Assembly (NCBI GenBank): GCA_905160935.1
Contig: CAJHZI010000449.1
Coordinates: 1,845,001 to 1,909,000 of the forward strand
Length of the DNA: 64,000 nt
From: Enchytraeus crypticus
Lineage: Eukaryota; Annelida; Clitellata; Enchytraeida; Enchytraeidae
Direction of reading: 5' to 3'
A program made the translations under genes and the position numbers. Below, piece by piece: positions 1-64,000 of the stretch. Every line of letters begins with the position of its first letter. The stretch's first letter is position 1. The notes below the pieces were generated by a model. That model was not told the DNA's origin and made no database searches. It saw only the letters and a program-made list of their open reading frames with translations.

Positions 1-979
1 GTTGAATGTTAGGTGGGGGGCTGAACACCGAATTTAGGGGCTCAGCCCTTTCTAGTCCTCAATAGTATCGCTCTTAAAAAGTTAGATATGTTGAATAATT
101 TAGTTTTTAAGAGAGGGAGGGGTGGGGGTATGAAGAGCCTACATTGTCGCTAATGATTTCCCGCTGATAGGAAACCGTGCCGTCTGCAGCAGCAACGTCA
201 CGATCAGCTCCGTCTCTGCGCACAGCAGGGGAATACTGATGCCAGCCTATTGCAGCCTTTACGGTATCTCACATCTGACGAGAAATACTGGTCGCCGAGC
301 TAGGGACGTACAAACTAACATTCGTGAAATTAATGGATTCAAACTTCACAGGAGAGAGTTATTAGTGAGTGCTGGGCAGGGGCATCAATCCCTGAAAAAA
401 ACAATCCTGTCTACCCTAAAAAAACAATCAAAACCATCAATTTGAAACATTTAGCCTTTATGTGCATGCTATGTAAAATATTTTTTGTTGTCGTTTTGTT
501 TCTTAATTTACTTATTTCTCACAGACCAATTGCAGTCGTCGGGTAGTCTCTTTATATCTGATTTTATTTAAATTTTAACATGTGATTGGTGAGCATCTTT
601 AGATCAGCTGCTCCTTTCATTCACCAGAGGGCAGATCTTAACGTTTGTGACGCTTAATTTCTCCAACAAGAACTCAACTGTTCAACACGCCACAAAAATT
701 GCTCCACTGCCCCCTTTCTACAAATTCCCTCTCCTCCCTCGTTGTCCTCCCCTTATCAAGCAAAACCTATAACCCAAAACAACAACAACATAGCATCTGC
801 TGTACATGTAGGCTATTGTTGTTAAATGCTACTGAACACAGTGTACAGAACCATAGAATAGAAAGCCATTCACCCACTGTTATCATCGTAAGTACGACCG
901 AAAGTCTGGGGGGGGGGGGATTAGGCCTCTGTTAAAAAATTTCTACTGGCATTAATGAATTTTGTTTTTACTCTATTTG
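1..979. other. intergenic region, no gene recognised
   Basis: No exon with family similarity was seen. Short open frames at 239-445 and 699-935 have no recognisable domain and biased composition. A G homopolymer sits near 909-919. Unique-looking AT-rich sequence, probably upstream flank of the RNF144-like gene. Confidence 0.5.
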
Positions 980-1350
980 ACATAACAACAAATAGAATGC
1001 TGTCGTTTTAAGACAATTTCAAACACAATTTAGATAAATCCAAGTCGCTGAGCAAAAAGAAGGTCCAAAACGGTGCAAATTCCCAAATCTAGAAAACCAG
1101 AATTATATGGAAGAGGAGGTTTGCGTACTGGTAGCAACTCGATCACGGACACTGGATGGAAAATATGGCCGTCAACTGCCTATGGAACTTCTCGTAGGAA
1201 AGCCAATGAGACGATATGTGATTCAAACGGAGACTTCAGAAGAGTGGATGGAAAAGAATTCCAGATTTGCGATGTAGCATATTGGAAAAACCATTATACT
1301 AGCTAAGGTTTATCCAAGAATTAGGTTCATGGCTACAAGCGCTAGCATTT
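980..1350 (-). mobile_element. 3' end of a non-LTR retrotransposon (CR1/L2-like), truncated
   Basis: This segment matches, over most of its length, the better preserved copy at 52262-52710. It shares the block containing 'aaggtccaaaacggt', the 'gacactggatgga' block and the 'ggaaagccaatgag' block. On the minus strand the copy at 52.5 kb reads into the C-terminus of a reverse transcriptase, so this is a diverged 5'-truncated insertion in the same orientation. The tail lies at 980-995 (ACAACA-rich on the plus strand). Confidence 0.6.
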
Positions 1351-1879
1351 GGCTGTTTGGGACTGGATTGGTTATTATTATCACCAGAAGATATTTTGAA
1401 GACATTTTAAAAACATTTTTTGTAGGATGAGGTGTGAAACGTAGAATAAAGAATTACAATTACGTAATTAATTATATTTTATATCTTTGGTGTGAAATTA
1501 CGATTAGACTTAAGTTACAAATCTTCACGACTTCCTGAACTAGCTTAATTAAGTTAAATAAAGTTAATTTAGTTTAAAGGTTACTAAACTTTTAAGCATT
1601 TCTTTTAATGTACATGGTTACACTGGTTTGTTTACGTGTTTTATGTTGAAGCAGATTTAATTAAGATAAAAATTAAAAATTATAAAAATTAAATTATGAG
1701 AAATAAGGATGATGAAGAAACATGATTAGGATTGGAATCGACTTTACCGAAGATGCAAATATATCGATAAAGATCTTTCGTTAGCAGTAATTCTATGTAA
1801 GTTTACTGTTTCATCCTTTTCATTTTACATCTGCCTCTCCATACGATCGTATTTTTTCTGAATTCTTATAATTTATAGC

Positions 1880-2015
1880 AATATTACATAACAACAATTG
1901 GAGTGTTACTGACATCAATGACAACAGCGAGCACTATTGAGACAAATCCAAGCCAGCGAGCAAAGAGTATGTCCAAAACGGTGTAAATTGCAAAATCCAG
2001 AAAATCAGTCCAAAG
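1880..2015 (-). mobile_element. short 3' tail fragment of the same non-LTR retrotransposon
   Basis: Shares 'catcaatgacaac', 'gagcactattgagacaaa' and 'aaaatcagtccaaag' with the copies at 15010-15180 and 52262-52710, starting next to an ACAACAA-rich tail. Only the 3' untranslated tail is present. Confidence 0.6.
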
Positions 2016-2578
2016 ATATCTCATTCAAAAATGATCTCATTCATGTACAAAATTTATTGAAATAGCTTTTTAAAATATACAAACCGATCCGTTGATAATA
2101 TTTATGTCTCAGTCAGAAGTAATTATATTTAATTGATGTTTCTGCTAAAGTTACAACTTGGTTGCTTAATAATACTGTTAGAATTCCAAGATGGTCTACA
2201 GTGTTAACTGCCTCTTTAATGTGTCCTTTGCCGTAATATTATTTTAAAAGTCAAACAAGCACCTACAACTATCTACGTCTATAAGCCTGTTTCATGTTCA
2301 GTATAATCAATTGTCTATCGTAGGCAATTTAGACATGCTTATTGTTATCAGTGGTACTAATAAGTATTTAACTCTGTAGACTTTTAATTCTGCCGATATT
2401 TAATTTTACTTACATTTAATGTTTCTGATGGAAAATTTTGCTAGCATCTAATGTTGACGATATTTATACTGCTGACATTTAATGCTTCTGACATTTAATA
2501 CTGCTTACAATTAATACTTGTGACATTTAATGCTGCTGACATTTGGTGCTGATGACGTTTTTGCTCATTATATTTCAG
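2016..2578. other. upstream region of the RNF144-like gene
   Basis: AT-rich. Between about 2395 and 2560 there are loose repeats of 'tgctgacatttaatg'. It ends in an acceptor (tatttcag, 2571-2578) four bases before the start codon, so an untranslated first exon should lie further upstream; I could not locate it. Confidence 0.45.
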
Positions 2579-2582
2579 AGTC

Positions 2583-3767
2583 ATGTCGCAGTCAGTGGAG
2601 CTTCAGTCATTGAGAGCAGATGACTCTGCCGCTAATCAACGAGAATCTGATCGACTGGCTAGTGATGTAGAAACTCCGACAAAGCCCGTCAAGAATGCTG
2701 TCACTGCTCGAGCGTTGTTTGTTCGCGTCCAGGCTAAATTTTCTTCTGAATCTTCATCCGCTGGTTCGAGTAAATCGCAGAGCTTTCGTGTAGGGCGTGG
2801 TAACGCTGTAACGTCGGCTGTGGCTTCACACACATCTGATGATTTGTCTCGTGTGGGGAAGACTAGTTCGACAGGATCAAGCAGTGGTGGTAAGACTGAA
2901 GTAGATTGCGCGGGACTGGATGGTAGCAAGCAGTCAGCTAGTGGTGCTGCGAGTGATATTACGTGTAGTTATGGCAGGAAGGGAGATGTCTCCGTCGTGC
3001 GTGGTGGGTTAGGAAGAGGAAGTAGTTTGGGTACAGTTGATGACATGGTGCTTAACGGTAGCGGGATAATGAACGGTGAAGTGATTGATACTGCTGTAGC
3101 TAGCTCTAGCATAACAACAACTACTGCACAGTCGTGTAATGTGTCCAAGACTGGTGGTGGTGGTGGTGGTGGTGGTGGTGGTGGTGGTGGTGGTGATAGT
3201 TCAGAAAGTAGAAATGAATGTAAACTGTGCCTTGAGGAGTATTCACCTGATGTCATGTACTCACTGGAGCAGTGCTCCTGTGCTTTCTGTAATCAGGTAA
3301 CTCTATTCTACTTATGTGCATGTAATTTCAGAAAACTTACATATTAGAGAAATCAAACATTAATATACAAATCAAGCAAGCCAACGACAGTTAAATACAA
3401 AATGGCACTAGATGTTAGAAAGATTTACAGCTGTGGAGAGGAGAGTCTGCCCGTATTGTGCTTGGGTGTGGTTGGACCACTGCAGAATAGGGCAACCGCA
3501 AACAATCTGCTGCGTGTACATAAGAAGAGAATTTTTCATAAAGAGCACTGCATCGATCATCGAGTTAATCCCTTCAGAAAAGACTAAACCTTATCCACTC
3601 CTTAATGTAGCCTATAGCTTGGGAATAATATGACTCCTGAGGTTGTTTTCCATTGCCTTCACATTTCTTGTTCAGTTGCCTATGCCGTTACTTCACATAC
3701 TGGCGACGTTGGTTAATTGAATAATTGAAGTGTGTCAGTGAAACTGTTTATATGTTCTCTCTATGCA

Positions 3768-3807
<40 letters not shown>

Positions 3808-6800
3808 ATTGATTACAGTGTGTTAAGGAATATTTAAGAGTTGAAATTTCCCAGGGAAATGTTCTCTCTATAACTTGTCCTGATGGAGAATGTCAAGGTC
3901 ATGGCTATATAGATTCTGACGAGGTAAGAAAAATGTCATTAATTGATTGATTAGACCTAACAATATTCACCAGTACCAGTCTGCTTGTGACAGAGACTGC
4001 CAGTGTCGGCTCAGTTTAAATGACGTGTGCTTCCGTTGTATTTCACAATATTTAATGATCAATAAATCCTAACTGGTTATTTAAGTTAACTTTCATAATA
4101 ATGGCGTAAAGAATATGTGGAGTCCCGATACATAAAACTAAATACACAGATCATATTGTGGCGGTGCGTGACCGTGGTAGAAGCACACTATCGAATCGCT
4201 AGGGGTATGATTTTAAGGTGACTAATGTGGAGTTACTCTGAAATGCCTATAATGAACAAGTCCAAACGAACCGTACTGAAAATGAGATGTGAAATTGTAT
4301 TAACACAAAACACAGTGAACGCAGTATAAATAAATAACAAAGTAGAAAGCACTTAGCTTGAGGAAGGCCGCACAACGAAGCTCCAAACACAGTAAGCCAG
4401 AAACTGCACCGGTTGAGGAAAGTCAGAGGCCGAGACCCAGACGCTCGCAGAGCAGACACAAGCTTGATTATATCCTTGCGGAGAGTTACACAAGAGGCCA
4501 AGTTCCCGCCTATAGGATAGAGAGCAGAGAGGTCACTGTCTAAATATAGAAAGGCAGAGGACAGCAACAACAAGAGGGAGAGCTGGAATCTGCTACAATA
4601 TTCTACCATATAACATTAACAAACATAAAGTATAACATTAACTTATAGAACCTAACCTATGGTATAACATTAACATATAGAACCTAACCTATGATATAAC
4701 ATTATCATACGGAATCTAACCTATGGTATAACATTAACATATAGAACCTAACCCATGATACAACATTAACATATGTATAGAACCTAACCTATGGTATAAC
4801 ATTAACATGTAGAACCTAACCTATGATATTACATTATCATATGGAACCTAACCTATGATATTACATTATCATATGGAACCTAACCTATGGTGCTTGATGT
4901 CATTTCTCTGCAGATTCAGAAACTGGTTGAAGAGAGAACATTTGAGAAATTCAAAAGGCTGAAGTTCAATAAAGGTTAGCCGATGATATACTGGATTCGT
5001 TTGTGACATTGTGTTGTTCATTTTGTTGATGTTCTCGCTACTAATGGGTGTTGCTGTTGTTTATAAGGTAATGGCAACCCTGTGTTAGTGTAAATACTGA
5101 TATTGATAGCTCTATTAATAAGTTAATGCTAGATATTTAAAATTTGTACATTTATTATTATTAGCGCTTGGTTTACTTCAGATTGTGCTTTCTTGTTGTC
5201 TTCTTAGGCAGATAGTATTTGTCACTTTATCATCTGATAATATTTTACCTAATATATATATATACAGTCATGGCCAAAAGTTTAGCACCGATGAGCATTA
5301 TTCACTAAAAATTTGTATAATGTGACTTAGTAACAATATTTCCCAAGTGAAAATCGGTCAATCACTAGAAACATGATGCTGGGCTGTCACTTATTACTAA
5401 ATACACTTGTTTGATTAATACAATGATTATTTGCTTGAGTGATTAGTGTCAGGCATGACACACCCTCTGTGAACCAGGCAAGGTAAATATTCCAGTTTGC
5501 AGACGTCCAGCCAGAGACTGTTCAAGCGTAGCCGTAGACTTCAGTAGTGACCGTCAAGTAACTTGTTGGTTGTTAGGAAGTTATTGTCTGTTACGTAACT
5601 GAACTCTGGTCCACTATTTGACACTTACGCCCTCTTTTGTCAGCCCAGCTTATGTATGTATCTCTCTCCTACTGGTCATTTGATAAATCGACTTGAATAG
5701 TTCACAGTATAGGACAGGAGTTAAGCCATTTATTGAATTATCACTAGAATTCCCTTGTAGTAGCCAAACAGCTTAGTTTTTGACATTTTGCATACAATAT
5801 TATACTCATAAGGTAATAGATTTGAAATTGTATCAGCACAATGGGAAAATCCAAAGAAACTTCTCCTACAAAGCGTGCACAAATTGCGGTACTGCATGAG
5901 CTGAACATGTCTCATAGTGAGATAGCTAGACGTTTACACATAGCCAAGTCGACAGTGACTCGAGCTATAGCGAGAATGAATGAATTGAAGGGCTATAAGT
6001 CTCGCAGAAGGTCTGGACGTCCGCGCATCACCTCGCCTCGCACTGACAGAAAAGTCCGACGTGTTGCTACAGCGCATCCAACCTGGTCATCAGCGCAAAT
6101 TGCTTCTCAGACACGATCAGCAGTAAGTGGCAGGACTGTGAGAAGACGTCTCCTAACTGAATTCAACCTACCATCGCGACGCCCAGCAAGGAAACCTCGC
6201 CTGACCGCCAAGAATATCAAGGATCGCCTGAGGTTCTGTAGAATCTACCGTCACTGGACGTGCGATAATTGGATGAAAGTTCTCTTTTCGGATGAATCAA
6301 CGTTCTCGCAGTTCAGATCCTACATCAGACACGTGCGGCGTCCAGCAAATCAACGGTATAACACCCGCTATGTGATACCGTCTGTGCGGCAAGCACCAAC
6401 AATCATGGTCTGGGGGAGCTTCTCTGGAACTGGTAGAGGTGGCTTATGGTTTATGCCGAAAAATACTTCGATCAACGGACAGAAATATCTATCAGTTTTG
6501 CAAGATAAACTATTGTTAAACATGGAATTGCTTAACTGTTCAATATTTCAGCATGATGGAGCGCCCTGCCATCCGTCAGCCATTGTTACCAACTGTCTCA
6601 CAGAACAAGGTGTGGAGGTCCTTGGACCTTGGCCTGGGTCCAGTTCAGATCTCAATCCTATTGAAAAACTGGATTTGCATGAAACAGAAGGTAGCAGCAA
6701 TGAATCCGTCATCTGAACAAGAACTTATTAAAGCAATTAAGCGAGTGCGGACTAGCGAAATAACACCCGAGTACTGTCGCAATCGTGTGCATTCCATGCC

Positions 6801-7010
6801 TGACCGGATTAAAGCAGTCATTGCAAACAAAGGAAGGCACACCAGATACTGAGACTAGTGAAAATATGTATGTAGTACATTGACATTTAATAAACATAAA
6901 CAGTAGTTGCTTTACTTTTAGCACATCTGGCGCTACAGATTAATGTATTTCAAGTTTAGTGTATTTATCTAATCGGTGCTAAACTTTTGGCCATGACTGT
7001 ATATATATAT

Positions 7011-7080
<70 letters not shown>

Positions 7081-8772
7081 TGTATATATGGCTGGAGCCA
7101 GTGGCCAAGTCGGTAAGACACTCGACCGCTGATCAGTATGTGCGGGGTTCAAATCCTGGGCTCGCCCGTCACTGACAGTACTTTCGAGTGAGGAAACTGA
7201 CGTTAACCTTAGCTTTAGCTTTTATATATGTGCGCGTGTGTGTGCGTGCTTGCACGTGTGTGTGTGTGACTGTGAAATGTTGCATATGTGCACATGTGAG
7301 TACTTAGTGCATGGAAGGTACTATAAATACTAGTATTTTAGAAGTGTATTTTAAAATGCCATGTGTTTGAAGCATTTCGCTCTTCATGAGGGTTTCAATA
7401 ACTAAACCTGAAATCTTGCATTGCTTGGTTGATCTAATCAAAGAATGGAATCTCAGAATTTATAAGGGCTCAGGCAACATAGACAGTTGCGTGGCAGATT
7501 AAACATGTTTTTAAAAGTGATAGATATCATCCTGGTTATCATCATCATCATCATCAAGTGTAGTCTAAGAGAATAAAGTATTGGACATTTAAAGAATAGG
7601 TAGCATGGGCTATAGTCGAGTAATAAATATGTGATATTGAAGAGCTAGATGTCATCATGGACTGTTTGACTGTGTTTAGAACTTGATGTCATCATGGACT
7701 GTTTGACTTTGTTTAGAGCTTGATGTCATCATGGACTGTTTGACTTTGTTTAGAGCTTGATGTCATCATGGACTGTTTGTGTTTAGAGGTTGACTTGGAT
7801 CCTCTGAGAACATTCTGTCCCACTCGTGGTTGTGACGCGGTCTGTCATCTGTCTCAGCAGTCAACCACCGTTGTTTCTCTCTCAGCTCCCTCATCAGCCT
7901 CGGGGTCGAGGCGTAAAACCTCCACAGGTCGTCAGTCAGCGAGAGAGTCTAGCCTCTCTAGAACGTCTGTGGTCTATCAGTCCCTCTTCCTACCACAGCC
8001 CGTGCACTGCACCAAGGTCTGTCTGTCTGTCTGATTTTCTGTCTGTCTGTTTGAATGTCTGTCTGTCTGAATGTTTGTATGTTTGAATGTCTGTATCTCC
8101 GTCTCCTCATCACTGTACGTGCATTTTTGTGTATGTGTGTCTGCTTGTATGTATATATGTGTGCATATGTGTATGTGTATATGTATATATGTGTGTATGT
8201 ATGTTTTCATGTGTGTGTGTGTATGTTTGTATGAGTGTATGCACAGCTGTATGTGTGTATATATGTGTGTGTATGTATATGTGCATGTATGTGTTAATAT
8301 TTGTGTGTATATAAGTGTATGTGTGTATGTATGTGTGTATGAATGTGTGTATGTATGTGTATGTATGTGTGTATGTATGGGTGTATGTATGTGTAGTATA
8401 GTGCAGTGTTCTGCTCTCTATGTAAGTACACGTGGCATGACAACAAGACGTGTATGTATGTGTGTATATATGTGTATGTATGTGTGTATGTATGTGTGCA
8501 TGTATGTGTAGTGTGGTGCAGTGTTCTGCTCTCTATGTAAGTACACGTGGCATGACAACAAGACGTGTATGTATGTGTGTATATATGTGTATGTATATGT
8601 GTATGTATGTGTAGTGTGGTGCAGTGTTCTGCTCTCTATGTAAGTACACGTGGCATGACAACAAGACGTGTGATGAAAATTTAACAAGTCGACTGGAATC
8701 TGATGGGTGAGTTATTACTCTGATTAACTTCTAGATATTCTCCATAGTCTACTCTTGCCATCTCTCTCTCTC

Positions 8773-8829
<57 letters not shown>

Positions 8830-10235
8830 GACATATAACGACAGATTCGTATCATAAAGCCTAATTGACTTATAGTGACTCGCAGGGAACTGAACCATTG
8901 ATAAACACTTAGCTGAGACTGTGGACTCATTAAGATAGAGGAAGACCTAGACAATGGATGATTTGTAAGAATCTAAGAAGATCAGTAAGTTCTAAAGGCG
9001 CTGTAGGGTTAGACTTTAGTGTAACAGATGCTATACTAGCTTTGACACCAAGTGTTGTATACATCTGTATAAAGTGCCTGCTAGCCCCACGTGTAATGTG
9101 TGTTGTTGTTAAGCCCCACGTGTAGTATACCATTCAGTAGAACAAAAGGATACCATTCAGTAGTGCAGAAGACTAGAATTAAGCGATGTCCCACGTGTAA
9201 TGTTGTTGTTGTTGTGTAGGATACCATTCAGTAGCACAGAAGACTCTAGAATTAAGCGATGTCCCACGTGTAATGTTGTTGTTGTTGTTGTTGTGTAGGA
9301 TACCATTCAGTAGTGCAGAAGACTAGAATTAAGCGATGTCCCACGTGTAATGTTGTTGTTGTTGTGTAGGATACCATTCAGTAGCACAGAAGACTCTAGA
9401 ATTAAGCGATGTCCCACGTGTAATGTGCCGATAGAGAGGAACGATGGTTGTGCTCAGATGATGTGCAGACAATGTAAACACGTCTTCTGCTGGCACTGCC
9501 TTGCCTCACTGGATGTAAGTGTGTGTGTGTGCATGTGTGTTTGTGTGTGTAGACGTCAGATGACACTAAGATCATGTCATCTTTACATTGACTACACTGA
9601 GACAACTCAGATTAAGTCGATCTTGACCGCAATGAATGTAAATAGTTCAGAGATTGATATAGGCGAGGAAGTTTGCTAAGAAGTAAATTTAGAAACTTAT
9701 TTTACCCATATACATTTCCTTGTGACAGTGAGAGTTACAGACGTGTAGGATGGACTGTTGTTACATCTGTTAGTATACTGTTAGTTCTTTAGTATGTAAC
9801 TGTTTTAAAATATGGAGATACTTTTTCTTGATTTACTCTATTGAACACTATTAAACATCTTCCATGCTCTTCTAAACTGTTGAATGAGCTGAAGAGCATA
9901 CGATGTGATTGTTTTGGAAAAAGTTAAATCATTTTGTTGATTTTGAGTTAACTTAAAATGTGAGTTAATTTAAATTTATATAAGTAGGAATTAATCTTTG
10001 TTTTGGTTGCTAATGCAAAATAATTTGTTACTTCCCATCGCTGATTGTTTGCTGGTTTGATTAACCGATTGATTGAATGATTGATTGATTGATAAGGATG
10101 ACTTTCTGCTGCGTCACTATGATAAGGGTCAGTGTAAGAATAGACTGGGTCATTCTAGAGCTTCTGTCATCTGGCATAGGACCCAGGTCTCTGTCTATCT
10201 CTCTCTCTCTCTCTGTGTATCTCGCTTTTTCTGTC

Positions 10236-10272
<37 letters not shown>

Positions 10273-10396
10273 TGTCTATCTCTCTGTCTCTCTCTCTCTC
10301 TCTCTGTCCGTCTCTCTCTTTCCCTCTCTCTCTCTCTCTGTCCGTCTCTCTCTTTCTCTCTCTCTCTCTTTTCTATCTCTCTCTCTCTTTTCTATC

Positions 10397-10439
<43 letters not shown>

Positions 10440-10739
10440 TCATTGATTGATTAATTGATGCTCTGTTGACTATGATTTAATTCATGATTTAGACGCACAA
10501 TTACTAGTGTTTGGTGATTGATTGATACTCTATGATTGCTCTGTAGTGTTGCTAGTTAATGTTGTTGTTGTTGTGTTTTACAGGTGGTGGGGATATTTGC
10601 AGGGTTTGGAGTGTTGCTGTTAGTAGCCTCACCCTTTCTCTTATTAGCCGCTCCCTGTATACTGTGCTGTAAGTGCAGGTCATGTCATATCAGTGATGAC
10701 GATGATGATAATATGATACCACCATCTTCTATCACTTAG
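2583..10739 (+). CDS. RNF144A/B-like: RNF144-like RBR E3 ubiquitin ligase with C-terminal membrane anchor (8 coding exons)
   Basis: Coding exons: 2583-3296, 3819-3923, 4914-4974, 7787-8016, 8615-8706, 9370-9514, 10097-10186, 10584-10739 (stop TAG). All have GT/AG ends and phases agree, giving about 530 aa. RING1 starts with CKLCLEEY at residue ~213 and continues into exon 2 (CVKEYLRV). The IBR spans exons 4-5 ([16 protein letters not shown]). RING2 in exon 6 contains [13 protein letters not shown] and the probable catalytic Cys in DGCAQMMC. Exon 7 has the family signature [14 protein letters not shown]. Exon 8 carries a hydrophobic segment ([18 protein letters not shown]) followed by a Cys-rich and acidic tail. 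RBR ligases take ubiquitin from an E2 onto the RING2 cysteine; RNF144 members are anchored in endomembranes. Unusual: a ~210-residue Ser/Gly-rich N-terminal extension absent from the ~290-residue vertebrate proteins, with a poly-Gly run at ~190-206. A or B paralogue cannot be decided. Confidence 0.93.
3151..3195 (+). repeat. coding (GGT)n run, poly-glycine
   Basis: In-frame GGT triplets in exon 1 of the RNF144-like gene encode an uninterrupted glycine tract just before RING1. The reading frame is otherwise intact, so it is translated. Confidence 0.9.
3430..3660. mobile_element. dispersed repeat (family C), internally inverted copy
   Basis: The left half (3450-3530) matches 22535-22615 in the same direction ('gtgtggttggaccactg', 'gcaaacaatctgc'). 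The right half (3535-3660) matches the reverse complement of 22680-22830 ('ccttatccactccttaatgt', 'ttccattgcctt'). It lies in intron 1 of the RNF144-like gene. Confidence 0.55.
3768..3814 (+). repeat. (TTGA)n directly before the exon 2 acceptor
   Basis: About ten TTGA/TTGC units run straight into the acceptor 'attacag' of RNF144-like exon 2, in the place of a polypyrimidine tract. Confidence 0.9.
4605..4905 (+). repeat. ~32-bp minisatellite before RNF144-like exon 3
   Basis: About nine copies of a unit with core 'aacctaacctatg' plus 'gtataacattaacata'. It fills the end of intron 2, immediately upstream of the acceptor at 4913. Confidence 0.9.
5265..6999 (+). mobile_element. near-complete Tc1-family DNA transposon
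   Basis: Perfect 28-bp terminal inverted repeats (5265-5292 and 6972-6999; outer end CAGTCATGGCCAAAAG) flank 1735 bp. TA dinucleotides border both sides (5263-5264, 7000-7001), the expected target-site duplication. It contains a transposase gene (5841-6852) with one frameshift. It lies in intron 3 of the RNF144-like gene, in the gene's orientation, within a TA-rich tract. Confidence 0.95.
5841..6852 (+). pseudogene. Tc1-like transposase, one frameshift near the C-terminus
   Basis: Starts [20 protein letters not shown]. An N-terminal paired-like helix-turn-helix DNA-binding region (residues ~10-110) is followed by the DDE catalytic core: LFSDESTF (first D), FQHDGAPCH (second D) and SSSDLNPIE (catalytic E region). 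After NPIE the frame shifts: the frame ending at 6716 reads KLDLHETEG, while the continuation in another frame (through 6852) reads NWICMKQKV to [13 protein letters not shown], the usual Tc1 C-terminus. Total length about 335 codons, normal for the family. One small indel separates it from an intact gene, implying a fairly young insertion. Confidence 0.9.
7001..7086. repeat. (TA)n microsatellite
   Basis: About 40 TA units adjoining the right end of the Tc1 element. The element probably inserted into this tract, since Tc1 targets TA. Confidence 0.95.
7088..7230 (+). mobile_element. tRNA-derived SINE (family A)
   Basis: Begins with a tRNA-like head having an A-box-like 'tggccaagtcgg' and a B box 'ggttcaaatcc', followed by a conserved tail ('gaggaaactgacgttaacc', 'ttagctttagc'). 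Partial copies are at 28436-28520 and 41165-41300. It lacks a foldable 3' acceptor stem, so it is not a functional tRNA gene. Confidence 0.75.
7640..7786 (+). repeat. tandem repeat of the exon 4 acceptor region
   Basis: Four units of ~40 bp with core 'gatgtcatcatggactgttt', each ending in 'gtttagagcttga' or similar. The last unit provides the real acceptor (gtttag, 7781-7786) of RNF144-like exon 4; the earlier ones carry the same 'tttaga' acceptor-like end. Confidence 0.85.
8017..8396 (+). repeat. (GTCT)n / (GTAT)n tract starting at the exon 4 donor
   Basis: The donor reads gtctgtctgtctg and grows into hundreds of bases of GT-rich repeats. Open frames through this tract are low-complexity artefacts. 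Confidence 0.9.
8397..8614 (+). repeat. two upstream partial copies of RNF144-like exon 5
   Basis: Copies at 8397-8453 and 8512-8568 repeat the acceptor ('gtgtag') and the first ~57 nt of exon 5, encoding [17 protein letters not shown], each followed by TG-rich sequence. The real exon at 8615 is the third and last copy. Confidence 0.93.
8761..8825 (+). repeat. (TC)n microsatellite
   Basis: Near-pure TC repeat in intron 5 of the RNF144-like gene, about 55 bp after the exon donor. Confidence 0.95.
9080..9369 (+). repeat. upstream partial copies of RNF144-like exon 6 with (GTT)n
   Basis: Copies at 9149-9203, 9220-9275 and 9299-9352 repeat the exon start (gataccattcagtag to ccacgtgtaatg), each after a 'tgtgtag' acceptor and followed by (GTT)n. 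Degenerate pieces occur at 9080-9140. Copies 1 and 3 share an internal 2-nt deletion that breaks the frame; copy 2 matches the real exon at 9370. Confidence 0.93.
10187..10436 (+). repeat. (TC)n tract starting at the exon 7 donor
   Basis: The donor gtctctgtc runs into ~240 bp of TC-rich repeat. The two overlapping open frames here are repeat artefacts. Confidence 0.95.
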
Positions 10740-10882
10740 ATACTCTCATGATGATGACGATGATGATGATGATGATTATGATACCACAATCTTCTATCAC
10801 TTAGATACTCTCATGATGATGATGATGATGATGATGATAATATGATACCACCATCTTCTATCACTTAGATACTCTTCTATCA

Positions 10883-10923
<41 letters not shown>

Positions 10924-11112
10924 ACCACCATCTTCTATCACTTAGATACTCTCATGATGATGATGATAATATGATACCACAATCTTCTATCACTTAAATT
11001 CCCATGATAAAGATTCCCTTATCATGCTCTCCTATCAACGAGGATGATGATGACGATGATGATGATGATGATGATGATGATATGTTACCACCGTCGTCTA
11101 TGACTTAGATAC
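10740..11112 (+). repeat. tandem copies of the RNF144-like 3' coding end
   Basis: About five further copies of 'accaccatcttctatcactt' + 'agatactc' separated by (GATGAT)n follow the true stop at 10737-10739. Each copy contains the last codons and the TAG. Confidence 0.9.
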
Positions 11113-11281
11113 CCCTATTATACACTTATGTCACTTTGTGTAGGTCCTCTATATTATTTGTATTTCACTATAACCCGTCACTGTGTTTTCGCTCTATATT
11201 ATCTTGCATATAGTGTATGACAGACTGATATCTCTAGTGGCGTTGTTTTGATCTCTGCCTATGTCTCGTTCATGTTTTGTT

Positions 11282-11690
11282 CCGACCTATCATTCCTGCT
11301 TGGAATTCTCATGTCTGCTTGTGATTGTTTGATCGATAGTTAATGAGGTCACAGCTTGTCTCTGCTTGTGATTGGTTGATTGGTGGTTAATGAGGTCACT
11401 GCTCGTCTGTGCTTGTAATTGGTGGTTAATGAGTTTAATGCTTGTCTCTGCTTGTGATTGGTGGGTAATGAGGTCACTGCTCGTCTCTGCTTGTGATTGG
11501 TGGGTAATGAGGTCACTACTCATTTCTGCTTTTGATTGGTGATTAATGAGGTCACTGCTCATCTCTGCTTGTGATTGATGGGTAATGAGGTCACTGCTCA
11601 TCTTTGCTTGTGATTGGTGGGTAATGAGGTCACTGTTCGTCTCTGCTTGTGATTGGTGGGTAATGAGGTCACTGCTCGTGACAGTAGTTG
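11282..11690 (+). repeat. ~39-bp minisatellite
   Basis: About ten units with core 'gtgattggtgggtaatgagg' and 'tcactgctcgtctctgctt'. Downstream of the RNF144-like gene; the minus-strand open frame through it is an artefact. Confidence 0.9.
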
Positions 11691-11929
11691 CTGGACGATG
11701 ATGTAGACTTTAAGCTCATAGTGTATTGTGCTCTACTGTAAATATATTAACAACCAGGATTTACATTGCGTTTTACATCTCTATACCGTGTATTAGTTCT
11801 ATTAAGCTTTATTACAGGAAACGAGTCTTTTATTTGCTAGTTTTTTTCATATATCTGCGTTTAATGTCTTTTATTTATTTATTTCGCTTATTGTATGTAA
11901 TTGCTAGTAGTTATTATACAGATTGAGAG

Positions 11930-12160
11930 CAGCTGTGAACTGTATGACTCGTCAGCAGCTGTGAGCTGTGTGACTCATCAGCAGCTGTGAGCTGTGTGAC
12001 TCATCAGCTGCTGTGAGCTGTATGACTCATCAGCAGCTGTGAGCTGTGTGACTCAGCAGCAGCTGTGAGGTGTGTGGCTCATCAACAGCTGTGAGCTGTG
12101 TGACTCATCAGCAGCTGTGAGATGTATGACTCATCAACAGCTGTGAGCTGGGTTACTCAG
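11930..12160 (+). repeat. ~26-bp minisatellite
   Basis: About nine units of 'cagcagctgtgagctgtgtg' + 'actcat'. Confidence 0.9.
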
Positions 12161-12964
12161 CATAAAAAGGCAGTTTTCATGAGAAAAATTAATCTTAACA
12201 ATTGTTGCTGGAAATTTTTGTTTTGTTATGAAACTGTGTAGTAGGCCTAGGTGGGTTTACTTGTAGCAAATCCTATTTCCTGTTCAATTTAAAGCCGCCT
12301 GTATTTCTAATGTTGTAAGTTCAACCGTTTAATGGCTGGACTTGTTTCTAAGCGGTTACTAATCTATGTTTCTACTAATCCATAGTATCACTGTACGAGG
12401 TTTTTAGTCTACGTGTCTTTAAAAATTGATGATAGTTTTTGCAAAAAAGTGACATGTTAACCGGGCTAAATCTAGCAGTTCTGTTTGAACTATATTTTGT
12501 AGACTTTCCTGTTTCATTCCACTAATATATTAAATGGAAGTTGATATGTACAGGCAGTTACTAAAAGGATTTTCGGTAGATATGTATTTATAACTGCAAG
12601 AACTACACAAGACATTTTAACAATTCGGTTTAAGCTTGTGCTGTGTATAAGCTTTGGTGGGTGAATTACTTGTGAAGATTTAGAAGAGTAGAAGAGGTCA
12701 GAGGCAAACTGTGTAGCTATTGTGATTACTCGTATTGATTATAAGTTTATATCATCAGATGATGTAAAGTGGTTGATTTTATGATTTTTTTTGGTTGAAG
12801 TTTTTATGCATCATCAGATGATGTGAAATCGTTGCTTTTTGTTTCTAATTTGAATCACTATTGACGTTTGAATTCTTTACTACATTGTGTCTTACATTGT
12901 GTGCAGCTGTTTGTATCTTATGTGCAGCTCACGTGACTCGTGTATATTCCCTATGAGCTTATGT
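12161..12964. other. intergenic, nothing recognised
   Basis: AT-rich unique sequence between two minisatellites. A 'catcagatgatgt' motif occurs twice (12756, 12811). No exon or element recognised. Confidence 0.4.
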
Positions 12965-13340
12965 GCTAAATCACGTGATGTTGTGATTGAGTGACAATCA
13001 TGTGATATAATGATTGAGTGGCAATCACGTGATGTGGTGATTGAGTGACAATCATGTGATGTAGTAATTGTGTGACAATCACGTGATATAATGATTGAGT
13101 GACAATCACGTGATTTAATGATTGAGTGACAATCACGTGATGTAATGATTGAGTGATAATCACGTGATATAATGATTGAGTGACAATCACATTATGTAAT
13201 GATTGAGTGACAATCACGTGATGTAATGATTGAGGGACAATCACGTGATGTAATGATTGAGTGTCAATCACGTAATGTAATGATTGAGTGACAATCACAT
13301 GATGTAATGATTGAGTGACAATCACGTGATGTAATGCTTT
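12965..13340 (+). repeat. ~27-bp minisatellite
   Basis: About fourteen units of 'tgattgagtgacaatcacgt' + 'gatgtaa'. The reverse frame stays open only because the unit length is a multiple of three. Confidence 0.9.
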
Positions 13341-14189
13341 AGGGCTACCTATCTCTCTAATCATTATCAACTAGCGCTACCATGATGCATTTGAATAGTA
13401 AAGCATCGCGTTACAGTCATCGATTTATTGACTGCTGATTGATTGAGTGATGGACTGACTGATTAGATTGATTGTTTGATTGACTGATTGGACTGATTGA
13501 TTGTCTTGTAATTGTCTACGAATAAGTCATCAGTATTAAGTGAGATGTATATTGTATTTAATTGTTGTTGTTGTTAACTCATCTACTTTTTTTTAATTCA
13601 GTGTTCTAGAAGAGTGAAGCAATTTGTCACAGTTAACCTGGTATCACTGTTCTCTGGCTGTAGTCATAGCTTCACTTGGTAAAGGAAAATTGCTGCCACT
13701 TATCTTTCACTTCATTTCTCTGGTCTGCTGAAAAGTAACATTAAATTCTTGTTTAGAATGTGAAATAGCAACTGAGTATCTTGCTAGTGTAAACTGTTTT
13801 ATTGCTAAATTACTTAATAGTATGGCAAATATAATTATTGTATAATTAACAGTATGGCATATATAAATATTGAATATTGTATAATTAATATATAGTTAGA
13901 TGCGTGATTGTTGCATTGAATTTCAGAGATTTAATTTTGCTGACTGGTAAACTATTGATTGATATTGTTTTAATCTATTTGCTACAAATGACTGATTAAT
14001 TACTTTATTAAGTTTTAATTATAAAAAGTATTTTTTTAATTATCAAAGCATCACTGTCATTAGCTTCTACAGTGATGGGACTAATTTGAGTCTCTGCGTC
14101 ATGACGGGGTGATTAGATCATAGCATCGACTAGATGACCAAGTCAAGATTTCAAACCTCCCATCCTAGCTGAAAATTTGCGCTATTAAC
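13341..14189. other. intergenic, nothing recognised
   Basis: Short TGAT/TGAC tract at 13430-13510, otherwise AT-rich unique sequence. Confidence 0.4.
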
Positions 14190-14412
14190 AAGTAAACACG
14201 CATTATAGTGAAATGATCAACTGTGTTGATATCTATCACTTTATAGTACCACATTTTTAAAAATCTTTTGCAATTTAGTCAATTTCCCGTGTAACCAGTC
14301 CTGTGAATGTCCGAGATTTTCCTCTCAGATCAGCGCGGCTGGGATTCAAAACCCCGAGGATTCAATTCACCTCAGGATCTATCATTTAAAACTTCATGAC
14401 GTTTCCCCTACG
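14190..14412 (-). mobile_element. tRNA-derived SINE (family B)
   Basis: One of four copies (also 26199-26417, 41846-42065, 56780-57006). In the minus orientation a B-box-like motif is followed by the shared body ('gatctgagagtaaaatc', 'gacattcac'), and it ends in 'cgtgttta'. B-box sequence here is diverged relative to the copies at 26.3 and 56.8 kb. Confidence 0.7.
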
Positions 14413-14859
14413 ATATTGAGACGTTCAATTTTATATTAATTTAATGGGCAACCATTAGGCCTACTAACAGGCATAGATTGGCGATAGAATGGAGCACCCA
14501 GAAGTGGGATCCTAGGTACGAGATATATTTATGGTGTGTCGTACGTAGCCGGCAAGTAAACCGAAAGTAAGATACAAAACATTGAGCGAATATTATTTAT
14601 TCAAAATTTAATGCAAGCAATTTATATCTTAAAATATTTCTCTTGTTGTGTCAGGGTTTTTGAAGAATAGACCAACCGGTGATGCACGTGTCGTTGAAGG
14701 CAACTAAAGACTAAGATTTAAACCAACGTCAGAAAGGGTATTTGGTTCGTGAGCGCCTAGTCTCCAGAAATTGCTACAAAAATTTAAACTAATGGAAAAC
14801 CTCAAAATATAGAAATTGACTGGTGATATAATAATGACAACGATGTGGTATGTGACAGA

Positions 14860-14935
14860 GAGAATTTGAGATGGTCTATTCGTATTCTGACCCGAGTTAA
14901 ACTGGGTCGAATGGAAAAAGACGATGATGATGAAT
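14860..14935 (+). mobile_element. retroposon 3' tail (family D)
   Basis: Shares 'ggtctattcgtattctgacc' with 35570-35632 (one or two differences) and, like it, ends in a GATGAT microsatellite, as expected for a non-LTR tail. Confidence 0.45.
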
Positions 14936-15009
14936 TTATATCCTAAAATACAGAAATGGTCGCAGCCAGTGGTGTTGATTTTCAAATTTCTCTAAAGAAT
15001 TTTCGGAAT

Positions 15010-15185
15010 CTAATAATAATAATAACAATGAGAGTGCTACAGCCATCAATGACAACATCGAGCACTATTGAGTCAAAATCAAGCCGGCTAGCAAAACGAA
15101 GGTCCAAAAACGGTACAAATTCCAAAATCCAGAAAATCAATCCAAAGCTGTACATTAAAATCAGTCTACATCTGTGTATTAAATA
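15010..15185 (-). mobile_element. non-LTR retrotransposon 3' tail, same family as 52262-52710
   Basis: Begins at an AATAATAA tail and shares 'gagtgctacag', 'catcaatgacaacatcgagc' and 'aatccagaaaatca' with the 52-kb copy. No coding part remains. Confidence 0.65.
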
Positions 15186-15833
15186 TACTTGATGGGCCGA
15201 TTGTAATTTCCCCTCCTTAAACTAGTTTTCGGATGTTGAATTTGCACCGTTTTGTGGATCTATATACTTTGAACTAATTAGTTTTTATTCTGAATATTAC
15301 TCGTTGTTGTTGTTATTGTTTCTGAGTCTGAATATTTCTTTACATTGGTTATTTAAGAGTTTTTGTAAGTGTTAACATTACTAAAAGTGATTTGTTTACA
15401 AAATATTCAATGCTCTTTAAATATAAAATTGCAGTTAAATCATTTTCTTGACTTCGTCTAATTTCTGGTCTAATTCTGCAATACATGTGTACGTAGTTCT
15501 TTAACTTGTGAGTTTAATTCAGCAGACATTGATGTACCACCAGATAACGACTCCACTTCATCTTATGTACAAAATAACTGAAATGAGTATTTCTGTCATA
15601 TATTCGCTGACCTAAAATTATGTGTTTATTTGCAGGCTTATAAATTTCACCGTATACAAAAATATACATAGGTTTTCACGCTCTGTATAAAATAATAAAT
15701 TAGAAGTCTATGTATGTTTAAAATAATTGGATCTAGTATGAAAAGGTTATAACTTCTAAGCTAATGAACTTTGAGTCCCTTGTGCTTGCCATGAATATAA
15801 TGAGTTACTTATTAAGACGCTTAGAATGACAGC
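15186..15833. other. upstream region of the REXO1-like gene
   Basis: AT-rich sequence with no recognised element. It probably contains the promoter and 5' UTR; no core promoter motif is convincing. Confidence 0.4.
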
Positions 15834-18800
15834 ATGTTCTCAACATCAGGTTACTTTCGAGGTCTAGTCTGCCCATACTACGCCAGTGGACTGTGTGAGA
15901 GGCCATACTGTCACTACAAGCATGTTCAGCCTGCAGATAGAGCTCCCTATCAGACCAGCTCTATACAGCCATCAGGTGATATATCGTTGAACCTTTAGTG
16001 TCAATGCTGTGTTCAGAGGAAGTACTATTAGAAGCTTATAGCTTTTCATGTGATTTATCATCGCTGCATTTGTATGCTACAGTTTATGAAGTGCTATGTT
16101 ATAATAACTGTCCCATAGTGATCTGATTTTTAAGCTTCGTTTATTTGTAGACAAATGTTGACTATTAAATGTGATGTGCAGTGCAACGTGTTGATATTCA
16201 CCGCTAGTTATTATTCACCGCTAGTTATTATTCACCGCTAGTTATTATTCACCGCTAGTTATTATTCACCGCTAGTTATTATTCACCGCTAGTTATTATT
16301 CACCGCTAGTTATTATTCACCGCTAGTTATTATTCACCGCTAGTTATTATTCACTGCTATTTATTATTCACCGCTAGTTATTATTCACCTTTAGTTATTA
16401 TTCACCGCTAGTTATTATTCACCGCTAGTTATTATTCACCGCTAGTTATTATTCACCGCTAGTTATTATTCAACGCTAGTTATTTTTCACCGCTAGTTAT
16501 TATTCAACGCTAGTTATTATTCACCGCTAGCAATTATTCACCACTAGCTGATTTCCACTACTTAATGTTTAGCACTAACGCAAAGCTCGCTGAATTGCAC
16601 AAATTATCACAGAGACACAAGAAGAAAGCTTAAGAAGTTTACTAATGTTATTTAAAACCTATCTCTGTAGATTATATGCATTAAATTCTGTTGTACGTTT
16701 AATGTCTGTTGTATGTATATTTGTAGCAGTTGCTGCTCCCTCCAATCTCTCATCTGTCTATGCTGAGAGACGCTCAACCGATGCTGGAACCGATGCTGGA
16801 CTGAACAATGTCACCACCTCAAACACTGCGATCAATCAGAATGTTACATATGTGGCCACGCCCATAGAGCAGCTAGCTCATGTAGTGACCGCCCAGGCTG
16901 CATCCTCTCAGAGTGTTTCATATGTGGCCACGCCCATAGGGCAGCTATCTGCCAGCCAATCAGGTGGCTCAACGGGATGTAATGTCAATAGTGGCGTTAA
17001 ACCGTCAGCCGCTGTTCAGAGAAACGGTCTAGCACAGTACGTCCCCACCCCCATTCACAGGTTGCAATCCTCCGTGACATCGTCTGGTTCAGATCCAGCT
17101 GAATATAACCCGACTCCTTTGAGAGCTACTTTAGAGAGAGGAGTCAATGTGCAAGCCTCGTGTAGTACCGATGTGCAAACCTCGTGTGGTAGCGATGTGC
17201 AAGCCTCATGTGGTAGCGGTGTGCAAGCCTCGTGTGGCAGTGACGATGAAGCCGATGATACCGTCGATGATGCAACGGTCGATATGATCGTAAGAAATCC
17301 TCACAGATTTCCTCTTCTAGACAATCTTATCAGCGATAGAATATTTAGAACTGCCAGTGCCGAGAAGTTAGCAATAGAGGACCCGACAAAACTGAATATA
17401 AAATCTGAGGTGGTTGATGTCGATGATACAGGATTATTTTCTATAGAGTTAGAGTTGGACGAGGACGATGAAGATATTTTGTCGGGCTTGTCTCACCCGG
17501 GTAGTTCTCTTGTTAGCACAACTGATCAGATCTGTGATGATGTTCTTGCCTCAGACACTATCTCAATCAACGTAACCTCCACAGGTCGTGTTGTCAGTGT
17601 GGGTGCTGATGAGACTCAAGAAGAATTGAACATTTCAAACAGCGACAGTGTTGAGAACTTGACTTCTCGTTCTGGTCAAGAGGCGGACGTTGGTAAAACA
17701 GCGTCACTTCAAAGTGGTCATCAGTCCCTGAATAGGACTAAAACTGATTCATCTAAGCATAGCCAATCTTCATTACATTCTGCCAGCAATGGTAAAAGTG
17801 TCAGCCCTACACTATCTACATCGAGTGAATCGATGTCACAGAGTGACGTAATTTCAAAATCCCACATGTCAAAAACGTCATTGTCATTGAGCAAGTCTTC
17901 ATCATCATCATCCGCCAAACCTCTGAATCTAGTCCACAAATCTGTTTCATTAGATGCAAATTCAGCACTACATAAATCATCGAGTAGATCTCCATCCAGT
18001 AGTTCTTCGCATAAATCATCTTCACGTAAATCACCTCATAAATCTCAATCACATAGTTCATCACAAAAATCATCTTCACATAAATCACCACATAAATCTC
18101 AATCACATAGTGCATCACATAGATCATCTTCACATAAATCACCGCATAAATCTCAATCACATAGTTCATCACATAAATCATCTTCACATAAATCACCACA
18201 TAAATCTCAATCACATAGTTCATCACATAAATCATCTTCACATAGATCTCAATCACATAGTTCATCATGTAAATCATCTTCACATAAATCTCAAACACAT
18301 AGTTCATCTCATAAATCTTCTTCACATAAATCATCACAGAGGTCGTCATCCAGCAATGCAAAGGCTGACCATGGATCTATAGAATCAGTAACTGATGCTA
18401 ACCATGGATTTACAGAATTAGTGACAGATGCTAGCCATGGATCTACAAAATTAGTGACAGAAGCTAGCCATGGATTTACAGAACCAGTGAATGGTAACTC
18501 TGAGCTTTCTCAATCTAAAGTTTACTCTACCTCAAAACTTACTAGGTTGCACTCAGATCGGTCATTCAGTCGGCCTGAGCTCTCTGCAGTTAAGCAGGCT
18601 GCTCCTATAAATAACGAAAGAGCTTCTACGGAGCTGAAACGAGCAAGTAATGAGCAGAGAAAATCTTCCAACGAGCGTGAGAGATCTGTGAATGAGCTTA
18701 GTATGTCTAAACAGCCGAACAATGGTCATAAAAGCTCTTCTGTGGCCCATAAAGGCACGTCCAGTGCTCTGAAGAAGCTCCCTAGTGCACAGAGCACTGA

Positions 18801-21159
18801 GAGCAGGAGCAGCTCTAAGCTGCTCAGTTCATCAGAGAGCACTGAGAGCAGGAGCAGCTCTAAGCTGCTCAGCTCATCAGAGAGCACTGAGAGCAGGAAC
18901 AGCCCTAAGCTGCTCAGTTCATCAGAGAGCACTGAGAGCAGGAGCAGCTCTAAGCCGCTCTGTTCATCAGAGAGCACTGAGAGCAGGAGCAGCTCTAAGC
19001 TGCTCAGGCTCGATGCTCTCCTCTCTGTCATGGGCTCTGCTAGCGGCAGGAAGCTGGATGATAGACGCAGGTCAGGAGAATCAAGGACCTCCAGCCTGGC
19101 AATGACTGATGCAAACAACATTCCTGATAAGACATCGAGTGCATCATTGAGTTCTGTGGGATGTAAGGAAATTGGAGTTCGGATTAAATCATTGTTATCT
19201 GATAGGCGTGGTTCTAGCGAGCTAAGGCCTCCCGATGTAACAAGAACCGAGAACAAGCGAATACTTGACAAGATGTTTAGCGACTCATCGCAGCGGCACA
19301 AAGCTGCACCTGACTTAGGGACCGGGAACAAGAAGATAGAAGAGATGATCGAGGAGCTGTTGAACGGCGGAAACGATGTAGAGGAGATAAAGAGAAAGCT
19401 GAAGCTCTATCAGCAGCAGTTGTTGAGGACTTCTGAGGCAGGGGTGGGGGTGCCAGTGAAGAGGCTAAAGCTAGAATCAGGGGTAGGGGGAGAGATCTCT
19501 GCCCCTGCACACAGCACAAAATCTGATGTATGTTGTTTTGAGTCACTATCAGTGTTAGTACTTTCTCTTAAACTTGAAAAGTAGTAGGATGGACACCCGG
19601 ACAAGGACGACCTTGAACTTTGACCCCCAAGTGCATTAGTGCATCACACGGTGACCTAGATAATTAATCTGCCTACATGCGTACGTGCTTACGGAGAATT
19701 GTACTAATTATCCCGAAGTATCAGTGGAGCAATTGCCCTCACTAAGTACATCATGTGACCACTTAAGCCAACACCAGCTGTTACTAATTAGCCTGAAGTA
19801 TCAGTAGAGCAATTGTCCAAACTAGAGCACTTAAGCTAATTCATCAACAATTTTTTACATAATCCAGATGATTCATTTTGATTAAGGGAGTAGGGTTCAA
19901 AAGTGTAAACCCGTTGATTTACTCTAAATATCTTAAATAAAATAAATAATTTATCCTACATAAACTATTTCATCCTGGCTAATTTGGTCAGCAGAGTTAC
20001 AGATAAACTCAATAAAATGCAAGTTAAGTTGCATCAATCATTCGTCCGCTCAAAAGTTTTCAACCTAATCGTTATGACTACTATAAGTTATTATTTTATA
20101 ACTTAGAGTTGCAGAACTTGTACGTGTGGTCGCAGTATTCGCCTGACGTACTTTGAACAAGTAGACGACAAGCACGCCTAGAAACAATTACATTAAGTGA
20201 TATATGATGTACTTTATCGCTGCTAGTTTTGGACCTTGACAGCCGATTAAACCTGCTTTAATTAGGTTAAGTACTCTCATATAAGTGAAATTGAGGACGT
20301 ACATAGTGAGGGCAATGAACTGCTCTACTAATTGATACTAGGGTCTAATTAGTAACATCTGGTTTTTTTTACTTGAGTGTTCTAATGACATGACCTACTT
20401 AGTGTGAAGTGCTCCACTGATACTTCAGGTTAATTATCCAGCATTTGCTAAAGTGCTATAATCACATGACGCATACAAGAGATCCATTGTTACTTCGGGC
20501 TAATTAGTATGGGCCCCCAAGCATGTGCGCCCATTTGGGCGGATTATCTAGATCACCATGTGACGCACTAATGCACCTAAGGGTCAAAGTTAAAGGTCAT
20601 CCTGGTCCGGGTAACCTTCCTACTACTTTGAAATGTTCATTAAAATGTGCACAGGTCAAGCCAGACCCCACTTAGAAATGTTGTTGTTATCCACCAAACA
20701 CTATGATAACTTCTTAGAATTTCTGTGTGAGCTAAAATAGTTTGTAATTTAATGAACACATTTTCTGGCAATGCACTTTTTTTTCTTAACTTTATATCAT
20801 GGTGTAACCGTAGAAAGTAGATAAGTCTTCATTGTCTTAATTATGTATTTGATTCCAGTAACAGAAAAATAAGTCATTTAAAACAAATTTTGCTAGTTAA
20901 TTATTCTGATTAAATATTTGATTGAGCATTTGACTCTTGTAGTATAATCTTTAAATCATTGAGCATTGAACGCAATTGACTGATTGCTGCTGGTTTTGAT
21001 GTAGATGATTTCAAGCCCTGACTCTGAGAAATCCACTGATTTACTGTCTGCACGCAAAAGATTGGCTCATAGCAAGGTACTTGAACATTTCTCTGGTACT
21101 GAACATTTCTGTGTTTCTCTCTGTCTTTTTCTCTATCTCTCTCTCTCTCTCTCTCTGTA

Positions 21160-21211
<52 letters not shown>

Positions 21212-24200
21212 TTTAACTGCTCTCAGAGATGTCCTGATATTGTTGCATATTGCTGCCATTGATATTAATTTCATGTTGACAGCTCACAACGGCGCTTATA
21301 AAATAATCGAGAATGAAATTATATATTAATAGTAAGCAGAAATAAAGTTATAAATTGAGTTTAGTTTATATAAGCTCTTCGTTTGGTTTAAAATTAAATT
21401 ATAGATGCAGTAAAAATTTGTATTGGACCGAAGATTTATTGTAAGATTAATTTGTTTAATTGGTGATTATTGATTGATTTATTGATGTGCTGATTGATTA
21501 ATTGATTGATCGAATAATTCATTGATTGACTGATTGAGTCATTGATTGATAAATTTAGTGAATGATATATTGATTGGTTGAATGATCGATAGATAGATAG
21601 ATGATTGGTTAAATTATTAATTGAATGATTGGTTTATAGATGTTTTGATTGATAGATTGTCTGATCTATCACTTTATGTTTTCCAGAAGAAACTCGAACT
21701 GTTCCATTCGATCGAGCTTATAACTAATTGCACTTGTAGTGCTACTGTGGCATGTATATTAAAGCAGCGCATATAAGTGTAGTTATTCTTGTTGTTATTG
21801 GTTGCAGACTGTGATTAGAGCTCCAGCAATGAAGCTGCCCAGTGCTCAGGAAGCTGTTCTTAGACATCAGCAGCTGCTGCAGCAGGTTTGTCTGTCTGCA
21901 TGTATGTCTGTATGTGTGTATGTCTGTATGCGTGTGTATGTCTATGTGTGTGTGTGTATGTCTGTGTGTGTAAGTTTTTATGTAAGTATGTTTGCTATAT
22001 TAACAAATAGAAAGGAGCTGCATTGTTGTGCTCTGAAATTGTAAACAAACACTCGACTCAGCTGTGATTGTTTGATGTTTGCTGGTATCTAATACACACG
22101 TCAGAGAGTACTCATGACGTAGATGGCTTGTAGCAATCGAAGTAATTTTTTTAGTAGTACAGAAAACATCTAAGCAATTGGTACTGCTCTTAGATTGAAT
22201 GTGTTTATAGGCCTACTCTCTTACTGCTTATATTTGCTTGCGATATGATGATTGATATTTATTGCAGAAGACAGCTGCCAGACCGACCAATGGTAGCGAA
22301 GTAGCAGAAGAGGTGGGAAGGGCTTTAGCAGCTGTCAACCAATCAGAGCCTTGTATTGTACAGACAGGTCTAGGTGGCAAGATCAGAGTTGCTCATAAAT
22401 CAAAACAGGTTAAAATGATACGTTTATGTTAATAATTGCCAGTAGACATGTCAAGTGTTTCTCTATTTAGTATTTAGTTTATGAATTTTATTGTGAAAAT
22501 TTGGAACCATCCAGGATTTATTTTTAAGTATTATTCCCCGTGTTGTGCTCGGGTGTGGTTGGACCACTGTAGAATTGGGCAACGGCAAACAATCTGCCGC
22601 GTGTACGTAAGAGGCGACTAAAGGCAGGAGTTGAGGATGGCAAGAGGGGACCCACCTCACCATGAAATATTTTCCCCCAGGATTAAATGGTAACTAATCC
22701 ACCTAACTGAGGAAGGCAACGGGAAACCACCTCAGAAGCCATATTTTACCAAGCTCTAGGCTACATAAGGTATGGATAAGGCATAGACTTTGTGAAAGGA
22801 TTAACTTGTTGATCTAAGGAGTGCTCTTATGGAGCGAGAAAGCAGACTTTGAGTATGAATATGTACCTTGAACCTGCCACTTGGCAGTGCACTGAAGAAG
22901 AGAAGTATTATTCAATTTAGAGAAATATAAAAACGCTTCAGATATTTGTTTGTGTGTGTGTGTGTATATGATGTATCAATCAATACCTGGGACAATCACA
23001 GCGGCTGATGAGTCAAGTTCTATACCAGATCAAATATCTCTCTCTATGTGTGTTGTGTAGATGTGTGCGTATGTGTAAATGTGTGCGTATGTGTAAATAT
23101 GTGTATGTGTAGATGTGTGTATAGATGTGTGTGTATGTGTAGGATGTGAGGATACCCAGACCTATCATAGCTGCTGGAGAGTCGAGCGCTGTTCCTCATC
23201 AGATGCGACAGAACACTCTGAACAAGATCACAGACGAGTGCGTTAAGCTGTACGACAGTGTCTATGACGCTCATGAGCGGGTATCAATATCTGCACATCA
23301 ATGTGATACACTATAACACTTGCTAAATACTGACATATGTCGTGTACACGTCAATGTGATACACTATAACACTTGCTAAATACTGACATGTGTCGTGTGC
23401 ACGTCAATGTGTCTTATGTGTCTACAATGTCATAGATTGTATTAGTAGTTAGCACTGTAGCTGGTGAAAACAAGTGTAGACGTTTTTGTTTATTTAGATT
23501 TCATTGTCTATGTGTTTCTGCATAAAAATAATAAGAATGAAACTAACGAATTTAGACTAACTATTTACATGATGATATTAGTGGTAACCACTGACACAAT
23601 ATGTTATATTTTTTTACTATTTTATTCCGTATAGTTACTCACATGTCATATCGCATGTGCTACATAGTTTTCTTTCTTAGTTGCTGTTTTTGCAGTTTTC
23701 GTATTTGTTTCTTTAACTCTCCATGTTTATTAGTAATCGTTTGATTGTGTGTAGGCATGTCTCAGCATTAGTTAATTGATTGATTTATTAATTGGTTGAC
23801 TGATTGATTGATTGACTGATTGATTGAAATGCGTAGACATGTCTCAGACTTAATTGATTGATTGTTTTGGCATGTCTCAGTATTGATTGATTGATTTATT
23901 TATTTATTGATTGATTGATTGGTTGACTGATTGATTGATTGATTGATTGACTGCGCAGGCAGTGAATGAGGAGAAGGCGCTGAACGAGAGGAGCAACAAC
24001 CGCAACACTTACCAGAGCCTCAGCGTGGGGCTGATGCGTAGGCTGAGAGAGGAGGTCAGTGCTGGGGATAAAGAACCAGCTGCTGGGGATAAAGCATCAG
24101 GTAGCACTGCTCGCTGCTCTCATCAGGCAGTGCTGGGAGGAGCCAAGGCTACCACTACCAGCTTCACTCTCAACCGTAGTGGAAAATCAACCAAAACCCC

Positions 24201-24761
24201 AGATGAGCTCACAGGTTACTGCTTGTTTGATATGAGTCGTAGTTATTACTCGTAGTATCTGCTTATAATAGTTTAACTGATCATACTTCTTTTATATTTC
24301 ATTTCTGTAGCTATTAAGGATTAGTTATTGATTAGTTATTGATTCTTATTCTCGACAGGTCATTGATTGATTGATTGATTGATTGATTGACTAGACTCAG
24401 AGCTCTACACGGCTCTACTCAAGTACTTAATGACGGAGGAAGAGTTGACTGGTAACTCTTATCCTCGACAGGTGGCGCCAGGTCACATCAGCATCAAAAC
24501 ATCTGATAGAGATCTCAGCTCACCTCGCTCCTCTGATCGTTAGTCCTCTCTCTCTCTCTCTCTATCTTTCTCTCTCTATGTCTCTCTCTCTGTCGCTCTC
24601 TCTCTCTCTCTCTCTGTCGCTCTCTCTTCTCCACTCTCTCTCTCTCTCTCTCACACTCTCTTTCTCTCTTTCTCTCTCCCCCACTCTCTCTCTATCTCTC
24701 ACTCTCTCTCGGTCTCTCTCTCTCTCTCTCTCTCTTACACTCTCTCTCTCTCATTCTGTCG

Positions 24762-24793
<32 letters not shown>

Positions 24794-25332
24794 CTCTCTC
24801 TCTTTCTCTCGCTCTCTCTTTCTCTCGCTCCCTCTTGCTGTAGCTTCGTGTATTCATGATTTTTCAGATTGTGAAATAAACCTTAGCCGTTGATAGCAAT
24901 CAATTAATATGTATATTTGTAAAGCGCCGCTGTATATACAATGGCGCAGTAGAGGTGAATGGACAATGAAGGTCAAGAAATCTAGTTGTAGAGAACCACA
25001 ATCGGTGTAGCGGCTTGACCCTGTGCAAGTCTGGAGTGTGAGTGACCAATTGATCTAAAACACAGAAATCATAACCACATGCTACATGTTCTTTCACTGC
25101 TTTAGTTGTCTCTTACAATTACTTGCCGTTGTCGATGAGTTCAAGTCTCCTTTTTACTGAACCTACTCAGATAAATGGTAGGTAGATGGATTGAGAAAAG
25201 TCGCTGGATGAATATTGATAGATGTATTGATTGATTTCATCTATGAATTATTGATAGTGAGATTGATAGATGGATTGATAGATTGATTGATAGATGGATT
25301 GATAGATGGATTGTTAGATGGATTGTTAGATG

Positions 25333-25375
<43 letters not shown>

Positions 25376-25400
25376 AGATAGATTGATAGATGGATTGATA

Positions 25401-25440
<40 letters not shown>

Positions 25441-25629
25441 AGATCTACACTACACACGGCAGTGAGTTGGCTAGGGTGACAGTGGTGGGCACTGATTGCT
25501 CTGTTGTATTGATTGACTGATTGATTGATTGATTGATTGATAGATGGATTGATAGATTGATTGATAAATGGATTGATAGATGGATTGATAGATGGATTGA
25601 TAGATTGATTGATAAAGGATTGATAGATG

Positions 25630-25660
<31 letters not shown>

Positions 25661-25717
25661 AGATGGGTTGATAGATTGATTGATAGATGGATTGATAGAT
25701 TGATTAATTGATAGATG

Positions 25718-25748
<31 letters not shown>

Positions 25749-27945
25749 ACATGGATTGATAGATTGATTGATAGATGGATTGATAGATTGATTGATAGAT
25801 GGATTGTTAGATGGATTGATAGATTGATTGATTGATTGATAGATGGATTGATAGATGGACTGATAGATGAACTTATCAATGGATTAATAGATGGATTGAT
25901 AGATGGATTGGTGTATTATTAGAGCGAGTAACTTGTAGCTGGATTAGCTTTTTACAGTCTTTTGATTGATTTACTGATTTATTGATTGACTGATCGATTG
26001 ATTGATTTTCGACAGCTAATGAGAAGATCTGCGTGAGATGTGGTAAGCGGTTTGTTCTGCTGCCTAACGGAACGTTTGTGAAGGAAGAGCCATGTGTGTA
26101 TCACTGGGGCAAAGCCTGGAAGAAAAGAGGTTAGATTAATCACTGCTCTAGATAACTGCAATCAATCAATCAACGCTGTGTTGTGAAATAAAAGTAAAGT
26201 AAACACGCAATATAGTGAAATGATCAACTATGTTGATATCTATCACTTTTTCATACCACATGTTTAAACCTTTAGGCAATTTAGACCATTTTTCGTGTAA
26301 CCAGTCCAGTGAATGTCCTTGATTTTACTCTCAGATCAGCGCGGATGGGATTCGAACCCACGAGGGTTCAATTCACCTCAGGATTTGTCATTTAGAACTT
26401 CATGACGTTATCTCTACTCTATTTAGATATTCTACAAGCTGAGTGTATGACTTATCTGTACGTAGTGTAACAGTGAGGCTACAGAGAAACATAGAGAACT
26501 CTTTCTAACTGAACTTAAGTGTTGATTCAATTAGTTTTGATTGATTTATTTATCTGCTATTTTAGTTAGACTTTTCTAAAGTGTATTATAGTACTGAATT
26601 ATTAACTAAATTGTAGATTTGTGCTTAGATAATATTACCTGGAGTATTGGTTAAGAGACTTGGTTTGTGGTTGAACAGTCGCAGGTTCTCTCACCACTCA
26701 GTACACGTGTTGTCAAGTAGAGTCCAGTGCTGTGGGGTGTCAAGTGGCCAAGGTTCTCTCTCTCTATCTCTCCTACGCTCTCTGTCTGTGTCTGTTTCTT
26801 TCTCTCTCTCTGTCTCTCTCTCTCTCTCTCTCACTTTCTGTGTCTCTCTCTCTTTCGTTGCAACTTTTTATTTCGTTACACAACAACACTACAAGTGTTA
26901 CCCTGTGATATTGGTAATATAACTGATACCACGACCTCAACTACAGTAATTGAATAGTTCACGACGTTACCTGGCGCTCTGCACACTGAGCTATTGAGAC
27001 ATGCAGTAGCTCACTGGGATCAGGGTGCATACTATGAAGTCCTCTACGATATTGATAAAAGTTAAATAAATAGAAATAGAAATTCTACTGCTGAATGTCA
27101 AAAATTATTTCCAATGAAAATTAAATTTAAAATTTGTAAAATTTCTGCAACAAACCCTGACCCTGACCCAACAAAATCATCAATTTCCAAGTGTACGTAC
27201 ACATTATGCGAGCGGTTTATTTATTTACTTAGCTGTATTTTCTTTTTGTCTCTGTATTCTGTATTCACTCTTCCATTGATTCAGTTTACAGCTCCTGCAA
27301 CTAGCAATTCGCTTAAACTAATTGTTTACGAGCAGAGTTCATGTAGCCATACAACTACTTGTGTATGTGTGTATATATACGTATATATACACGTGTATGT
27401 GTGTGTGTAGACACACGTGCACGAGAAGAACAAATACACAGATCTAGAGGGATACGTAAGCACACGCCCTACCTCCAACAACACAACGATTCACTCTGTA
27501 TACGCTCTCGACTGTGAAATGGTAACTCTCTGTTTCTCTAGCAGATAGCTGCCTTCTTACTTTATTGGTTGATTTGTTTGATTGATTTATTGATGGATTG
27601 ATTGATTGATTGACTGATTGATCGATTGATTGATTGATTGATTGACTGACTGATTAATTGATTAGATCTACACGACACACGGCAGTGAGTTGGCTAGGGT
27701 GACGGTGGTGGGGGCTGATTGCTCTGTTGTATTGATTGATTGACTGATTGATTGATTGATTAACTGATTGATTGATTAGATCTACACGACACACGGCAGT
27801 GAGTTGGCTAGGGTGACGATGGTGGGAGCTAATTTCTCTGTTGTATTGATTGATTGATTGATTGACTGATTGATTGATTAGATGTACACGACACACGGCA
27901 GTGAGTTGGCTAGGGTGACGGTGGTGGAGGCTGATTTCTCTGTTG

Positions 27946-27987
<42 letters not shown>

Positions 27988-29464
27988 CTGATTGACTGAT
28001 TGATTGATTAGATCTACACGACACACGGCAGTGAGTTGGCTAGGGTGACGGTGGTGGGGGCTGATTGCTCTGTTGTATTGGATGAGCTCGTCAAACCTCA
28101 GCACACTGTACTAGACCCCAACACTCGCTTCAGTGGTCTCACCATGCAGCAGATCAGCGATGTTACAACTACATTACACGACGTCCATACCCGTCTACTG
28201 TCCATGTTCAACTCACAAACGATTCTGATTGGTCACAGCTTGGAGAGTGACCTCACGGCTCTCAAGGTCACTGCTCTATTTGTAACCTCCTGTCAACTCT
28301 GAGTGTTGCAGTTACACTACGTAACACAATGTTTAACAAGGACTTGTTACTAGCATCATTTCCTTCCTCTCTGTCTGATCTATCAGTAGTCGCTACACAG
28401 AACGTATGTGGCTGTCGGTGATTCTATTGTCTAGTATCGAGTTCCTGGGCTCGCCCGTCATTGACATCGCTTTCGAGTGAGGAAACTGACGTTAACCTTA
28501 GCTTTAGGTTTTAGCTTTATCGCTGTTTTTCTAAATATCATTGATAGATCGATTGACTGATTGATTGATTGATTGTGAGTTTAACAGCAGAGAACAACAT
28601 CCAGATACAACTGCCCGTGTTAGTTAAGTCTGATCGATATTGATTTTATTTATTGATCGATTGATTGGTTGATCGATTGATTGTAGATGGTGCACGACAG
28701 GGTGGTAGACACTAGTATGGTGTTTCCACATAGACTTGGTCCACCCTACAAGAGAGCACTGCGCACTCTGGTGTCTGAGACTCTCATGAAGATCATTCAG
28801 AACGACGGTAAGTACCAGAGTTCTGCGCTACAATTAATTCACTTGACTTCTTTCTGCTTAACTTTCTCTGGTTTTTCATTTTGCTGACTTTTTTGCTCAC
28901 CCATCGGAATTCTTCTCAATAGTGCTCGATATTGTCTTGGTCACGACAGCACCAATGACGCCACTTCATGCATGTGTATATAGTGACGGGCCACGTCAAG
29001 TGTGTGTGTACAGTGATAGGCCACAGCATGTATGTGTATAGTGATCGGCCACGTCGTCTGTGTATGTGTATGCACTGTATAGTGATAGGCAACGTCGTGT
29101 GTGTGTATGTGTATGCACTGTACAGTGATAGGCCACGTCGTGTGTGTGTATGTGTATGCACTGTATAGTGATATGCCACGTCGTGTGTGTGTATGTGTAT
29201 GCACTGTATAGTGATAGGCCACGTCGTGTGTGTGTATGTGTATGCACTGTATAGTGATAGGCCACGTCGTGTGTGTGTATGTGTATGCACTGTATAGTGA
29301 TAGGCCACGTCGTGTATCTGTATGCACTGTATAGTGATAGGCCACGTCGTGTGTGTCTATGTGTAGTGACAGGCCACGACAGCACAGAGGACGCCACGTC
29401 ATGTATGGAGCTGATGTTGTGGAAGGTTAAGGAAGACAGAAAGAAATCCTATCGACACAGCTGA
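15834..29464 (+). CDS. REXO1-like: REXO1-like RNA exonuclease (14 coding exons)
   Basis: Coding exons: 15834-15975, 16730-19527, 21005-21076, 21808-21885, 22268-22408, 23143-23280, 23959-24214, 24395-24538, 26016-26129, 26685-26752, 27411-27521, 28012-28266, 28687-28807, 29373-29464. Phases agree throughout, giving about 1509 aa (human REXO1 is ~1221). Start [16 protein letters not shown] matches the conserved CCCH-finger N-terminus. Exon 2 has YVATPI and YVPTPI motifs typical of REXO1 and long Ser-rich repeats. Residues from ~1265 form a Cys-rich module ([25 protein letters not shown]). The DEDDh exonuclease follows: ExoI VYALDCEM (~1350), Exo[13 protein letters not shown], then DTSMVFPHR, and Exo[11 protein letters not shown]. 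Acts 3'-5' on RNA in the nucleus by family analogy. Exon 2 could start at 16727 (NAGNAG acceptor). All catalytic residues are present. Confidence 0.94.
16190..16548 (+). repeat. 17-bp minisatellite in REXO1-like intron 1
   Basis: About 21 units of 'ttattattcaccgctag', mostly identical, with a few decayed ones at the edges. High identity implies recent expansion. Confidence 0.95.
17970..18350 (+). repeat. coding Ser/His/Lys repeat in REXO1-like exon 2
   Basis: Repeats of [17 protein letters not shown] type, unit 16-18 codons plus sub-repeats, in frame. Because the unit length is a multiple of three and lacks stops on either strand, long spurious frames exist in other frames and on the minus strand. 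Confidence 0.9.
18785..19012 (+). repeat. coding ~51-bp repeat ([13 protein letters not shown]) in REXO1-like exon 2
   Basis: Five near-identical in-frame units of 17 codons with core [15 protein letters not shown]. Located between the Ser/His/Lys repeat and the conserved C-terminal part of the exon. Confidence 0.93.
19580..20627. mobile_element. foldback-type DNA transposon (non-autonomous)
   Basis: Long diverged inverted repeats: the left arm starts 'agtagtaggatggacacccg', the right arm reads in reverse complement 'agtagtaggaaggttacccg', and similarity extends ~300 bp inward ('aactttgaccc', 'gtgcattagtgc', 'gaagtatcagtggagca'). A six-base duplication TTGAAA flanks both ends (19574-19579, 20628-20633). 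No open frame inside, so it is a MITE or foldback element. It sits in intron 2 of the REXO1-like gene, 52 bp after the donor. Confidence 0.88.
21115..21211 (+). repeat. (TC)n microsatellite after a donor
   Basis: TC-rich tract starting ~40 bp after the donor of REXO1-like exon 3. The open frames on both strands are artefacts. Confidence 0.95.
21440..21670 (+). repeat. degenerate (TGAT)n tract
   Basis: TTGATTGA-type units with many substitutions in REXO1-like intron 3. Confidence 0.8.
22530..22915 (+). mobile_element. dispersed repeat (family C), longest copy
   Basis: Begins 'gtgttgtgctcgggtgtggt' and ends 'cactgaagaagagaagtatt'. It has partial relatives at 3430-3660, 41570-41655 and (minus) 47285-47520. 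Probably a SINE or retroposon tail; no tRNA boxes or coding region identified. Confidence 0.6.
22985..23040 (+). pseudogene. diverged relic copy of REXO1-like exon 6
   Basis: Translates to [18 protein letters not shown], aligning with [18 protein letters not shown] of the real exon (23143-23280) with the same spacing. It lies ~160 bp upstream of that exon in the same intron. It lacks the exon's 3' two thirds and a good donor. Confidence 0.7.
23040..23142 (+). repeat. TG-rich array of acceptor-like 'tgtgtagatgtg' units
   Basis: At least four 'tgtgtagatgtgtg' or 'gtatagatgtg' units precede the true acceptor 'gtgtag' and the exon start 'gatgtgag', so the exon edge itself appears to seed the array. 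Confidence 0.7.
23605..23757. mobile_element. dispersed repeat (family E)
   Basis: Matches 37728-37880: 'ttattccgtatagttac', 'catatcgcatgtg', 'gttattagtaatcgtt' or close variants. Unclassified transposable-element fragment. Confidence 0.55.
23765..23950 (+). repeat. (TGAT)n before REXO1-like exon 7
   Basis: TTGATTGA units with two 'catgtctcag' insertions, ending at the acceptor 'ctgcgcag'. Confidence 0.9.
24543..24836 (+). repeat. (TC)n tract directly after a donor
   Basis: Starts five bases into the intron after REXO1-like exon 8 (donor at 24539, gttagtcctctc). About 290 bp; the 93-aa open frame here is an artefact. Confidence 0.95.
25190..25442 (+). repeat. (GATTGATA)n / (TGAT)n array
   Basis: Four- and eight-base units, part of a ~720-bp array interrupted at 25443 by an exon fragment. 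Confidence 0.9.
25443..25512 (+). pseudogene. displaced copy of the start of REXO1-like exon 12
   Basis: Repeats the acceptor-side ~70 nt of the exon at 28012 ([16 protein letters not shown] region) with three or four differences, 2.5 kb upstream and three introns too early, embedded in a TGAT array. Confidence 0.9.
25513..25915 (+). repeat. (GATTGATAGATG)n array
   Basis: Continuation of the tetranucleotide array downstream of the displaced exon copy. Minus-strand frames of Ile/Asn/Ser/Gln are artefacts. Confidence 0.95.
26199..26417 (-). mobile_element. tRNA-derived SINE (family B)
   Basis: On the minus strand shows the B box 'gggttcgaatccc' and the shared body. Lies in REXO1-like intron 9, antisense to the gene. 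Confidence 0.75.
26753..26860 (+). repeat. (TC)n after the REXO1-like exon 10 donor
   Basis: The donor itself reads gttctctctctctatctctc, continuing as TC/TG repeat. Confidence 0.95.
27590..28011 (+). repeat. three tandem truncated copies of REXO1-like exon 12 with (TGAT)n
   Basis: Copies at 27666-27733, 27780-27847 and 27882-27949. Each has a TTGATTAG acceptor, 68 nt of coding sequence ([16 protein letters not shown]) and a fall into TGAT repeat exactly where the exon reads 'gttgtattggatgag'. The intact exon starts at 28012. Confidence 0.96.
28436..28525 (+). mobile_element. SINE family A, 3' part
   Basis: Matches 7150-7230 from 'cctgggctcgcccgtca' through 'gaggaaactgacgttaacc'; head missing. 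Confidence 0.7.
28936..29372 (+). repeat. relic copy of the last REXO1-like exon plus minisatellite of its acceptor edge
   Basis: 28938-28975 ('ggtcacgacagcaccaatga', then 'cgccacttcatgcatg') mirrors the start of the true last exon at 29373. It is followed by about nine ~50-bp units 'gtgataggccacgtcgtgtg' + TG repeat that keep the 'ggccacg' exon start. Confidence 0.88.
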
Positions 29465-29469
29465 TGCAG

Positions 29470-29810
29470 CGTGACCAACGTGACACTGTGCTACCACGAG
29501 ACACTGTGCTACCACGTCACACTGTGCTACCACGTCACACTGTGCTACCACGTCATACTGTGCTACCACGTCACACTGCGCTACCACTTGTGTCACGTAC
29601 ACGGTGCTACCACGCGACACTGTGCTACCACGCGACACTGCTACCACGCGACACTGCTACCACGTGACACGGTGCTACCACGTGACACTGTGCTACCACG
29701 CAACACTATACTACTACGTGTCACGTGACACTGTGCTACCACGCGACACTGTGCTACCACGTGTGTTACGTACACGGTGCTACCACGTGACACTGTGCTA
29801 CCACGTGTAG
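29470..29810 (+). repeat. ~18-20-bp minisatellite in the REXO1-like 3' UTR
   Basis: About eighteen units of 'gctaccacgtcacactgt', starting within 15 bp of the stop codon and therefore probably transcribed. Confidence 0.92.
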
Positions 29811-30362
29811 CACAGCTATCGGAACTTACTGCCGTTGATCCAGTGCTGAAATCCCTGCCACTTATCCTCTTATTCTTATTAACAGTTCTTTGAGGTCCAG
29901 TTGAGAGTTATCTTACCTGCATTGGTTTTCTGTTACATGTCTCTAACTGCTCTGCCATTCATTTCATTTGACTTTACTAAAACTAAACTAATACTTCAGT
30001 AAGGAATTCCTAATTATTTGTGTTTTTATTGTATTATTTGTGTTTCTAAGATGTTGATTATTCTCCACATTTGTATTAATGGATTCTATAATCATTTTCT
30101 GCTATTCAACCTACATTAAAGAATTGAGTTATTGGCAATTGCCATGACACTGTAATACATTAAATTGAGATTATTAGCCATCGCTTATGATGTCTTTGAT
30201 CTGGAGGCTGTTTTAAGTTCAGTTCTGCAGTTTTAAAGTCTCTGATGGTAACAGCTGCTAATATTTACATTGACTGAAATTCTGTTATGATTTAATACAC
30301 GTGTGATATTGAATGTCTTAGGTAGATTTTCTATGTCTAGTTTTATACGAGCGGTCTGATGA

Positions 30363-30368
30363 AATAAA
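30363..30368 (+). terminator. candidate polyadenylation signal of the REXO1-like gene
   Basis: AATAAA followed within ~35 bp by a T/GT-rich stretch (tctgtgtctgttgtct). It would give a 3' UTR of ~0.9 kb. First good signal after the stop that I noticed. Confidence 0.45.
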
Positions 30369-30484
30369 CTCATATCATTGTTTAACCTTCTGTGTCTGTT
30401 GTCTCTTTAAGTTCATCGTATGCATCGTACACAATGTCTCGAGCCAAGCGGGCTTTAAAATAACTTTCTTATACTTCTTTCTAG

Positions 30485-30720
30485 TACTCCAGTACTAGAT
30501 GTACTACTAGTACTAGATGTACTACAAGTACTCCAGTCCTAGATGTACTACTAGTACTTCAGTACTAGATGTCTAGTACTCCAGTACTAGATGTGCTACA
30601 AGTACTCCAGTACTAGAGTACTACTAGTACTCCAGTACTAGTTGTACTCCAGTACTAGATGTACTACTAGTACTCTAGTACTATATGTACTAGTTGTACT
30701 CCAGTACTAGTGTATCAAAG
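30485..30720. repeat. 'gtactactagtactccagta' tandem repeat
   Basis: About ten irregular units rich in the palindrome AGTACT and in CTAG. Intergenic, between the convergent REXO1-like and EDC4-like genes. Confidence 0.85.
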
Positions 30721-31329
30721 TGGTGCAGGAGCGAACATTGGGTCTACTCATGATGTAGCTTTAGATAAAACAAGTAACAAGAATTTTCTGTTCATACACG
30801 GTTCTTGTAGAGTCTATTCTCACTCTTTATAAATCAATGCATAAAATAAGCGCAAAGAAGATCTATGTTAAGGTCCTGTTCAGTAAAATGAAACATCAGA
30901 ATGTAAGAGCACAAGATGCAGCTACAGCTGCTCTACCAGAGTTGCACAGCTACCCTGACAGTCTCAGTGTACATCAGATGCCATCATGGATGAGTTAGAG
31001 TAGCGAGAGACTTGCTACATGTCATCATGGATGAGAAGAGTAGAGCAGATAATAAGGACTCGATACAGCTTTTCACAAGTCGTCCGACAATACGTTGCTG
31101 CACAAGATCACAAGAGTACGCCACACAACATACACAGGACAAGATACGACAGTTCAGTCATTTCCTATAACATGATAGGAAATATAATTAGAAGTAAAGT
31201 AACATGACGCGCTTGCTACTGATACATACAGCATCATTGAATGACTGTTTGATGATATCTCAACTGTGTACTTGTTGCACACAAAACAGTTTGTCTATTG
31301 CTTCTACTCACTCTACATAACAAAAACTG

Positions 31330-31663
31330 AAGGAATAATACTGGCTCCACCCACGCTATGTACTGGCTCCACGCATGCTATCTAAAAGCTCCGCCAACGC
31401 TTTTTACTGACTTTATCCACCATTTTCTATTGGCTCCACCCATTCAATCTACTGACACACCATGCTATCTATTGACTCCATCCACCGCTATACATGCTAT
31501 TTGTGGGCCCAGCCCATGCTAAGCTGATAAAAGTGAGATCCGCCCATTTTTATCAACTCCGCCTAAAGCAATCTTCTGACCACCCACTGTTATATAGTGA
31601 CTCCACCCCTATCCACTAACTGTTATATATTGACTCCACCCCTATCCACTAGCTCCACCCACT
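31330..31663 (-). repeat. tandem copies of the EDC4-like 3' coding end
   Basis: On the minus strand about twelve ~22-30 bp units of 'ggtggagccaat' type follow the stop codon. They resemble the last codons 'ggcggagccacgagataa', so the gene end seems to have seeded the array. Confidence 0.7.
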
Positions 31664-34600
31664 TTATCTCGTGGCTCCGCCCAGCAGAGCCTCGACAGCA
31701 ATGTTGAGCATCCTCAGCTGTCTCCTAGTGCTGTGCTCGAGATCTTGATGTTTAGATGTGAGAAACGAGTCGAGAGCTGCTCGTAGTGTACGCAGCACAG
31801 CAGGGGCGTGGCTACGGGTTGACAGACAGTGCATGTCTAGCTTCATCACCGCCTCCTCTAGGTACCTAATCCACCAATCAAACAACCTGATTAGTTTTCT
31901 ACCTAATCAACCAATCAAACAGCCTGATTAGTTGTCTACCTAACCAATCAATCACACAGCCTGATTAGTTTTCTACCTAATCAACCAATCAAACAGCCTG
32001 ATTAGTTATCTGTAAAGAGACTACTAAAAATAGGCTGAAGTAGAGGTTATTGTCGGTTTCTTTTAAGTCTTGTAAATAGCGAGCATGGATGCAGTCATTG
32101 AAACCTGTACAATAACTACCCATAATTATTATTATTAGTAGTAACTTGTTACTTCTGGCAAACAATCATCATTAAAGAACAAGATAAAAAGTACATAAAA
32201 TGATCAACAGAGAGAGAGAGAGAGAGAGAGAGACATGTGTTTAAGCACAGTGTTGTTGCTCAGATCAGCAGAGAGTTGTTGTATGAGGGACAGCAGTGTT
32301 GTTTGCTGCAGGGCGCAGTCGCTCTCAGTGAAGATGATGGAGGGGTCACTGGTCTCACACACGTACATCACTAGTCCCAGGTCTGCCGCTGCCAGTGCCT
32401 GAGTCAACCATTTCAATAAATACTCTATCAGTTAATCAAGTAATGCCAAATAAAAAAATACAATTATACACATTTGCAAAGAATCTAAAATAACTTTAAA
32501 ATGTAAATTCATGTACAATAATTAATATACATAATTTAAAGTGAATATGTAACTTTGCAAAAGGACATACAAGAATAACGACATTAGATCATTCAAGAGA
32601 CGTCAGCAGCAGATCAGACCAGATTGAAAGCAGAATTAAACAGACATTTAGTCGTTCAAGAGACGTCAGCAGCAGATCAGACCAGATTGAAAGCAGAATT
32701 AAACAGACATATGATCATTCAACAGACGTTAGCAGCAGATCAGACCAGATTGAAAGCAGAGTTGTACTGCTGTTGCTGCAGCAAGCCTTGTATCTGAGCT
32801 CTCAGCTGCTGAGGTGTTGTTGTTGTTGCCCCACCCAGGAGGTGGGAGAGAGGGTGGAGAGGGGCGGGGGTGGTTGAGCGAGAGTTGAAAGTTGTAATGA
32901 TGCGCTCACTGATGATTGATTGATGATCACGTAGAGCAGAGTCGATCTCTTCACGAATCAGCGTGCTGAGAGAATCACGTAATGTGTCAGCTAATCTACA
33001 CATACAATCACGTGATGTGTCAGCTAGCCTACACAATACACATACAATAAATTAATGTGCCAGCTAGCCTACATGTTTAGTAAAAACAATAACATCATAA
33101 CAGTGATCTCACTGGCTGTGAGATTGAGCGGTTGTAGTTTGTTGAGAATTCTCTTGCACGAGCAGTTCTCAGTAGGTTCAAGTGCTCACATGTTGCACAT
33201 ATTTTAAGTCTCTGGACCGGATAATGACTCAAGATCTTATCGTATACAAGATGGCGTTGTTAGCATATAGGCGAGTCACTTTAATCAAGTTGTGTGTCTC
33301 ACTTGATTGAAGCAACGCAGCTCTATAAGTCGCTCTTCTATATTCACTAATCTAGTCAGACCCAGCTTGTCTAATTCTTGGCACTAAGCCAAGTTGTGTT
33401 TCACTTAATGAAAGTGACACAGCCTCTACAACTCAGCTCCTATAATTCTGGACTAGTTTTCTGGACTAAGGATTTACACTGCTTTGGGACTTTGCTTTGC
33501 TCGTTGGCTAGGCTTGACTCAACAGTGATCGATGTTGTCACAGACGACAGCAGCACTTTTGTTGTGTCAGTGAGCATAGACGTATAGTAAGCTGACCTAT
33601 CAGTAGCTGCTTGCAGGGCTAGCTGCAGCTGAGTGGACTGCTGCTCTGCTGGGGGCTCAGCTGCTGACAGCTGCAGGGTTTGAGCCAGTGAGATGAGCTG
33701 AGTGGTGAGGGGGTCAGGCTTCATAAGCTCTGATAGACCCCCCACCTCCCCACTCATCTCCTCCCACCTCGTCATCTGTCGACCTACCAGCTCACCCTGT
33801 CGTTCAGTGTCTGCATCAATCAATCAATCTATCAATCAATCGATCAATCAATCAATCATGCACTCACTGCTCTGAATGTCTGCAGTCTAGCAATCGCTAA
33901 TCATTTCTCTCAATCTCCTCTCAAACTATCAATCAAGCTTCACAGTTTTAAGCTTCACTGTATTTAAATATAAATATACAATCCATTCATCAGCATTCAT
34001 ACATATAAAAAAATCAATAAATCAATCAGCAGACAGATCGCCTTGACAGTTCTCATAAATTTTTAGACTAAATAGTCTGAATAAATTACTTATTTATTTA
34101 TTCAGAATAATCAGAAAAATTAAATAAAACAATTTTTAAAATAAAGCAAGAAAAGCATTCATATTCTGCACAACTCATTCTACTCAATCACCCCACAGCA
34201 AGGATTCATTGCTTCAGCACTTCTCATAAACATGGGCACTTGTAATGTAGCAACTAACATTGCCTAAGCCCCGCTCTGAAGGCAGAGTCGAGTTGTTGCC
34301 CCGCCTCGGCACAGCCCCTGCTGAATGAGCCAGAGAACATATCGACACAGGCTGCTGAGACACTGGACTCCACAGCGCTTGACACTGCGTGACCAATAGC
34401 ATCCGTCGTCTTCTATACAACACAATACAACACAACTCTACATTATACAATACAACACAACTCTACCATACACAATACAACACAACTCTACAATATACAA
34501 TACAACACAACTCTGCAATATACAATACAACACTATACTACTACATACAATACAACACAACTCTACCATACACAATACAACACAACTCTACAATATACAA

Positions 34601-37600
34601 TACAACACAACTCTACAATATACAATACAACACAACTCTACAATATACAATACAACACAACTCTACAATATACAATACAACACAACTCTACAATATACAA
34701 TACAACACAACTCTACAATACGCAATACAACACAACTCTACAATATACAATACAACAAAACTCTACAATATACAATACAACACTATACTACTATATACTA
34801 TACAACACAATACAACACAATACTATACAACAAAATACAACACTATACTATACAACACAATACAACACATTACTACACAACAAAATACAACACTATATGT
34901 ACTATACAACACAATACAACACTGTTCTATACAACACACTACAACACTATCCAATACTATATAACACTATACTACACTATCCTATACTCTACACCACAAT
35001 ATTACACTATACTATCCAGAACAATACAACACAATCCTATATAACATAATACAACATTAAACAATACAGGGCAGTACAATACAATTCAACCATTACTCAG
35101 AACCAATGATAACAACGATTAGCCACAACCAGTGCTAAGAGTCTGATACCTGACATTCATCATGGTAACAGTGTTAACACTTAAAGCAATTAGAAGAGCC
35201 TGAAGACAACGAGAGAGGGGTAACCTTTGCTCTGATCATCTTGCTGATGCTCTCTCTCAGTGCTGAGTCTGAGGCAGAGATCTTCTGTGTGTGGTCGTTC
35301 AGTAGTCTTCTTATCACTGGCTCCAGTCCTCTCGTTACCACTACAACAACAACATGACCACTGCTGTCCATGACAACATCAAATACTTTGAAATCAAATT
35401 CAAAACTATGAGCAAAATATGGCGTCCAGTAAAAGGTGTGAAGCAAAATCCAGTAAACCAGTCCAAGGAAGAGCAAAGAGAAGCTTCGTGTGGTGTCCCA
35501 GATCTTGTACAGGGGTCACTTGTTTAAATCAAACTATTCAATCAAAGCTAAAGAATGCAGGGAGGAGTGGAAAAGGTCTATCCGTATCCTGACCCTATTT
35601 AACTAGGATTAAAGGGAAGATGATGATGATGATATTATGTGACAGTGTCTTATGACGAGGAACCGAATGTTAAATTAAATTAAATTGATTGATTGATGAT
35701 GAAAGGTAAGAGTGCAGCTGATGCTTGTATTGTTGATGACGCTATTGCTATTATCTACTTATTATACGACTCTACGTCTTCCAGTTCAAAATAACTGCCG
35801 AAGCAGACAAAGTAGCAAGGTCATGGACACAATGTAAAAAATTGCAAGGTCATTGACACATTGTTACTGTGACAACTGTATTGTTATTTTAACAACTGTA
35901 TTTTTTACTATAACGACGGTATTGTTACTATGACGACTGTATTGTTACTATAACGACTGTATTTTTACAATAACGACTGTATTTTTACTATGATGACTGT
36001 ACTGTTGCTATGACGACTATTACCAGGCAGCACAGATCTCCTCAGCTCCTCCTGTAGCATGGGCTGCACGCTCTCACGCACACACCCCTGCAGCAGCTGA
36101 GTCAATGACGTCATCAACCCCTCCCCCCTCTCTCTCTCCACTCTCCTCAGTCTCTCAGCGACCACGTGCAAATCATCGTTATCTACAATCAACCAAATAG
36201 CCAATCAATCAATCAATGATTTCATTACAACTTTTGGAAAATAATTCATATCATGTTAAAATTCTGGTCTACATAAGCTCATTGAGCACTAATAGAGCAT
36301 TGATGAGAGGAGTGCACGTGTACTTACCACTGGTAGAGCATTGATTACAGAGGAGTGCACGTGTACTTACCACTAGTAGAGCATCGATTACAGAGAAGTG
36401 CACATGTACTTACCAATAGTAGAGCATTGATGAGAGAGGAGTGCAGATGTACTTACCACTAGTAGAGAATTGATTACAGAGGAGTGCAGATGTACTTACC
36501 ACTACTTACCACTAGTAGAGCAATGATTACAGAGGAGTGCATATGTGCTTACCACTAGTAGAGCATTGATTACAGACGAGTGCACACGTACTTACCACTG
36601 TTTTGCTTTTGTCTGCTGACTGCCGAGCTCACTGCTCTACTCAACTCATCGCACGTAGCTACATGTAAAGAGCGCTGTGATTGGCTGGCAAGTTCCTCTC
36701 GTAGGCTATTTATAGCTTCTTGCTGAGCACTCACTAATTCCAGGATTGTCTTCAAATCCTGCTGTAAACAAAAGGAAACATCTACAGTTACACGACTATC
36801 TAAGAAACATAAGCAATTCCCTACAGTTACATGACTAAGAAACATAAGCAATTCCCTACAGTTACATGACTATCTAAGAAACATAAGCAATTCCCTACAG
36901 TTACATGACTAAGAAACATAAGCAATTCCCTACAGTTACATGACTATCTAAGAAACATATGCAATTCCCTACAGTTACATGACTATCTAAGAAACATAAG
37001 CAATTCTCTACAGTTACAAAACTATCTCAGAAAAATAAGCAATACCCTACCAATACACAACAATCTCAGAAACATAAGAAATTCTCTACCGTTACACAAC
37101 AATCTCAGAAACATAAGAAATTCTCTACCGTTACACAACAATCTCAGAAACATAAGAAATTCTCTACCGTTACACAACAATCTCAGAAACATAAGAAATT
37201 CTCTACCGTTACACAACAATCTCAGAAACATAAGAAATTCTCTACCGTTACACAACAATCTCAGAAACATAAAAAATTCTAAACCGTTACACAACTATCT
37301 CGTAAACATAAGCAATACTCTACCATTACACAACTATCTCAGAAACATAAGCAATACTCTACGGTTACACAAATACCTTAGAAACATAAGCAATTCTCTA
37401 CCGTTACAAAACTAACTCAGAAACATAAGCAATTCTCTACCGTTACACAACTATCTCAGAAACAAAAGCAATTCTCTACCGTTACAAAACTAACTCAGAA
37501 ACATAAGCAATTCTCTACCGTTACACAAATATCTCAGAAACATAAGCAATTCTCTACCTTTACAAAACTAACTCAGAAACATAAGCAATTCTCTACCGTT

Positions 37601-40600
37601 ACACAAATATCTCAGAAACATAAGCAATTCTCTACCGTTACAAAACTATCTTAGAAACATAAGCAATACTCTACCATTACACAACTATATAACATAACAT
37701 CGAACACATAAGTACATTTGAATTTTTTTAAATATTTTTTTTTAATTCCGTATAGTTACACACATGACATACCGCATGTGTTTACAATGTTTCCTTTCTT
37801 AAGTTTCTGTTTTTGTAGTTTTCGTTATTTCCTCCATTCCTTTCCATGGTTATTAGTAATCGTTGCCTTTTGTTGGCGCTCCAATAGCAGCCGGCGTGGA
37901 TTTAAGAATAACCTCCAACACCCTGGGGATTGTTTACTTTCAAAGCTTTCTACACACGGTCTTCCAAAGTGGTCGCCCACAATTTACTAACCGTGTGCAG
38001 CGTGGCCTTACTTTGTTCAACTGACACGCAGCTGAACTGAGTGCGCTAAATCCCCCCCTGTTGAATTGTTGATTTGTAAATTTATTATGCAATCACATGT
38101 TTAACAAAGTTTACTATACACTGCCAAAACAAGTTTTTCACTACAACAAAGCTCAAAGAAGAGATACTTTATTATTCACTGGACTTTTCACTAAAATTTA
38201 AGACATTAAAAGACATTAAACAGCTAGACTAGCAATGGTAGATTTATAGCACACGCATATATATAGGATCAAAAGAAAAATGGAAAGTAGAGAAAAAAAG
38301 TAGAAACAAAAAATGGCTGAGCTACTAGGCAGAGCAATGTGAGGGAGGAATTAAGAATAATGCTAACCGTCTTTACAGTGGCGCCCCCTGTTGAACCATT
38401 CAGTAGTAACTTGTTGCTGGTGGACACATTCGCCTCAATACGTGTCTTACTCGCTGCTTCCCTCACAGGTTCATCTACTGCCGTGCTTGCTTGTCCTACT
38501 GTCTGTCCTCTTGTCTGCACTGCTGTATGTCCATTTGTTCTCTCAACTGACTCGTCATTATTCTCACTGCCACAGTTCATTGATCTACTGGACGAGGCAA
38601 TTGTTGGCACGTTTGTTCGCTTGATTGTTTCATTCGACAAGATAATTGTTTGCTCACTTGATGGCTTAACGTCGTTTGTCTGCAGATTTGTTCGCTCATA
38701 TGATTCATTTGTCATTGGTTTGATTGTTTGCTGACTTGACGCACAGCTTGTGCTGTCACTGGTATGTTTCATCAGTGTCTGCTGCTTCGCCTGACTAAAC
38801 AGCTGATCCAGGATTGATTGACTAATTGACGTCACAACAGTGTTACCACTGCTGCCAACTCTCATCGTCTGCTCGTGAGGTTGTTGTTGTTCATTAGGTG
38901 TTGAGGTAAGAGGTTTTTCTGCCGGCCAGAGGCTCCCATCCACAGATCTGTGTGGTAACACAGTAGCAAGTATAGTGTATGCATAGGTTACTTTATATGT
39001 GTTTTATGGAATATAATAAGACATGTAAAACTGTCATGCAACTAAAGGAATACATATTTTGAATACTATGAAATACACTACCAGAGTCAAGATATCAAAA
39101 AAGAGAATAATTGCAGGAAACACGTAGAGAATTCTAAACACAAATATTACTTTATCCTTTAGAACGGAGCGAATGTTCACGTCTTAATAAATATATCAGT
39201 TATGAGGATGTTTGTATATTTGTGAGTATGTGTGTACACCTGTGTAAATATCTGTGTTTATGTGTGCACACATATGTGAATACCTATGTGTATGTGTGTA
39301 CACCTGTGTGAATACCTGTGTGTGTCTAAACCTGTGTGAATACCTGCGTGAATGTGTGTACACTGATATGAATACCTGTGTGTATGTGTGTACACCTGTG
39401 TGTATGTGTGAGTACCTGTGTGTATGTATGTATGTAGGTGTGTTCATATCACTGCCACACTCTACGTCTGACGAGGCCAGGCTGCTCTCCAGTGATCTAG
39501 ACTTGAACAATCCTTAGAAGTTAACAACAACAACAGTTAATACACACAATATTATTACAACTGAAGTTATTCAATATATGACTCAGTCACTTGAACGTCA
39601 TTGTCATTAGATCAATTCATTCAGATGACTCAGTCACTTCAACGTCATTAAATCAATTCATTCAGATGACTCAGTTACATCAACGCCATTAAATCAAATC
39701 ATTCAGATGACTCAGTCAATTCAACGTCATTAAATCAATTCATTCAGATGATTCAGTCACTTCAACGTCATTAAATCAGTTCATTCAGATGACTCAGTCA
39801 CATCAACGTCACTAAATCAATTCATTCAGATGACTCGGTCACTTCAATGTCATTAAATCAATTCATTCAGATGACTCAGTCACATCAACGTCATTAAATC
39901 AGTTCATTCAGATGACTCAGTCACATCAACGTCATTAAATCAATTCATTCAGATGACTCAGTTACATCAACGTCATTAAATCAAATCATTCAGATGACTC
40001 AGTCAATTCAACGTCATTAAATCAATTCATTCAGATGATTCAGTCACATCAACGTCACTAAATCAATTCATTCAGATGACTCGGTCACTTCAATGTCATT
40101 AAATCAATTCATTCAGATGACTCGTCATTAAATCAATTCATTCAGATGACTCGTCAATAAATCAAATCATTCAGATGACTCAGTCACATCAACGTCATTA
40201 AATCAGTTCATTCAGATGACTCAGTCACATCAACGTCATTAAATCAGTTCATGCAGATGACTCAATCACATCAACGTCATTAAATCAATTCATTCAGATG
40301 ACTCAGTCACATCAACGTCATTAAATCAGTTCATTCAGATGACTCGTCATTAAATCAAATCATGCAGATGACTCAGTCACATCAACGTCATTAAATCAAT
40401 TCATTCAGATGACTCAGTCACATCAACGTCATTAAATCAAATCATTCAGATGGCTCAGTCACATCAACGTCACTAAATCAATTCATTCAGATGACTCAGT
40501 CATATCAACGTCATTAAATCAGTTCATTCAGATGACTCAGTCACATCAACGTCATTAAATCAGTTCATTCAGATGACTCAGTCACTTCAACGTAGTAGAG

Positions 40601-40888
40601 GGGTGAGTACGTACTGAGGTTGAAGCTGTAGGTGGGGGGAAGCAAATTCTTCTGAGTTTCTCTATCAGCGGGTACTTGTATTGTAGACAAGTACAGACCA
40701 CTACAAACACATAAACATATAGAGACAGAGACACAAATACACACAGAGGTTGATATGAATCATCATCACCTGAGAGATAAGATAAGTGACCAGCAATGGA
40801 GCAGATCTCTGAGATGATTCTCTGTTATTACTGCAGTGAATGAGCTACGTCACAAGATACCTAGATAGAGCGAGAGAGAGAGACAGAC

Positions 40889-40935
<47 letters not shown>

Positions 40936-40990
40936 TTGAGTGAGAGAGAATGAGCGATAGAGAGACAGAGGGAGACAGAGAGAGAAAGAC

Positions 40991-41030
<40 letters not shown>

Positions 41031-41056
41031 AGAGAGATAGAGAAAGAGTGAGAGAT

Positions 41057-41126
<70 letters not shown>

Positions 41127-44100
41127 TAGTGGAGTCAACCATTAGACTACATAGGCTGCTAGTGACTGGAGTGGCTGATCTCGTAGTGTATCGATAAGTT
41201 GTCTAACTGCAGACCAGTAGATTCAGGATTCACATTCAAGGCTCGCCTTGTCATTAATATGACTTCGAAACAAGAAACTGACGTTAAACATGACTCAACT
41301 TTAGGACAACAAGTGAAGTGAGGAATCCTATAACAGGAGGGGTAGGTGGAAGAGATACCTAGAGGTGATGGAGTATAGTCTAAGCTCTGCAGTAGTACCG
41401 CTCTCCAGTGCTTCCACACCTGTCATCATCACACACATTAACTGACTCATTTCAACAATTCAAGTGTATTTAAATAATCGCAGTCAAAATCAAATGCAAT
41501 TCACAGAAACTCACAGCTTGACTTTTGAAAAAAGGATGTGGTACCATAGACACAATTGAAGTTATGCAATTTATAAGATGAAAGGACGGCTGAGGATAGA
41601 ATTGGTTGAAAGGGCCATGGACCTGCCATTGGACAGTGCAATAGAAGAAGATAGACGTACTTGACTGAGCGGCGGCAGTGGCAGGGCGCTCTGCGTCGTG
41701 AGTGGGTAACACTGTGTCTATCAGCTGAAAACCCAGACACGACTGACTCAACAGGTACTCTGAAATACTCGACACACTCGCTGAGCTTGATGTTACGCAC
41801 ATCGCACACACGTAAAACACCTGCAATACAAGTACAATACAGTAAAGTAAACATGCATTATAGTGAAATGATCAACTATGTTGATATCTATCACTTATTA
41901 ACACCAGATGTTTAAACCGTTAGGCAATTTCGATCATTTTCCATGTAACCAGTCCAGTGAATGTCCAAGATTTTACTCTTAGATCAGCACGGCTGGGATT
42001 AGAACCCACAAGGGATCCATTCACCTCAGTATCTGTCATTTAAAACTTCATGACATTACCCCTAAGACATTATAACAGTACAACAATAGAGTATCACGGT
42101 ACAACACAGTACAATACAGTACAACACTAGAGTGTCACAGCACAGCAGAGTATTTATACTGATACTATATTGTAGGAAATAATAGATGTCAATAGAGTAC
42201 AGCAAGCTTTAGACAAGGTTAATTAGTGTATTGATTGATTGATTGACAAACCTTTCTCTTCACATCAGATAACACAAGATATCTGGCTGAGAGATCGACA
42301 GCAAGCTTTAGACAAGGCTGCAGGATGAACTGAGAGGGGACGTTGGGTGTGGGATGTATTGTAATAGTTTGCAGACAGCACCAGGTCTCACAACTCCACA
42401 GCTTCAACTCTGTGTTGTCTGCCGCTCCCGTCATTGCGTACTTCCAGAACTGTGAGCTACAGGGTGTAACAGCAATACAAAACACTAGATATATTACAAT
42501 AACTGTGAGCTACAGGGTGTAACAACAGCAAAATTTTAGAAAAACAGAGAGAGAGATAGACATTGTAACAATGAGGCGTGTTTCTGTAAAGAGTCTAAGG
42601 GATGTTATCTTCATCTTGACAGATGAAACACAAATCCCGGACAAGCCCCCATGTAACAATGAGGCGTGTTTCTGAAAAGAGTCTAGGGGATGTTAGATAT
42701 ATTTACGATATATCAAGGTGAAACTACCTCAGTTGTCACGGTGAAATGAATCACTTAATTCTGGCTCCAAATTCTACACAAGAATTTCTATGTGTCTTTA
42801 TCAATACTAAAGAGACTGAATACGACGACTTTTCTTCCATACCCAAAATATATATCATTTTATTTTACACAAATACGCAATTACATAATATTCTACAAGT
42901 ATACTTAGCTTAAGAAGTCACAGAAGACACAGGATAGAACTCTCTCTCTCTCTCTCTCTCAACGTCTCTATCTTCCTATCACCAGGAGAAGAGTTCAGGT
43001 CAGGGTCCCAGCAAAAAGTCAGAAATTATTCTATCGGCTTACATCCCAAGTTAACTCATTAAAGGGCAAAGTATAGCAGATTGAACAAAGACAGTGTTAC
43101 CATATAAGAAAACAGAAAATACTATAGTTGACAACAACAATAGCATGTATTTGCTACAACATACTCTGATGGCAACATTTTAGCGACACAGAAAGAGAGA
43201 TAGATATACTTGGTGGTAACATTTGAGAGAAACAGAGAGAGAGAGATAGACATACTCGAAGGTAACATTTTAGAGAAACAGAGAGAGAGATAGATATACT
43301 CTGAGGCAACACCTAAGAGAAACAGTGAGAGAGATAGACAAACTCTGAGGCAACATTTTAGAGAAACAGAGAGATATATACAAACTCTGAGGCAAAATTT
43401 TAGAGAAACAGAGAGAGAGAGAGATAGACATACTCTGAGGTGATATTTTTGAGATCATCGAGGAATACAAGTGCAGAGACAGGCAAACCACCATGTGGCC
43501 TCCACTTCTGTAGACACCTAAACAAGTACAACACAGTACAGTACAGTACAATACAATACAGTACAACACAGAACAACACAGTACAGTACAATACAATACA
43601 GTACAACACAGTATAGTACAGTACAATACAATACAGTACAGTACAGTATAACACAGTACAGTACAATACAATATAGTACAATACAGTACAGTATAAAACA
43701 GTACAGTACAGTACAGTACAATACAGTACAATACTATACAGTACAATACAGTACAATACTATACAGTACAGAACAATACAGTACAGTATAGTACAATACA
43801 GTACAGTATAGTACAATACAGTACAGTATAATACAGTACAGTACAACACAGTACAGTACAATACAGTACAGTACAATATAATACAGTACATATAATACAG
43901 TACAGAACAATACAGTATAGTATAGTACCATACAGTACAGTACAGTACAATACAGTAAAGTACAATACGTACAGTACAATACAGTATCGTACAATAAAAT
44001 ACAGTACAGTACAATACAATACAGTACAGTAGAATAAAAGTACAGTCCAATACAGTACAGTACAATACAGTACAGTATAATACAGAATCATATAATGCAA

Positions 44101-47100
44101 TACAATACAGTAGAAATTGATGTTCTTTTCAGTCAACAATGATGATATGTACAAATATACATGTATGTTAAATGATATGTGCTGCCTTGTACTAAACGAT
44201 ATTATTATTACGATGTACAAAGATTAGTAAGTATGTTTAATAAAAAAGTGCAATGACTGTGCTTGGTGTGCCAGTGGTGAAATAGAAATAAATATATTAT
44301 AAATCTCAACATATTCTGCTCAGTGAGACAGTGACGAGATGAGTGTAGAAGTAAATTATACGCTGTTATAAATTGATGAGAAAGCAACAACAAGAGCAGT
44401 AGCAACAACAACATGAGCAGTAGCAACAACAACAACAGCAGGACATACTTAGGCTGTGCCGAGGACAGCAACAACAAGAGCAGTAGCAACAACAACAACA
44501 GCAGGACATACTTAGGCTGTGCGGTAGAGCTGATGTCGATGGAGAAGAACCTGACGAAGCCATCGGCGCAAGCGCTCGCTAGAGGATTGCCATCAGGTGA
44601 GAAAACCACTTCTGTGATAGGCTGCAGTGATACATACGCACATTACTAGAGACACTGCTGTCAATTTATCACAGCTGCTTTATGCTTTAAGCAGTGAATT
44701 GAACATTCTGCAGTGAATTGAACATTCAGCAGTGAATAGAACATTCTGCAGTGAATTGAACATTCAGTAGTGAATTGAACATTCAGCAGTGAATTGAACA
44801 TTCAGCAATGAATAACACATTCAGCAGTGAATTGCACGTTCAGCAGTGAATTTAACATTCAGAAGTCAATTGAACATTCAGCAGTCAATTGAACATTCAG
44901 CATAGATAGAATTTTAACATTACACACAACAGACAATGATTTCATGTCAGGGACGTCTCAGGCAAAACTGAGATTGATATAGAATATAGCAGACCCCTGA
45001 GTGATGGTTGCTGATAGAGATTCTGCCGTACTGTATGTCTGCTGGTATCTCTGAATATGAGAATCTCTTCCTTAACAACTCTACATTCCACACGTCTATC
45101 TGCTCAATCAATCAATCAATCAATCAATCAGTCAATCAATCAATCAATCAACTCACGATCTCTGAATAAGAGAATCTCTTCCTTAACAACTCCACATTGC
45201 ACACGTCTATCTGCTCAATCAATCAATCAATCAGTCAGTCAATCAATCAATCAGTCAATCAATCAACTCATGATCTCTGAATACGAGAATCTCAGCCTTA
45301 TTAGTTGAAAGTTCCAAACGTTGATCTGTTTAATCAATCAAACAACAAATTGATCAATCAGTCAAGAAGTGACCTTAAAGTAGCTGAGACTCCTTTGTGG
45401 TAACCCCCTTCATATTGTTCACTGGTTTAGTTGCCTGCTAGCTATGTATGTAATTAGTTCATAATTATGCTGAAAAATATATATAAAAGCAATGTGAATG
45501 TAATAAAAATTAATCTATCTATTTATGTAAAAATGTCTCTCTCGACAACATAAGATGCATTGCAACCAAAATCTAGTTCAGAAAAACAAAGCAACAATGA
45601 AGAGATGAAAGAATAAAATGACTAAATTCTCTGAACGTAGTTCATCTAAGATAGTTCAATAAGGCTAATTAAACTATAACTGATTGAACAAGACAATAAC
45701 AACATGAGATAGTGATATAACGTATCTCGTAAATGCCCCTAATTATTGACAACAATTAATCTATTTAAATTACTAGGACACTGGCAACAACATCAGAACA
45801 AATAACAAGACAAATCTAACAGAACCAGTCTAAATGGTTGAGCACTGTGGCCCTAAACAGCACAAGTAACTCTGTAAGCACGAATTATTTCATGAATGGA
45901 GAATGATGATTGACAATGAATTAATGTATGAACGAAAGAATGACTGAACGAATGAATGGCTGAATGAATGAATGAAAGAAAAAATTTAAAAATTAGTGAA
46001 TGTCTAAATTAATGAATGACTAAATGAACAGATGACTGAACAGAAGAAAGAGAGACAACGACCATATCATGTAGCGCGACAGCTATCAGCACAGACACAT
46101 CATCCTCATCCTCATCCTCTAGTGACGTGGCCTCACTGGTCGTTGAGCCCTGTGCCTGTGGACCAGGAGGCACGTATGGACACCAACAGATCCTCTTGAA
46201 CAGGGCTGAATGGTGGGAGATGAGCCCCCCACGGATGGGGAGGGGTGGAGGTATCCTAACTATCAGGCGTGAGCTGACGACAAGCTGTTAATTCTGTAAC
46301 GGCTCTCATTATAATATTAGAGGATTAACGTCCGTTTCCTCATCATAGCGTAGAGGCAGAGTATTCTGCAGCTCTGAGATAATAACAGCTTAAATACTCC
46401 GCTTACTGTCTCAGATAATAACAGCTTAAATACTCTGCTTACTGTCTCAGATAATAACAGCTTAAATACTCTGCTTACTGTCTCAGATAATAACAGCTTA
46501 AATACTCTGCTTACTGTCTGAGATAAAAACAGCTTAAATACTCTGATTACTGTCTGAGATAATAACAAATTAAATACTCTGATTACTGTCTGAGATAATG
46601 ACAGCTTAAATACTCTGATTACTGTCTGATATAATAACAGCTTAAATACTCTGATTACTGTCTGAGATAATAACAGCTTAAATACTCTGATTACTGAGAT
46701 AATAACAGCTTAAATACTCTGATTACTGTCTGATATAATAACAGCTTAAATACTCTGATTACTGAGATAATAGCAGCTTAAATACTTTGATTACTGTCTC
46801 AGATAATAACAGCTTAAATACTCTGATTACTGTCTGATATAATAACAGCTTAAATACTCTGATTACTGTCTGATATAATAACAGCTTAAATACTCTGATT
46901 ACTGTCTGAGATAATAACAGCTTAAATACTCTGATTACTGAGATAATAACAGCTTAAATACTCTGATTACTGTCTGATATAATAACAGCTTAATACTCTG
47001 ATTACTGAGATAATAGCAGCTTAAATACTTTGATTACTGTCTGATATAATAACAGCTTAAATACTCTGATTACTGAGATAATAACAGCTTAAATACTCTG

Positions 47101-50100
47101 CTTACTGTCTATCTGTAGAACTAGAAGATGATAAAGAGATATACCAGTAGATGAGAGAGAGAAAGGGGAATGGTAAATCAATTAGTCAATCCTGTATATC
47201 AGACAGTCTGACAGCAATCAGTATTTACACTGATAGGAGCAGCAATAAGTACCTAATCTCACTCATTTAAATCAAAATATCTTATTCTTTCTCTCCCTAG
47301 TGTTCTTCCATGCGCCAGGTGCAAGCAGCTCATTCCTAATCACACTCTACTTTCATGCCCATAAAGAGCACTCCACTGACTCCATTGATCAACGAGTTAC
47401 GCCCTCCACAAAGGTCTCATCCACTTTCTTATTCTTCCTGTGGCTAAAGAAAATAAGAAATCCGAGGCAGTTTCCATTTTTCTTCAGTATAAGCTCAGTA
47501 GCCTCTTACCATATACGCAGTTTATACTTGGTCAAATGTTCAAGGATCGGACACAACCAGTAATAGTTCGTAGAGTAAAGGCCTAACCATATCAATCAAA
47601 CATTGTATGATCTCCCTATCTTATATATTAATCATCAATCAATTGATAAATCAATCATCTGATCAACAAGTCAATCAAACAAACAATCAATTGATAATCA
47701 ATCAATTGATCTAAGCACAAAGGATACTTAAGTTTGTCTTCAAGCCCAGGGTTCAGTGAGTACACATCAAGTGCACAGAGGTCATTGAGTACAGCTAGCT
47801 GGGCCTCCGTGGTACGAGCAAAACCCAGATCAACCACATCAGAACCAAAACCCATCAGCTTAACCCGCTGAACAGTTCTCTGGTTAACCACGTAAACCAC
47901 ATGAGATGATTCCTTAGCTCCTGACTGAGATCCGCTATATTCAGCCTGAGCTCCTGTACTGGAAGCATGTGATCTCTTACCTGTCGACAATACAATAACG
48001 TTTACAATGTCGGCGACTAGCAAAAATATCTAAAGTAGCCGCTAAGTCAACCAGTCTCAAAACAATAAATATCAGTACAATCTGAGACTATACACCGGGT
48101 AGTATAGCCACGCAAATATGATAACTGGAAAATCTACAATCGATTGATCAGCTGACTCAGAATAAATGATTGAAGATTTATCAGAGCTGGTCTCCCCTAA
48201 CAACATCACAACTTTAAATCATGTCAATCATTTAGTCCTTTAAGTCATTTAAATCATTTAAATCACATAAATCATTTAATGATTTAAATCATTTAAATCA
48301 CATAAATCATTTAGTCGTTTAAATCATTTTAATTAAATCACACAGAAGAGATGATTTTCTCAAATGACCACAAGATCTAGAGCTACTAGAGCTCTGTCCA
48401 ACATGTCTATGAACTGTAGATGAGGTGAAAGAGATACTCATCTTAAATGACATAACTATTCATTTAAATGCTATAAATGAATGAAATGATGTAACTGAGT
48501 TGAAATGTACAGAGGTGTAGCCAACCTCTCACTACATAGGCTATGTAAGCAGACATGTGATGTAATGCAATCAAGTTGCCTGCAAGCTTGTTGACGTCAT
48601 AACCATGTTGTCTTACCATTCTCTTGCTCTCAACCTACACACATACGCATACATACAAACACATGCATACACACACATATACACACACACACGCATACAT
48701 ACACACACCCTGTTGTTGTAACATTCTTTAGCTCTCAAGTCTCAACCTACATACACACACATACACACATACATACACACATATATAAATACATACATAC
48801 ACATACCCTATTGTTGTAACATTCTCATGTTCTCAACCCACACATACACATAACACACACATACACAGTTGCAGTCTCATTGACAACAAATTATCCACAT
48901 GTTGTGTACATTCTTTACTTCTATTCAGCCACAGGTAGTATCAGCTGATTAGAAGTAAACAAGTATCCACAAACCAGTGGTAAACTCCAGCATTTTAAAG
49001 TAACTAGAAATCAGTGTCATGGACACTGATTTAAAGTAACCTTGTTAACAACACACTAGAGAGGATGATAGAGAGCACTAGTAACTAGTAACCTTGTTAA
49101 AAACACTCTAGAGAGGATGATAGAGAGCACTAGTAACTAGTAACCTTGTTAATAACACTCTAGAGAGGATGATAGAGAGCACTAGTAACTAGTAACCTTG
49201 TTAACAACACACTAGAGAGGATGATAGAGAGCACTAGTAACTAGTAACCTTGTTAATAACACACTAGAGAGGATGATAGAGAGCACTAGTAACTAGTAAC
49301 CTTGTTAACAACACACTAGAGAGGATGATAGAGAGAACTGATAACTAGTAACCTTGTTAACAACACACTAGAGAGGATGATAGAGAGCACCAGTAACTAG
49401 TAACCTTGTTAACAACACACTAGAGAGTATAATAGAGAGCACTAGTAACTAGTAACCTTGTTAACAACACTCTAGAGAGGATGATAGAGAGCACCAGTAA
49501 CTAGTAACCTTGTTAACAACACACTAGAGAGTATAATAGAGAGCACTAGTAACTAGTAACCTTGTTAACAACACTCTAGAGAGGATGATAGAGAGAACTG
49601 ATAACTAGTAACCTTGTTAATAACACTCTAGAGAGGATAATAGAGAGAACTGATAACCTTGCTAACAACACTCCATAGAACATGATAGAGAGCACTAGTA
49701 ACTAGTAACCTTGCTGCTGGTGGGTGTGTCAGTGCTAGGTGAACCACTCAGTCTACTAGACAAGATCTCTACATTAGAGCTGTGCACAGTGTGAGTTGTT
49801 CGCTGTTCTGTACCATCCAGTGCACTGTACAAATCAATCAATCAATCAATCACTAGAGCTGTGCACAGTGTGAGTTGTACGCTGTTCTGTACCATCCAGT
49901 GCACTGTACAAATCAATCAATCAATCAATCACTAGAGCTGTGTACAGTGTGAGTTATACGCTGTTCTGTACCATCCAGTGCAGTGTACACATCAATCAAT
50001 CAATCAATCACTAGGGCTGTGCACAGTGTGAGTTGTACACTGTTCTATACCATCCAGTGCACTGTACAAATCAATCAATCAATCAATCACTAGAGCTGTG

Positions 50101-51945
50101 CATAGTGTGAGTTGTACGCTGTTCTGTACCATTCTGAGTCACTAGTCAAGTGAAATATTAGAATTAATCCTCTCTAGCTCTCTCGCTCTGTCTATCTCTC
50201 TCACTCTCTCTCTGTCTCTCTCACTGTACTGCCTGACATCCAGTCTACGGCATACAACTCCTTCATACTCTAATTTTCTTTTCATCTTTAAATACAAATA
50301 ATTTATCAAATCGTCCAACTCTCTTTGTCTTGGTCTTCCTCTAAATTATTCCATCAAATACTAAAGCTGTCAATCAATCAGTTGAAGCTAGAGAACAACA
50401 AGTAAGGCTCACATGGTTTGTCGCTCTGAGGACAGATTTATGACAGAGCCGCCGCTGTCTGTAAACACAGAGTTAACACTGGGAGTCTCACTCGCTACCC
50501 TGTCCCTAGCCCCAATGCTGCCATCAATCAATCAATCAATTAATCAATCAGTCAATCAATCTATCTTAAATCCTTACATTCCAAAAAGTACAATATAAAA
50601 CAGTGCAATACAATACAATAGAACAATACAATATTAGCAAATACATTTAAAAATTCAAAAAAGGCGAGTGCTTTCTTATACCAATACTCTACCAGCCTTG
50701 ACATCCAGTCACAGCTTCAACCACACAACAGAAAATTGATGACACTATTATCAGTAAATCTACTGTACAATTTATAGCCTGATTAATACAGACACATGTA
50801 AAAGAATTGTCACACTTATGGCCGTATTTACTTGGGAGATAATCATCCGTTTAAACATCAACAGTTGCGTAAACTACTTATTAGTCACAATTTTATATTC
50901 TACAAGCTTGAATCGACGTGTAAAGTAATGCATAGCTGCACGCCTGCTTTGGCGCGTTTAAACAGTTGATTAGTTACAAAACTAATTAAGAAATAATTTT
51001 CTAGCCTTGTTTAAGAAGTAAGCTGATTGGTCGATCAGCCCGAAGGACAGCACTGTGATTGGCTAAGAGACATAATTTTGGCGGATGACCATGTAGTTAA
51101 TTACACGCAACATTTTTTAGTGAATACCTAAAATTCTGAACAATAGTTTAGCCAACAACAGAGGCGTAAATGATCATTTGATTAAACAAAAGTTAGTAAA
51201 TGCGGGTATTAGTGTAGTTATCTACTATAATCAGGTGTTTACCTGATTCCCTCCAGTGTCTTCTGTAAGGAGACTGGCAGACTGACTGTAGAGGAGTCTA
51301 CAACAAACACAGGTTAACAGACGTCACAGACTGACACAGGTTAACTGACAATACTGACACAGTCAGGTTAACTGACAACACTGACACAGTCAGGTTAACT
51401 GACGTCGCTGACACAGGCTAACAGGCGTCACTGACACAAAATTAACTGCCAACACTGAATAAACACAGTATAAAGATAATGCAAAGATAGCTTGCACAGA
51501 TTGCAGTCTGGGTACAATAAATTTCCTATGGAGTCTTAACATTAAATCACTGGCACTGATAAACATTCAGAAAGACATTAAATCCTATTTCGTGAAGAGT
51601 TTTAAATTTATATCAGTAGTATTTATACATGATTCGTAAAGGCTCAGGCTCGACAATTAACAGTTGAATCTAAATAAGTTTAGGCAAGTAGAAGGTTAAT
51701 TCGAAAGCATCGCAATATTTAGTAATCAAAGTTTATAGCGGCACCGTGCTATCTTCAATTTCTCGGTCTTTTATAGATCTTACATTAATCAACCAGATTA
51801 AGACTAATAGTGTTTCATGCCTATAACAGTCAAAATTGGCAGAAAACCTACCACTGGAGCGAGAAACAGGGCTATTCTCCTGCCGACCAATACTCAGAAT
51901 ACTCTTGAGCACTGCAGAGGCGTCGCTATTGAAGAAATTACTCAT
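31664..51945 (-). CDS. EDC4-like: EDC4/Ge-1-like enhancer of mRNA decapping (24 coding exons)
   Basis: Exons in transcript order: 51852-51945, 51243-51297, 50413-50517, 49710-49824, 48526-48634, 47728-47980, 46063-46255, 44995-45102, 44512-44621, 43434-43517, 42252-42456, 41661-41820, 41359-41419, 40615-40700, 39416-39512, 38368-38947, 36596-36761, 36024-36182, 35225-35340, 34259-34409, 33597-33810, 32746-32995, 32235-32398, 31664-31865. Phases agree across all, giving 1278 aa (human ~1400). Residues ~125-550 are the WD40 propeller: LAGNLIAL, ICWCPYVPP, FSPDGNPLASACADGFVRF, FWKYAMTGAADNTELKLW, YLVLSDVKRK. A Ser/Thr-rich linker (~580-805) follows, then the helical C-terminus: ADLGLVMYVCETSDP, LSLIQQLSADL, YLEEAVMKLD. 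EDC4 scaffolds DCP1/DCP2 in P-bodies. The gene is convergent with the REXO1-like gene and divergent from the ITPK-like gene. Confidence 0.95.
31866..32012 (-). repeat. acceptor-edge repeat before EDC4-like exon 24
   Basis: Four units of 'ctacctaatcaaccaatcaa' + 'acagcctgattagtt' (plus strand). On the minus strand each supplies a 'tgattaggtag' acceptor followed by the first exon bases. Confidence 0.85.
32213..32234 (-). repeat. (TC)n at the EDC4-like exon 23 donor
   Basis: The minus-strand donor reads gtctctctctctctctc: the microsatellite begins with the splice site itself. Confidence 0.95.
32576..32745 (-). repeat. donor-edge copies of EDC4-like exon 22
   Basis: Further ~62-bp copies of 'gacgtcagcagcagatcaga' + 'ccagattgaaagcaga' (plus strand). 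Each carries the last ~16 coding nt and the gtctga donor. Confidence 0.9.
32996..33075 (-). repeat. acceptor-edge copies of EDC4-like exon 22
   Basis: 'gtgtcagctagcctacac' and 'gtgccagctagcctaca' upstream in the transcript repeat the exon start (LADT codons) plus tag acceptor. Confidence 0.85.
34410..34985. repeat. ~25-bp AT-rich minisatellite (acacaactctacaatatacaat)
   Basis: About 20 units of 'acacaactctacaatataca' + 'ataca', abutting the acceptor of EDC4-like exon 20 (34409). The 191-aa plus-strand frame is an artefact. Confidence 0.95.
35565..35635 (+). mobile_element. retroposon 3' tail (family D)
   Basis: Shares 'ggtctatccgtatcctgacc' with 14870 and ends in (GATGAT)n. Confidence 0.45.
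35855..36020. repeat. ~27-bp repeat after EDC4-like exon 18
   Basis: About seven units 'ttactatgacgactgtattg', adjacent to the donor at 36023 and containing the donor's intronic bases. Confidence 0.85.
36285..36595 (-). repeat. donor-edge copies of EDC4-like exon 17
   Basis: About six ~52-bp units containing 'gtacttaccactagtagagc'. On the minus strand each gives 'tagtggtaagtac', an intact consensus donor with the last exon bases. Confidence 0.9.
36770..37690. repeat. ~39-bp minisatellite before EDC4-like exon 17
   Basis: About 24 units with 'aacataagcaattctctacc' and 'gttacacaactatctcag'. A homogenised block (37040-37270) has identical 39-bp units. Confidence 0.95.
37728..38050. mobile_element. 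dispersed repeat (family E), longer copy
   Basis: First ~150 bp match 23605-23757; the rest continues to 'gtgcgctaaatcccccc'. Intron 16 of the EDC4-like gene. Unclassified transposable-element fragment. Confidence 0.5.
39196..39415 (-). repeat. donor-edge copies of EDC4-like exon 15
   Basis: About ten units whose minus strand reads 'acacacaggtattcacac'; the true donor is acacag|gtactc at 39415. Confidence 0.88.
39560..40605. repeat. ~41-bp minisatellite, about 26 units
   Basis: Units 'catcaacgtcattaaatcaa' + 'ttcattcagatgactcagtca', fairly homogeneous, with five truncated units. Intron 14 of the EDC4-like gene. Confidence 0.95.
40865..41125 (-). repeat. (TC)n in the sense of the EDC4-like gene
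   Basis: (GA)n on the plus strand; long Ser/Leu frames on the minus strand are artefacts. Confidence 0.95.
41165..41305 (+). mobile_element. diverged SINE family A copy
   Basis: Retains 'aggctcgcc', 'gacttcgaaacaagaaactg' and 'acgttaa' in the order seen at 7088-7230; the head is badly decayed. EDC4-like intron 13. Confidence 0.5.
41846..42065 (-). mobile_element. tRNA-derived SINE (family B)
   Basis: Shares 'atgatcaactatgttgatat' and 'gtaaccagtccagtgaatgt' with the 26.2-kb copy. In the sense orientation of the EDC4-like gene, intron 11. Confidence 0.75.
43170..43433 (-). repeat. donor-edge copies of EDC4-like exon 10
   Basis: Six units of ~50 bp ('gagatagacatactctgagg' then 'caacattttagagaaacaga'). 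On the minus strand each repeats CCTCAGA|gtatgtct, the exon end and donor, followed by TC repeat. Confidence 0.92.
43520..44112. repeat. (GTACA/ATACA)n pentanucleotide array
   Basis: About 590 bp of 'acagtacaatacagtacagt', starting at the acceptor of EDC4-like exon 10. All long minus-strand frames rich in Tyr/Cys/Leu/Val here are artefacts. Confidence 0.95.
44385..44511 (-). repeat. donor-edge copy of EDC4-like exon 9 with (CAA)n
   Basis: 44443-44461 repeats 'ggacatacttaggctgtgc', the exon end and donor (AGCCTAA|gtatgtcc on the minus strand), separated from the real one by AACAAC repeat. Confidence 0.88.
44690..44905. repeat. ~20-bp minisatellite
   Basis: About eleven units of 'cagtgaattgaacattcag' in EDC4-like intron 8. 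Confidence 0.9.
45103..45335 (-). repeat. two upstream partial copies of EDC4-like exon 8 with (TGAT)n
   Basis: Copies 45154-45213 and 45272-45330 repeat the first ~58 nt. On the minus strand they read IDVCNVELLRKRFSYSE and INVWNFQLIRLRFSYSE, against IDVWNVELLRKRFSYSE in the real exon (44995-45102). The farther copy is the more diverged. Confidence 0.95.
45336..46062. other. EDC4-like intron 7, no further element recognised
   Basis: AT-rich. 45900-46040 has degenerate 'gaatgaatgaatgaa' tetranucleotides. Nothing else recognised. Confidence 0.4.
46370..47112. repeat. ~35-bp minisatellite, about 21 units
   Basis: Units 'gataataacagcttaaatac' + 'tctgattactgtctga', with a shorter variant lacking 'gtctg'. 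Two variants alternate, indicating higher-order duplication. EDC4-like intron 6. Confidence 0.95.
47285..47520 (-). mobile_element. dispersed repeat (family C), diverged copy
   Basis: On the minus strand follows the order of 22720-22900 (ggaagaataag; cctttgtgga; 'tcgttgatcaa'; 'agtgctctttatgggc'). Confidence 0.5.
48640..48875. repeat. (CATACACA)n repeats with duplicated acceptor region
   Basis: Three blocks of CA/TA repeat separated by 'ctctcaa/ctcaacc' motifs resembling the start of EDC4-like exon 5 plus acceptor ('ctctcaacctacac' at 48628; also 48733-48752 and 48831-48841). Confidence 0.8.
49035..49709 (-). repeat. ~52-bp minisatellite containing the EDC4-like exon 4 donor, about 13 units
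   Basis: Units 'aacaacacactagagaggat' + 'gatagagagcactagtaact' + 'agtaaccttgtt'. On the minus strand each carries 'aaggttactag', the exon end AAG|gttact. Very homogeneous. Confidence 0.95.
49825..50135 (-). repeat. four upstream partial copies of EDC4-like exon 4 with (TGAT)n
   Basis: Copies at about 49852-49904, 49932-49984, 50012-50064 and 50090-50133. Each has acceptor tgtacag, then codons for ALDGTEQRTTHTVHSS, then TGAT repeat. The real exon is the most 3' copy in the transcript. Confidence 0.95.
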
Positions 51946-52261
51946 ATTTGCAACAAAATTGATTTAGTATCCCAACAGTACCGTAGTAAATAGCGATTCG
52001 CATCAAGAATAGTTAGGCAGGCAAATTTAATCTGCTCAAAATCCCACCAAACCTCGTTACACTTTAATGCACTTAATATCGCTCAGTAAAATATTTGCCA
52101 AAGTTACCATCTGTGTTCAAATCGCAAGTTCCTTCCGATCTTACATGATATGTAGTGGCACCAAAGATCTTTAAAATAAGGTATCTTTAAAATAAAATCT
52201 TTAAAATAAAAATAAAACAAAAAATATGAAAATAAATTGTTTTTCTTTATTCTATGAGTGG
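51946..52261. promoter_or_regulatory. upstream region of the EDC4-like gene
   Basis: Immediate 5' flank of the minus-strand start codon at 51945. AT-rich, no clear TATA box or initiator; transcription start not determined. Confidence 0.3.
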
Positions 52262-52710
52262 CACCTTTGCAAATAATAACAATAATAACAACAATTAGAG
52301 TGCTACAGTCATCAATGACAACATCGAGCACTATTGAGACAAAATCAAGCCGGCGAGCAAAGAAAGAAGGTCCAAAAACGGTCCAAATTCCAAAATCCAG
52401 AAATTCAGTCCAAAGTAAAGGGAGTTAAAGGAAAGGTGGTTTAGGCGCAGGTCGCAGATCATAGACACTGGATGGAAGGAAAAGAGAGATGGAAAAGATA
52501 GGTCTTCAACTGCTTTTAGAACTGCTCATAGGAAAGCAAAGGCTGATGTGATTCAAATGAAGATTTCCGAAGATTGGATGGAAGAGAATTCCAGATCTGA
52601 GATGCAGCATGCTGGAAAGAACGATTAGATAGCTTAGAGCGTGAAGGAAAGCTAGGTCTCACAAGAGTAATTATATAAGAAATCTGGTTTATGTACTGTG
52701 AAGCCATTCT
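52262..52710 (-). mobile_element. 3' end of a CR1/L2-like non-LTR retrotransposon, best preserved copy
   Basis: The minus-strand frame 52516-52707 ends in SFQHAASQIWNSLPSNLR, the typical C-terminus of CR1/L2/Jockey-type reverse transcriptases. A ~230-bp 3' UTR shared with the copies at 1.0, 1.9 and 15.0 kb follows, then a TTATTGTTATT tail. Only the end of the second open frame is present (5' truncated). Confidence 0.8.
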
Positions 52711-54482
52711 AGTGCTACATTTTTATTCAGTTTGTGATATATTTAAAGTGATTTGAGAGATTAAAATTTTATTCAATATTCATGGCTGGATCTGAGCGAG
52801 CGAGAATATTTATCTTCTGCTACACTATTACAAGTAGTGGCTTCAATTTATAGCACTTAACAAGTTATCTCGAGTTATATTTACTATTAAAAATCACTGT
52901 AAATTGCTCTGAACTGTACCATGTACAAGATGTGTATTATTTCAAATCGCTATTTGTGCATTGAGAGATATTTTAATAAATTGTACATTGTAAACTGATA
53001 CTTGCAATTTAATCTTAAAGTAAGGTGGGAATAAAAGATAATTTGACGTCTCACTGTAATGTAGCGCAACTAAATGTGTTGCATATTTTATTTCTCACCC
53101 ATATGTTTGGAATTAACTTTATTTGCACTCATGTTTGTATTTAGATGTTTAAATTGATCTTTGTGCATCAAGACTTGTATTCATTTCAGCTTATGTTCAT
53201 TAGAACTTATTTTGCGTTAGAATTGCAAGGTTATGAAACGAGGATATTAAAATAAGTAATGAGGAAATGCAAATTAATATATTATTAGAAGTTTAACCTT
53301 CATATATTGAGATATGATCTTTGCTTATTGGTGTATTCATGTAAAAACTGATGTTAAATTAAATATGATATGACATTCAGTAAAAACAGTAGATTATGTA
53401 AAGCAATAATAAAATATATGCATAAGATACATGCATGCAACGCAACCACTCGTGGGGGTTGGGTGGAGAAATGCTTATGAAGAGCTTGATTCTGATTGGC
53501 TGTTGAGCATGGCCTCGATCAATACTATATTACCAGAGAACAGGCTATAGAATTTTAGTTCACTCCTGAACTCTGGCATGTAAGGAATTACTAGCTGAAC
53601 TTGTCTAAATATAATTCTTAATAAATTATTGCGACAAACACATAAACTAGTAGATTCCATACAAGCTTCTGAACTTCTGATTGCATTCGTAGGAAGTACT
53701 GCTACTATGCACCTTCTATAGGTCGGTGATATTTAGCACGAAAAATACGAAATCTATATTGAAACGATTGTGCCTCACGGGATTGCAGATTTTGTGTGGA
53801 ATTGTCGTCTAACCTTCAATAAGTCGGTTAATCACGATCCATTTCAATATCTCAATCCATTGAACGTATAAATCCTTGATTGTACCAGAAACGCCTATTA
53901 CTAGAGACCTAGATAAAGCGTTTTCTCGTCAATTCAGGTGAATAGCTGCATTTACAACACTTTGTGTTGGCAGTGAAGATAGAAGACAGAAAATAGAAGA
54001 CTGAAGAAGTGAAGAAAGAAAATAGAAGACTGAAAATTGAAGAGAGAAATTGAAGAGGAAGACAGAATCAGGTGCAGATCCTAAAATCTATGAAAAGCGC
54101 AATTTACTAGTTGCCTACTCTAGTTAAGCGTCTTTTTCACAGATTTAACTGAACGACTGTAAAATAATACCTCACGTGTTAACAGTCATACTAAAGAAGA
54201 AAAGAGGGAAAGTATCAAATCATATAAGCGAGGAGTGCCTTGAAGCCAATAACTCGTTCCCATTTTCTATCTCTTATTTTAATTGCAAATACAGACATTT
54301 AACTAATTGATTATAAGTAGACTGACTTTACATTTATCGCCTATTTTTAACATTTTATTCATTGCTACGTATTGTTAGTTTAATATTCCATGCTATCTTT
54401 ATGTTTAATGTTTTAACTCGTTATATTGCTATCGTGTTTCTTTGTTAGTAATAAATCGTTTGAAATAATAAATCACTAGTTT
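52711..54482. other. intergenic, nothing recognised
   Basis: AT-rich unique sequence. 53980-54065 has degenerate 'agaagactgaagaa' repeats. A minus-strand 61-codon frame at 53475-53660 has no recognisable features. Confidence 0.4.
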
Positions 54483-54761
54483 TTGTGTCAATATTCTAAT
54501 TTGGTAGAATCTATACAAATAATACACAAATACTATAATTTATCATACATTGAAAGAATAAGCATGAGTTCTGTTCACAGCAGCTCCAGTCTTATTGATT
54601 TAGCCTCTAACTGGCTATATGAGCAAGAGATCCTTGCATCCTCAAGATTAATACCGCCTAAGCATGAAGAGTTGGAAAAATCGAACCCACGACTCCATTT
54701 CCAAACTCCTATAACGGGGAAGAGGATTGGAGAATTCTATAATTATAAACAAAGATTATAA
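54483..54761 (+). other. unrecognised 92-codon open frame
   Basis: Not low complexity. An internal Met at 54564 begins MSSVHSSSSLIDLASNWLYE and the frame runs to YNYKQRL and stop. No family recognised, no splice context established. It could be a small protein, a distant 5' exon or chance. Confidence 0.2.
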
Positions 54762-55561
54762 ACAAAGCCAGGTGGGACAGTGATGGGGAAGTGGGATGGG
54801 GTGTGGGTATATAAATATTGACGGCAAGCAATGTTTAATCTATACGCATTTAAATATTATTAATTTTTTTCATTTATTAACAGAATAACATTAAATAAAT
54901 TCGAAAGGAAATTATACTTCAATTAATTATTAATTGAGTACAAACTATAAAATAATGTCTTAATTTACATTTAATAAGAGAAGATACCTCACATTTATGA
55001 GATATCTTACATTATAAATGCCTGTCGTAAAACAATCAACTGTTGAATGCACAGTGGTGCCCTCCAAATAATAAAATATGTACAATACGATTTTTTAAGT
55101 TAACAACGGCAGATCCATGGTGTGTAACTCTTCTAAACAATTTTTATCCTATATTCAGTACAGTGTAATGGTTAACTATATATGTTATGATCAATATATT
55201 ATGATCAATCCATGTTAGAATTATATTAGTATAAATAAAAATATTACGCGTTTAGATATATGCGATATATTTAAAATCTTAACTAAATATTATAAAATAA
55301 ATCTCATAAATTATCTATCAAATTTATCAAATCTATAAAATTAAATCTCTCAAATATATATTATTATATATGCGATATATTATGCGTTTAAAAATATTAA
55401 ATATACGTTTGTAACCTAATGTTCAATTTTTCATAAAGACATTACCAGCTAACTCAATGCATGACTGCAAGGCCTAAGGATCGAGCGAGTGCTTGGTACA
55501 GAGAAACTCTTTATAACTATATACAAGAGCAAAATCCACTATGTTTCAGAGAGGTCTCTCT

Positions 55562-55623
<62 letters not shown>

Positions 55624-56278
55624 GGTAAATCAGGTTGTTGTTATCTTAACTTAATATAATTATACTGGTTAAGGAAGTCACAAAGACTTTTAACACCAGT
55701 CTTTGACGTAAAATATGTTGAAAACAAAGGCTGACTCAAGATTTTAAGATTTGCTTTTCATTTACAAACAGAATTATTCTATATAATTATAAAGTATAAT
55801 TCTATGTAAAGGAAAGGAAAAGCAAATCTTAAAATCTTGAGGGAGCCTCGATCAGCCAATCGTGAAAGTGCTAACAATTTGTTGCTGAATACAGGAACAT
55901 CAAATATTGCAACCAATGCATGATCTGTTTACATATTTCTACTTTAGAAAGGTAAACATAAACATTCTCACCACCACATCCTTGTGAAATAAATAATAAA
56001 TTGTTTTAGTCCTAAGAAAAGTCCTGAAGTAGAAATTTCTATTTTAGTTTATTTACATTAATATTGAAACAGTAATAGTTATTCACATACAGCATTTATG
56101 AAGTAATCGATCATATTAACGGGCTTAGATTAATTACTGCATACATTTTTAAAGATCAATTTTATCCCTCATTCTTATTTATTTAGATATATCGTAGATA
56201 TCAGGAGCTATCGGAGAGATAGAGAGTTATTTAGAAGATATTAGGAGAATTTTCTCGGGAGGATTATGTAGAGTTTAT
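54762..56278. other. upstream region of the ITPK-like gene
   Basis: AT-rich with a (TC)n tract at 55558-55620. 55743-55846 forms an inverted pair ('aagatttgcttttcattta' and, opposite, 'aagcaaatcttaaaatcttg'). No exon recognised; the 5' UTR should be in the last part. Confidence 0.4.
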
Positions 56279-57363
56279 ATGGCTGTAAAGTCAGGTACAA
56301 CGTTTCCTCCAGCGGGTTATAGATCAACGCCTACCAACACATTGCTTGCTGTGAGTACTTTTTAGATTTGATACACTAACTCTCTATTAGCTGTGTGAGT
56401 GCATGTTAGATCTGATACACTAACATTATACTAGCTGTGTGAGTACATTTTAGATCTGATACACTAACATTGTGCCAGCTGTGTAAGTACATGCTAGATC
56501 TGCTACACTAACACTCTACTAGCTATCTAAGTACACGTTATATCTGATATGCTAACACTCTACTAGCTGTGTGATGACATCTTAGATCTGATATGCTAAC
56601 GCTTTATTAACTACATTAGTATTTATTGAATCTGTTACACTGAGACTTCATGGCTGACAGTATATGTTAGCTCTTTGCACTAACAAAAACATCTGGTAGC
56701 ATCTCCTTTATAGAGGTTATGAAAGAAGTTCACAACCTGTGAAATAGTCGTGACCCATAAACCTCCTTAGAATGTCTTAATAGCGTAGGGGTAACGTCGT
56801 GAAGTTTTAAATGACAGATCCTGAGGTGAATTGAACTCTCGCGGGTTCGAATCCCAGCCACGCTGATCTGAGAGTAAAATCTCGGACATTCACTGGACTG
56901 GTTGCACGGAAAATGAACTAAATTGCCTAACAGTTTAAACATATGCCATTAAAAGTGATAGATATCAACATAGTTAATCATTTCATTATAATACGTGTTT
57001 ACTTTACATTTTACTTGAAATTCCTAATTTATCGAATGGTTTCCAGATATAAGATTTACACCATTTTGGACTTCCAAGTCTTGTAATTTTGCCTTTTGTC
57101 TTGACTTTGATTCCAAGGTGTTGGATATTTTCTTTAGCAACAGTATCGTTGTAATTGTTGCTGTTGTTGTGTGTCCTTGGAGTCAAGAGCTAAATGAATC
57201 TGATGGCCTGTACAAAGAGATATTAGGTTATTAGAACTTATTGTGTCTTAGAGCTGATGAACCCAAAGAGTAGATAAACCTTTCTATCTTTATTATATAC
57301 AGGAATTTACCAATACCTTGGACCTTCTTTTTCTACATTGTTCTCTATATATGTGTAAGTGTG

Positions 57364-57421
<58 letters not shown>

Positions 57422-58203
57422 TGTGAGTCATAAAAAAACATGTGCGCAATATTTCATCCACAACTTTGACATTTGTGAACGGATTTTGAAAATTGTTTCA
57501 GAATTATAAAGTAGAAGAAAAGTATCAATCTTAAATCTAGTTTTTGTGACAATTCCGTTATATTTTAAACAATAACAGACAATTTTACAAACATAATCTG
57601 TCTTCGTTTAAATTTTAAAATGGTGTTTACTAAAGCAGATTAAGAGTTCACAAAAACTTGTACCTCTTAAAGGGTTGTGGCTCACATTGGTTGATTGCCG
57701 AATTTCCAACAAAAAACTGGATTCTGGGAGGGCCAGATTGCTTATTAAAGAAATTACACCGAAAAGAAGAAAATAAATAACGTGGACGAGTTGAAGCAAC
57801 GCCTGGTGGACGTTTGGCAAGACATGAAGCAATCTGTCATTGATAAAGCAATAGATGAGTGGCGCAAGCGTCTCCGAGCTTGTATTCCAGCTAAAGGAGG
57901 GCACTTTGAGCATAATTAAGCTTTAACAGTTGACAGTAGCAGTATAATACTGCTTGTTTCGTTTTTTGTTAAGCCACGGATTTGTAAACATTCTGTAGCG
58001 ATTGATTTACTAAACTGAATATTTTCAGTCGGGCATATTTTCAAGCACTGCTTCAACGCAAAAATAATAATTAACAGAGTCACTTAACGTTATTTTATAG
58101 CAAATGTGTTCCTGATTATACCTATGCAAAAATTTAAAAAATCGGTTCACTAATACCAAAGTTATGGGCGAAAGACTGCGCACATGTTTTTTTTTGACTC
58201 ACA

Positions 58204-58279
<76 letters not shown>

Positions 58280-61200
58280 TTTGTGATATGCATTGTGCCT
58301 GTTATATTCTTATATGTATAAATGTCACACATGACTGGTGATGGGAATCCTATTCATTCTATTGTATTAGTTGGCGGAAAATAAACAATAAATGAGAGGC
58401 TTGAAGTGACCTTGCACAATTATCACACAACACCTGCCCTTATAGTTGTGATATGGTGCTTGCAATGCTCTCAGCTATAGATTTATAATAAAAAGAAGCC
58501 TTTCAGCATCTGTTGAATCTGTATTGCTTTGATATTTTATAAGTATTCACTGTACAGTGTTGTTGTTTTGTGTGCATGTATGTATGTGTACATGTGTGTG
58601 TGTGTGTGTTTACACGTATGTATTTATGTGTAGGTATTTAATCTATGCAATGAAAGATGAGTCATTGCAGTTGATTGGTGGTAGCTTTTGTTAGGTTTAT
58701 GGTAGTTACCTTACAAGTCTGTGTATTAACTGATTGTTTATACCATTACCTAGTAGACTCGGCTTAGTTGCTAGAACTCAACATTGTAGATCATTAACTG
58801 GATATGCCTGCCTTGCTTCTTTTGTTCTGGGCTTGAAAAGGTTGAATGTATAGTACATAGAACTTGAAGAACTGAAAGTGTTTGTAGGAGGTGGAGAAAG
58901 AAGGTAGCAAAGAATGATAGCAATGGATTGCAGTTAGGTTGATGTATTTGGTATTTATGAGATGATGTCTAGATTATCTGGGTCGTGCACACAGTGATGT
59001 GGAAGATCTGTATGAAATCTCTGCAGCTGTTGTCCTGGGTTCAATTTCCTGTCCATCTCTCTCACATGACTCACACGTTGAGAATGATAAACTTGTTTTA
59101 AATGATTTCCTCGTGATATCTTGTATATGAACAAGTTTATTTACAAACATTTATTACATGTACACATACAAAAGTGTATTGTATTTGTACATGTACTGTA
59201 CATGTATATAGTGTACACCTATATGTACTCCTATATGTACACTGTGTATTGCACAGAACGCACTGGACCTCACGGCTCCTGCCAGTGACGCTTTGCTGAA
59301 GAACAGAAAGAACGCCTGGATACAACTTGCTGGTCATGCAGGTAAACAGTGTGTATTATCTCTGTATTGTATGATACAACTTGCTGGTCATGCAGGTAAA
59401 CTATTACTTGCTATGTTTAAACTATTAGGATTTAACATCTGAATCCTCATTCGTGGATGATGTCGGGGACGTCTCAAGTGAAACATACAAGCCGTTCTAC
59501 ACCACTAAAACGTTGACTGATTGATTGATTGATTGATCGATTGACTGATTGATTGGACAGGCAGTTTTGCGCCAGCAGGACCTCAGACAATATGGAAGCG
59601 CCTGACGGACAACAGAGAGGCTCGGTGCTATGAGCAGTTGATGATGGACTCGGTGAGATCTGTTGTACCGAGGTTCTATCGGCAGGTCCTCTACAACAAT
59701 GACTGTATCCTGATCTACTAGATGTTCATCAATCAATCAATCAATCAGTCAGTCAATCAATCTATCTATCAAGTTCTATCGGCAGGTCCTCTACAACAAT
59801 GACTGTATCCTGCCATAGATATCCCTCAATCAATCAAAGAGTCAGTCAATCAATCTATCAGTCAATCAATCAATCAATCAAGTTCTACCGGCAAGTTCTC
59901 TATAACAATGACTGTATCCTGATCTACATGTCCCTCAATCAATCAATCAATCTATCTATTTGTCTATCTATCAGTCAATCAATCAATCAATCAATCTATC
60001 TATTTGTCTATCTATCAGTCAATCAATCAATCAATCTATCTATTTGTCTACCTATCAGTCAATCAATCAATCACTCAATCTATCTATTTGTCTATCTATC
60101 AGTCAATCAATCAATCTATCTATTTGTCTATTTATCAGTCAATCAATCAATCAATCTATCTATCTATTTGTCTATCTATCAGTCAATCTATCTATCAATT
60201 TCAACAGACAATTCCCTACAACAACGACGAGATTCTTTTTCTACAATTACTTAACCATTACTAATGTTCAGCTTTCATAGAAATAGAAGATCTGCTGCAG
60301 CACTTCTCTGATCCCAGTATCATGGACATCAAGATGGGCTCCAGGTGAGTTATCAATCAATCAATCAATCAGGTATCATAGAAGTTTTTGGTTGTACTAA
60401 TTGAGTACCTAAGGGCTGAATGAAGATGCTAATACTAAGTATAAGTTTGACATCTGCTTCCTTACGTCAAGCTTAATGCCAGAGACGGTTTGGCAGAGTT
60501 TTGACCCTTGACGTCTTACTTATCAAGCAGGCATGCTAAGAACTGGACCACCGGCCTGTAAGAAGATTAATTCACTACTGGTGAGCTTGGGATGTGAAAC
60601 AGGAATCACTGAAATCTACAGATATGGGTCAAGTGAGGACTATAACGATACAACAAGTATTACAGATCTTAGCGAGTGCTAGGTGTTGTCATGAGTTGTT
60701 GTTGTTGATCCTGTAGAACATTCTTGGAGTCGGAGGCAAGCAATGATAAGTTGAGAGCTGATCTCTACAACAAGATGGTTGATATAGATCCTGATGAACC
60801 CACAGCTGAGGAACACGAGAGAAGAGCGGTCACCAAGCTACGCTACATGCAGGTGTGTGTGTGTGTGTATATGTGTGCTTGTGTATGTGTGTGTGTATGT
60901 GTGCTTGTAGAGGAACACGAGAGACAAGCGGTCACCAAGCTACGCTACATGCAGGTGTGTGTGTGCTTGTGTATGTGTGCTTGTGTATGTGTGTGTGTTG
61001 TGTGCTTGTAGAGAAGTACGAGAGATGATCTGTCACCAAGCTATGCTACTTTGTTTTTTAATTTCATCTTTGGACTGGTTGCCGAGGTTGAATTTGCATT
61101 GTTTAGAAATTTTTTTAGATTTGCACTTCTTAATACTCTGATTTGTATCTCTGTGTGTATATGTGTTTGTGTGTGTGTATGTTTGTTGGTACCTCTACGT

Positions 61201-63233
61201 GTTTGATTGTCTTGTTGCTTGTTTGTGTTACAGTTTAGAGAGAGAGGCAGTTCGTCGTCCACTCTCTCGTTCAGAATCGACGCTGTGAGGGTTTGTGGCT
61301 CTGTTGTAACTTACACGTCTTTAACTTAGTTGTTGATTCAAACAACAACTCTTCGTTTGCTTCTCTTATATTTCATATCATAGTTTACGTAATTATTTGC
61401 CTGAGTTAGTTAAATAACACCAAGCTAAATGCAGCTCATCTGGTTCTGGGAAACCTCACATGTCCAGATTTAGTATTTCGGTGTGGTTACATGTCTTTAT
61501 ATACGCTTGTGTGTGCGTTTGTGTACATGTGTGTGTATGTGTGCAGTTACGAGAGAAAGCATGCATTGGCTTTTCTGCCTGAGTTAAATCAATAATGTAA
61601 ATAAATTAAAATATAGAATCAAAGTTTTCATGTCTAGTTATCTACTAATAGACACTATCAATAGACCTCAACGTAACTATCTGTTCACAGTACACACTCA
61701 TGATTGTGATGTGTAGAGATCTGGTGAACCCAGCAGTGAACTGAGAAAGGTTAAAACCAGAGATGAGGTTTTTATAAATTTTTATTTTCTTGTGTTAAAT
61801 GACTGAGTCACTTGTACTAGTTAATAAATTATGTGTTTTGTGAAAGGAGTTTCCAGCAATGAACAGTTTATAAACAAATTAATTTAATTGTTCTAAAAAT
61901 AAGTTTGATTAAAATTAGACTATAAAGTAATTTATCTGTCTTTTTGATTAATTATACTGTTAGTTTGATTCAAATATAATCTTCTCCTCTACTATTAAAA
62001 CTTAGAAAAATTAATAAATCAAAACTGTCATACTATCACCTAGAAAATTTTGAAACATCTTGCTTAATAACAAATTCATTTAACTTTCTCTTCCTCTCAT
62101 TTTCTCTCAATCGTACTTTCTCTTATTTGGTTTCTTTACATTATTTAAATGGAAGCTTGAATTAGAAGGTGTAACAAATGTTGACACAGTTTATTATCTG
62201 TCGATGCTTTACTTACGTAGGTCAAGCAGACTTTGACGCAGTTTATTGTCTAACAGTGTTGTACATATGTAGGTCATGCAGACTTTGACACAGTTTATTG
62301 CCTAGCAGTGTTGTACTTATGTAGGTCATGCAGAAGTTGACCCAGTCTATTGTCAACAGTGTTGTACATATGTAGGTCATGCAGACGTTGACACAGTTTA
62401 TTGGGTCACATCACATTGTTTATCAGAAGTTCATTCATCGGCTGCAGAAGATCCGCAGACAGTTTGAACTGTCGACCTACTTCAGGCACGCAGAGGTGAG
62501 CAGTCTAGGGAAATGTTGTCAATGTTGTCACGTGATGTCATGTGTAACGATGTGTCGTGTGATATGTTTGTGATGTGTGTAGGACATAATCTGTATCTTG
62601 AACTTCTTGGTAACATGTTTTATAGTTTATGAAACTAGATTGTATTCACAAAGAATATTAGCAGACGACAAGTAACTTGTGGATGAAGTTGACAATACCA
62701 GCATTTGTGTTCACCAGTGTAATGAACACTCTCTCCTGATGTTTTTTACTGGAGATAATTAGCAGCACTTTTGATATTTTTTATTGTAGATAGTTAGCAG
62801 CTCTCTTTCGATGTTTTTTTTACTGGAGATAATTAGCAGCTCTTATCTTTTTGATGTTTTTACTATAGATAGTTGGTAGCTCTCTCCTGATGTTTTTAAT
62901 GGAGGTATTTGGCAGCTCTCTTTTGATGTTTTTACTGTAGATAGTTGGCAGCTCTTTTTTTATGTTTTTTTACCGTAGATAGTTGGCAGCTCTCTTTTGA
63001 TGTTTTGACTGTAGATAGTTGGCAGCTCTCTCCTGATGCTCTATGACCGAGACGATAAAGCTAATGTCTGGATGATTGACTTCGCCAAGACCTGCCAACT
63101 CAAGGATCGTAAAGCGCTGACTCATCGCGACGTCTGGGTAATGGGAAATTCCGAGGATGGGTTTCTCACTGGCCTGGATAATCTCATCCAGATAATGATA
63201 GAATTGGGTCAACGCTATAATTCCACTCCTTGA
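56279..63233 (+). CDS. ITPK-like: inositol-trisphosphate 3-kinase-like (9 coding exons)
   Basis: Coding exons: 56279-56350, 59257-59341, 59561-59704, 60272-60344, 60717-60852, 61234-61290, 61717-61767, 62376-62495, 63015-63233 (stop TGA). Phases agree, 318 aa. Family landmarks: [26 protein letters not shown] (the PxxxDxKxG inositol-phosphate kinase motif); [48 protein letters not shown] (metal/ATP-binding IDF motif); [14 protein letters not shown]. These match the ITPKA/B/C catalytic domain, which phosphorylates Ins(1,4,5)P3 to Ins(1,3,4,5)P4, better than IPMK or IP6K. The protein is nearly a bare catalytic domain: only ~45 residues precede it, lacking the long actin-binding/regulatory N-terminus of vertebrate forms. 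The first exon rests on a good ATG, phase and donor (GCT|gtgagt) only, and another 5' exon is possible. Confidence 0.92.
56780..57006 (+). mobile_element. tRNA-derived SINE (family B), best copy
   Basis: A-box-like 'tagcgtaggggtaacg' and B box 'gggttcgaatccc' ~60 bp apart, then the shared body. In ITPK-like intron 1, sense orientation. Defines the family orientation used for the other three copies. Confidence 0.8.
57366..57418. repeat. (TA)n microsatellite, left flank of the mariner element
   Basis: TA units ending at the element boundary. Confidence 0.95.
57419..58206 (+). mobile_element. mariner/Tc1 internal-deletion derivative
   Basis: Imperfect ~30-bp inverted ends (outer CACTGTGAGTCA / TGACTCACAGTG, inner 'catgtgcgca') with flanking TA on both sides, 788 bp. 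Inside, the plus strand keeps a broken N-terminal piece (starting near 57620) and a C-terminal piece ending in [18 protein letters not shown] to [13 protein letters not shown] codons near 57780-57920. The catalytic middle is deleted. Non-autonomous. Confidence 0.9.
57620..57920 (+). pseudogene. mariner/Tc1-like transposase remnant
   Basis: Start and end of a transposase joined across a large internal deletion, with stops and frameshifts in the first part. The C-terminal stretch [16 protein letters not shown] is recognisable. No DDE residues remain. Confidence 0.75.
58207..58274. repeat. (TA)n microsatellite, right flank of the mariner element
   Basis: TA units continuing from the right element boundary. 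Confidence 0.95.
58275..59256. other. remainder of ITPK-like intron 1
   Basis: No exon recognised. 59035-59050 contains a B-box-like 'gggttcaatttcc', possibly a decayed SINE. Confidence 0.35.
59342..59402 (+). repeat. donor-edge copy of ITPK-like exon 2
   Basis: 59373-59401 repeats 'gatacaacttgctggtcatg' + 'caggtaaac', the last 25 exon bases plus donor, 60 bp downstream of the original. Confidence 0.93.
59705..60195 (+). repeat. donor-edge copies of ITPK-like exon 3 with (AATC)n
   Basis: 59771-59811 and 59880-59932 repeat the exon end ([10 protein letters not shown] codons) and donor, each followed by AATCAATC/TATC repeats. Long Ser/Ile/Asn/Gln frames are artefacts. Confidence 0.93.
60196..60255 (+). 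pseudogene. diverged relic of ITPK-like exon 3/4 sequence
   Basis: Reads [21 protein letters not shown]. The first half resembles [10 protein letters not shown] of exon 3 and the second half resembles [12 protein letters not shown] of exon 4, with no intron between. Not used in the gene model. Confidence 0.5.
60853..61050 (+). repeat. donor-edge copies of ITPK-like exon 5 with (TG)n
   Basis: 60909-60954 repeats the last ~45 nt ([15 protein letters not shown]) with a 'cttgtag' acceptor-like start and a gtgtgt donor, so it could be spliced as an exon. 61009-61046 is a third, decayed copy. Confidence 0.92.
62165..62375 (+). repeat. acceptor-edge copies of ITPK-like exon 8
   Basis: Four ~62-bp units containing 'tatgtaggtcatgcagac' and 'ttgacacagtttattg' precede the real exon start at 62376. 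Each has an acceptor and ~28 coding nt (VMQTLTQFI). Confidence 0.93.
62745..63014 (+). repeat. acceptor-edge copies of ITPK-like exon 9
   Basis: Seven ~35-bp units such as 'tgtagatagttggcagctct', each with an acceptor and up to 24 coding nt (IVGSSLLM), diverging with distance from the real exon at 63015. Confidence 0.93.
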
Positions 63234-64000
63234 GATTTATATGTCATCTCATTGCATTGAACCTTTCCTGTACATACTGCAAGAGTTGAAATCTGCAGAG
63301 TTGATCAACCAATTTGTAGATAATTATTTAGGTCTTTCAAAAATGTTAATTATTGGGTCATATAGTCTACATGTAATATGCAGATTATATATAGGTCCAT
63401 ATATACATTCCAAGCTAGGTAAAATGTGAGCAAAATGGCTTGCTTTGAATAACAATGGTTGCTTGTTGAAGAAATCACAAGATATAATTATGTGTAGTTA
63501 AGTGAAGCCGTTATGATAGGATCTTCTTAAAGACTTTGACGCTATTAATCATAGTCCTATTGTAAAATCTGAAAGTAATGCAGATCTTTAAACCATAATA
63601 TAATTGCATTGCTTTTTTTATTGTCTAACTATGTGAGGATTTTTGTTTTGTGTCAAGTTTCCTTCTAATAAATATTATATTCTATTATTATATATTTAAG
63701 AATTTGGTTACTAATGAGTAACGTTGGTGATGTTCTTCTCAATTACAAAACGGGTATACGAATTTTAAATATATCGAGTGTCAAGTTAAATTACCTGATT
63801 AACAGTTTGATATCACAGTGACTCAAAATGACTAGTATTGACTTCACAAGGTCTATGTTGATATGAAAGCACCGACACAGGCTTGTCGTTACACGGAACG
63901 TAGAGTTAACGTTAATTGATTTTCTATTCCTGGAATCTCTTAATGATCTGAAGTCATATCAGCAATGGGCTGAGCCCAGGACTTGATATAGGCTATACTC
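63234..64000. other. 3' flank of the ITPK-like gene
   Basis: No further gene recognised; short open frames are unremarkable. A candidate polyadenylation signal lies inside. Confidence 0.45.
63667..63672 (+). terminator. candidate polyadenylation signal of the ITPK-like gene
   Basis: AATAAA in an AT-rich context ~430 bp after the stop; no strong downstream GT-rich element. Confidence 0.35.

Follow-up and report, generated by a model that had tools for sequence, protein, structure and literature searches.

Background

In lancelet genes, tandem repeats of minisatellite type extending across an exon-intron boundary have been described under the name of mirages (PMC3087553, PMC3902484). The reported cases include Adh3, the globin genes BflGb6 and BflGb9, troponin C and PGBD5, all with intact genes (PMC3087553, PMC3902484), and intron gain by tandem duplication has been proposed, including for the globins (PMC3087553). 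In the literature examined here, descriptions of mirages are confined to lancelet genes (PMC3087553, PMC3902484); the original prediction on the potworm locus, which held that such a pattern had no named description, overlooked this work. According to the accounts considered here, duplication across an intron-exon boundary or with a proto-splice site gives rise to a new intron in potato RdRp and in Drosophila near intron pairs, whereas in the potworm it is existing introns that appear to grow. The metallothionein genes of earthworms, which like the potworm are clitellate annelids with intronic minisatellites and exon copies, carry minisatellites in intron 1 and extra copies of exon 4 that are not in the transcript, but that account neither places the repeats across exon edges nor describes the exon 4 copies as a minisatellite (PMC12783039). 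Introners, a known source of many introns, are single elements copied in many genes (PMC9860276), unlike the potworm edge sequences, for which a search of the flanks of other genes with 24-nt edge probes (rather than whole introns) gave 0 of 3542 matches. Further sources cited in this context are PMC8460440, PMC4974935, PMC2891723 and PMC3488318.

The arrays that we detected in the potworm Enchytraeus crypticus resemble the lancelet mirages as reported: they lie at acceptors or donors, and the proposed scheme of intron gain applies to their geometry. The four genes examined most closely have open frames in our sequence-based models. The lancelet cases were reported gene by gene, whereas here at least 36 of 200 tested edges from many genes are involved, with a matched null for comparison and an acceptor bias. 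Length instability has been demonstrated for lancelet mirages, whereas the potworm arrays are known from one assembly. Given that mirages are known from a few lancelet genes, the potworm arrays are a known oddity that is common in a second, distant animal group.

Results

Gene models and edge arrays in the window

The window, i.e. the whole stretch of 64,000 nucleotides analyzed here, contains four genes for which we obtained models with open reading frames throughout: an RNF144-like gene (8 exons), a REXO1-like gene (14 exons), an IP3 3-kinase gene (9 exons) and EDC4 (27 exons). Pfam matches above the cut-offs (IBR for the RNF144-like gene, EDC4/Ge1 and inositol kinase) support three of these models, and the RNase_T match of the REXO1-like gene falls marginally under the cut-off (23.8 vs 24 bits). 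Sequence searches with the IP3 3-kinase and with COX1 point to annelids, with an enchytraeid affinity; among the 120 COX1 matches listed of 7999, E. crypticus itself does not appear. A simple gene-finder with three window genes as its training set called too many exons (285 on the plus strand, while 9 of 31 true exons were exactly right) and served for EDC4 only as a hint; an anchored version, which added doubtful exons and misplaced some edges, was dropped.

Copies were cataloged by two criteria, namely a match of any of four 24-nt edge probes at 20 or more of 24 positions on the intron side within 700 bp, and an extended match of at least 18 nt including at least 4 exonic nt. Intronic copies were detected for 18 of the 108 edges of the four genes (9 of 54 acceptors and 9 of 54 donors), with 1 to 9 copies each. 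The claim that exon edges are copied into the introns of these genes is confirmed, but the figure of about 13 copies is not: within the 700 bp reach of the search, no edge exceeds 9 copies in the window or 11 in the gene sample described below.

On the plus strand, the RNF144-like gene carries acceptor arrays at exon 5 (8615-8706; 2 upstream copies with 57 exonic nt, 8347..8671) and exon 6 (9400-9514; 3 upstream copies with 27 exonic nt, 9173..9426), and a further one at exon 4 (7787-8016; 7641..7790, period 37, about 8 exonic nt) that is below the catalog threshold and was identified by eye and with TRF. The end of the coding sequence of this gene, with its stop codon (TAG, 10737-10739), is copied into the 3'UTR (10690..11100, outer coordinates by eye), with 5 places matching at 20 or more of 24 positions for a 20+4 probe and 3 for a 12+12 probe. 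Here the duplicated edge has no splice site, a finding in line with the mirage reading. In the REXO1-like gene, also on the plus strand, 3 upstream copies of the exon 12 (28012-28266) acceptor with 69 exonic nt lie within (ATTG)n (27601..28080). An extra copy of the exon 12 start, found by eye, is located about 2.6 kb upstream in another intron, the one after exon 8 (25441..25512), an observation at odds with a tandem origin of all copies. Exon 14 (29373-29464) of this gene is preceded by a decayed distal copy (aligned over 33 nt, score 41) and a period-43 array with the acceptor (28941..29378); this edge is absent from the catalog and was recovered by gapped alignment.

The IP3 3-kinase gene (plus strand) has donor copies downstream of exon 2 (59257-59341; 1 copy with the last 23 exonic nt, 59319..59401), exon 3 (59561-59704; 2 copies with the last 32 nt, 59673..59927) and exon 5 (60717-60852; 1 copy by the catalog count, with the last 45 nt, 60808..60998); those of exon 1 are visible by eye, under the catalog threshold. 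Acceptor copies lie upstream of exon 8 (62376-62495; 3 copies with 28 nt, 62210..62403) and exon 9 (63015-63233; 6 copies with up to 24 nt, 62743..63038). In EDC4, on the minus strand, acceptor arrays are present at exon 4 (49710-49824; 3 copies with 50 nt, 49775..50132), the 18-nt microexon 5 (48617-48634; 2 copies of the acceptor edge, 48628..48844), exon 9 (44995-45099; 2 copies with 53 nt, 45047..45365) and exon 25 (32746-32995; 1 copy with 23 nt, 32973..33035). Donor arrays of this gene are those of exon 4 (9 copies counted of a 52-nt unit with 4 exonic nt, 49037..49713), exon 10 (44512-44621; 1 copy with 11 nt, 44406..44522), exon 12 (43430-43507; 5 copies with up to 25 nt, 43190..43454), exon 17 (39416-39512; 4 TG-rich copies with up to 17 nt, 39275..39432), exon 19 (36596-36758; 2 catalog copies with 4-5 exonic nt and more by eye, period 43, 36306..36599) and exon 25 (2 copies with 15 nt, 32580..32760).

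Edge copies exceed the intronic background, mainly at acceptors

For an independent sample, junctions were called from pairs of Pfam matches adjacent in the profile, a procedure that replaced the anchored gene-finder and for whose splice-site scores the exons of the window served as training set. From 99 neighboring pairs, 57 were examined, yielding 56 junctions, of which 46, in chaperonin, myosin and kinesin genes, were kept (frame deviation of at most 3 residues, score of at least 4, margin of at least 1) and 10 dropped; the single-exon matches C373, C252, C259 and C400 and a stop-rich kinesin row (C345:762788) were omitted. Copies were found at 18 of the 92 edges, so the pattern extends beyond the window, and the pooled counts come to 36 of 200 edges, 24 of 100 acceptors and 12 of 100 donors. 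In a strict single-probe test, 29 of 200 edges were positive, whereas sampling of interior positions in the same introns gives an expectation of 9.35 and never more than 21 in 5000 draws.

Roughly one intron position in four has a copy of some kind, but we set array coverage aside as the null for the edges because only the outermost unit of an array can contain an exon edge; we report both rates. When one 12+12 probe is used at 83% identity, 13 of 108 window edges are positive, compared with 4.7% of the interior intron tests matched as array end units (385 of 8190) and 3.3% of the exon-interior tests (62 of 1876). In the gene sample, 16 of 92 edges (17.4%) are positive, more than among intron positions whether these are scored for end units (2.9%) or for any copy (8.4%), whereas in the window alone the edges (12-20%) are not above the any-copy rate (22-26%).

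The excess resides chiefly at exon starts. In the strict test, 20 of 100 acceptors (an approximately 5-fold excess) and 9 of 100 donors are positive. For acceptors, this amounts to 13 of 46 in the gene sample (1.16 expected, 0 of 5000 draws as high), an excess that plain uniform duplication does not predict, and 7 of 54 in the window (2.81 expected, 80 of 5000 draws); donors are not clearly above background (3 of 46 vs 2.06 expected and 6 of 54 vs 3.32, respectively). The acceptor excess is 5.4-, 5.2- and 4.7-fold at 20, 22 and 23 of 24 matches; among perfect copies it drops to 2.8-fold (0.4-fold for donors), which does not sit easily with the mirage reading. Nor does the uneven association with microsatellites within 100 nt, which is weak at acceptors (16 of 24 array-bearing vs 30 of 76 array-free, p=0.033) and was not detected at donors (4 of 12 vs 25 of 88, p=0.74). 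At edges without an array, probes are repeated in 13-25% of cases on the acceptor side of the intron vs 6.5-11% on the donor side. Old, decayed copies show no broad excess at array-free edges (score of at least 22 for 3 of 73 acceptors vs 1.4 expected and 2 of 85 donors vs 0.9); one hit per set is spurious, the result of alignment between masked letters, and another acceptor is that of REXO1 exon 14. The likeliest reason for the acceptor bias would be the repeat-rich 3' part of the intron combined with a longer persistence of copies next to a conserved exon.

Direction, decay and period of the copies

All 29 strict matches lie on the intron side of the exon and none on the exon side, in agreement with the predicted direction. 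Together with the open frames, this also supports the proposal that the duplications had one exonic and one intronic breakpoint and were tolerated through one intact junction. For acceptors, a median of 28 exonic nt is duplicated, with about 74 nt to the nearest copy. The copies of an array differ from one another (identities mostly 0.83-1.00), but greater decay of distal copies is at most a trend: the nearest copy is closer to the exon sequence in 13 arrays, farther in 5 and tied in 10 (p=0.096). The AG is retained in 69 and 66 of 71 acceptor copies and the GT in 35 and 36 of 37 donor copies, and neighboring positions are retained about equally well. All 10 TRF rows for arrays located wholly within coding exons (approximately 6 separate arrays) have a period that is a multiple of three, whereas remainders of 0, 1 and 2 occur 39, 35 and 49 times among non-exonic TRF rows with periods of at least 10, and 16, 15 and 5 times among edge arrays, which show no clear preference for multiples of three. 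This contrast implies that the same duplications occur everywhere and are filtered by selection.

Shared myosin introns are older than their arrays

At 6 of 6 myosin intron positions that are shared by paralogs and carry an array, at least one paralog has the intron but lacks the array, although for 2 of the 6 the array evidence consists, in whole or in part, of weak copies (position 449, and the C193 copy at 378, for which C404 is the firmer case). Hence these introns are older than the arrays they carry, and none is new at its position; the suggestion that such duplications keep producing new introns is not supported. Intron growth fits the data in part: introns with an acceptor array are longer (median 838 vs 603 nt, p=0.039), whereas for donor arrays the tendency is the reverse (516 vs 664 nt, p=0.067). 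In two chaperonin paralogs, introns located about two residues apart both contain arrays, an observation that speaks against the mirage reading.

Discussion

We consider it probable that the edge arrays are mirage minisatellites, i.e. tandem duplications kept since one junction stays intact. A tandem duplication would copy a short stretch spanning the exon edge, often beside an intronic microsatellite; the protein would be unharmed because the outermost copy, whose junction is presumably the one used, still joins the remaining exon, and the inner copies would become intron with spare splice sites. The array would then grow, shrink and disappear by ordinary repeat turnover, presumably neutrally.

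A simpler reading, to which we assign a low probability, is that edges are not special: in a repeat-rich genome (TRF rows cover 28.8% of the window), random arrays would overlap edges and purifying selection would keep the intact junction. The near-background donors and the window edges, which do not surpass the any-copy rate, are compatible with this, but the gene-sample edges exceed both background rates and the acceptors exceed expectation in both data sets. A more serious contender, a real if not favored possibility, is that the acceptor is a mutational hot spot, with the microsatellite tract, transcription or repair at the intron 3' end favoring short tandem duplications. The acceptor excess at all identity thresholds tested, the dense repeats of acceptor-side introns and the microsatellites near array-bearing acceptors point in this direction, and rapid birth and loss would fit the finding that edges lacking an array have no wide surplus of old decayed copies; on the other hand, the excess is weakest among perfect, i.e. 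youngest, copies, and a single genome cannot separate birth rate from survival.

It is improbable that the arrays are kept for use, e.g. as back-up or alternative acceptors: nearly all copies retain the splice dinucleotides, but neighboring positions are kept about as well, the periods do not clearly favor multiples of three, and arrays come and go among paralogs. Creation of new introns, as proposed for lancelet globins, is more doubtful still, given the array-free paralogs at all six myosin positions, even though the geometry matches the lancelet proposal and comes near the potato RdRp case, as far as these are described in the sources considered. Least likely of all is an assembly artefact: the published assembly is reported to be a PacBio and Illumina hybrid in which copy numbers may be off, but copies within arrays differ from one another and the pattern recurs on many contigs.

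On the preferred reading as mirages, their commonness in an annelid, assessed by a matched null and biased toward acceptors, opens the old problem of where intron length and spare splice sites come from to tests in a soil-dwelling laboratory animal whose published genome has 18,452 genes. Gene predictors call for caution since nearly all copies keep AG and GT. More tentatively, the intron 3' edge in the potworm might be a true birth hot spot for short tandem duplications, such that at any given moment about one acceptor in five would be accompanied by spare acceptor-plus-exon copies whose turnover outpaces that of the introns themselves; the process would be lineage-wide and found independently in lancelets and annelids.

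Genes of the window and their exon models

The window encodes four animal genes, namely an RNF144-like and a REXO1-like gene, an IP3 3-kinase and, on the minus strand, EDC4; the reading frames are open throughout the exon models of all four. Pfam domains IBR, Ge1_WD40 together with EDC4_C, and IPK score above the respective cut-offs; RNase_T, in the REXO1-like gene, scores slightly under it. The nearest named proteins of the IP3 3-kinase, among the matches listed, are from annelids (Paralvinella, Ridgeia, Helobdella, Owenia and Capitella). The exon model of EDC4 was partly guided by the human protein, and its three microexons, all on the minus strand, are less certain than the remaining exons: probable microexons of 12 nt (33868-33879), 25 nt (44161-44185) and 18 nt (48617-48634), the last of which is itself repeated. 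An intron of the RNF144-like gene contains an open frame (5826-6713) that appears to resemble a Tc1/mariner transposase.

The assembly to which the window belongs has 802 contigs (524.19 Mb). Its COX1 is nearest, among the matches listed, to those of Mesenchytraeus and Lumbriculus (93%). Partial COX1 matches with stop codons were also detected in the nuclear contigs C361, C424, C796, C373 and C166, and possibly are nuclear copies of mitochondrial DNA. The chaperonin search yielded one locus on C373 (L009, 1699388-1700899) with a single open frame matching nearly the whole chaperonin profile; the other chaperonin genes of this genome consist of many exons. In addition, chaperonin-like matches on C259 (222108-222410) and C400 (247840-248142) have identical scores and spacing across both contigs and perhaps represent a duplicated stretch.

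Copies of exon edges exceed the repeat background of introns, mainly at acceptors

The original prediction that exon edges, together with their splice sites, are repeated into the adjoining introns in at least 18 places is borne out by a catalogue in which an edge was counted when any of four 24-nt probes recurred with at least 20 of 24 matches within 700 bp on the intron side and the extended match spanned at least 18 nt, 4 or more of them exonic: it includes 18 of the 108 edges of the window. The predicted direction holds as well, given that all 29 matches of a stricter single probe, spanning the edge with 12 nt on each side at 83% identity, lie on the intron side (29/29). When the flanks of other genes were searched with the edge probes, no matches were found in 3542 tests. 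Separately, the start of REXO1 exon 12 has a copy about 2.6 kb upstream, in a different intron and within a microsatellite (25441-25512).

Because the window had been picked for the pattern, a second sample of 46 junctions was assembled from myosin (24), chaperonin (19) and kinesin (3) genes. In this sample, the strict probe detected copies at 16 of 92 edges, compared with 2.9% (273/9358) of the tests at interior intron positions when these were counted only as the terminal unit of an array, and with 8.4% when any copy was accepted. For a matched null, one interior position was drawn per intron and side in 5000 repeats (98 of the 100 introns contained such positions). Arrays were observed at 13 of the 46 sample acceptors, with 1.16 expected (none of the 5000 draws reached the observed count), and at 7 of the 54 window acceptors, with 2.81 expected (80 draws reached it). 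For donors, the counts were 3 of 46 in the sample (2.06 expected; 1675 draws) and 6 of 54 in the window (3.32 expected; 481 draws). For the window and the sample combined, copies were detected at 29 of 200 edges, against 9.35 expected and 21 in the highest draw. At thresholds of 18, 20, 22, 23 and 24 of 24 matches, the excess was 5.4-, 5.4-, 5.2-, 4.7- and 2.8-fold for acceptors and 2.5-, 2.4-, 2.1-, 1.7- and 0.4-fold for donors.

In the sample, 21-40% of the probes placed 24-168 nt upstream of acceptors had a copy nearby, compared with 4-16% at equal distances from donors; even after exclusion of the array-bearing edges, the values were 13-25% and 6.5-11%, respectively. The acceptor half of introns is therefore generally repeat-rich, and the edge adds on top of this background.

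Anatomy of the arrays and requirements for copying

The median spacing to the nearest copy is 74 nt, with 28 exonic nt, in acceptor arrays and 63 nt, with 18 exonic nt, in donor arrays. Spacing here refers to the closest copy in the catalogue and can differ from the length of the repeat unit; at the donor of EDC4 exon 4, for example, it is 149 nt although the unit measures 52 nt. The exonic share of the spacing is at most 0.72. By eye, several units have an (ATTG)n, (TG)n or (GTT)n tract at their end, and a microsatellite is present near 16 of 24 acceptors with an array versus 30 of 76 without one (p=0.033), a modest link; for donors, no statistical link between arrays and microsatellites was found.

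Tandem repeats inside exons, as reported by TRF, are in frame in all 10 rows (about six arrays), whereas the periods of the edge arrays and of non-exonic arrays are not restricted in this manner. Within the copies, AG and GT are retained to the same degree as the neighbouring positions. Furthermore, in one of the four genes, RNF144-like, the 3'UTR contains several copies of the end of the coding sequence with its stop codon (10690-11100); thus, copying of an edge requires no splice site.

Age of the arrays and relationship to mirages

There are seven positions in the myosin genes at which at least two paralogues have an intron in common (same phase, within one residue). At six of these, some paralogue carries an array, although the array at position 449 depends on a weak copy and one of the two arrays at position 378 is weak. 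At least one paralogue is array-free at each of the six, so the arrays are younger than these shared introns. A counter-case is one chaperonin pair with arrays in both members, in introns two residues apart. A search of array-free edges for decayed copies revealed no broad excess, which suggests that array turnover is quick.

A search of the open-licence literature for annelid or genome-wide descriptions returned for annelids, among the matches listed, nothing beyond intronic minisatellites of earthworm metallothionein genes (PMC12783039). The claim that such a pattern had no named description is contradicted: in lancelets, the same structures as the exon-edge arrays found here are known as mirages (PMC3087553, PMC3902484). 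The kind of structure is already known; what is new here is how common it is, its bias towards acceptors and the comparison with a matched null.
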